Below are positions 1 to 29,302 of a stretch of 29,302 nucleotides of DNA, piece after piece. The notes beneath the pieces were generated by a model. The model did no database searches. It was not told where the DNA came from and worked only from the letters and a program-made list of their open reading frames with translations. The position numbers and the translations under genes are program-made. The stretch is from the IMG/VR virus record IMGVR_UViG_3300008114_000154, positions 1 to 29,302 of that record; one strand, 5' to 3'. The DNA is from a virus. The first letter of the stretch is position 1, and every line of letters starts with the position of its first letter.

Positions 1-114
1 TAAAGAAAGGTTATTTAAACGAATTAGCAAATAAATACAACGATAGGTTAGACACTTGCGCAAGAGCTTTAGGTCGTTTAATGAATTATAAAAGAAAATT
101 GCATAACTTAGTCG
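1..114. repeat. Terminal direct repeat, left copy
   Basis: These 114 bases are identical to 29189-29302. They lie inside one reading frame that continues across the join, so the contig closes into a circle of about 29,188 bp. The repeat is either assembly overlap of a circular or circularly permuted genome or a true short terminal redundancy; sequence alone cannot separate these. Confidence 0.95.
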
Positions 115-122
115 CAAATTAA
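1..122 (+). CDS. C-terminal end of DnaJ-type zinc-finger protein (wraps the join)
   Basis: This is the last part of the gene that starts at 28951. Bases 1-2 finish a codon begun at the other end of the contig and the stop is TAA at 120-122. When the circle is closed the protein has 119 residues. This end encodes a basic, helical tail (…LGRLMNYKRKLHNLVAN) without cysteines. The next gene begins four bases later at 127, so the two are probably co-transcribed from the promoter at 28891-28920. Confidence 0.85.
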   Translation, partial: KKGYLNELANKYNDRLDTCARALGRLMNYKRKLHNLVAN

Positions 123-126
123 GGCT

Positions 127-381
127 ATGGAATTAGTATTTTTAGTAGCAGTTGCTTGGTGGTTTGTTAATTTCGAACCCTTGCAGCTGCTTTTTGATTT
201 TATATTCAAACAAATTAAGATTTCACAGCTATCGAATTACGTTCACTCGTCTTTAGGTTGCTGGAAGTGTTGGAGCTTTTGGACTACGCTACTTTACACA
301 GGTAGTTTTCAATTAGCTTGTTTAGGTGCGTTAATTGCTTTTACAATTGATATATGTTTGAACAGGTTGAACTCCAAGTAA
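127..381 (+). CDS. Small integral membrane protein with CWKCWSFW motif
   Basis: This 84-residue protein is very hydrophobic. One membrane segment spans about residues 1-27 and a second about residues 55-77, with a short basic tail. Between them is LGCWKCWSFW (about residues 43-52), whose CxxC could bind metal or form a disulphide. Small membrane proteins with a Gly-Cys-x-x-Cys-x-x-Phe-Trp motif are common in Bacteroidota phages, but I know of no tested function. It starts four bases after the zinc-finger gene and its end overlaps the next frame, consistent with one operon. A holin or superinfection-exclusion role is possible but unsupported. Confidence 0.7.
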   Translation: MELVFLVAVAWWFVNFEPLQLLFDFIFKQIKISQLSNYVHSSLGCWKCWSFWTTLLYTGSFQLACLGALIAFTIDICLNRLNSK

Positions 382-557
382 TAAACGAAATAAACGCTTC
401 ACAGGACGTTATTAAGTATTCAAAAGTTAGTTTGAATAAGTTAAAGAAGATTAAGGAGCTAAAAACGGGAAAAAAAGATGGCGAATGCTTTTGTTCAAAC
501 GTTCGAAGGCGTGTTTGGTTTAAGGATTTCATGCAATGGTTTGAAAGCAATTCTTGA
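354..557 (+). CDS. Small unknown protein with CxC motif
   Basis: This 67-residue frame overlaps the end of the membrane-protein gene by 28 bp and starts with ATG. It has a lysine-rich helical first half and then GECFCSNVRRRVWFKDFMQWFE, a Cys-x-Cys followed by a basic aromatic stretch that reads like real protein. The competing frame from 478 is less protein-like over the shared part, so I favour this one as coding up to its stop at 555-557. Function unknown. Confidence 0.6.
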   Translation: MFEQVELQVINEINASQDVIKYSKVSLNKLKKIKELKTGKKDGECFCSNVRRRVWFKDFMQWFESNS

Positions 558-1071
558 CAAATACATAAACACGAATTACGCTGAGATTAGAAAATACACT
601 AACTATTTTTTAGTGCGAATGAATAGCCGAATAAACGCGGATGTCGTAATAAACAATTCTTACTTATACTTAGTTAAGTTAAACCCCGAGTTAAACACGG
701 AAAACGAAGTTAAAAGCTATCTATTAAACACTATTAAAAAACAAATCATTTGGAATACATCCCAAAGTAATAAAGAAGAGCTTGTGACGGCACTTGAATA
801 CGAACCAAATGAAACGAATGATGATACGGATTTAATATATAAGATAGAGCAGGAACGTAAATATCAGTTATACAAGTCATGTATTGAGATATACAGAAAC
901 ACGATTAAAGACAGAATTAAGTTAATTATATTTGAAGCATACTACGATAAAGGATACACAACAGCCCGAGCAATGGGTAAATACTTTGACCTACCATTTA
1001 CAACTGCTCACTATTGGATTAAAGAAATAAAAGAAGATTTAAAACGAATAAAACTTGAAAATGAAAATTAA
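478..1071 (+). CDS. Sigma-70-like transcription regulator
   Basis: From an ATG at 478 this gives 197 residues, but the first ~22 overlap the better-looking frame of the preceding gene; an in-frame TTG at 541 may be the true start, leaving about 176 residues. The body resembles the short sigma-factor-like proteins of Bacteroidota phages. A helical region-2-like part (INADVVINNSYLYLVK, then EVKSYLLNTIKKQIIW) is followed by an acidic linker (NETNDDTD) and a C-terminal helix-turn-helix like region 4 (FEAYYDKGYTTARAMGKYFD, then LPFTTAHYWIKEIKEDLKRI). The role would be to direct or modify host RNA polymerase, plausibly on late genes since terminase and structural genes follow. Assignment rests on fold-like pattern; promoter specificity is unknown. 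Confidence 0.6.
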   Translation: MANAFVQTFEGVFGLRISCNGLKAILDKYINTNYAEIRKYTNYFLVRMNSRINADVVINNSYLYLVKLNPELNTENEVKSYLLNTIKKQIIWNTSQSNKEELVTALEYEPNETNDDTDLIYKIEQERKYQLYKSCIEIYRNTIKDRIKLIIFEAYYDKGYTTARAMGKYFDLPFTTAHYWIKEIKEDLKRIKLENEN

Positions 1072-1291
1072 AGACGAATTTAAAGGAAAAGTGATAGTAA
1101 AATACGACAGTGTATTAGGACAAAAGCGAATCGAAGTTGACAAATTAGACCCGGCACGGTTTAATTATTATCAATCAATAGGACTTGGATACTTGTTTGA
1201 ACCTGAAGCAATCAATTACATGGGTATTGAACAAGAAGAAACCGAAGAACAAGCTGAAAAACCAAAAAGACGAAGAAAAAAATCTGAATGA
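1061..1291 (+). CDS. Small unknown protein with basic C-terminus
   Basis: The ATG at 1061 is preferred over an in-frame TTG at 1055, giving 76 residues and an 11-bp overlap with the upstream stop. The protein starts MKIKDEFKGKVIVKYDSVLG and has a compact beta-rich first half, then an acidic glutamate-rich stretch, then a very basic tail (KPKRRRKKSE). The charge switch suggests an exposed nucleic-acid or protein contact. It resembles small proteins found beside terminase in Flavobacterium-type phages, with no function known to me. Confidence 0.6.
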   Translation: MKIKDEFKGKVIVKYDSVLGQKRIEVDKLDPARFNYYQSIGLGYLFEPEAINYMGIEQEETEEQAEKPKRRRKKSE

Positions 1292-1488
1292 GCGTAATAC
1301 TAACTTCTGATTATTACATTGTCTTTATGAATCCAAACAAACATAAACACGAATGGAACGCCATGAGGTTAATAATGAACGTAGCTGAAATAAACTACTG
1401 TGTTTTTATAGACTACGAAAAGGACTACTTAGAATTTTATCCAGTTACAAAACAAGAATTTAGAGATTATCAATACAACCCTAACTAA
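1288..1488 (+). CDS. Small unknown protein
   Basis: This 66-residue protein begins with an ATGA overlap with the previous stop, a sign of translational coupling. It is rich in tyrosine, phenylalanine and asparagine (YYIVFMNPNKHKHEW; CVFIDYEKDYLEFYPV) and looks like a small soluble alpha/beta domain. No family is recognised. Its stop codon runs directly into the AAACACGAAT motif that contains the terminase small subunit start. Confidence 0.55.
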   Translation: MSVILTSDYYIVFMNPNKHKHEWNAMRLIMNVAEINYCVFIDYEKDYLEFYPVTKQEFRDYQYNPN

Positions 1489-1495
1489 AACACGA

Positions 1496-1930
1496 ATGAA
1501 ACCTAAATTAATAGAAACACCCGAAAAGCTTTGGGATATGTTCAAAGAATACAAAGAATACGTAATCACGAACCCAAGAACAATAGAAAAAGCTTTACAA
1601 AGCGGTAAAATAGCCAAAGAAAGTCTAAGAGTACCTTTAACAATGGAAGGATTTGAACTTTACTGCTTAGAAAATTACAGCGATTGCCATCATTATTTCG
1701 ATAATACGGATAATAGATATTCGGAATATAGGACAATCTGTCAACGTATAAAGAAATCAATACGCAACGATCAAATAGAGGGCGGTATGGTAGGTCAATA
1801 CAATCCTTCAATTACGCAGCGTTTAAATAACCTAACTGAAAAGACCGACATTACAACCGACGGTAAAGGAATTAACGAAATAAAGGTTAATATCATAAAA
1901 CCAAGTGACACAAACACGAATGAATTGTAA
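1496..1930 (+). CDS. terS: Terminase small subunit
   Basis: This 144-residue protein resembles the GP3-package type small terminases of Bacteroidota phages. It opens with a helical segment (TPEKLWDMFKEYKEYV), followed by RVPLTMEGFELYCLEN, the usual DNA-binding recognition part (PLTxEGFxxYL in relatives), then a helical region and a polar tail. It would bind phage DNA at the packaging site and load the large subunit, encoded 47 bp downstream. The start ATG lies inside the motif AAACACGAATG directly after the preceding stop. Start and length are typical. Confidence 0.85.
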   Translation: MKPKLIETPEKLWDMFKEYKEYVITNPRTIEKALQSGKIAKESLRVPLTMEGFELYCLENYSDCHHYFDNTDNRYSEYRTICQRIKKSIRNDQIEGGMVGQYNPSITQRLNNLTEKTDITTDGKGINEIKVNIIKPSDTNTNEL

Positions 1931-1977
1931 ATGCATATACGGGGTAAGTATAACCAAAGTGTGCAAAATGTAAGCAA

Positions 1978-3129
1978 ATGGAATTAAATTCTACTATTAT
2001 CTTTGAAAAGAACTTTGACGCACTTCAAAATAAAGAGGTGCGTTTTGTTATTAATGAGGGTGGAAGTAGGTCAAGCAAAACATATTCACTTTGTCAATTG
2101 CTAATCGTTTATAGTTTACAAAATCCTCAAAAGGTAGTTAGTATTATTCGAAAGACTTTTCCTGCGTTACGTGCTACGGTAATGCGAGACTTTTTAGAAA
2201 TCTTAAAAGACTTGGATATTTACTCACAGGAACGTCACAACAAGTCAGAACACATCTATACGTTTGATAATGGTTCGATAATTGAATTCTTTTCGGTAGA
2301 CGATGAACAAAAGATACGAGGGCGCAAAAGGGACGTGGCTTGGTGTAATGAAGCCAATGAACTTTATTACGATGACTTCACCCAATTGAATATGCGTACC
2401 GAGTTTAAATTAATATTTGATTACAACCCGTCCGAGTCTTCAAGTTGGTTATATGAGTTACCAAAAGACGAATCAATCCTAATCAAATCTACGTATCGTG
2501 ATAATCCGTTTTTACCTGATAGTATCAAAAAACAAATCGAGGATTTAAAACGAACCGACGAAGCACTTTACCAAATCTACGCTTTAGGTGAAAAGGCAAT
2601 AAGCAAATCAAACATTTACTCAAATTGGACTTTCTTAAATCACAGACCTTCAAAGTTCGTGAATTATGTTTATGGTTGCGATTTTGGGTATAACCATCCA
2701 ACCGCGCTCGTAAGGGTGTACTGGGTAGATAACGATATATTCATTGAAAAGGTAATTTATGAAAGCTACTTAACCACTACGAACCTAATTGACAAAATGA
2801 ATCAGTTGGGCGTAGAAAAACACGTAACGATATTAGCTGACTATTCACGCCCCGAAATAATAGCCGAAATGAATAACGCAGGGTTTGATGTACAAAACGC
2901 TAATAAGGTAGTTAAAAAAGGAATTGATAATATTAAAACGTTTGGAGTATTTTGTGAGGATTCAAAAGAAATAAAAAAGGAATACGATAACTACAAATGG
3001 AAAAAAGTAGGGGACATAATCACGGATGAACCTATCAAATTATTTGATGATGCAATGGATGCGATTAGGTATGCAGTTACTCACATTAGACAAGAGTATT
3101 ACACGGATGATAGTTACTTTGCGTTCTAA
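1978..3129 (+). CDS. terL: Terminase large subunit
   Basis: This 383-residue packaging motor has both terminase domains. The ATPase domain shows a Walker A at residues 28-35 (GGSRSSKT), a Walker B with catalytic acid at about 120-128 (VAWCNEANE) and a coupling motif DYNP at 148-151. The RNase-H-fold nuclease domain shows D235 (GCDFGYNHPTAL), D288 (TILADYSRP) and D357/D358/D361 (LFDDAMDAIRY). It cuts concatemers and pumps DNA through the portal into the prohead. It belongs to the Terminase_3-like group and is slightly short but complete. It follows the small subunit by 47 bp, and its stop overlaps the 29-bp late leader element of the next gene. Confidence 0.95.
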   Translation: MELNSTIIFEKNFDALQNKEVRFVINEGGSRSSKTYSLCQLLIVYSLQNPQKVVSIIRKTFPALRATVMRDFLEILKDLDIYSQERHNKSEHIYTFDNGSIIEFFSVDDEQKIRGRKRDVAWCNEANELYYDDFTQLNMRTEFKLIFDYNPSESSSWLYELPKDESILIKSTYRDNPFLPDSIKKQIEDLKRTDEALYQIYALGEKAISKSNIYSNWTFLNHRPSKFVNYVYGCDFGYNHPTALVRVYWVDNDIFIEKVIYESYLTTTNLIDKMNQLGVEKHVTILADYSRPEIIAEMNNAGFDVQNANKVVKKGIDNIKTFGVFCEDSKEIKKEYDNYKWKKVGDIITDEPIKLFDDAMDAIRYAVTHIRQEYYTDDSYFAF

Positions 3130-3156
3130 ACAAAAACACGAAAAAAATTAATATTG
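3128..3156 (+). promoter_or_regulatory. Late leader element, copy C (upstream of fibre-like gene)
   Basis: This 29-bp stretch starts AAACAAAAACACG and ends TTAATATTG, two bases before the ATG at 3159. Copies of the same length, with matching first 13 and last 9 bases, precede the genes at 13317 and 17629, and a looser copy precedes 15007. It may be a phage late promoter, a transcript leader or a translation enhancer. It overlaps the terL stop codon. Confidence 0.55.
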
Positions 3157-3158
3157 GT

Positions 3159-4763
3159 ATGGCTTACCGCGAAAGACAAAAGATTAGTCAAATGACACCT
3201 AAGGGTGCAAACTTAGCTGCTACTGATTTAATTGAAGTTAGTGAATTAGTAAGTGGCACATACCAAACCAAATCAATTACAGGACTTGAAATAATTAACG
3301 CTGCAAGTGGAGGAACTATAGACTTACAATTTGTAACGGATGTTGGTAACACTACCACAAATGATATTATAGTTGACGTAACTGGTGATGACTTGTCTAC
3401 AATTAGTGACGATACGATAACCGTTGAAAACACGAATGATGGTAGTTACGCACAATTAAACTCAGGCGGTCAACTAATCTTAAAGACGGATGCACAAGCA
3501 AGTGTTTTAAGAAACATTAACGTAACTAATCCAGGTGTTATTCTTGAGTTTCCTGATAAAGCAACAGGAAGTTACACAATAGCAACAACAAGCGATTTAA
3601 CAAGCGGAACAGTTACAAGCGTAGACTTAACTATGCCTTCAGCTTTTACGGTAACAGGTAACCCTATAACATCGAGTGGAACATTAGCAGTTGCAGGAGC
3701 AGGAGTTGTTAGTCAATATGTTCGTGGTGATGGTTCTTTAGCTAACTTCCCATCTGTTTCTGGTGGTGGTGCTTCAACAAGTTATTATTTAAATGGCTCA
3801 GTAAGTCAAGGAACAATCGGCGGTGTTACTTATTACGAAATGAATAAGACGCCAATATTAGGGGTAGGTACTGATTTCATCCGCACAAATGCACAAGGCA
3901 ATGGATACATCGCTTCATTCTTAACTGATGCAAATGACCCTAATTTATTAAAGATACCTGGCGGTAATTGGAATTTAGAATTCTATTTTTCAGCTTCAAG
4001 TGGTGGAAGTACACCTTCATTTTATGTAGAGCTTTATAAATATGATGGAAGTACGTTTACTTTAGTAGCGTCAAATTCTACAAGCCCCGAAATCATAACG
4101 GGAGGCACTTCAATAGATGCTTATTTCACATCTATGAGCGTTCCTGAAACAGTTTTGGTAGCTACGGATAGATTGGCTATTCGAGTTTACGTAACGCCAG
4201 CAGGACGCACGATTACATTACATACAGAAGACAATCACCTTTGCCAAGTCATTACAACGTTTACAACGGGTTTAACAGCTTTAAATGGTTTAACTGACCA
4301 AGTACAAAACTTTTCAACTGGCACAAGTGGAACTGATTTTGGGATTAATTCAACTGGTTCAACGCATACGTTTAATTTACCAACGGCTTCGGCTACAAAT
4401 CGAGGTGCATTAAGTACAACTGATTGGACTACGTTTAACGCAAAAGCGCCAACTGAAGTTAGTATAAACACTCAAACTGTTAATTACACTTTAGCTTTAA
4501 GTGATAACTATAAATTAATCGAGGTAAACAACGCAAGTGCGAGAACAATAACAATACCTACAAATACTGCGGTAACTTTTCCAATAGGAACTCAAATTTT
4601 GATTAGTCAATATGGAGCAGGTCAAGTTACTATTGCACCTGATACTGGAGTTACTTTACGTTCAAGTGGTGGAAAAACTAAAACGGCTGCTCAGTACGCA
4701 ATGGCTACTTTAGTAAAACGCGGAACAAATGAATGGTATTTAGCCGGAGATATAACAACTTAA
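3159..4763 (+). CDS. Tail fibre / appendage-like structural protein
   Basis: This 534-residue protein is rich in Thr, Ser, Gly and Val, with the repetitive beta-strand pattern of phage fibres. The N-terminus (RERQKISQMTPKGANLAATD) and the middle stretch GTVTSVDLTMPSAFTVTGNP then ITSSGTLAVAGAG are typical of Bacteroidota phage and prophage fibres. The C-terminal ~90 residues (TQILISQYGAGQVTIAPDTG then RGTNEWYLAGDIT) resemble a common fibre-tip domain. It probably forms trimers exposed on the virion and may contact the host surface. It comes directly after terminase, an unusual place for a fibre gene, and is preceded by the 29-bp late leader element. Confidence 0.7.
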   Translation: MAYRERQKISQMTPKGANLAATDLIEVSELVSGTYQTKSITGLEIINAASGGTIDLQFVTDVGNTTTNDIIVDVTGDDLSTISDDTITVENTNDGSYAQLNSGGQLILKTDAQASVLRNINVTNPGVILEFPDKATGSYTIATTSDLTSGTVTSVDLTMPSAFTVTGNPITSSGTLAVAGAGVVSQYVRGDGSLANFPSVSGGGASTSYYLNGSVSQGTIGGVTYYEMNKTPILGVGTDFIRTNAQGNGYIASFLTDANDPNLLKIPGGNWNLEFYFSASSGGSTPSFYVELYKYDGSTFTLVASNSTSPEIITGGTSIDAYFTSMSVPETVLVATDRLAIRVYVTPAGRTITLHTEDNHLCQVITTFTTGLTALNGLTDQVQNFSTGTSGTDFGINSTGSTHTFNLPTASATNRGALSTTDWTTFNAKAPTEVSINTQTVNYTLALSDNYKLIEVNNASARTITIPTNTAVTFPIGTQILISQYGAGQVTIAPDTGVTLRSSGGKTKTAAQYAMATLVKRGTNEWYLAGDITT

Positions 4764-4774
4764 AATAAAAACAA

Positions 4775-5047
4775 ATGTCAACAAATTTAATGGGCGAATT
4801 AGTAGCCAACAAAGGAACATTTATTCTAAACAACACGACGGAAAAAACAGCGGTTATCGATGCCATTGTTGTTTTAGAAGATACGGTATTTAACGCTATT
4901 AAAATAGCAGGTTCAGACGTAAAGACGAACTATATCGGAACAGTTGCAACTGCTGTTAAAGCTGGAGCGATTATAACTCCAACTGCGGATTTACAATTTA
5001 GCGGTGTTGATTTAACTTCGGGTAGTGTCGCACTTGTATTAGGTTAG
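4775..5047 (+). CDS. Small virion-associated protein (unknown)
   Basis: This 90-residue protein is rich in Ala, Val and Thr with few charged residues, predicting a small all-beta domain (KGTFILNNTTEKTAVIDAIVVLEDT; LTSGSVALVLG). It lies between two fibre-like genes with 11-bp and 2-bp gaps, so it is probably a small capsid or tail decoration or fibre-associated protein. The role is inferred from position and composition only. Confidence 0.6.
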   Translation: MSTNLMGELVANKGTFILNNTTEKTAVIDAIVVLEDTVFNAIKIAGSDVKTNYIGTVATAVKAGAIITPTADLQFSGVDLTSGSVALVLG

Positions 5048-5049
5048 TC

Positions 5050-5859
5050 ATGTATGGATACGGAAACAGTATGTTCTTAGCAACAACAGGAATATTAGCA
5101 AGACCAAGCGGGGGTATAGACCCAGACGCTCAAGCGTTCATAACAGCGGCTGGAATAACAGACCCTACACAACAAGCGGCTATTAATACTTTGGTAGTTG
5201 ACTTGAAAGGGTATTCAATATGGACAAAGTTCACAGCAATTTATCCAATAGTAGGTGGAGTAGCAAGTTCTCATGCGGTTAATCTTAAAACTCCTGGAAC
5301 TTACAATTTAACTTTTGCAACGGGCTGGACTCATTCAAGCACAGGAATGACTCCTAATGGAAATACATATGCAAGCACTGGAATAAATATTAATAGTGTT
5401 ATGTCATTGAATAGTATGGCTTTTGGTGTATATTCAAGAACCAACAGCTCAGGTAGTCAAACTGCAGGAGCAGGAGCAGGAGCAGGAGGCCAAAATTCTT
5501 GTTTTATTGTTGAGAGATGGACTGATAATGTTTTCTATGGTCAAGTTAATACAACAACCAACACGTCAATTGCAGTAACAGATTCAAGTGGTTTTTATCA
5601 AGCAAGTAGAACAGCATCAAATGCTGTAAGATTAGTTAGAAATACAACTCACGCAACGTCATCAGCTGCATCAACTGCTAAGCCAAATTTATTTTTTTTA
5701 TTTGGTGCAAGGTCAATAGATTTAAGTAATACAGCTATTCAGAATAGCAGTAGACAAATAGCTTTTGGTTATTTATCAGATGGTTTTACACAAACAGAAT
5801 GTGATAACTTATATACAGCGGTTCAAACATACCAAACAACTTTATCAAGACAAGTATAA
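5050..5859 (+). CDS. Tail or fibre protein, possible receptor-binding / lectin-like domain
   Basis: This 269-residue protein has an N-terminal helical part containing DPDAQAFITAAGITDPTQQAAI and DLKGYSIWTKFTAIYPIVGG, a module widespread in phages and prophages of Bacteroidota. A beta-rich domain follows, suggestive of a concanavalin-like jelly roll, ending in DGFTQTECDNLYTAVQTYQTTL. Residues encoded at 5464-5487 form a (GCAGGA)4 hexanucleotide repeat giving an Ala-Gly run. A surface-binding or receptor-binding role is plausible but inferred. It overlaps the next gene by one base. Confidence 0.6.
   Translation: MYGYGNSMFLATTGILARPSGGIDPDAQAFITAAGITDPTQQAAINTLVVDLKGYSIWTKFTAIYPIVGGVASSHAVNLKTPGTYNLTFATGWTHSSTGMTPNGNTYASTGININSVMSLNSMAFGVYSRTNSSGSQTAGAGAGAGGQNSCFIVERWTDNVFYGQVNTTTNTSIAVTDSSGFYQASRTASNAVRLVRNTTHATSSAASTAKPNLFFLFGARSIDLSNTAIQNSSRQIAFGYLSDGFTQTECDNLYTAVQTYQTTLSRQV
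5464..5487 (+). repeat. (GCAGGA)4 hexanucleotide repeat
   Basis: Four perfect tandem copies of GCAGGA encode an Ala-Gly run in the presumed tail protein. Copy-number change would add or remove two residues without shifting the frame. Confidence 0.85.
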
Positions 5860-6089
5860 TGGAAGGTAGAATAGTAACAAACCAACAAGCTCAAGATTTA
5901 CAAGGAGTATTCTTTGACGCAGATACATTTTTAAATTTCGTTCAAGATATTAACGATGTATATTTTTTATTTTTAAGTGAATCAGATGAAGTAGATATTG
6001 CCCCAACTGAGTACGCTTATTTATTAGATATACCGTTAAGTCCTTTTGAGCCTAAGCCAAACCCACCTTTTCCACCAATTGAAGATTAA
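5859..6089 (+). CDS. Small unknown virion-module protein with Pro-rich tail
   Basis: This 76-residue acidic protein (ADTFLNFVQDINDVYFLFLS) ends in a proline-rich stretch (SPFEPKPNPPFPPIED). Its start overlaps the previous stop and its stop overlaps the next start, so it is translated as part of the fibre/tail-tip operon. Short proteins of this type commonly sit between fibre and tail-tip genes in Flavobacterium phages. A fibre chaperone or adaptor role is possible but unproven. Confidence 0.6.
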   Translation: MEGRIVTNQQAQDLQGVFFDADTFLNFVQDINDVYFLFLSESDEVDIAPTEYAYLLDIPLSPFEPKPNPPFPPIED

Positions 6090-7591
6090 TGGCACTAACA
6101 CTAATAGCGAGACCGCAGGATGTAACTCCAGCATATAACCCAATAAAATGGATTGTAAATTCTAATATAAAAAACTACGATGGTTTTCGCTATGTGTTTA
6201 AAATCAAAGATTCGTTAAGTAACATAATTGCAGAATATCGTGTTTTACCAACTTACGGAACTGGCTACGGTGAACAAGACCTTTCGAAATTACTAAGTAA
6301 TTACGTATCGTTTGACTTAAACACGGATTCAACTACGTTTTATCCTGCCACAAACTCTTCTTATACTTATAAGATTGAAACTGGCGAAGAGTACACATCA
6401 CAAGTTAATTACACTTCAACTTTAGTTAATAGCTCTGGCAACGTTCGAATAAACGTAACAAATACTTTTGTAGCTGGTGACCGTATAAACATAAAGCAAG
6501 TAGATGGTGGAGCAGCCAATCCTTATATGGAGGGTTTATTTACGGTGTTAAGTGCAACGGGTTCTTATTTAGTGATTAACTCGCAATGGTCTTTAGTTAC
6601 AAATGCTGCAATAGACGGAACGATAATCTATGCTGATAACAGAAAGACGTACGTAGCGGGAACTGAATATACAAAGAAAGTTTTTAATGGCGCTTTAAGA
6701 TGGTTAGATTTTCCAACATGGGAATATGATGATTTTAATTTGATTGCAAATACAAAAAGATGGTTTACAAACCAACCTACAACTTTTTATAGCACATTAG
6801 GTCAAGATATTTATTTAAATGCAGGAAATCCAAGTGGAAACCCCGAATACGTTATTTTTAAAAACTCAAATGGTGAGTATTTTTACAAAACAATTTCAGG
6901 AACAACTCCTTTAATACATCAAATACCAATAGGCGCAAATAACTATGGTGTATTAACTCCAATAGGTGCGGCAACTTTACCTATGATAAAGACGGATACA
7001 ACGTATTATGAAGTTTACTATTCAAGTGCAAACACGGGAACACCAATTCAAAACTCATTAAAATACAAAATTAACTTAGATACTCGCGTTCAGATTTCCG
7101 AATACCATTGTTTATTCTTAGATAGGATGGGTTCGTTTAGCTCATTCGCTTTTCAGTTAAAGAACTATGAAAGAGGCGAAGTTACACGGGACGAATATAA
7201 CAAAGATGTAACAGGCTTTATTAATACTTTGCCAAGTGTTGACCAATGGAGTTATTTAACGCGCGAAGATGGCTTTAAAACGTTTAATATTAACGTTAAA
7301 AAAACCATTGACCTAAACACCAATTGGATGACTGAAGAAATGAATCGGTATTTCGAAGAGTTAATCACATCACCGCAAGTTTATTTGAAATTAGCTTCGT
7401 ACACAAACACAGAAAACTGGCTTTATCCTGAAGATGAAAGCGGCTGCCCTTTAAGAATACCCGAAAGCACGGAATACCAACCCGTAATAGTTACAAATAA
7501 TCAATACGAAATATTCCAACAAAGAAACAAGAATTTAATTAAGCATTCTATAACGGTACGTTTAGCAAATCAGGACAATATCAATGGTTAG
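6089..7591 (+). CDS. Tail-tip-associated structural protein
   Basis: This 500-residue protein begins MALTLIARPQDVTPAYNPIK, a start seen in Bacteroidota phage and prophage tail proteins, and is beta-rich with many Tyr, Asn and Thr residues. The C-terminal third contains a charged region (YERGEVTRDEYNKDVTG) and ends in RNKNLIKHSITVRLANQDN. It overlaps the 930-residue tip protein gene by 8 bp, and the two are likely physical partners in the distal tail or baseplate. Distal-tail-protein function is inference from position upstream of the tip protein. Confidence 0.65.
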   Translation: MALTLIARPQDVTPAYNPIKWIVNSNIKNYDGFRYVFKIKDSLSNIIAEYRVLPTYGTGYGEQDLSKLLSNYVSFDLNTDSTTFYPATNSSYTYKIETGEEYTSQVNYTSTLVNSSGNVRINVTNTFVAGDRINIKQVDGGAANPYMEGLFTVLSATGSYLVINSQWSLVTNAAIDGTIIYADNRKTYVAGTEYTKKVFNGALRWLDFPTWEYDDFNLIANTKRWFTNQPTTFYSTLGQDIYLNAGNPSGNPEYVIFKNSNGEYFYKTISGTTPLIHQIPIGANNYGVLTPIGAATLPMIKTDTTYYEVYYSSANTGTPIQNSLKYKINLDTRVQISEYHCLFLDRMGSFSSFAFQLKNYERGEVTRDEYNKDVTGFINTLPSVDQWSYLTREDGFKTFNINVKKTIDLNTNWMTEEMNRYFEELITSPQVYLKLASYTNTENWLYPEDESGCPLRIPESTEYQPVIVTNNQYEIFQQRNKNLIKHSITVRLANQDNING

Positions 7592-10376
7592 GATACAAAT
7601 TGAAACAGGATATTTAGATGTTAAAGAAGGAACTAACTTTCCGTTAAACTTTCAAGTAGGTGATATTCGCGATTTAACGCAACGTAAAGGGACTTTCTCA
7701 AAGACTATAACACTAAGCGGTACAAAGAACAACAACACGCTTTTAAACAACTATTACGACGTTAATATAGTAGCAGGAACTTTCGACATTAACAAGTTAA
7801 CTCGATGTACTGTTTTACAAAATGGCGTTCCGATAGTTTCAAATGCTTTACTTCAATTGGTAAACGTCAAAAAGACGCAAATAACAGATGCTTATGAGCA
7901 GGAAGTAGAGTATGAAGTTTTGGTTCGTGATTCACAAGCGGAATTTTATTCTACGATTACCAACTTAGAACTTACTAACTTAGACTTTTCCGACTGTGAC
8001 CATGATTTTAATATTTCAGCGGTAACAGATAGTTGGGCGCATACGCAAAGCGACCATTATAAATACATATTACCGTTTAACGATACTTTAAATTACACGC
8101 TAAATTATTTTAAACCTGCTATTTACGCTAAATCTTATTGGGATAGGATATTTCAAAACGCAGGGTTTACGTATGACTGGCAAGGTTTAAGCGCGTCACA
8201 CTTTGACAAGTTGTTAATACCTTATAATGGCGATGTAAATAACTTTGATTACACGGATTACAAAGTAAAAGCTGAAACACTTTTTACAAGTTCATACGTT
8301 CAGCCGAATCCAGGTTATAACCAAGAATTTACACAACAAATTGTAACGTGGACTGAAACGCTCGATGTACAAAACATATTCAATCCCTCATTAGGTGAAT
8401 ATAGTGCACCATTTAACACTCAAACAAATCAAGGGCAAACATATACTTTTAGTTTTACGTATGCCTATGAAATACTTTTAGTTAATGCGAGTACATCACC
8501 ACCTGCAACAGCTTATTTAAAAATTCAAGACCCTTTCTCATTGGCTTATTTGCCGGGTGAAATTGAATACAATTTACAATTTGAGTTAACAGTAAATGGC
8601 AACAGCGTAGGTTTTGTTCAAGCTATTGATGTTGCTCATGTAGGAGACGGAATTACTACTGTTAGTATTCCAGCCTCAACTTCTTTATCTGTTTTAAGCG
8701 CATCGGGTACAACTACAATCCCGATTCCTGTAAACATAACAGCATCTGACGTTATAGAAATCAAAGCTGGTATATATGTAAATTCTTTATATACTTTTGG
8801 TATAGAAGCAGTTTGGCGTGACACCAACGCAACTTCGGGAGGTTCGAATGTTCAAGTTAACCCACAAGTAGATTTTAGCTTGTTACAGCTTGAGATATTA
8901 CCTTCTAATAACATACAAATTATTAATGGTACGCAAGTTGTAAACGAATACATTCCACAAAAGATTAAGCAATCTGACTTTATAAAAGCTATATTTCAGA
9001 TGTACAATCTTTACGCGTACCCAAACACGGACAACCCTAACGAACTTATATTAGTTTCACGTGATGAATGGTACGATGCAGGGGCTGAGAAAGATTGGTC
9101 TACTAAATTAGCAAAAGACAAAGAGCAGCAACTTATATTTTTACCCGACCTTCAAAAGAAAAAACTAAAGCTAACATACAAAGAAGATACTGATACGGCA
9201 AATGTAACCTATACACAAGCAACCGCAGAGATTTATGGGCAACTTGAATATACATTTGATAATGAGTATGTAAAAGACACGGATACAAAACAATTGTTGT
9301 TTTCGCCAACACCTGTTTCTAAGACTACATTTGATGCTTATGTCCCTATGATAAATGGAATAGCTCCAAATAATAATATTCGTATCTTATATGACGCAGG
9401 AACTAAAAACTGTCTACCTTACTATATTTATGAAAACGAAACTACAGGAATACAGGCTTTAACTTACCCACAAACGGGACATTTTAACGATGCTTTAACT
9501 CCAACCTTTGATATTAATTTCGGGGTTTGTGATTACTACTTTTATTCAACAAGCGTTTTAACAAATAACAACCTTTACAATTTATACTGGCGTAGAACGG
9601 TTAACCAAATTAACGTTGGTAAAATGTTAGTCGCTTCTTTTCACTTAACTGAGTCTGACATTCAAACGTTAAAACTTAACGACAAAATACGTATCGATAA
9701 CAGTTGGTGGAACATTAACAAAGTAATGGATTACAACGCTAACAACGAAGCGTTAACCAAAGTTGAATTAATAAGCATAGATACAGAAATTGATTTGGCT
9801 AATTTTACAATTCCATCTTCAATATTTGTAGGAGACCAAGGAGTAAGCGAAGCAGGTAAAGGCGATGTTGTTATAATTCGTGATAACTCAAACGTTAATT
9901 TAAGCGTGGGTAATGTAGAAGTTTATGGCAAAGGCAACGTTATAGGGCAAAACCTAAAAGGCATTGTTATAGGTGACAATCAAAGCGTAACTGAAAGCGG
10001 AATAACGACAACGAATTTACGAGTAACAGAAACTATAAACGGTGAATCCATAAACACGATACTACCAACTTATAAAAAGTATATCGCTTTAATTAGTCAA
10101 ACAGGCACAGCAAATCCTACGGTTGCCGTTTTAGAAAATACGATAGGAAATATTGTTTGGACTCGCTCATTAGTGGGGGTTTATTATGGGACTTTAACAA
10201 ATGCATTTACAGCTAATAAAACATCGGTAAATATTTCTGGGGTTTATAAAGGTTCAGCACAAGCAATAAGAAGAAATAACAATGAGGTTAATGTTTTTAC
10301 AACGGCAACGCTTACAATTACAGAAACAGATTCTTTGTTAGATGAAACATATATAGAAATAAGAGTTTATCCATAA
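7584..10376 (+). CDS. Large tail-tip / baseplate protein
   Basis: At 930 residues this is the largest protein in the window. The N-terminal part (MVRIQIETGYLDVKEGTNFP; QRKGTFSKTITLSGTKNNN) is typical of large tail-tip proteins in Bacteroidota siphoviruses. The middle is beta-rich with a long insertion (about residues 250-430). The last ~180 residues change character: a Gly/Val/Asn repeat-like stretch (KGDVVIIRDNSNVNLSVGN; KGNVIGQNLKGIVIGDNQS) suggests a beta-solenoid fibre ending in a small distal domain. It probably caps the tail, contacts the host and anchors the tape measure, which is encoded next after a 4-bp gap. Confidence 0.7.
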   Translation: MVRIQIETGYLDVKEGTNFPLNFQVGDIRDLTQRKGTFSKTITLSGTKNNNTLLNNYYDVNIVAGTFDINKLTRCTVLQNGVPIVSNALLQLVNVKKTQITDAYEQEVEYEVLVRDSQAEFYSTITNLELTNLDFSDCDHDFNISAVTDSWAHTQSDHYKYILPFNDTLNYTLNYFKPAIYAKSYWDRIFQNAGFTYDWQGLSASHFDKLLIPYNGDVNNFDYTDYKVKAETLFTSSYVQPNPGYNQEFTQQIVTWTETLDVQNIFNPSLGEYSAPFNTQTNQGQTYTFSFTYAYEILLVNASTSPPATAYLKIQDPFSLAYLPGEIEYNLQFELTVNGNSVGFVQAIDVAHVGDGITTVSIPASTSLSVLSASGTTTIPIPVNITASDVIEIKAGIYVNSLYTFGIEAVWRDTNATSGGSNVQVNPQVDFSLLQLEILPSNNIQIINGTQVVNEYIPQKIKQSDFIKAIFQMYNLYAYPNTDNPNELILVSRDEWYDAGAEKDWSTKLAKDKEQQLIFLPDLQKKKLKLTYKEDTDTANVTYTQATAEIYGQLEYTFDNEYVKDTDTKQLLFSPTPVSKTTFDAYVPMINGIAPNNNIRILYDAGTKNCLPYYIYENETTGIQALTYPQTGHFNDALTPTFDINFGVCDYYFYSTSVLTNNNLYNLYWRRTVNQINVGKMLVASFHLTESDIQTLKLNDKIRIDNSWWNINKVMDYNANNEALTKVELISIDTEIDLANFTIPSSIFVGDQGVSEAGKGDVVIIRDNSNVNLSVGNVEVYGKGNVIGQNLKGIVIGDNQSVTESGITTTNLRVTETINGESINTILPTYKKYIALISQTGTANPTVAVLENTIGNIVWTRSLVGVYYGTLTNAFTANKTSVNISGVYKGSAQAIRRNNNEVNVFTTATLTITETDSLLDETYIEIRVYP

Positions 10377-10380
10377 CGAT

Positions 10381-12543
10381 ATGAATGAAATAGAAGTTCC
10401 TTTAAAAGTCACGGGTATATCCGAAATAAAGAGCCAACTAAAAGAGGTTAAAAACGCTTTGGCTGCTGCTACCGACCCAAAAGAAATGGAAAGGTTGGCA
10501 CAAGCTGCTGGTGAACTCAAAGACCAATTAGCGGATGTCAACGAGAAAGTAGCCGTATTTGCTTCAGGTTCTAAATTTGAACAAACGTCCAACGCTTTTG
10601 GGTTAATGCAAAGTCAGTTAATGTCATTGGATTTTGAAGGAGCCGCCGAAAGCGCTAAACTATTTACAGGAACTTTAAAGAATTTAAACCCCGCTGAATT
10701 TGCAGCTGCTTTTAAAGGATTTGGTTCTGTATTAATGTCTTTAGGTTCTGCCATTGGAGTAGTAACAAAACAATTTATAGCCTTTGGTATTTCGCTTTTG
10801 GCTAATCCGATATTCTTATTAGTTGCTGTAATAGCTGCTATTGTTGCTGCTATACTTATTTTCTTAAATAAAATGGGTATTCTTAAAAAAGTCATTGATG
10901 CTTTAATGAAACCTATAAACGACCTTATAGCAGGATTTAAAGAGTTAACGGATTGGTTAGGATTAACAAGCTATGCAGCTGAAGAGAACGCTGCAAAAAT
11001 GATTGAAGCCAACGATAAAATCATGGAAAGTTCTAAGGAACGCCAAGAAACAATTGTTGGAGGTTTTGACTATGAAATTAAAATGGCTAAAATCTACGGT
11101 AAAGAAACGTTAGATTTGGAATTAGCAAAAAGCAAGGCGATAGGTAGCGAAGCACAAACGCGATTAAGCTCAGCGCAGAAAGCTTTAGCAGCTCAACAAA
11201 AACTTGGAGACGATGCAAACGCGGAAACCATTAAAAAGTTAAAGACTCAAATTAAAGAAGAAAACAATTTAATAAAAGACCAACGCAGAGAAAGAAATTT
11301 ATTAGTAGCACAGGATGTCGTAGATAAACGTGAACAAGCAGCAAAAGAATTAGAAGAGGATAAAAAGAATGCCGAAGCACGTCGTAAAGCTGCTATTGAT
11401 GCTGCTAAAAAACGAGCCGAAGACGAGCGTAAATTTGCTGAAAACAGATTGGCTGCTGCGCGATTAATAAAAGACTTAGAAATATCATTAATAGCAAGTG
11501 ACGCGGATAGGGAGATAGTAGCAACGCAAGAAAAATACGCTCGATTAATTCAAGACGTACAAAAAAACGAAAACTATACTAAGGACGAAAAGATACGTAT
11601 TCAAAAACTTTACCAACAAGAGCTTGAAGCTGAATTAGCTAAACAAGAGCAAGTTCAAATAGACACTGAAAAGGAAAAGAATCAAAAATCACTTGACGAA
11701 TACAACAAGGGATTAATGGATAAATACGCTTTAGAAGAAAAACAAGCGTTACAATTACAGGAATTACAAGCCAAAACAGCGGAACAACTAACACAATTAG
11801 CTAAAGATAAAAGAGCTATTCAGTTCGATGCTGAAGTTGCAGCGGCAGGTGAAAACCAAATCTTAATTGAAGCACTTACAGCACAATACCAAGCGGATTT
11901 AAACGCTATTGACAAAGCAGCATCTGACGAAAGAATAAGAATTAAAACAGAAGAGGAAGCTAAAAAACGCCAAGAGCAATTAGATACGGCTAACGCGGCT
12001 TTAGATATAGCTGATAAAACTACTAAGTCAATACAAAACATTGGCGATATTGCTTTTGCTGCTAAAATGGCAAAGGTTAAAAAAGGAAGCAAAGAAGAGG
12101 AAGAGTTAGCTAAAAAACAATTTAAGTTTAACAAGGCTTTACAATTAGGTAGCGCAGTAATTGATGGTGCTAAAGCTGTAACGGCTTCTTTAGCTCAAGC
12201 ACCGATTGCAATTGGCCCTGTACCCAACCCTGCTGGTATTGCGTCACTTGCTTTTGCGGTTTCATCTTCTGTGGCAACTATTGCAAAGATTGCGTCAACA
12301 CAATTTAACTCTGGCGGTGGTGGTGCTGGTGGTGGTGGTGGTGTTCCTGCTGCTTCGTCATCTTCTACAACGGGTTCTGCTGCTCCAGCCTTTAATCTAT
12401 TTGGTCAAGGCAATGATTTAAATAACGTAGGTGCGCCACAAACACAAACAAACGAAATCACGGTTAATGCTGTAGTAAGTGAAACCGAAATAACGAGCAC
12501 TCAAAATAAGATAACTAAAATAAACGAAAACGCAACGCTATGA
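10381..12543 (+). CDS. Tape measure protein
   Basis: This 720-residue protein has the usual tape-measure make-up. The N-terminal segment is helical (VTGISEIKSQLKEVKNAL), followed by a hydrophobic membrane-spanning region at about residues 132-162 (ISLLANPIFLLVAVIAAIVA). A very long charged coiled coil of Ala, Lys, Glu and Gln follows (about 200-560). The C-terminal part is again hydrophobic with a Gly-rich linker (GGGGAGGGGG). It sets tail length and enters the cell membrane during DNA ejection. At about 1.5 Å per residue the tail would be roughly 100 nm, a rule-of-thumb estimate. The stop overlaps the next start (ATGA). Confidence 0.9.
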   Translation: MNEIEVPLKVTGISEIKSQLKEVKNALAAATDPKEMERLAQAAGELKDQLADVNEKVAVFASGSKFEQTSNAFGLMQSQLMSLDFEGAAESAKLFTGTLKNLNPAEFAAAFKGFGSVLMSLGSAIGVVTKQFIAFGISLLANPIFLLVAVIAAIVAAILIFLNKMGILKKVIDALMKPINDLIAGFKELTDWLGLTSYAAEENAAKMIEANDKIMESSKERQETIVGGFDYEIKMAKIYGKETLDLELAKSKAIGSEAQTRLSSAQKALAAQQKLGDDANAETIKKLKTQIKEENNLIKDQRRERNLLVAQDVVDKREQAAKELEEDKKNAEARRKAAIDAAKKRAEDERKFAENRLAAARLIKDLEISLIASDADREIVATQEKYARLIQDVQKNENYTKDEKIRIQKLYQQELEAELAKQEQVQIDTEKEKNQKSLDEYNKGLMDKYALEEKQALQLQELQAKTAEQLTQLAKDKRAIQFDAEVAAAGENQILIEALTAQYQADLNAIDKAASDERIRIKTEEEAKKRQEQLDTANAALDIADKTTKSIQNIGDIAFAAKMAKVKKGSKEEEELAKKQFKFNKALQLGSAVIDGAKAVTASLAQAPIAIGPVPNPAGIASLAFAVSSSVATIAKIASTQFNSGGGGAGGGGGVPAASSSSTTGSAAPAFNLFGQGNDLNNVGAPQTQTNEITVNAVVSETEITSTQNKITKINENATL

Positions 12544-13280
12544 TAAGCTACCAAAGTTTAATAAATAAGATAATTGATTTTTACGATAGTCATTTACAAG
12601 TTAAAAAGGTTGGTTCTGACTTTCGAGAGCAGTTAGAAAACTTTGCCACTAAAGACGAAAAATATCCTTTGGTTTATATTTCTCCAATAGATGCAGCACC
12701 AAGTGAAATGGGATTCACTACTGAAATCAATTTAGAAATCTATTGCTTTGATATTATACAAAAAGACCGAGCAAATATTAATGTAATTCTAAGCGATTGC
12801 CATTTGATTTTAAACGACCTTTATAATTGGTTTTTAAACTCGAACGATTACTCTTTCGATATTGTAGGAGTGCCAACAATGACACCTTTAAATAATGATT
12901 TGTTAGACTATGCTGCGGGTTGGTTAATGACTGTTACGTGTTCAATTAATAACTATACGGATTGCCAAGTTCCGTTGCAAGTAGATACTCCAGTAATAAA
13001 CTGCGATGATTGTGTTCGTGTTCAATTTACTTATGATGGTATTGATTACGATTTTAATGTTCCTAAAATAGAAGATAATCATTTTAATTTAGTAACTGAT
13101 TTGATAACAATAGACATTACTACAGATAACGATGATTGGTTTATAGATTTAACAGGTGAAAGTTTGTTTTATGGTAATTACTCTCAAACATTTAATGATG
13201 GCTGCCCTTTCTTTAATGACTGGATTTATAATTTTGGCGATGCAGTTGAAAACCTTGTGACATCAAATTGCATAGATTAA
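12540..13280 (+). CDS. Probable tail terminator / tail-completion protein with C-terminal extension
   Basis: The first ~145 of 246 residues look like the small alpha/beta tail-terminator fold of Bacteroidota phages (SYQSLINKIIDFYDSHLQVK; then INLEIYCFDIIQKDRANINVIL). The remaining ~100 residues are an extra, acidic, cysteine-containing domain (VINCDDCVRVQFTYDGIDYD; DNDDWFIDLTGESLFYGN) that I do not recognise. The gene lies between tape measure and neck protein, where a tail terminator would fit. Function of the N-terminal part is moderately supported; the extension is unknown. Confidence 0.55.
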   Translation: MISYQSLINKIIDFYDSHLQVKKVGSDFREQLENFATKDEKYPLVYISPIDAAPSEMGFTTEINLEIYCFDIIQKDRANINVILSDCHLILNDLYNWFLNSNDYSFDIVGVPTMTPLNNDLLDYAAGWLMTVTCSINNYTDCQVPLQVDTPVINCDDCVRVQFTYDGIDYDFNVPKIEDNHFNLVTDLITIDITTDNDDWFIDLTGESLFYGNYSQTFNDGCPFFNDWIYNFGDAVENLVTSNCID

Positions 13281-13284
13281 TTTT

Positions 13285-13313
13285 AAACAAAAAGGCGAAT
13301 TAAAATAATATAG
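13285..13313 (+). promoter_or_regulatory. Late leader element, copy A (upstream of neck gene)
   Basis: This 29-bp element begins AAACAAAAAGGCG and ends ATAATATAG, three bases before the ATG at 13317. It matches the elements at 3128 and 17598 in length and at both ends. It fills nearly all of the 36-bp intergenic gap. Confidence 0.55.
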
Positions 13314-13316
13314 AAT

Positions 13317-13730
13317 ATGCCTGATAAAGAATTTAAGCTTAAGTACAAAATAAGAAATAGAGCAGCAAAAGTTTTAAAGCGAGTAATTGCTGAAGATGGA
13401 TTAATAGATACTGGTACGCTTTATGATTCTGTACGTATTAACGCTAAATTTACTACTGAAGGTAACTTAAGAATAGAAATACTTGCTGCTTATTATTTTG
13501 GGTTCTTAAATAACGGCACAATCACAATAGAACCATACGACCTTGTTAGGACATTTAATGTAAGATTAGAACAAGAAGGAATTATCTCTGAAATGTACGC
13601 AAGTTATATCGAATGGCTTTCGGGTAAATACCCATTGGTGCAAGTCGCTGGTATGTTACGTAAAAAACAAAACGTAATCTATGACTTTAATCCGTTATTT
13701 GGCGATTTTTTCGGTGAACTTGAATATTAA
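13317..13730 (+). CDS. HK97 gp10-like neck / head-tail joining protein
   Basis: This 137-residue protein has the pattern of HK97 gp10-type neck proteins: an N-terminal helix (KIRNRAAKVLKRVIAEDG), the common LIDTGTLYDSVRINA segment, then strands including RIEILAAYYFGFLNNGT. These proteins help finish the head-tail junction. It is preceded by a 29-bp late leader element. Its stop codon (13728-13730) overlaps the stop of the convergent reverse-strand gene, leaving no room for a terminator between them. Confidence 0.7.
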   Translation: MPDKEFKLKYKIRNRAAKVLKRVIAEDGLIDTGTLYDSVRINAKFTTEGNLRIEILAAYYFGFLNNGTITIEPYDLVRTFNVRLEQEGIISEMYASYIEWLSGKYPLVQVAGMLRKKQNVIYDFNPLFGDFFGELEY

Positions 13731-14467
13731 ACATTCAATTCTTTACGCATTCCTAAAAAGTTAAATACAAGTATTAACGGAAGTTCACAAACTGCATTAA
13801 ACTTTGTTAAGTCTTCTTGGCATAACATCCATATAAGCTGCTCCCATGCCCATTTTTTATGCTTCTTTTGTTCTTCAACTTCTTTTAACTCTTCGGCATC
13901 CATTTGATAATCCGTTTCAAAATCATCTTCATAGGATTCGGTCATAAGGTTTTTATATTGGTCGATAATACCTTCTCTAAATTTAATGTATTCGGGTAGC
14001 AACCCAAAGACATCTGTAATTGGAAAGTCTAAAAACCAATCTAATCTATCGGTTGAATGATAATTGTAAGGTTCGAGTATTTCATCGCCCCATTCATTAA
14101 CACGAACGCGCCTGTAAAGTATTGCAATGATATTAAGCAACTTTTCAATGTAGTTATCTGAGAAATAAGACTCCAAACTAATGAACTCACCAAGGGTAAT
14201 TTTATTAAATGGCTTTAATTTGTAATCTCCTATTGTATTTTTATAGTGTTTATGAGGTTCATCGCGTATAAACTTAACTTCTAACAATAGTTCTTCAAGT
14301 TCATCTAAGCTTATATCGTCAAAATCTTCAGGATAACAGTCTAACAACGTGCAAAGCACATCAATTTGATAGTTAAACATTCCGTCTTCTTGTGAAAGAC
14401 TACGTAATTCAATAAATGTTTCAATCGTTATTTGATTCCACGCTTTCGGCAGCTTGTTTTTGAGCAT
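13727..14467 (-). CDS. Tail-assembly-chaperone-like protein 2
   Basis: This 246-residue reverse-strand protein starts MLKNKLPKAWNQITIETFIE. It appears to be a longer diverged copy of the neighbouring chaperone-like protein. NQITIETFIEL matches NEITVEEFEKI, an acidic middle follows in both, LLNIIAILYRR parallels IMALMFKR, and FPITDVFGLLPEYIKF parallels TQVAEIAIPYLNFV. It has an additional C-terminal ~75 residues (EEQKKHKKWAWEQLIWMLC…). It overlaps the upstream gene by 47 bp in the +1 (equal to -2) frame and has its own ATG, so a separate start is more likely than the classical -1 slip. Tail chaperones coat the tape measure during tail assembly. Role inferred. Confidence 0.6.
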   Translation of the reverse strand: MLKNKLPKAWNQITIETFIELRSLSQEDGMFNYQIDVLCTLLDCYPEDFDDISLDELEELLLEVKFIRDEPHKHYKNTIGDYKLKPFNKITLGEFISLESYFSDNYIEKLLNIIAILYRRVRVNEWGDEILEPYNYHSTDRLDWFLDFPITDVFGLLPEYIKFREGIIDQYKNLMTESYEDDFETDYQMDAEELKEVEEQKKHKKWAWEQLIWMLCQEDLTKFNAVCELPLILVFNFLGMRKELNV

Positions 14468-14963
14468 GGTTAGAGATTGTTGTAGTTACAAAATTAAGAT
14501 AAGGAATAGCAATTTCAGCAACTTGCGTTCTAAACAGCTTTGATTTATATTTTAAATGCGCCGAGTCGTAATGTTCTGTATTACTTAGGTCGGTTCTTTT
14601 AAACATCAAAGCCATAATATCGGAAACGGAATGACGATTTTCTTTAACAATCATTTTTTCGATTAGCTTCGTATCCTTTACAGATAGTTTCATTTCAGCT
14701 TTATAAGTAAATCCGTCAATTTCTAACTCGGTTACTGCATCTTTAGCTTCGTAGTTATCTGTATTAAACTCTTTTGTCTTTTCAACAAAGTAATTAAAGT
14801 CATCCCATTCATCTTCTTCAATACCTACAACTTCAAAAACTTTAATTTGTTTTTCGATGTTATCCAGTTCCTTATTATTGTGAATAGCAGAAATCTTTTC
14901 AAACTCTTCAACGGTAATTTCATTCATTTTGTTGGCGATTTGCCTACCTAATACTTCAATCAT
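14421..14963 (-). CDS. Tail-assembly-chaperone-like protein 1
   Basis: I choose the ATG at 14963 (MIEVLGRQIANKMNEITVEE), giving 180 residues; a longer frame up to 15008 would overlap the divergent protease start and lacks a plausible leader. The protein is acidic and helical with NEITVEEFEKISAIHNNKEL near the start and HYDSAHLKYKSKLFRTQ toward the end, a pattern I associate with tail-assembly chaperones of Bacteroidota siphoviruses. It is the first gene of the only reverse-strand unit, with a TATATTTG box 17 bp upstream of its start. The chaperone call is inference from pattern and position. Confidence 0.6.
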   Translation of the reverse strand: MIEVLGRQIANKMNEITVEEFEKISAIHNNKELDNIEKQIKVFEVVGIEEDEWDDFNYFVEKTKEFNTDNYEAKDAVTELEIDGFTYKAEMKLSVKDTKLIEKMIVKENRHSVSDIMALMFKRTDLSNTEHYDSAHLKYKSKLFRTQVAEIAIPYLNFVTTTISNHAQKQAAESVESNND

Positions 14964-14976
14964 AGTTATAATTTTT

Positions 14977-15004
14977 GAACAAATATAAATAAAATTTAAT
15001 ATAG
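14977..15004 (+). promoter_or_regulatory. Late leader element, degenerate copy D (upstream of protease)
   Basis: This 28-bp copy starts GAACAAATA and ends TTAATATAG, two bases before the ATG at 15007. It shares the 3' end exactly with copy B (17598-17626) but lacks the central CGAA. It overlaps the reverse-strand TATATTTG box, so the divergent units may be regulated together. Confidence 0.4.
14980..14987 (-). promoter_or_regulatory. Reverse-strand promoter -7 box (TATATTTG)
   Basis: Read on the reverse strand this is TATATTTG, an exact fit to the Bacteroidota -7 consensus TAnnTTTG, 16 bp upstream of the chaperone start at 14963. I see no clear -33 TTG at the usual spacing. It lies in the 43-bp divergent gap and overlaps the leader element of the forward protease gene. 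Confidence 0.5.
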
Positions 15005-15006
15005 GC

Positions 15007-15996
15007 ATGACTAAAGACCTTCCAGTCTATAAAATCACGATTGACCCTGCTTATTCAGATGGCGAAGATTTAGGTATAGAGCAAATTGCTTTTACTTCGA
15101 ATCCTGCTATTAAAGTCAAAGGTATGGCGTTCAATCAATCCGAAAAATTATTGTTTGCTGACGACGTTAAATATCGCATAACAGCTCCTGCAATGATTCC
15201 AATGGAGATTTATAGACGTGACGATGAAAGCGGGGAGTATTACGTTCAATTTAGCGCAGAAACAATCGAGCAGATTCATGTTAAGTTCATGCAGGATTTA
15301 AAGAACAGAGATATCTTTAACTTAGAACACGACCAAGCGCAAACCGTACCTGCATTTATTTTGGAAAGTTGGATAGTCGACAACCCACAATTAGATAAAT
15401 CATTTACTACGTTTGGAATTGAAGTTCCTAAAGGCACGTTAATGTTAACTGCTCAAATTACTGACAAAGAATATTATAACGAGTTAGTAAAAAACGAACA
15501 AATTGGATTTTCTATTGAAGGGTTTTTGGGATTAAAATTAAGTAATCACATAAAACAAAATAACATGAACAAATTACCCGATGGGGAGCACCTAATCGAA
15601 GGTAAAATCTACGTTGTAAAAGGCGGTGAGATTATCGAGATTAAGGACGCACCTAAAGAAGAAGTGGCTATGGAAGACACGGTAGTAGAAGAAGAAGTAA
15701 CAACTGAAACTGAGCCTATCGACGAGCAACCTGCACCCGAAGAACTTGAAGAAGTTGTGGCTGAAGAAGTTGAAATGGCTGTTGACGTAGCTACGGATGC
15801 TGAAGCTGTTTTAGCAATTGTTGCTCCTGTATTAGAAGAGCAAGTTAACAACCTATTAAAGATTATCGCTGACCTAAGAACTCAAATGGAGGAAATGTTA
15901 GCGGAAAGAGCTGAAGACGAAATCGAATTAAAGTCTGAAGTTAAAATGAGTATTGCTGAAAAGTTCAGCGCATTAAATAAATTAAGTAATAACTAA
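15007..15996 (+). CDS. Prohead protease (S78_2/XkdF-like) fused to scaffold-like domain
   Basis: The first ~180 of 329 residues match the XkdF-like prohead protease family (Peptidase_S78_2). Likely catalytic residues are H108 in NLEHDQ and S169 in GFSIEGF, with the typical VPKGTLMLTAQITDKEYY between them. The C-terminal ~150 residues are a very acidic, helical coiled coil (EEVVAEEVEMAVDVATDAEA; LLKIIADLRTQMEEMLAERA) that looks like an assembly scaffold. The protein would organise the prohead and then cleave itself and perhaps capsid subunits. It lies directly before the major capsid gene, as expected. Confidence 0.85.
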   Translation: MTKDLPVYKITIDPAYSDGEDLGIEQIAFTSNPAIKVKGMAFNQSEKLLFADDVKYRITAPAMIPMEIYRRDDESGEYYVQFSAETIEQIHVKFMQDLKNRDIFNLEHDQAQTVPAFILESWIVDNPQLDKSFTTFGIEVPKGTLMLTAQITDKEYYNELVKNEQIGFSIEGFLGLKLSNHIKQNNMNKLPDGEHLIEGKIYVVKGGEIIEIKDAPKEEVAMEDTVVEEEVTTETEPIDEQPAPEELEEVVAEEVEMAVDVATDAEAVLAIVAPVLEEQVNNLLKIIADLRTQMEEMLAERAEDEIELKSEVKMSIAEKFSALNKLSNN

Positions 15997-16014
15997 AAAC
16001 AAATACAAACACAA

Positions 16015-16947
16015 ATGGAAAGAAAATTAAAATTTGATTTGGACATTGAAAACAACGCGTTGCTTTGTCCTAACCCTAACGAGTTCTACTCTCGTGCTTA
16101 TTTAACAGCTGATGTTGCTGATACTTACCGAGCTTTGCCGGGTATCAAATCAAAAACAAAATTAGCTAACGTTGCTTTCGGTTCAATCCTTAAAGCTTCA
16201 ACTTGTAACTTCGAAGCTCCAACTGATACTTTGGACGCTATTGATATCGAAGTTTGTCCATTCTCGGCAATGGCGCAAATTTGTCAGTTTGACTTAGAAC
16301 AATCATTTGTTGCTTTGCAAATGACACAAGGCTCTAATGGTGATTTCTCTGTAGCTTCTTTCATGAACTACTATTGGGGTGAAATGGCTAAGCAAATCGA
16401 AGAGGATATCGAATTAATCAGATGGCAAGGTGATACAGGAAGCGAAAACCCGCTTTTGGCTTTGTGTGATGGTTACTTAGTTAAACTTTGTGGTGATTCA
16501 GCTAACTTGGCTTACACTAATGGTGGTGCTATTGACTCTACAAACGTACTTGATACTTTGAACTTAGTAGTTAATGGACTTCCTGCATCAGTTAGATTTA
16601 AGAAAACAGATTTAAGAATCCGTGTTTCTTCTAACGTTGCTGCTGCTTACGAACTTGCTGCTGCTGCGGGTAACACCTTGACTTATGTTACTGCTCCATT
16701 GCAATCTACTTACTTAGGAATTAAAGTTGTAGTTTGTGAGGGTATGCCAGACAACACTATCGTTGCTTCTTTGAAAGACGATTTAGTTTATGCATTCGAC
16801 GCTGAAGGTGATTCTAAAGCATTGAAAGCAGTTAATTTGACTGATACTGTAGCTGAGCCATATATCCGTACACGTGCAAACGTTAAGGCTGGTTTCTTCT
16901 ATACTAACCCAAGTCAAATAGCTGTTTGGGCTGCTTGTTTTGACTAA
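16015..16947 (+). CDS. Major capsid protein
   Basis: This 310-residue protein is assigned by position directly after the protease/scaffold gene, its length, and a pattern typical of HK97-fold capsid proteins of Bacteroidota phages. It has an N-terminal arm, a helical spine-like region (FSVASFMNYYWGEMAKQIEE) and a C-terminal part with VAEPYIRTRANVKAGFFYT. Codon use is richer in GCT and other strong codons than in neighbours, consistent with very high expression. A short A-rich leader precedes it, and an intrinsic terminator follows at 16965-16988. Confidence 0.85.
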   Translation: MERKLKFDLDIENNALLCPNPNEFYSRAYLTADVADTYRALPGIKSKTKLANVAFGSILKASTCNFEAPTDTLDAIDIEVCPFSAMAQICQFDLEQSFVALQMTQGSNGDFSVASFMNYYWGEMAKQIEEDIELIRWQGDTGSENPLLALCDGYLVKLCGDSANLAYTNGGAIDSTNVLDTLNLVVNGLPASVRFKKTDLRIRVSSNVAAAYELAAAAGNTLTYVTAPLQSTYLGIKVVVCEGMPDNTIVASLKDDLVYAFDAEGDSKALKAVNLTDTVAEPYIRTRANVKAGFFYTNPSQIAVWAACFD

Positions 16948-16964
16948 TCAAAATAAATAATAAC

Positions 16965-16988
16965 GGGGGTGTAAAAACCCCCTATTTT
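16965..16988 (+). terminator. Intrinsic terminator after capsid gene
   Basis: A 6-bp stem GGGGGT (16965-16970) pairs with ACCCCC (16977-16982) around a 6-nt loop and is followed by TATTTT. The T-tract is short and interrupted, so termination is probably partial; the tail tube gene starts only 26 bp downstream. Confidence 0.75.
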
Positions 16989-17014
16989 AAATAACTAAAA
17001 AAAAATATAAAAAT

Positions 17015-17545
17015 ATGTCATGTGAAGCTTTAGAAGGAATTGTTAAGTCGTGCGACAACAACTCTGGAGGGATTTACAAGGTATGGATTAATCAACAAGA
17101 TAACATCGATTCATATACATTGAATCCTACATTAACTTGGACAATTGATTCAATTACTTTGGTAGACCCTGCCGATATTTATACTGAATTCGAAATCCGT
17201 AGAAACACGGGTTCTTATACTGAAGAGGCAGCCATTGATTTAGTTAATGGTTCTTCTTATTACACTCAAACCATTACTTTAATGTTCCATAGAAGAGACC
17301 AATCTAAGTCTCAAGCTATAAAAGTTTTAGGAGCAGGACAACAGTATCTTAACGTGATTGTTCAAGATGCTAATGGTAAGTATTGGTACTTCCCTTTTAT
17401 GCAATTAACTGGAGCTGCTGAAGGTTCGGGTACTGCAAGAGCTGATGGTTCTAAGTATTCCGTAACTCTTACTGCTGAGAATGAGTTTTTAGCATACGAG
17501 GTTACTGAAAGCACGGTTGAATCTGTAATTACTGTAGCACCGTAA
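17015..17545 (+). CDS. Major tail tube protein
   Basis: This 176-residue beta-rich protein resembles the major tail (tube) proteins of Bacteroidota siphoviruses: EALEGIVKSCDNNSGGIYKV at the start, then YYTQTITLMFHRRDQSKSQA, and KYSVTLTAENEFLAYEV near the end. It stacks as hexameric rings to form the tail tube. The gene lies between two intrinsic terminators, which suggests expression is set separately from capsid upstream and portal downstream. Confidence 0.8.
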   Translation: MSCEALEGIVKSCDNNSGGIYKVWINQQDNIDSYTLNPTLTWTIDSITLVDPADIYTEFEIRRNTGSYTEEAAIDLVNGSSYYTQTITLMFHRRDQSKSQAIKVLGAGQQYLNVIVQDANGKYWYFPFMQLTGAAEGSGTARADGSKYSVTLTAENEFLAYEVTESTVESVITVAP

Positions 17546-17571
17546 TTTAAAAGCTTTCTCCAAGCAAAATT

Positions 17572-17597
17572 AGCACTCTTCGGGGTGCTTTTTTTTT
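17572..17597 (+). terminator. Intrinsic terminator after tail tube gene
   Basis: A 7-bp stem AGCACTC (17572-17578) pairs with GGGTGCT (17583-17589), with one T-G wobble, closed by a stable TTCG tetraloop and followed by a run of nine Ts. This is the textbook form of a rho-independent terminator and looks stronger than the one after the capsid gene. Confidence 0.9.
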
Positions 17598-17626
17598 AAA
17601 CAAAAAGACGAACTAATTTAATATAG
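17598..17626 (+). promoter_or_regulatory. Late leader element, copy B (upstream of gene at 17629)
   Basis: This 29-bp element begins AAACAAAAAGACG and ends TTAATATAG, two bases before the GTG at 17629. It starts immediately after the T-run of the terminator. Because transcription should stop there, this copy is the best argument that the element includes a promoter, unless the terminator leaks. Confidence 0.6.
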
Positions 17627-17628
17627 TT

Positions 17629-17970
17629 GTGATATACATAAACAAAGACGAAGTAAATAATATAGTATTAACGTTAAGCGAAGTTAGTAGTTTAACAAAT
17701 CCTTTTTATTTATTCGTGTTTCAAAATGAAATGAATCCCGAAAGTGACCCTATTTTATTTTCTACTGCTGACATCTCGGCATATCCCGAAAGATACAATC
17801 AATTCTTATTAGATGAACCCGTAGACGTAGAATTAATCAAAGGTCAATATTCTTACTTTGTTTATGAATCACTTACAGCACCAACTGAAATTGAAGACAC
17901 TACAGGCGTAGTTATCGAAGAGGGGAGAATGGTTGTTTCTGGTGCTATTGTAAATTCAATATACGACTAA
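17629..17970 (+). CDS. Unknown late protein (113 aa)
   Basis: The protein starts with GTG (MIYINKDEVNNIVLTLSEVS), the only start compatible with the upstream leader element. It is a small beta-rich protein (PFYLFVFQNEMNPESDPILF; VELIKGQYSYFVYESL) of a kind commonly found in Flavobacterium phage structural modules, with no known function. Its place between tail tube and portal suggests a virion or head-tail interface role. The portal gene begins 2 bp after its stop. Confidence 0.6.
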   Translation: MIYINKDEVNNIVLTLSEVSSLTNPFYLFVFQNEMNPESDPILFSTADISAYPERYNQFLLDEPVDVELIKGQYSYFVYESLTAPTEIEDTTGVVIEEGRMVVSGAIVNSIYD

Positions 17971-17972
17971 TT

Positions 17973-19265
17973 ATGGCTTGGTACAATATATTTAAACAAA
18001 GTGAAAAACAAGGTGTTGAAGTTGTGGAGGGCTATCATAGTTTTTCTACACCTTTTGCTAAGATTGGCGGTGCAAATCTCGCATTACCTTATGTAAATGG
18101 ACGCTATCAAGTCGCTGGTTACGTTCCTTTTGGGCAGGATAACCTTTACCCAGAGATACTTAACCAAATGTATTACTCGTCACCTTTACACGGTGCTATT
18201 GTAGACTACAAAGTAAACGCTGTTATTGGAGGTGGGTTTACAATTCAAACTGAAAAGCTAACAAACGAAGAGAAATTAGAGCTTTACGCATTCGAAAAGA
18301 AGATAAAACTAAAAAAGGTAGCTGCAATTACTACAAAGCAGTTAGTAATCCATAATAGAGTTTACTTTAAATTATGTTTTTCAGAGCGCGGAAAACTAAC
18401 GAAGATAGAAAACCTATCACCCGAGAAATTAAGACGTTCAGAGGATGGAAAAACGTACTTTATTTGCGACGACTGGGCGTCGAGAATAGATGTGTTTGAA
18501 ATTACGCCCTACCATCCGTTAAGTAATGAGTATGAGCAGCTATTTATTTATGAGTTACCTTGTATTGGGCAAGACTATTACCCATTACCGCAGTATTCAA
18601 GTGCGTTAAACTTTGCTTTTTTAAGTGGTGAACTTAGTTATTTAGCAAAATCAAACATTCAAAACGCTGTTTTCCCGTCTTTTGCTATGATGTTCCCTAA
18701 GCGTCCACAAAGCGAAGAGGAAAAGAACGTACTACGTAGAACAATTGACAAGCTTAAAGGCGCTGAAAACGCAGGGAAAGCGGTTGCATTCTTTGCTAAC
18801 TCAGCAGAACAGATGCCAAAGATTGAAAGTTTACCAACTAATTCAAACGACAAGTTATTTCAAGAAGCTTCAGCGTTAAACACGGAACAAATATGTTTCG
18901 CTCACACTATTGACCCTATACTAATGGGTGTTCGTACAACGGGAGCTTTGGGTAGTGGCTCAGATATCAAACAAGCTTACGTGATATTCGAAAAGAACGT
19001 GGTTAAACCATTACGTGAAATCGTTCAGGATATCTTTAACGAGTTGTTACATATTTCTAAAGTAAAAGGCGAGTTAGTAATTAATAACTTTCAAATCATT
19101 AACGAGACTATTGTTGAAGTTGACGAAGAAGCATCTGTATTAGCTACTCGATTAAGTTCATTAAATCCCGAATTACTAAATAAGGTATTGGAAAACATGA
19201 CACCCGACGAAATCCGTTCTTTGGCAAGTTTACCGCCCGTTGTTAAACCTGAAACTCCAGCATAA
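17973..19265 (+). CDS. Portal protein
   Basis: This 430-residue protein has the features of HK97-type portals. The N-terminal region contains PFGQDNLYPEILNQMYYSSP and HGAIVDYKVNAVIGGGF. A central wing/stem follows, and the C-terminal part has the typical GALGSGSDIKQAYVIFEKNV and VVKPLREIVQDIFNELL helices. Twelve copies form the DNA channel to which terminase and connector bind. It is encoded far downstream of terminase and after capsid, the reverse of the usual order. Its stop overlaps the start of the connector gene by one base. Confidence 0.9.
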   Translation: MAWYNIFKQSEKQGVEVVEGYHSFSTPFAKIGGANLALPYVNGRYQVAGYVPFGQDNLYPEILNQMYYSSPLHGAIVDYKVNAVIGGGFTIQTEKLTNEEKLELYAFEKKIKLKKVAAITTKQLVIHNRVYFKLCFSERGKLTKIENLSPEKLRRSEDGKTYFICDDWASRIDVFEITPYHPLSNEYEQLFIYELPCIGQDYYPLPQYSSALNFAFLSGELSYLAKSNIQNAVFPSFAMMFPKRPQSEEEKNVLRRTIDKLKGAENAGKAVAFFANSAEQMPKIESLPTNSNDKLFQEASALNTEQICFAHTIDPILMGVRTTGALGSGSDIKQAYVIFEKNVVKPLREIVQDIFNELLHISKVKGELVINNFQIINETIVEVDEEASVLATRLSSLNPELLNKVLENMTPDEIRSLASLPPVVKPETPA

Positions 19266-19825
19266 TGCTTTACTTTATAACTGAAAACTACCTAAAGACG
19301 AACACACCTATAACGGCAAATGTAGACGTTACAGATGTTACTCCATACATAGCAACACAAGCGCAATTACGAGTAATGCCTATCTTAGGAACCGTGTTTT
19401 TTAATTATATGCTTGAAGTATATAACACACAAGCGGCAGCGCCAGGAAGTCCTGAAGAAACACTAATCAAATTTATTCAACCTATTGTGGCTTGGCGTTC
19501 TGCTGAAGATGCTGTATTCGGTTTAACCTACCAACTGAAAAACAAAGGCTTACAATTACAAAACGGTGACTATTCAAGTTCAGTAAGTCAACGCGAAGTG
19601 GCATTTGGAATGGAACACTACGCACAAAAGGCTTCATTCTTTGAACAAAGACTAATTAAATACCTAATCAAAAACAAGAATCTTTTCCCTGAATTTATTT
19701 CTGAAGAGAATAGAGACACGGATTTACGTCCTATGATTGACTGCCACGGATGTACTGGATGCTGTCACGGGACTTGTAACTATGAAAATGGAAACGGATA
19801 TAACAACCAAATTTTAATATTGTGA
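19265..19825 (+). CDS. Head-tail connector (DUF6712-like) with Cys-rich tail
   Basis: The first ~145 of 186 residues are helical and fit the small head-completion/adaptor proteins of Bacteroidota phages (LYFITENYLKTNTPITANVD; IKFIQPIVAWRSAEDAVFGL). The C-terminus carries an unusual cluster, DCHGCTGCCHGTCNYENGNG, with cysteines at 160, 163, 166, 167 and 171 and histidines at 161 and 168, which could bind a metal ion. The gene lies directly after portal, where a connector is expected. Its stop TGA overlaps the GTG start of the next gene. Confidence 0.7.
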   Translation: MLYFITENYLKTNTPITANVDVTDVTPYIATQAQLRVMPILGTVFFNYMLEVYNTQAAAPGSPEETLIKFIQPIVAWRSAEDAVFGLTYQLKNKGLQLQNGDYSSSVSQREVAFGMEHYAQKASFFEQRLIKYLIKNKNLFPEFISEENRDTDLRPMIDCHGCTGCCHGTCNYENGNGYNNQILIL

Positions 19826-20034
19826 TAGATTTAAATCAAATTTTTTCAGTAATTAAAAAGCAAGGAGCGACAGGAGTTTTAGCTATTTGGCTATATTACA
19901 CGCATTCAGATGTACAAGATTTAAAACAACGCCTTTATGACTGTTATGGTAAAGCGAATAGCTCAGTTACAAAACCAATTGCTGACGATAACAATTTTGC
20001 TATTGTACCAAAAGATGAACTAATCGAAGAATGA
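19822..20034 (+). CDS. Holin-like protein (BhlA/UviB-like)
   Basis: This 70-residue protein starts with GTG, coupled to the previous stop. A short hydrophobic segment (KQGATGVLAIWLYYTHSD, about residues 13-30) is followed by a charged segment (DVQDLKQRLYDCYGKAN). This resembles the BhlA/UviB group of small holins with one membrane helix and a charged C-terminus. It precedes the endolysin gene, with ATG overlap, the normal order of a lysis cassette. Holins time lysis by permeabilising the inner membrane. Call is moderately sure. Confidence 0.6.
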   Translation: MIDLNQIFSVIKKQGATGVLAIWLYYTHSDVQDLKQRLYDCYGKANSSVTKPIADDNNFAIVPKDELIEE

Positions 20035-20549
20035 GCTACGACTGGCTAAAAGAAGAGAAAGCACCGCGAATATTAGTTCAAGCTGTTAAACAACTTGGAG
20101 TTAAAGAGATTGTTGGTAAACAACACAACCCTATAATTTTAAATTGGGCGCGTGAATTAAAGCTTTCAAGTGTTTACAATGCAGACGAGATTCCGTGGTG
20201 TGGTTTATTCATAGGCTATTGTTGCCATATGGCAGGATTAGAAGTAATTAACAAACCATTGTGGGCGTTATCGTGGTCTAATTGGGGAAATGAAGTAACA
20301 GAAGCAATGTTAGGCGATGTATTAACATTTAAAAGAAATGGTGGTGGACACGTAGGGATTTATGTTGGTGAAGACGATACACATTTTCATGTGTTAGGAG
20401 GTAATCAAGGTAATTCGGTTAGCGTTTCACGAATAGCAAAGAGTAGATTATATAAAGCACGTAGAACAGCGTGGAAGGTAGCACAACCTTTAAACGTTCG
20501 AAAGGTGCAATTAGAACCAAAAGGAGTAATAACAACAAACGAGCAATAA
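20031..20549 (+). CDS. Endolysin, NlpC/P60- or CHAP-like peptidase (TIGR02594-like)
   Basis: This 172-residue protein matches TIGR02594-type phage lysins. It has WLKEEKAPRILVQAVKQLGV at the start, a catalytic cysteine C57 in EIPWCGLFIGYCC, and a catalytic histidine H107 in GGGHVGIYVGED, followed by LGGNQGNSVSVSRI. Such enzymes cut peptide bonds in peptidoglycan at the end of infection. No signal peptide is seen, so export depends on the holin encoded just upstream. The C-terminal tail (about 150-172) is basic and polar. Confidence 0.85.
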   Translation: MSYDWLKEEKAPRILVQAVKQLGVKEIVGKQHNPIILNWARELKLSSVYNADEIPWCGLFIGYCCHMAGLEVINKPLWALSWSNWGNEVTEAMLGDVLTFKRNGGGHVGIYVGEDDTHFHVLGGNQGNSVSVSRIAKSRLYKARRTAWKVAQPLNVRKVQLEPKGVITTNEQ

Positions 20550-20550
20550 A

Positions 20551-20775
20551 ATGGCAAAGAAAAAAAAGGTAGATGTAGAAATTCAAGTGAATGATGCGTC
20601 TTTAGAAATCCACAAGGATGAAACAATTAACGAAGTGAAGTTAGACACTAAAAACTTAGACATTGAAGTTAAAAAAACGGATGATACCATCGAGGTGAAA
20701 GTCGACGCACAGAAGCCGATTTTAAATTTTGTAGGAAAAGTTTTAGGAAGATACATTTCTAAGAAATTAAAATAG
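20551..20775 (+). CDS. Small charged protein of lysis module (unknown)
   Basis: This 74-residue protein starts one base after the lysin stop. It is lysine- and aspartate-rich with alternating hydrophobic residues (VDVEIQVNDASLEIHKDETI; KKTDDTIEVKVDAQKP), predicting beta strands, and ends with a basic amphipathic helix (ILNFVGKVLGRYISKKLK) that could touch membrane. No signal sequence or lipobox is visible, so a spanin role is not supported. Function unknown. Confidence 0.55.
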   Translation: MAKKKKVDVEIQVNDASLEIHKDETINEVKLDTKNLDIEVKKTDDTIEVKVDAQKPILNFVGKVLGRYISKKLK

Positions 20776-20783
20776 TATATTTG
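20776..20783 (+). promoter_or_regulatory. Promoter -7 box (TATATTTG)
   Basis: This exact TATATTTG lies directly after the last lysis-module gene. No clear -33 TTG is seen at 17-20 bp. If active, its transcript would meet the terminator at 20820-20846 and be only about 55-60 nt long. Confidence 0.4.
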
Positions 20784-20819
20784 CAATGCTTTTTTCATAA
20801 TTGATTAATTGTTAACGGG

Positions 20820-20846
20820 AAACCCTTACTTCGGTAGGGGTTTTTT
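20820..20846 (+). terminator. Strong intrinsic terminator ending the late operon
   Basis: A 10-bp stem AAACCCTTAC (20820-20829) pairs with GTAGGGGTTT (20834-20843), with one T-G wobble, closed by a TTCG tetraloop and followed by further Ts to 20846. It probably ends transcription of the structural and lysis genes before the early region. Confidence 0.9.
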
Positions 20847-20853
20847 AGTTTAT

Positions 20854-20954
20854 AGAATTAAGAATTAACGATTACTCCTTTTGGGTATATATATATAATT
20901 ATTTAAATTTATGAGGGATACCCCCGTAAGCAATTATTGCTAATTCTTAATTCT
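20854..20954. repeat. Nested dyad with heptamer arms in the non-coding region
   Basis: Two tandem AGAATTA heptamers (20854-20867) face two inverted copies, TAATTCT twice (20941-20954), a perfect 14-bp arm. Inside are further inverted pairs: TTAC (20872-20875) with GTAA (20926-20929) and GGGTAT (20883-20888) with ATACCC (20918-20923), around an AT-only core. The region between the late terminator and the first early gene (20847-21034) holds no gene that I can support. Possible roles are operator, alternative origin or packaging signal. Confidence 0.7.
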
Positions 20955-21002
20955 TAGAAAAAATATTTTAAAATAAATGTAACTATATTAAAAAGAATAA
21001 CG

Positions 21003-21010
21003 TATATTTG
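21003..21010 (+). promoter_or_regulatory. Early promoter -7 box (TATATTTG)
   Basis: This exact TATATTTG lies 24 bp upstream of the first early gene at 21035, a typical leader length. The -33 region is AT-rich without a good TTG, so it may need an activator or be weak. Confidence 0.55.
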
Positions 21011-21034
21011 CTGAAACAATTAAACATTTTAACT

Positions 21035-21181
21035 ATGAAAAATTACTTTTTTGACTTGTTAGACCAAGTCACCCCAGCAACAGATGAACACAAAGAGTTT
21101 TTAAACGTGTTTTTAAGCGGTTTAACGTTGTTTTGTATAACGTTTGGTAGTTTGGTATCACTTTTAATTTTAATGCCATGA
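21035..21181 (+). CDS. Very small membrane protein (48 aa)
   Basis: An ATG at 21035 opens a 48-residue frame (MKNYFFDLLDQVTPATDEHK…) ending at TGA 21179-21181. The first half is polar and acidic; the second (FLNVFLSGLTLFCITFGSLV…) is one membrane helix. It lies just downstream of a TATATTTG box and its end overlaps the next start by ATGA, both supporting real translation. It would be among the first proteins made. Function unknown; host-takeover or exclusion roles are possible. Confidence 0.6.
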   Translation: MKNYFFDLLDQVTPATDEHKEFLNVFLSGLTLFCITFGSLVSLLILMP

Positions 21182-21372
21182 TAACGCCTAAAAATACAAA
21201 TCCAACTTTGATTGAAATAATTGATTATTGGTTAGACCAAAAGAAAAATAACACGGGTAGAATGAATATAGAACATTATCTTCGTGTTTGTCATGCTAAA
21301 GCACGAACTTTAAGATGGAATGAATTAGATAAAACTTGGACTCATATACCAACTAAACCTGATTTGATATGA
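21178..21372 (+). CDS. Small early unknown protein (64 aa)
   Basis: This soluble protein (MITPKNTNPTLIEIIDYWLD; KARTLRWNELDKTWTHIP) is linked by ATGA overlaps to both neighbours, so the cassette is probably translated as one coupled chain. It is basic in the middle and contains several tryptophans. No family recognised. Confidence 0.55.
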   Translation: MITPKNTNPTLIEIIDYWLDQKKNNTGRMNIEHYLRVCHAKARTLRWNELDKTWTHIPTKPDLI

Positions 21373-21596
21373 AAGCGAAAAGAGTGACAGTAAGTTTTGA
21401 ATATACTAACTTTGATTGTTTAGAAACAATGATTGAGCGTTTAAAATCTGAGTTAATGGAAGGCAAAGAGTATTTTGAAGATATAATTAAGGATGTTCAC
21501 GGGCATAAACGTTATCTTCAGTTCATGCAGGAGTACAAAAAAACGAGAAACTTTGTAGTAAAAGACGATGTTATAACTATTAAATCAAACATATGA
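21369..21596 (+). CDS. Small early unknown protein (75 aa)
   Basis: This charged protein starts with a beta strand (KAKRVTVSFEYTNFD), then an amphipathic helix (CLETMIERLKSELMEGKEYF), and ends VVKDDVITIKSNI. The pattern suggests a small mixed alpha/beta domain. It overlaps both neighbours by four bases. No family recognised. Confidence 0.55.
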   Translation: MKAKRVTVSFEYTNFDCLETMIERLKSELMEGKEYFEDIIKDVHGHKRYLQFMQEYKKTRNFVVKDDVITIKSNI

Positions 21597-21775
21597 AACC
21601 AAAAGAAGAGGCGCGTAACTTAGTAGAACATTTTTGTTTTAAGTTAGGAGTTAAAGACTACCAAAAAGCGAAATACTGCGCGATATATTTATGTCACACT
21701 CATGTAATGGAAACTTTAGACTTAGATAGAATAAAGCACTGGAAGGAAGTTGTTAACGAAATTGAAAAGCTATGA
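21593..21775 (+). CDS. Small early protein of the PKEEA...EIEKL group, copy 1
   Basis: This 60-residue helical protein begins MKPKEEARNLVEHFCFKLGV and ends WKEVVNEIEKL. The start, helical layout and last residues parallel the next gene, so the two look like diverged tandem copies. Short proteins of this pattern are very common in Bacteroidota phages, but I know of no function. The many CxxC-free cysteines here are not obviously metal-binding. Confidence 0.65.
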   Translation: MKPKEEARNLVEHFCFKLGVKDYQKAKYCAIYLCHTHVMETLDLDRIKHWKEVVNEIEKL

Positions 21776-22002
21776 CACCAAAAGAAGAGGCAATAATAAT
21801 TTATAATAGATGTTATGAAGTATCAAAAGCTATTAACAATTTTAAAGAACATTTTGGAGTTGACTATTCATCACCTTTATTTAAAGATTTTATTAAAGAA
21901 TATGCGTTAATTACAGTAAATGAAGCTATTGAAGCAGTTATGGATAATTATAGTAGTTATGATTATTATATAAAAGTAAAACACGAAATAGAAAAGCTAT
22001 GA
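21772..22002 (+). CDS. Small early protein of the PKEEA...EIEKL group, copy 2
   Basis: This 76-residue relative of the previous gene begins MTPKEEAIIIYNRCYEVSKA and ends YYIKVKHEIEKL. The centre (ALITVNEAIEAVMDNYSSYD) fits the typical form of this phage family (…A..AVDEII…YW.EVK.EIEKL) better than copy 1. Function unknown. It overlaps both neighbours by four bases. Confidence 0.65.
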   Translation: MTPKEEAIIIYNRCYEVSKAINNFKEHFGVDYSSPLFKDFIKEYALITVNEAIEAVMDNYSSYDYYIKVKHEIEKL

Positions 22003-22133
22003 CTTTAAAAAAAGCTATTAAAGTTTTAAAAATTTATAATGCTTGGCGTTTAGGTAATGACGGTGATATGTTAGACACTAAGTTAATAACAGAAGCAATT
22101 CAAGTAGTAATTAAAGAATACGAAAAGTTATGA
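21999..22133 (+). CDS. Very small early protein (44 aa), WRLGN type
   Basis: An ATG at 21999, overlapping the previous TGA, opens a 44-residue frame ending at TGA 22131-22133: MTLKKAIKVLKIYNAWRLGN then a short loop and LITEAIQVVIKEYEKL. Helix-YNxWRxG-helix proteins of this size recur in phages and prophages of Bacteroidota, so I consider it real. Function unknown. The next gene again starts by overlap. Confidence 0.65.
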   Translation: MTLKKAIKVLKIYNAWRLGNDGDMLDTKLITEAIQVVIKEYEKL

Positions 22134-22318
22134 GCGTTATTAAAATACTACGCAAAATGTTTTGGAGCGATTGGACACCTTCAAAAGTTATATTTCACAT
22201 TCCTGATAGGATAAAACTATTTAATGGAAGCCAAAGGATAAAACTGCGTAAAATCCAAAAGTGGAAAAGAAGAATGAATATTGAAAGAAATTATTATAAA
22301 AACGAAGAAAACGATTAA
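22130..22318 (+). CDS. Small basic early protein (62 aa)
   Basis: This very basic protein (NGSQRIKLRKIQKWKRRMNI, high Lys/Arg) probably binds nucleic acid or an acidic host protein. It starts by ATGA overlap and ends in an acidic KNEEND. No family recognised. Confidence 0.5.
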   Translation: MSVIKILRKMFWSDWTPSKVIFHIPDRIKLFNGSQRIKLRKIQKWKRRMNIERNYYKNEEND

Positions 22319-22320
22319 TT

Positions 22321-22533
22321 ATGGCGTACATTTATTTTAACGATGAATATGGTATTACAGTTGAAGAAACTTATGAAGATGTTTCAATTGAAATATACGA
22401 AGCTCTTAAGGATAACTATCCGTTTATTAGATTAACCATGAAAGATATGGAGTTCAATCCTGAACGTACTAAAATGGAAAGTATAGAAAGAGAAATACAA
22501 ATAAATATTAATCAAATTGTTTGGTTTAGATAA
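22321..22533 (+). CDS. Small early unknown protein (70 aa)
   Basis: This acidic protein (MAYIYFNDEYGITVEETYED; FIRLTMKDMEFNPERTKMES) ends with a strand INQIVWFR that resembles the terminal strand of small OB- or SH3-like phage proteins. It is the last gene of the coupled early cassette, and the TTTG of the next promoter (22520-22523) lies within its coding end. Function unknown. Confidence 0.55.
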   Translation: MAYIYFNDEYGITVEETYEDVSIEIYEALKDNYPFIRLTMKDMEFNPERTKMESIEREIQININQIVWFR

Positions 22534-22549
22534 TTTTTTTATATATTTG
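22520..22549 (+). promoter_or_regulatory. Promoter: TTTG and TATATTTG, 18-bp spacer
   Basis: TTTG at 22520-22523 and TATATTTG at 22542-22549 are separated by 18 bp, close to the Bacteroidota consensus TTG-N19-TAnnTTTG. A transcript would begin near 22556 and carry a structured ~100-nt leader before the replication gene at 22661. Confidence 0.7.
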
Positions 22550-22592
22550 TGAATATGAAATTACAACCACATAATCAGAAGACTTTTTTATT

Positions 22593-22642
22593 AACCCCTG
22601 AATACGAAACGCCTCGTGGTTGTGGCTATCGGTTCGGGGGTT
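22593..22642 (+). promoter_or_regulatory. Structured 5' leader of replication gene
   Basis: In the 127-bp gap before the replication gene, AACCCCTGAA (22593-22602) pairs with TTCGGGGGTT (22633-22642) as a 10-bp stem with one wobble. Inside, ACGA (22604-22607) can pair with TCGT (22614-22617). No T-run follows, so it is not a terminator. It may control translation, RNA stability or replication priming. It matches no riboswitch class that I recognise. Confidence 0.55.
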
Positions 22643-22660
22643 ATGCTTTAAATAACAACC

Positions 22661-23236
22661 ATGACAAACACAAAAAAACCATTTGTAAAAATCAATATCG
22701 AAGACCTTGAGTACGCTAAGGAATTCTTTGATAATGTAGCCGACTATTCAGTTTGGCTTTATGCAGTTACCGAATATTATTGTGGTAATGAAGTGCATAT
22801 AAAGAAAAAAATCGTTAAGAAATATTTTGATAATTATAAAAAGACGATGAACATCGTTCTTGAAGCAAAAGAAAACGGCAAGAAAGGTGCATTGAAACGT
22901 ATTGAAAAACAATTACTTAGCGATGAAACCCTTGAAGCCCCCCTTGAAGACCCCCTTAAAGCACCCCTTGCAGTAAATAATAAAGAAATAAATAATAAAG
23001 ATAAATACATAAATATACCTGAGTTAAATGAGTTCTTAGACTACGCACGTGAAAAGGTTGCTAATATTAATTTAGCTGCAGTTACTCTTAAATATGAAAG
23101 TTGGATAGAAAGTGGTTGGTGTACAAATGTAAAAGGTAAAGAACATAAAATAAAAAATTGGAAATCTACGTTATTAAACACCTTACCTTTTTTACCTAAA
23201 CACGAAATACAACAACAACGAACTATAATCGATTAA
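22661..23236 (+). CDS. Replisome-organiser-like replication initiator
   Basis: This 191-residue protein has an N-terminal charged helical domain (PFVKINIEDLEYAKEFFDNV; KKKIVKKYFDNYKKTMNIVL), a low-complexity linker with LEAPLEDPLKAPLAV, and a C-terminal domain with LKYESWIESGWCTNVKGKEH then KIKNWKSTLLNTLPFLP. The C-terminal pattern (Y..W...GW...KIKNWKSTL) is common to phage replication initiator and organiser proteins. The linker is encoded by four 12-bp iterons followed by an AT-rich tract, as in lambda O, so the protein may bind an origin inside its own gene and load the helicase encoded next. Confidence 0.7.
   Translation: MTNTKKPFVKINIEDLEYAKEFFDNVADYSVWLYAVTEYYCGNEVHIKKKIVKKYFDNYKKTMNIVLEAKENGKKGALKRIEKQLLSDETLEAPLEDPLKAPLAVNNKEINNKDKYINIPELNEFLDYAREKVANINLAAVTLKYESWIESGWCTNVKGKEHKIKNWKSTLLNTLPFLPKHEIQQQRTIID
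22931..22978 (+). repeat. Four 12-bp iterons inside the replication gene (candidate origin)
   Basis: Units begin exactly 12 bp apart at 22931, 22943, 22955 and 22967 and read CTTGAAGCCCCC, CTTGAAGACCCC, CTTAAAGCACCC and CTTGCAGTAAAT. A 44-bp stretch right after (22974-23017) has only three G/C bases. Tandem iterons followed by an AT-rich melting region inside the initiator gene is the layout of the lambda origin. Confidence 0.75.
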
Positions 23237-23238
23237 CC

Positions 23239-23352
23239 ATGTACAAAAGACTAACTGAATTAAACGAAGAACTATTTACACTTAGACACGAAAAGAACGT
23301 ACGAGGTAAATCGGTTGGATGGGATTGGGATTTACTACCCTATACAATTAAA
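23239..23352 (+). pseudogene. N-terminal fragment of RecA-fold helicase
   Basis: The frame starting MYKRLTELNEELFTLRHEKN continues through KSVGWDWDLLPYTIK, which resembles the start of the RecA-fold replicative helicases of Bacteroidota phages. In those proteins a strand and the Walker A loop follow. Here, after about 23352, the frame turns into unrelated sequence and stops at 23421, while helicase sequence resumes in another frame (FSPETG…). The P-loop is missing. This looks like an out-of-frame deletion in phage or assembly. Confidence 0.65.
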
Positions 23353-23353
23353 T

Positions 23354-24172
23354 GTATTCTCACCGGAAACGGGAAGCGCAGCAGAAATTTACGCAGAACT
23401 TTGTTACAAGTATATCGGTAAACCATACACGGAAGGCGAATATTCAATGACAAACGCAGAACTTGTAAAGGCTCAAATGTTTATTGACGAGCATTTTATA
23501 GTTATTGACCCAATAGATGACGATTTAACGCTGCCAAAGTTTTATGAATTAGTAGATGAAATTGAACGTAAACACGAAATAACAATTCATACTACGACAA
23601 TAGACCCTTGGAATGAACTAACCGAAGAGTTTAAACACGAAGACTTAGGACGAGAAGATAAATATTTGAGTAGGATATTAGGATTAGCACGAAAGAACGC
23701 ACGTAAAACCAACCGCCATAACTGCATAATTAACCACGTTCGAGACCAACCAATGGTTCACGCTAAAACAATTGCAGGAACTGAAATTAGTTATTTTCCT
23801 ATTCCTTCAGCTCGTGACTTTGCAGGTGGTCAAGTATGGTTCCGAAAAGGTTTAAGCGTTTTAATACCTTGGAGACCACCAAAGGATTTATTGTTAGCAG
23901 ATGGAACTGGAGCGCAAGAAAATGAAGTACATTTAAAAGTTGCTAAAAGCAAACCAAAAGGCGTATCAAAAAACGGAATCTACAAAATGTACTTAGACAT
24001 TCAAAAATATCAGTATTATATGTTAGATAAATTTGGGAATAAGATTTATGCTAATCGCAACCCGTTACAAAAAGAAACGGTTTCAAAACAACTACCTTTG
24101 AATGAACCCGATATAGTTAACGGAAAAGAATTACTTTCGTTTTCGGAAAAGTTAAAAAACAATCCTTTTTAA
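23354..24172 (+). pseudogene. RecA-fold helicase remainder lacking Walker A
   Basis: Helicase-like sequence resumes with VFSPETGSAAEIYAELCYKY and runs to the stop at 24172, about 272 residues. The open frame extends back to a TTG at 23315, but those first residues are out-of-frame readings of the N-terminal fragment. Recognisable parts are a Walker-B-like TTIDPWNELTEEF, the helical LGREDKYLSRILGLARKNAR, the NHVRDQP motif, and C-terminal GGQVWFRKGLSVLIPWRPP and KSKPKGVSKNGIYKMYLD. Without the P-loop it should not hydrolyse ATP. It might still act as a non-catalytic subunit, or the gap may be an assembly error. Confidence 0.65.
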
Positions 24173-24182
24173 AATATAAGTT

Positions 24183-24704
24183 ATGGAAAAAGAAATATGG
24201 AAAGATATACCTGAGTATGAAGGTTTATATCAAGTAAGTAATTTAGGAAATGTTAAAAGTTTACCAAGACAGTGGTTATGCGGTTTTTCTGCAAAGAGAG
24301 AACATAATGGAAAAATATTAAAATCACCAATTAATAACAGTGGTTATAAAAATGTAAATTTATTTAAGAATAATAAAGGGAAAAATTATCGTGTTCATCA
24401 ATTAGTTGCAATGGCTTTTTTAAATCATAAAATATGTGGTTATGATTTAGTAATTGACCATATAAATGATAATAAATTAGATAATAGAGTTGAAAATTTA
24501 CAAATAGTAACTGCAAGATTTAATGTTAAAAAAACACAAGATAAATATTTAAGTAAATTTAAAGGTGTATCTAAAAGACCAAATAATAAATGGCAATCAA
24601 CAATAACAATAAATAAAAAACAAATATATCTTGGAATATTTAATTGTGAATTAATCGCACATTTGGCATATCAAGAAGCATTAAAGAAATATAATTTAGT
24701 ATAA
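24183..24704 (+). CDS. Free-standing HNH homing endonuclease (NUMOD4-HNH-AP2)
   Basis: This 173-residue protein shows NUMOD4 at residues 4-50 (IWKDIPEYEGLYQVSNLGNV), an HNH_3-type nuclease with VHQLVAMAFL (about 71-80) and IDHINDNKLDNRVENLQ (91-107), and an AP2-like DNA-binding end (KGVSKRPNNKWQSTI; about 127-153). It is a selfish endonuclease that spreads by cutting DNA lacking it. It lies 10 bp after the damaged helicase. By my count there are only 3 CpG in 522 bp, far fewer than in neighbours, pointing to recent acquisition. Confidence 0.9.
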   Translation: MEKEIWKDIPEYEGLYQVSNLGNVKSLPRQWLCGFSAKREHNGKILKSPINNSGYKNVNLFKNNKGKNYRVHQLVAMAFLNHKICGYDLVIDHINDNKLDNRVENLQIVTARFNVKKTQDKYLSKFKGVSKRPNNKWQSTITINKKQIYLGIFNCELIAHLAYQEALKKYNLV

Positions 24705-24727
24705 TATATCATACAAAAACACGAATT

Positions 24728-25021
24728 ATGGATGAATTGACAATTATAAAAGGCAAAGTGTTATTAGACACTACATATTTAAAAATTAAACTTAGCCTTG
24801 AAGAAATAAAAGAACGTGCTTCAAATAGATACGATTTAATACATTCAATGGAGCGTAGTTTAGTAGACCTTCAACAAGTTAAGATTGCGTTTGACGCTAT
24901 GGAAAAAGAACTAAGGGCAGCACTTCAGCAAAACTTTCGACTTGAAAAGTTACTGCAAGAGGAGAAATTCAAAAATAAAGATTTGCAAATGGAGTTAAAA
25001 CTAAAAGACGTAGAATTATGA
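24728..25021 (+). CDS. Coiled-coil protein (unknown)
   Basis: This 97-residue protein is almost entirely helical and charged, with heptad-like patterns (LVDLQQVKIAFDAMEKELRA; QNFRLEKLLQEEKFKNKDLQ), so a dimeric coiled coil is likely. The leader carries AAACACGAAT directly before the ATG, as does the zinc-finger gene at 28951. It overlaps the HTH gene by ATGA. Function unknown. Confidence 0.6.
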   Translation: MDELTIIKGKVLLDTTYLKIKLSLEEIKERASNRYDLIHSMERSLVDLQQVKIAFDAMEKELRAALQQNFRLEKLLQEEKFKNKDLQMELKLKDVEL

Positions 25022-25209
25022 ATCAATTAAAAATGTATCGTGTTTTTAAAGTTTACGATTTACTTCAAGAACGTCCAAGAACCATTCCAACGATTTGTAG
25101 ATATTTGAATGTAAGCGAAAGAACTGTTTACCGGTACTTTGATTTATTTAAGAATTTAGGGTTTGTAGTTCAAAAACACGAATTTAATAAATACCAAATA
25201 AAAAGATGA
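25018..25209 (+). CDS. Small winged helix-turn-helix protein
   Basis: This 63-residue protein is nearly all a DeoR/HTH_11-like domain: FKVYDLLQERPRTIPTICRY then LNVSERTVYRYFDLFKNLGF, with a recognition helix around SERTVYRYFD and a wing VVQKHEFNKYQIKR. It could regulate phage or host genes. It is translationally coupled to both neighbours by ATGA overlaps. Confidence 0.75.
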   Translation: MNQLKMYRVFKVYDLLQERPRTIPTICRYLNVSERTVYRYFDLFKNLGFVVQKHEFNKYQIKR

Positions 25210-25736
25210 GGTGTAAAAACTGCAAAGAGAAATTCGAACCCGCTCGGTTTAATATGAAGTATTGTTTAAAAGACGAATGCGTCCGTGTTTTCGTGGAAGA
25301 AGTAAAGAATAAAACTTGGAAAAAGACGAAACAAAAAGCGAAGTTAGATTTAATGACACTATCCGACTATCTTAAATTAGCGCAACAAGTGTTTAATAAG
25401 TTCATTCGATTACGTGATAAAGGACAAGTTTGTATATCCTGCCAAAAAAAGCCGTTAAAGGAAAACGCAGGGCACTTCTTCAATGCAAATAACCATTATA
25501 ACGTAAGGTTTGACGAAAGGAATACGCATTTACAATGTGAACACTGTAATACCTATTTGAGTGGGAATCTAATCGAATATCAAAGAAACTTAATTCATAA
25601 AATCGGAATAGAAAGTTGCCACGAATTAGAAGCTGATGCAAGGAAAACACGAAAGTTTACAAAAGACGAACTAAAAGAAATAATAACCGAGTATAAACAA
25701 AAAGTAAAACAATTAGAAAATGATAACCAATTTTGA
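25206..25736 (+). CDS. ninG: NinG-like recombination protein
   Basis: This 176-residue protein matches lambda NinG (Rap). An N-terminal zinc ribbon has C3, C6, C20 and C25 (RCKNCKEKF…MKYCLKDEC). The core has C76 and C79 (VCISC), AGHFFNANNHYNVRFDERN with H90, and C111/C114 in LQCEHCNTYLSGN. NinG is a structure-specific endonuclease that aids recombination by branched-DNA processing. The gene lies upstream of the ERF and exonuclease genes, consistent with one recombination module. Confidence 0.85.
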   Translation: MRCKNCKEKFEPARFNMKYCLKDECVRVFVEEVKNKTWKKTKQKAKLDLMTLSDYLKLAQQVFNKFIRLRDKGQVCISCQKKPLKENAGHFFNANNHYNVRFDERNTHLQCEHCNTYLSGNLIEYQRNLIHKIGIESCHELEADARKTRKFTKDELKEIITEYKQKVKQLENDNQF

Positions 25737-26079
25737 AGAACACACGCACGAGTTAACAAGCGAAGAAATGGAGATACTTCCAATAGTAATTCACGGATTT
25801 AGAAACTATAAAAAAGAAAATCCTATAAAAGCTGAGTTGATTGTAACACGAATGAATGAATTTTTGACTGCAAGGGGATTTAAAACACGGATGACACAAC
25901 CAAGATTGCGTAAAATGGTTAACTACATTCGTACAAACGGCATTATTCCGTTAATAGCTACGTCAAACGGCTATTTTACAAGCGATTGTAAAGAAACCAT
26001 AGCAGAACAAATTAAAAGCTTACAGGAACGTGCTAATTCAATTCAACGATGTGCAGAAGGATTAAAGAAATTTTTATAA
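25720..26079 (+). CDS. Small wHTH-like protein (unknown)
   Basis: This 119-residue protein overlaps the NinG gene by 17 bp. The middle (KAELIVTRMNEFLTARGFKT; MTQPRLRKMVNYIRTNGIIP) looks like a winged-helix or wHTH-type domain. The end is a helical stretch with IAEQIKSLQERANSIQRCAE. Proteins of this form occur in phage replication/recombination modules of Bacteroidota without known function. Confidence 0.6.
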   Translation: MITNFEEHTHELTSEEMEILPIVIHGFRNYKKENPIKAELIVTRMNEFLTARGFKTRMTQPRLRKMVNYIRTNGIIPLIATSNGYFTSDCKETIAEQIKSLQERANSIQRCAEGLKKFL

Positions 26080-26117
26080 ATATTTTTCTTTTTTCGTTTT
26101 TATGTTATTCTTTTTAG

Positions 26118-26125
26118 TATATTTG
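26118..26125 (+). promoter_or_regulatory. Promoter -7 box (TATATTTG) before recombination genes
   Basis: This exact TATATTTG lies in the 74-bp gap before the ERF gene, 28 bp upstream of its ATG. The -33 region is T-rich without a clear TTG. It probably drives the recombination operon. Confidence 0.6.
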
Positions 26126-26153
26126 TACACGTTTAACAATTAAATTATATTTT

Positions 26154-26678
26154 ATGAAACATTTATTTAAAGCATTGGCAGACTTCCAACAGGAAGTGCC
26201 AGTAATTCACAAAGGAACGCAAGGATACGGTTATAGCTTTGCAGATTTACCAACTATTTTCAATGTAATTAATCCATTACTTAAAAAACATGGATTAGGG
26301 TTTACGCAGTTAGTAGGTAAAGACGAAATCACTACAATGTTATTTCACATTGAAAGCGGTGAAAGTTTAACAACAAATACAAGTGTACCGAATAACGTAC
26401 AATTAAAAGGAATGAATGAATTTCAAGTTATGGGTTCTGCAATTACTTATATAAGACGTTATGCACTTTCTGCAATGCTTGGAATTATTACCGACAAAGA
26501 CACGGACGCAGCAGGTGAACAAGTAAAAGCCGTAAACACGGAAAAGAAACCTAAAATAGAAGGCGAACGCTTTTTAAAAGCTATTGAAGCTATCCGTAAT
26601 GGTGAATTTACAGCCGAAGAACTACAAGCGAAGTTTGAATTAACTGAATTACAACAAAAAGCACTTTTATTATTATGA
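26154..26678 (+). CDS. erf: ERF-family single-strand annealing protein
   Basis: This 174-residue protein fits the ERF family: LFKALADFQQEVPVIHKGTQ, the aromatic YSFADLPTIFNVINPLLKKH and the conserved GSAITYIRRYALSAMLGI (about residues 94-111), followed by DTDAA. ERF proteins bind single strands and anneal complementary DNA, supporting recombination-dependent replication and genome circularisation. The C-terminal ~50 residues form a small helical domain. The partner exonuclease is encoded directly downstream with ATGA overlap. Confidence 0.9.
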   Translation: MKHLFKALADFQQEVPVIHKGTQGYGYSFADLPTIFNVINPLLKKHGLGFTQLVGKDEITTMLFHIESGESLTTNTSVPNNVQLKGMNEFQVMGSAITYIRRYALSAMLGIITDKDTDAAGEQVKAVNTEKKPKIEGERFLKAIEAIRNGEFTAEELQAKFELTELQQKALLLL

Positions 26679-27346
26679 AAATACGAGCTTCACAAATAGG
26701 AAAAGTAATGAGTCTCCCCAAAACAAAAGGGGAGGTTCTTTCTAAAACTACAAAGACCTACATTCAGGAACTTGCAATCGAACATAAATACGGAATCCGT
26801 AAAGAGTTTTGGAGCAGATACACTGACAAGGGAAATGAAGTAGAAAACGATGGAATCGAACTTGTTAACGATGTGTTGAATTTAGGCTTTATTTACAAGA
26901 ATGAAGAGAATCTAACCAACGATTATTTAACTGGAACGCCAGACGTAAACACGAATGAAATTCTTTTGGATGTAAAATGCAGTTGGGATGCTACAACTTT
27001 TCCGTTTTTTGAAACTGAATGTCCAAACAAAGATTACTACTACCAGCTTCAGGGTTATATGTGGCTTACAGGTAAAGACGAATCACTTTTATGTTATTGC
27101 TTAGTCAATACACCTTTTCAAATAGTTGAGGACGAGGTTAGACGTGAACATTGGAAACAAGGGTTAATAGATGAAAGTTTGGATGTAAGAGACTTTGTAC
27201 AGTCGAAACATAACTTTGACCACATACCAAGAGAAAAGCGCGTGAAAGCCTTTAAAATAACAAAAGACGAAAGCGTAATTGAACAAATTAAAGAACGAAT
27301 AGAGTTAGCACGTGAGTATTATAACAATTTAATTAATGAACTATGA
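26675..27346 (+). CDS. YqaJ-like viral exonuclease (lambda-exo type)
   Basis: This 223-residue protein has the PD-(D/E)xK exonuclease signature: E55 in KGNEVEND, D90 in TGTPDV, D99-x-K101 in LLDVKCSWD, and the following YQLQGYMW. It would resect double-stranded DNA to single strands for the ERF protein, forming a two-component recombination system. Start overlaps the ERF stop and the end overlaps the GIY-YIG gene start. Length and motif spacing are normal, so it should be active. Confidence 0.9.
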   Translation: MKIRASQIGKVMSLPKTKGEVLSKTTKTYIQELAIEHKYGIRKEFWSRYTDKGNEVENDGIELVNDVLNLGFIYKNEENLTNDYLTGTPDVNTNEILLDVKCSWDATTFPFFETECPNKDYYYQLQGYMWLTGKDESLLCYCLVNTPFQIVEDEVRREHWKQGLIDESLDVRDFVQSKHNFDHIPREKRVKAFKITKDESVIEQIKERIELAREYYNNLINEL

Positions 27347-27795
27347 AATTGTTTTTAAATGACATTAAAGATTATGCGTTTAAAAGTGTGTTTAATGATA
27401 GGATATCAGCTAAAACAATATATAAAGATGATATAATTATATTAAATGAAATTTCAAGAAAAAGTTATGGGCTTGAATATTGGCATTTAAGTAAATATTC
27501 AGAAAATGCGTGTGTATATTTTTTATTAGAACAGGAAGAAGTTGTTTATATAGGGCAAACAAGGTCATCAGATAGAATTAAACAACACATAAAAGATAAA
27601 ATATTTTCTGATGTTTGGTTTATTCCAGTTAAGTTTCCTTATAACATGGTTTTTGAAAATAATCTTTTGTCAAAATATAAAACAAAATACAATAAAAGAT
27701 ATGGAAAAAAAATAGAAGAAAATTACATGAGATTTTTAAGGCCAAAATATATGGTTGCGCAAGAAGAAATTAATAATGTTTATTTAAATTTATAA
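27343..27795 (+). CDS. GIY-YIG endonuclease
   Basis: This 150-residue protein has a GIY-YIG core near the middle: VYFLLEQEEVVYIGQTRSSD, where VYF stands for GIY and VYIG for YIG, followed by RIKQHIKDKIFSD with the usual Arg and His. A later Glu in MVFENNLLSKYKTKYN can complete the site. By my count there are only 3 CpG in 453 bp, against 22 in 672 bp of the exonuclease gene just upstream, so it is probably a recently acquired homing-type nuclease. It is coupled by ATGA overlap to the exonuclease gene. Confidence 0.8.
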   Translation: MKLFLNDIKDYAFKSVFNDRISAKTIYKDDIIILNEISRKSYGLEYWHLSKYSENACVYFLLEQEEVVYIGQTRSSDRIKQHIKDKIFSDVWFIPVKFPYNMVFENNLLSKYKTKYNKRYGKKIEENYMRFLRPKYMVAQEEINNVYLNL

Positions 27796-27798
27796 ATT

Positions 27799-27984
27799 AT
27801 GAAAGAAGATTTAAAAGTAATGGGTTACTACAAAAACACGACCCGAGAGCAAATAGTGCAAATCAAAGACTTTAAAAAAGATAAAGTTTGGTACGAAACA
27901 ATAAGACAACACGAAACAAACCCTATAACGGAGTTTTGTTGTTCGGTTGAAAGATTTAAACGATTATATATTAAAACAAAGTAA
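27799..27984 (+). CDS. Small unknown protein (61 aa)
   Basis: This basic small protein (MKEDLKVMGYYKNTTREQIV; DKVWYETIRQHETNPITEFC) begins three bases after the GIY-YIG stop. Predicted strands suggest a small beta-rich domain. Its CpG-containing codons match the phage backbone, unlike the endonuclease before it. No family recognised. Confidence 0.55.
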   Translation: MKEDLKVMGYYKNTTREQIVQIKDFKKDKVWYETIRQHETNPITEFCCSVERFKRLYIKTK

Positions 27985-27986
27985 AA

Positions 27987-28322
27987 ATGGAAAAGACAAT
28001 TAACGAAGAAGAGTTTATAGGTATTATAGGCAACGAGGCTTATTTTAAGTTTGCTGGAGATATTTATAAGTTACTCAAAGAAAGCGAAGCATATAAACGC
28101 CAAGATGACGTAGTGTATTATATTGGAGCATCACCTTTAAACGAAACAACGTGGTTTCATTATGAAGCATCTTTATTTAAAAAGCTGGAGGGTGATGAGT
28201 TTGGGTTTACTCGAATGATAATAACCGATGACTTAGATACGACGTTAGACCGCATTAATTACGCAAAAGACGAAATAAAAAAGAACGGCGGTGAAGATGG
28301 AATTTGGATTAATCATAAATAA
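27987..28322 (+). CDS. Unknown acidic protein (111 aa)
   Basis: This protein (MEKTINEEEFIGIIGNEAYF; DVVYYIGASPLNETTWFHYE) is acidic with a mixed alpha/beta pattern. Despite the string YYIG it lacks the rest of a GIY-YIG nuclease. It ends KNGGEDGIWINHK. It lies in a chain of small genes with 2- to 9-bp gaps. No family recognised. Confidence 0.55.
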   Translation: MEKTINEEEFIGIIGNEAYFKFAGDIYKLLKESEAYKRQDDVVYYIGASPLNETTWFHYEASLFKKLEGDEFGFTRMIITDDLDTTLDRINYAKDEIKKNGGEDGIWINHK

Positions 28323-28331
28323 ATAAGTAAA

Positions 28332-28583
28332 ATGGAAAACAAAGAATGGAGTACGGGTGCTTGGAAAAAGCAGACTCAAAAAGGCGAAGTAATTAACTTC
28401 ACTATCAACAATGTTAAATATTCAATGTGGGTTAACAGCTATAAAAAACAGGATAACCACCCTGATTATAAAATAGTAATTAATGACTTTAAACCTAAAC
28501 AACAAGGTGAACAAGCAAAGCCAACAGCTGGAAAGCCAAGTTACGGCAATAAAGACTTTGACGATTTTTTAGGTAACTTATGA
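28332..28583 (+). CDS. SSB-like small protein with acidic C-terminal tip
   Basis: This 83-residue protein has a compact beta-rich core (WKKQTQKGEVINFTINNVKY; SMWVNSYKKQDNHPDYKIVI), then a Gln/Lys/Pro/Gly linker and the acidic-hydrophobic tip KDFDDFLGNL. A beta core, flexible linker and acidic tip are the layout of single-strand DNA-binding proteins, and the genes around it are for recombination. The core is shorter than a normal SSB OB fold, so this is inference only. Confidence 0.45.
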   Translation: MENKEWSTGAWKKQTQKGEVINFTINNVKYSMWVNSYKKQDNHPDYKIVINDFKPKQQGEQAKPTAGKPSYGNKDFDDFLGNL

Positions 28584-28783
28584 ATTACGCAGCACAAGTA
28601 TTAAGCGAAGCGAATGAAGTAACGAGGGCAATGGTTAAACAGTACCTACAAAAACACGAATTAAGCTTAAACGCTTTTTCTAAGTTAGTAGATATAAGAC
28701 AACCTAACCTGCATAAGTTTATGAGCGGAAACACTTTATCCAGCAAGTCAATAGAAAAGCTGGGTGAGTTCTTTAGTAAATAA
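28580..28783 (+). CDS. Cro/XRE-like helix-turn-helix protein
   Basis: The 67-residue protein is mostly an HTH: VKQYLQKHELSLNAFSKLVD then IRQPNLHKFMSGNTLSSKSI and EKLGEFFSK, as in small Cro/XRE regulators. It overlaps the SSB-like gene by ATGA and is the last gene before the terminator and promoter at 28849-28920, so it may repress that promoter. With no integrase in the window, lysogeny control is less likely than timing control. Confidence 0.75.
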   Translation: MNYAAQVLSEANEVTRAMVKQYLQKHELSLNAFSKLVDIRQPNLHKFMSGNTLSSKSIEKLGEFFSK

Positions 28784-28786
28784 CGT

Positions 28787-28840
28787 ATTCAGATAGTTAC
28801 CATTAGAACACTTACTGAATCATTTTTGGATTGTGGTAAC
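28787..28840 (+). ncRNA. Possible pseudoknot-forming RNA (low confidence)
   Basis: In the 167-bp non-coding region, ATTCAG (28787-28792) can pair with CTGAAT (28815-28820) and GTTACC (28796-28801) with GGTAAC (28835-28840). The pairs cross, giving an H-type pseudoknot, and a terminator follows at 28849-28880. It could be the structured 3' end of the operon mRNA or a small RNA. No dedicated promoter is seen upstream. Confidence 0.35.
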
Positions 28841-28848
28841 ACGGTCGG

Positions 28849-28880
28849 AAGGCGGAACGTAAAAAATTCCGCTTTTTTTT
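28849..28880 (+). terminator. Intrinsic terminator after the recombination operon
   Basis: GCGGAA (28852-28857) pairs with TTCCGC (28867-28872) around a 9-nt loop, extended by AAG with TTT to nine pairs, followed by a run of eight Ts. It separates the HTH gene from the next promoter. Confidence 0.85.
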
Positions 28881-28890
28881 ATTCTTTTTG

Positions 28891-28920
28891 TTGTTATATT
28901 AAAAAATGTAATTATATTTG
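28891..28920 (+). promoter_or_regulatory. Promoter: TTG-N19-TATATTTG
   Basis: TTG at 28891-28893 and TATATTTG at 28913-28920 are exactly 19 bp apart, the best match in the window to the Bacteroidota promoter consensus. It lies 30 bp upstream of the zinc-finger gene and would drive it and the genes across the join, perhaps including the sigma-like gene. Confidence 0.8.
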
Positions 28921-28950
28921 TTCAACAATTAACAATTAAAAACACGAATT

Positions 28951-29302
28951 ATGAAAGATTTATCAAGAGATTGCCAAGAGTGTAACGGATGGGGAACTAT
29001 AACAATAGAGCACAACGGTACAGAAATTCCTTATTTACAGGATATAGTAGACTACGAGTGTATGAGTTGCACGGGAACGGGTGAACAGTTAGACCCTGAA
29101 TTAGTTCAAGAGCGTATTGAAGAGGTTAACGACATGATTTTAGGAATGCAAACACGAATGAGAATGCACTCAGATTTTATCATGCAGTTAAAGAAAGGTT
29201 ATTTAAACGAATTAGCAAATAAATACAACGATAGGTTAGACACTTGCGCAAGAGCTTTAGGTCGTTTAATGAATTATAAAAGAAAATTGCATAACTTAGT
29301 CG
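28951..29302 (+). CDS. DnaJ-type zinc-finger protein, N-terminal part (wraps the join)
   Basis: The ATG at 28951 lies directly after AAAAACACGAATT. On the closed circle the gene ends at 122 and encodes 119 residues. Two CxxCxGxG motifs, CQECNGWG (8-15) and CMSCTGTG (37-44), form a zinc site like that of the DnaJ central domain; no J domain is present. A helical, Met- and Arg-rich segment follows. Small phage proteins with this finger may act as chaperone-like, RNA-binding or host-interaction factors; I cannot choose. It is the first gene after the best promoter. Confidence 0.85.
   Translation, partial: MKDLSRDCQECNGWGTITIEHNGTEIPYLQDIVDYECMSCTGTGEQLDPELVQERIEEVNDMILGMQTRMRMHSDFIMQLKKGYLNELANKYNDRLDTCARALGRLMNYKRKLHNLV
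29189..29302. repeat. Terminal direct repeat, right copy
   Basis: This is identical to bases 1-114. See the left copy; it is the evidence that the contig is a closed circle or terminally redundant. Confidence 0.95.

Follow-up and report, generated by a model that had tools for sequence, protein, structure and literature searches.

What is the short sequence that recurs immediately ahead of late genes in this phage genome, and which polymerase or ribosome reads it? The window, by which we mean the whole 29,302-nt stretch analysed (IMG/VR record IMGVR_UViG_3300008114_000154), holds three exact copies of constant length of the 29-bp pattern AAACAAAAA-NN-CG-7(A/T-rich)-(T/A)TAATAT(A/T)G. As a preliminary description of this DNA had stated, all three share one layout and end 2, 3, and 2 nt, respectively, before a start codon, and a looser copy, ending at 15004, lies 2 nt from the ATG of a protease-like gene. 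The AAC of the element at 3128 is at -30 and its AATAT core at -9 from the start codon; at 13285, which has one extra base, these values are -31 and -10. The same description placed one copy at the end of a terminator T-run, and the first base past that run is indeed the first base of the 17598 element; the hairpin is stable (-14 kcal/mol, z -3.3, RNA fold of 17550-17597). Coordinates are collected in Table 1. The element has the look of a phage-specific promoter whose probable reader is a sigma factor encoded by the phage.

Table 1. Features of the window discussed in the text
Feature	Coordinates	Strand	Position or basis
Predicted ECF-type sigma factor, 176 aa	541..1071	+	AlphaFold2, Foldseek, VIA-align, alignment
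Late promoter-like element	3128..3158	+	Before structural gene, start 3159; exact pattern 3128-3156
Late promoter-like element	13285..13316	+	Before gene at 13317; exact pattern 13285-13313
Late promoter-like element, looser copy	14977..15006	+	Before protease-like gene at 15007
Host-type TATATTTG box, minus-strand genes	14980..14987	-	Overlaps plus-strand late element
Intrinsic terminator, hairpin and nine T	17572..17597	+	Sequence; RNA fold
Late promoter-like element	17598..17628	+	Before gene at 17629; exact pattern 17598-17626
Host-type TATATTTG box	21003..21010	+	24 nt before gene at 21035
Host-type TATATTTG box	26118..26125	+	28 nt before Erf-like gene (Erf match)
Host-type TATATTTG box	28913..28920	+	30 nt before ATG at 28951

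A search of the window with up to three mismatches allowed returned the same three copies and no others, against 0.02 in shuffles, the pattern itself having been derived from the copies counted. The core by itself is not rare: TTAATATWG with one mismatch occurs 60 times against 48 expected, and 4 of 100 shuffles reach 60. A fixed-position 7-mer test confined to the window did not reveal the element; the evidence for it is drawn from relatives.

Relatives do carry the element, whose absence from them the preliminary description had named as a point against it. AATATA or AATATT was found upstream of the 3159 start in all 42 distinct relatives (AATATAG or AATATAAG in 32), and the core precedes the 15007 start in 27 of 27 (strict form in 25) and the 17629 start in 32 of 32 (strict form in 31); at 13317 it is present in 18 of 42, the other 24 having no element. 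Among 20 other starts tabulated, a strict match was absent at 17, occurred once each at two, and was found in 21 of 41 relatives at g6089. Loose AATATW words also lie upstream of 17015 (22 of 49 relatives), where we read them as a loose A/T-rich leader, and of 17973 (17 of 45), where we read them as coding sequence of the preceding gene. A further candidate, TTAATATTG upstream of 19822, was rejected, its counted form being kept by 0 of 20 relatives. Two blocks persist, an AAC at roughly -30 and a core, AATATA(G), that starts at about -9 (A of the start codon = +1). The 29-bp strictness is confined to close relatives, and distant ones have lost the "CG + 7 bases" part and keep only the AAC block and AATATA; the two blocks are retained while the sequence between them changes. 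At near sites the distance from element to start ranges from 1 to 6 nt, and in at least one relative a copy lies within the 3' end of the sigma gene, 17 nt upstream of a start.

AATATAG had the top enrichment score of all 7-mers occurring in at least 15 contexts, being present 2-4 nt before starts in 94 of 474 contexts, where 5 were expected. Taken alone, it has 267 nonredundant copies, of which 37 are 1-7 nt ahead of a start codon, compared with 4-17 for eight permuted words. With AAC required 17-19 nt upstream, 29 of 49 copies are at starts, all on the plus strand, and 20 are away from starts; permuted cores under the same requirement gave 0-2 at starts, or 7 for one overlapping permuted core. 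Distinct related loci numbered 41; their late (plus) strands hold 76 elements ahead of starts and their minus strands none (permuted cores, 1-11), and six of these loci have no element. The elements are located mainly at the heads of late transcription units. It had been suggested beforehand that the signal would be undermined if copies were as numerous inside genes as before starts: the core alone is not rare in the window; among relatives, requiring AAC raises the share of copies that lie at starts. Conservation at late-gene heads, scarcity at the other tabulated starts, and absence ahead of opposite-strand starts support the earlier proposal of a phage-specific late signal by which transcription would restart.

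Of 36 aligned sites, 29 have AAC at a distance of 17-20 nt upstream of AATATAG (18 nt in 20 of them), and the other 7 lack it. Such a pair of blocks, near -35 and -10 and almost fixed in spacing, is what a sigma-dependent promoter has, and together with the spacing to the start codon it gives an ordinary -35/-10 geometry that would leave no leader. The element's sequence, conservation, spacing, and position are direct observations, and to these the predicted fold described below is added. The preliminary description had objected that, with a -10 box here, the transcript would begin at the start codon or within it; the spacing fits a transcript beginning at that codon, so a leaderless mRNA is the likely answer. 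GTG starts are usually poor on leaderless mRNAs in E. coli, and the gene at 17629, 2 nt from its element, begins with GTG. In leaderless bacterial genes a TANNNT box is found some 12 nt ahead of the start (PMC3160421). The -10-like block of the window has the same position relative to the start codon, but TA at -12, present in some relatives, is absent from the window's four sites, where the bases ahead of AATAT are ATT, AAT, TTT, and TTT; in the 36 aligned sites T-12 occurs in 22 and A-11 in 21. The leaderless genes with TANNNT are cellular, whereas the window would hold a phage late set with an apparently private sigma factor.

A candidate for that factor is encoded by a previously unannotated gene upstream of the terminase genes, at 541-1071. 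The preliminary description did not mention this gene. Its start codon is TTG in the window, and the position is M in 19 of the 30 aligned relatives (alignment A1, drawn from at least 62 distinct homologues). Searches of Pfam, NCBIfam, PHROGs, and PDB sequences gave no sigma-like match to the protein, the PF04542 and PF08281 profiles did not match it (a weak PF08281 match at 25084-25137 belongs to a different gene), and tblastn in cultured phages found nothing at E 1e-3. Only a part of the relatives gave weak HTH-type matches, to Mga (best E 0.0076, 10 of 30 members) and to the phrog_668 HTH (best E 0.0004, 2 of 30). The AlphaFold2 model covers 177 aa (mean pLDDT 80.8, pTM 0.42), with an uncertain linker at 76-95. 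Foldseek ranked 9n9q_C first (E 7.8e-4, probability 1.00, 173 columns), with a TM of 0.38 and an rmsd of 20 that reflect domain orientation, and structures that are sigma factors by title make up most of the best 50 matches listed. At this low TM, the order of the model is sigma-2 followed by sigma-4, without sigma-3. VIA-align superposed residues 1-75 on the -10 domain of SigC (2o7g_B; Z 6.4, rmsd 2.9, 71 aligned), a Z that can be common in helical models, and also matched the model to 3mzy (sigma-4, -35 recognition; Z 7.6, rmsd 2.2, 72 aligned) and to sigma-E region 4 (2h27_D; Z 7.1, rmsd 2.7, 69 aligned). We predict from the model that 541-1071 encodes a two-domain ECF-type sigma factor. 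Promoters of ECF sigma factors have AAC in the -35 block; the window's element shares this block, and its proposed reader has a predicted two-domain sigma-like fold, but the -10 block is AT-rich, not CGT.

Early-region genes carry a separate box, as described before. TATATTTG stands before them at a leader's distance, and within the looser late copy AACAAATATA doubles as the host-type box TATATTTGTT on the opposite strand. The same-strand gene string that follows the 28913 box continues across the circular junction and reaches the genes for sigma and terminase; gene order suggests that an operon may extend that far. In F. psychrophilum the sigma-A box TAnnTTTG sits at -12 to -5 (PMC9723704), a placement like that of the late core, which differs in sequence. 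The boxes, together with the nearest cultured phage, point to a Bacteroidota host. The sole genome match is a pond MAG.

A parallel is offered by a cultured phage, Nonlabens phage P12024S (NC_018271). In all six plus-strand occurrences of CGTTA[AC]TA, a core chosen by eye, the first base is exactly 12 nt ahead of an annotated start, and gp33, a sigma-70 region 2 protein (PF04542 match), is encoded upstream of terL. P12024S resembles the window in having a -10-like core near starts, an upstream A-rich block with AAC or ACA, and a sigma protein; its core is CGTTAATA/CGTTACTA instead of AATATAG, the CGTT recalling ECF promoters, and at the one site compared (5400) AAC lies farther upstream by about 2 nt. 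When the profile of the 541-1071 family was compared with the sigma protein of P12024S, which entered as one sequence, no similarity was detectable. Of five cultured Bacteroidota phages, only P12024S has a PF04542 match, and likewise only it has a comparable element in the tests made.

We consider the best reading, at a probability of about 0.65, to be a late promoter read by the phage sigma factor and giving leaderless or nearly leaderless transcripts. Counted against it are the low TM and pTM and the missing sequence-profile match of the predicted sigma factor, its lack of similarity to the P12024S sigma, the incomplete T-12/A-11, the sites lacking AAC, the variable distance to the start, the copies away from starts, the loose words upstream of 17015 and 17973, the GTG at 17629, the six loci with no element, and the 24 relatives without it at 13317. 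The TA missing from the window's sites and the weakness of the test for sigma absence in other phages lowered our confidence. A promoter read by a host sigma, whether a variant of sigma-A or an ECF factor of the host, perhaps with a phage activator and with 541-1071 acting elsewhere, is unlikely but is the most serious alternative. Several ECF sigmas and variants of the sigma-A motif occur in F. psychrophilum (PMC9723704), sigma and element are tied together here by co-occurrence and fold only, and PF04542 also misses the window's own gene, so its null in the four other cultured phages is not proof that they lack a sigma. Yet the core is unlike TAnnTTTG, the box found upstream of early-region genes in this very genome, and the one PF04542-positive cultured phage is also the one with a comparable element.

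The preliminary description had also entertained a translation leader, which would here be an A/T-rich stretch of a longer mRNA that draws ribosomes without Shine-Dalgarno pairing. The element mostly adjoins start codons, Flavobacterium translates better with A at -3 and -6 (PMC6847099), and the loose words upstream of 17015 and 17973 would suit such a role. We disfavour it as improbable: the strict form is nearly absent at other tabulated starts, the 17598 element directly follows a terminator, the two blocks have promoter spacing, the copy in the sigma gene of one relative is 17 nt ahead of a start, and three of the four window sites have G at -3, not the host-favoured A. The superficial likeness of TATAG to T7 and mitochondrial promoters could suggest a T7-like phage RNA polymerase initiating at the G, which we think very improbable, since PHROGs recognised no RNA polymerase among 30 window proteins; a PF00940 search of the window and P12024S was also negative, a weak test whose control likewise gave no matches. 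Least probable of all is recent duplication or chance without common function: strictness over 29 bp is indeed limited to close relatives, but chance predicts almost no copies, both blocks outlast the sequence between them, and the strand split is complete.

Under the phage-sigma reading, host core RNA polymerase carrying the 541-1071 protein would recognise AAC as the -35 block and, as the -10 block, (T/A)NNAATAT(A/T)G in the window or TACAATATAG in one group of relatives. Transcription would begin at the start codon or within about four bases of it, leaving late mRNAs with no leader or almost none. Host-type boxes and normal leaders would serve the early-region genes, among them apparently the string with the sigma gene, and build-up of the sigma factor would then open the late units. 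The pairing of sigma with element, the ends of the transcripts, the order of early and late expression, and leaderless translation are inferences.

Sigma factors encoded by phages have precedents, as do leaderless mRNAs, and late mRNAs of the Thermus phages phiYS40 and P23-45 are reportedly leaderless; these phages of other phyla resemble our reading of the window in having genes without leaders. A paper on phage AR9 mentions incidentally that transcripts of phages often lack leaders (PMC5312081), and P23-45 middle and late promoters are of the extended -10 type and less affected by a phage inhibitor of host sigma-A polymerase (PMC7403470). Three host studies indicate that Bacteroidota mRNAs have no Shine-Dalgarno sequences and are mostly leadered in the three species covered (PMC6847099, PMC7366714), with leaderless mRNAs at 5.5% of those examined in F. 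psychrophilum (PMC9723704) and 5' UTRs below 10 nt at about 3.7% in B. thetaiotaomicron (PMC7366714). Leaderless mRNA is rare in this group, and the two features would apparently be joined here in Bacteroidota phages; the literature searched, lying mostly outside subscription journals and available in part, holds no description of a sigma factor combined with leaderless late mRNAs. If the reading is true, it yields a promoter set, a likely sigma family that escapes the profile libraries searched, and a direct route to studying leaderless translation in Bacteroidota hosts. Tentatively, several flavobacterial phage lineages may, independently of one another, have linked an ECF-type sigma of their own to leaderless late mRNAs; if they did, late expression would escape both host sigma-A and leader-based, Shine-Dalgarno-free start selection in one step. 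P12024S, being cultured, is a testable parallel case, and four of its six sites stand back-to-back with minus-strand genes.

The preliminary description had placed a 29-bp element directly before late genes of the window, in three exact copies (genes starting at 3159, 13317 and, with GTG, 17629) and a looser copy before the gene at 15007, and all four were recovered at the positions claimed. The 29-bp pattern, which was derived from the very copies it counts, gave 0.02 matches in shuffled sequence at up to three mismatches. As described, the copy at 17598 starts at the first base past nine T, themselves 3′ of a stable terminator hairpin (−14 kcal/mol, z −3.3). The short core by itself, scanned as TTAATATWG with one mismatch, is frequent in the AT-rich window (60 observed versus 48 expected), so the argument for the element depends on how its parts combine and where they lie. 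Counting from the start-codon A as +1, AATAT stands at −9, −10, −9 and −9 in the four sites and the upstream block, AAC, at −30, −31, −29 and −30; the triplet preceding AATAT is ATT, AAT, TTT and TTT, not TAY. Three of the four sites have G at −3, and 22 of 41 other starts have A there.

AATATAG was the top-scoring 7-mer 2 to 4 nt upstream of starts (94 of 474 distinct contexts versus 5.0 expected), in a ranking restricted to words with at least 15 contexts. After removal of near-duplicates (80% identity), 37 of 267 copies lay 1 to 7 nt upstream of a start, with 24 at a distance of exactly 2 nt; for eight permuted words the count ranged from 4 to 17. When AAC 17 to 19 nt upstream was also required, 49 copies were found, of which 29 were at starts, all on the plus strand, and the other 20 were divided ten to ten between the strands. 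Permuted cores with AAC reached starts 0, 2, 2, 2, 1 and 7 times, the 7 belonging to a word that overlaps the true core. A later scan of 32 independent loci gave eight AAC-core copies, all on the plus strand; three were at starts of ORFs of at least 60 aa, and the printed sequence gives an ATG at the same spacing for three more. None of seven permuted cores was at a start in these loci, and of 105 copies of the core without AAC, 12 stood at starts. A looser pattern, applied to 41 distinct loci no shorter than 15 kb, picked out 76 elements before starts on the plus strand and none on the minus strand, against 1 to 11 for permuted cores; six of the 41 lacked the element. Shared ancestry persists in all these counts.

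The large terminase and the portal protein each served as query for collecting relatives, and the best 80 loci of each longer list were used; some of these loci share contigs. At homologous starts, the "CG plus seven bases" feature was confined to close relatives, and the AAC block and AATATA core were kept more widely. AATATA or AATATT occurred upstream of the 3159, 13317, 15007 and 17629 homologues in 42/42, 18/42, 27/27 and 32/32 distinct sequences, and the strict form (AATATAG or AATATAAG) in 32, 18, 25 and 31, respectively. The strict form was not found at 17 of 20 other tabulated starts; the remaining three were the window gene starts at 10381 and 17015 (one each) and 6089 (21/41). The loose form occurred at 17015 (22/49), 17973 (17/45) and 10381 (2/34), and once each at 7584, 478 and 26675. 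Most printed 6089 rows with the element carry TTCTAA upstream, much as the window's terminase gene ends, so the element seems tied to its location rather than to the gene; locus L235 is an exception. In a later locus set, 13 distinct rows were printed for 3159 homologues, 10 of them with the core, and 12 for 6089, 3 of them with it. Variants by relative group were TACAATATAG, GCAATATAAG and TTAATATATAT, each followed by the start after a few bases.

In 36 aligned sites, numbered from the start-codon A at the commonest spacing, T was found at −35 (31), −34 (25) and −32 (26), AAC at about −30 to −28, T at −12 (22), A at −11 (21), and C or T at −10 (35); AATATAG at −9 to −3 was fixed by site selection. 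AAC lay 17 to 20 nt upstream of the core in 29 sites and was absent from seven. These block positions give the spacing of a sigma-dependent promoter without a leader. The late element is likely a promoter, and the late mRNAs are likely leaderless. Excerpts of published work describe a TANNNT signal about 12 bp upstream of bacterial leaderless gene starts (PMC3160421), the TA of which is present in only part of the relatives, and a host box at −12 to −5 in F. psychrophilum, where 5.5% of examined mRNAs are leaderless (PMC9723704). For F. johnsoniae, an excerpt gives 87% of predicted leaders as longer than 10 nt and translation as aided by A at −3 (PMC6847099); another mentions, as an aside, that phages often make leaderless transcripts (PMC5312081). 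The separate parts of the scheme are of known kinds, and the combination was not found for Bacteroidota phages in the portions of the literature searched.

The element is probably read by the phage's own predicted sigma factor, a putative ECF-type protein encoded at 541-1071. Sequence profile searches with this protein gave no sigma match. Its AlphaFold2 model has two helical domains (pLDDT 80.8, pTM 0.42), and the top PDB match was chain C of 9n9q, an RNA-guided transcription complex (E 7.8e-4, TM 0.38), in which it appears to be the sigma subunit. SigH and SigL ranked next, and most of the 50 listed matches were sigma-factor structures by title. VIA-align gave Z up to 8.2, values that the tool cautions helical models can yield. 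Among viral models the best match, at 44% identity, has no name, and many of those following it are named sigma factors. The 62 distinct homologues listed include two fragments; the start is TTG in the window, with M at the same place in 19 of 30 aligned rows. The gene lies in a same-strand string running from downstream of a host-type TATATTTG box (the TAnnTTTG-like Bacteroidota promoter box) at 28913 into the terminase genes, presumably one operon. It overlaps the 3′ end of ORF 354-557, whose C-terminal part is apparently conserved in relatives.

One relative group carries ATACAATATAGGTAT within the 3′ end of the sigma gene. In some of these relatives an ATG lies 2 nt past the core and might begin a short overlapping frame; in L039, which has a variant of the ATACAATATAGGTAT core, this frame is 56 aa long. 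In L053 no start follows the intragenic core until 17 nt further on. That layout would suit a promoter more than it would a signal for translation, but it might also result from coding constraint on IQYRY. L037, L042, L082 and others have ATACAATATAGGTATG inside the 3′ end of the sigma gene, where it could also open a small overlapping frame.

In the portal-protein comparison, Nonlabens phage P12024S (NC_018271) headed the cultured phages, with 24% identity over 74%. Its gp33 is annotated as Sigma-70 region 2 and scores above the PF04542 cut-off at 25.3 bits. Its plus strand has five CGTTAATA and one CGTTACTA, and each of the six has its first base exactly 12 nt upstream of an annotated start; the minus strand has three such sequences, none at a start. 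CGTTAATA, a word chosen by eye from these same starts, occurs 7 times versus 1.9 expected, and a mechanical test returned CGTTAAT at −12 (five exact, six within one mismatch). PF04542 had no match in Flavobacterium phages 11b and 6H, Polaribacter phage P12002L or Croceibacter phage P2559S; the window has none either, so these four may still encode a sigma factor. In 11b, 6H and P12002L the mechanical test returned nothing but A/T-rich words (including AAATATA at −12 in P12002L). No element like that of P12024S was seen by eye at the printed starts of 11b, P12002L and P2559S, which cover some of the genes in each record. Across the five cultured phages, the association of sigma and element is suggestive. 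Separately from the CGTTAATA sites, P12024S has AATATAG at 8540-8556, 3 nt before the annotated gp12 start.

At the 15007 site (14980-15006), the late-element AACAAATATA doubles on the opposite strand as the host-type box of the minus-strand genes, TATATTTGTT. The layout in P12024S is similar: minus-strand genes point away from four of the six sites, with TATATTTG at three and TATATTG at one. Overlapping early and late promoters could make their use mutually exclusive, which we offer as an idea only.

The ends of this virus record are an exact repeat over 114 bases (1-114 and 29189-29302), so the window is probably a complete genome, circular or terminally redundant. Its other features include a second short leader that is possibly a translation leader; ACACGAA is enriched 2 to 4 nt upstream of starts (30 of 393 contexts versus 4.1 expected).

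Further features of the window
Feature	Position	Remark
HNH endonuclease gene	24183-24704	in replication-region genes
Stable hairpin without clear T-run	16965-16982	between genes at 16015 and 17015
Second short leader AAAACACGAA(TT), immediately 5′ of ATG	24711-24727, 28937-28950, 1488-1495	recurs at other genes

Follow-up and report, generated by a model that had tools for sequence, protein, structure and literature searches.

A candidate replication origin within the linker-coding region of a modular initiator gene in an uncultured phage

Introduction

What is a short tandem array, followed by DNA almost free of G and C, doing in the middle of a gene that seems to encode a phage replication initiator? 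The question arises from a viral DNA stretch of 29,302 nucleotides (IMG/VR record IMGVR_UViG_3300008114_000154, positions 1 to 29,302; hereafter the window), for which an initial annotation made from the letters alone proposed a lambda-type origin. At oriLambda, four iterons and then an AT-rich tract lie mid gene O, between the regions coding for the DNA-binding N-terminal domain (NTD) and the helicase-recruiting C-terminal part; each iteron is an 18-bp hyphenated inverted repeat bound by an O dimer, and the AT region spans 39 bp (PMC7466680, PMC6022878). RepA_N plasmid pSK41 likewise carries its origin centrally in rep, where it encodes a dispensable linker, and the NTD binds four Rep boxes; pPR9 is a chimera in which NTD and origin are replaced by a phage-type NTD while the C-terminal domain is kept (PMC5703833). 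Here we examine the locus in the window together with its relatives, and we weigh the origin reading against other explanations of the repeat.

Results

The initiator gene and its product

The initiator gene (22661..23236; this gene and its parts, the leader and the downstream helicase gene lie on the + strand) encodes a protein of 191 aa, which ORF translation and an AlphaFold2 model divide into an NTD (22661..22927), a disordered linker and a C-terminal domain of type A (23018..23236). The model, built on a 15-sequence alignment, is of moderate quality (mean pLDDT 65) and displays two folded parts with residues 84-115 between them at pLDDT below 50. The DNA coding for these residues contains the array together with most of the AT tract, in agreement with the initial annotation, which had placed the array in the linker of a two-domain protein. 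The NTD, kept in 12 distinct sequences and followed by the array type, is the putative iteron-binding part, and the C-terminal domain, swapped among relatives, is a putative helicase-recruiting module.

Searches with the initiator (P0001) gave no significant family match in Pfam or NCBIfam, no match by sequence in the PDB and, among PHROGs, just two weak, non-significant matches to families of unknown function (best E 0.005). A fold search of the PDB with the model was equally without significant match. The BFVD fold matches were mostly DUF6291, replisome organizer or Lin1244 proteins, with TM-scores so low that they are weak evidence for family membership, and the NTD does not reach the Pfam DUF6291 cut-off; the modelled domain may bear a weak resemblance to DUF6291 in fold, not by sequence. 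No related named phage was found by tblastn of P0001 against INPHARED, and a profile search of genome contigs with the NTD returned no host or prophage copy.

The iteron array and the AT tract

The initial annotation had recognised the units CTTGAAGCCCCC, CTTGAAGACCCC, CTTAAAGCACCC and CTTGCAG(TAAAT), beginning at 22931, 22943, 22955 and 22967 with a period of exactly 12 bp, and both the sequence and TRF bear this out; the latter places the array at 22929-22970 with a score of 63, the highest of all tandem arrays in the window. The fourth of these units is partial. The translation likewise reads as had been stated, with a frame-keeping unit and the peptide LEAP-LEDP-LKAP-LA. The phase that is kept in relatives begins three bases earlier, with the core [A/C]CCCT[T/A] at 22928, 22940, 22952 and 22964, and defines iteron 1 (ACCCTTGAAGCC, 22928..22939), iteron 2 (CCCCTTGAAGAC, 22940..22951), iteron 3 (CCCCTTAAAGCA, 22952..22963) and iteron 4 (CCCCTTGCAGTA, 22964..22975), the last being the most divergent of the four. 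A CTTNAAG dyad present in three of the window units is absent from relatives (CTACAATAC).

The four-core pattern has a single occurrence in the window and was absent from all 100 dinucleotide shuffles, and the period-12 score is matched by 1 of 5000 codon-order shuffles of the initiator gene. When the same peptide was recoded synonymously, the period-12 score was reached in 75 of 20,000 sequences and four CCCTW cores in 0 of 20,000. We also scanned the collection for four CCCTW cores spaced 12 bp apart, picking out initiator linkers by context; the matches were mostly low-complexity repeats in unrelated DNA, and the core pattern alone is therefore not diagnostic. Other simple repeats in coding sequence of the window are (GCAGGA)4 and an imperfect TGG run, at 5464-5488 and 12312-12343.

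The AT tract (22974..23017) contains, as the initial annotation had it, only three G/C in 44 bp, fewer than any other 44-mer of the window, and carries three imperfect TAAATAATAAAGA repeats. By nearest-neighbour stability it ranks 1 of the 29,259 window 44-mers for low stability, and in all 10 relatives compared, the 44-mer of lowest stability in the gene begins at most 4 bp from the AT tract. We regard it as a putative DNA-unwinding element. The GC skew of the window has no turning point at the array and is uninformative.

Conservation of the array among relatives

Relatives of the window initiator are encoded at 20 viral loci, and the arrays were compared in 13 sequences, window included, with 52 units in all. 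A CCC core, nearly always CCCT[T/A], recurs every 12 bp in all 13 sequences, and the consensus of the units is MCCCTTRAAGAN, with CCC invariant. The encoded residues vary among P, T and S and among L, H and I; the units' codons for Pro, Thr or Ser nevertheless have C as their third base in all 52 cases, against C-ending shares in the window genes of 8.8% for Pro, 7.0% for Thr and 4.2% for TCN-Ser. Leu in the units is never encoded by TTA, though this is the commonest Leu codon (62%). Whether the repeat is conserved as DNA in relatives was a check on which the initial annotation had let its proposal depend: 12-bp spacing, CCC cores and C-ending codons are all kept, and on this comparative evidence the array is constrained as DNA, beyond the peptide that it encodes.

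Exchange of domains and other array-bearing families

Among relatives, the window-type NTD and array are combined with at least five different C-terminal domains, and the window C-terminal domain is in turn found on other NTDs (L021, L172, L173, L231/L246 and others). L021 joins it to a DUF6291 NTD (E 2e-27), while in L172, L246 and others it follows O-like NTDs with an 11-bp array. The window leader precedes both window-type and O-like NTDs. Array type tracks the NTD without exception (window-type versus O-like), with leader and C-terminal domain common to both array types, which is what would be expected if the NTD reads the array. Relatives thus appear, from these sequence combinations, to exchange NTD and matching array as one cassette.

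The O-like NTDs form a winged-helix family that PHROGs assign as O-like or DnaD-like (phrog_345, 'replication initiation O-like', E 1.4e-8; phrog_2514, E 4e-26). Their array has a unit of 11 bp, ACCAACGAGCR. Of 61 distinct linkers, 54 have 11 as their best period, and 11 beats 12 in 61/61, versus 0/13 window-type linkers, where 12 wins in all 13. As 11 bp is no multiple of three, the O-like arrays are not simple peptide repeats.

A further, sister family comprises 49 loci found with the L107/L178 NTD; hhalign did not support homology between this NTD and that of the window, the alignments being shallow. Its linkers carry ACCC cores, with a successive spacing of exactly 12 in 65 of 105 cases. 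Six members have reversed cores (GGGT), at least two each, and the peptides differ with core orientation (KGGTQGGTQG versus NPMTNPMTNP). In the linker, 132 of 136 codons preceding Pro have C as their last base; within the NTD, codons for the same residues do so in 154 of 567 instances. In the L178-L226 linkers the array is followed not by an AT tract but by a purine-rich (GAAGAGAAAGAG) one, and the least stable DNA of the gene lies outside it; an AT tract is accordingly not universal.

Arrays within the linker also occur in named phages, at 12 bp in Riemerella PT33, Bacteroides BS-TP3 and Flavonifractor Chenonceau, and at 11 bp in Tenacibaculum Gundel_1 and Vibrio 1.259. We infer a Bacteroidota host for the window phage by comparison with those named phages whose arrays and modules resemble its own.

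The leader RNA and the downstream helicase gene

Upstream of the initiator gene, the leader RNA (22561..22665) is predicted to form an H-type pseudoknot, the sole structure of its kind in the window. Stem 1 pairs 22561-22570 with the strand lying 45 to 36 nt before the start codon, and stem 2 pairs 22592-22603 with 22632-22643; the pairs are TTACAACCAC/GTGGTTGTGG and TAACCCCTGAAT/GTTCGGGGGTTA. A stem-1 strand, GTGGTTGT, has a second possible partner in ACAACCATGA, which lies over the start codon, and this pairing would compete with the first stem, suggesting a two-state translational switch. The same topology, as pseudoknot and/or start-region pairing, recurs with unrelated sequences in L010/L013, L019, L239, L243, L275, L287, L183 and L215, and a threshold passed by 13 of 58 distinct initiator leaders is reached by 1 of 290 shuffles and at 3 of 268 other positions. 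Rfam gave nothing above gathering score for the leader. Its nested-only fold is weakly better than shuffles (z -1.8), as it should be if the structure is in large part a pseudoknot, a class not scorable by the tool used.

Directly downstream of the initiator gene lies a RecA-like primase/helicase gene (23239..24172; phrog_239, DNA primase/helicase). The window copy lacks about 100 bp covering Walker A and is frameshifted, with the junction at 23352/23353. L002 and L003 share the window sequence up to 23352, with the helicase intact beyond, and the broken gene is probably either an artefact of assembly or the mark of a defective genome. Genes nearby encode NinG, a recombination exonuclease and an Erf-like annealing protein. 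The downstream ATPase is of three divergent types among relatives, and comparison of C-terminal domain type with downstream helicase type revealed no fixed pairing. The three divergent helicase types (L004:1514-2545, L006:3594-4553, L007:3570-4583) share a similar tail, LPL.E.DIVNGKELLSFSEKMK..PF, whose QLPL resembles a clamp-binding motif; the tail may otherwise be a recombination border.

Discussion

Taken as a whole, our findings make it highly probable that the array and the AT tract constitute the replication origin of the phage, lying within the linker of its own initiator gene. Binding, melting and helicase recruitment at these elements are steps that we infer rather than observe, and they may be pictured as follows. 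The NTD would occupy the four 12-bp sites in head-to-tail order, roughly one for each turn of the helix; crowding in the resulting complex would strain and then open the adjoining AT tract; and the C-terminal domain would load the helicase of the phage, whose gene lies immediately downstream, onto the strand so exposed. We further propose that, with the sites lying in the region coding for a disordered linker, the NTD is kept with the sites it recognises, and the two can be swapped jointly as a single cassette.

An array of sites cognate to the NTD is also what an operator would need, and by binding there the NTD might autoregulate, or shut off transcription across its gene, with replication beginning elsewhere. 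Iteron systems often autoregulate as well. An operator would nevertheless sit oddly some 270 bp into the coding sequence, beside the window's least stable DNA and ahead of a helicase gene, at a position that corresponds to the origin in lambda and in pSK41, and we consider it unlikely that this is the array's role in place of an origin.

The repeat might, on the other hand, be of use to the protein only, slippage having lengthened a flexible, Pro-rich linker of LEAP repeats and left the repeat in the DNA as a by-product. The 12-bp unit does correspond to four codons, in a linker for which disorder is predicted; yet rare C-ending codons are held throughout the 52 units despite residue changes, the L178-family arrays occur reversed with different peptides, and the arrays of the exchangeable O-like family run out of codon register, so that this account is extremely improbable. 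That repeat and tract serve mainly as a recombination site for the shuffling of initiator domains is likewise very improbable. Swaps do happen at or just past this place in the gene, but partner arrays differ in period (11 versus 12 bp) and in their cores and thus offer no shared homology, and the array stays with the NTD, the break falling after it; the shuffling is more readily understood as a result of modularity.

With respect to oriLambda, and to the origins of Stx phages, the origin proposed here is alike in its four in-linker iterons, its AT tract and the helicase gene immediately downstream. It differs in that the window units are 12-bp direct repeats without conserved dyad, whereas those of lambda are 18-bp inverted repeats, and in that the window NTD has no homology to O in Pfam, NCBIfam or PHROG, although the NTD exchanged for it in relatives is O-like. 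The lambda-type designation of the initial annotation therefore stands for the layout and falls for O homology and dyad iterons, and the best reading is of an element that would work like oriLambda in layout without being a member of the lambda-O family. The RepA_N system of pSK41 shares the origin layout inside the initiator linker, with NTD and sites as a unit; the window initiator, however, has no RepA_N domain (no match in Pfam and none by sequence in the PDB), its iterons differ in sequence and spacing, and it belongs to a phage with its own adjoining helicase gene. The DUF6291, Lin1244 and HTH_36 replication proteins, annotated as 'replisome organizer' or 'DnaD-like helicase loader', are similar in two-domain layout and by fold matches, and several of them carry 11-12-bp linker arrays; the window NTD differs in scoring below the DUF6291 model by sequence.

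In the open-access literature we found no paper naming DUF6291 and no description of such an arrangement in these phages. The layout itself is known from lambda and from RepA_N plasmids, the pPR9 chimera included. What differs here is the NTD family, the short one-turn direct units without conserved dyad and the systematic exchange of cassettes.

More tentatively, and with doubt somewhat outweighing confidence, the same organisation may represent a broad phage design, in which iterons of 11 or 12 bp, about one helical turn, lie in the linkers of modular initiators, the cassette of NTD and array moves among leaders, C-terminal domains and helicases, and the leader acts as a pseudoknotted switch competing for the start codon. 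If true, this design would amount to a fully modular, exchangeable unit of replication control.

Linker arrays of period 11 or 12 whose conservation defies codon usage offer a way of finding origins in uncultured phages from sequence alone, and in the window family the array that would mark the origin adjoins the least stable DNA. Metagenomes provide in addition a natural swap experiment that ties DNA-binding domains to their sites, since a different NTD comes with a different array and other parts of the gene vary independently of it, and the small size of the initiator makes specificity, phasing and helicase recruitment directly testable.
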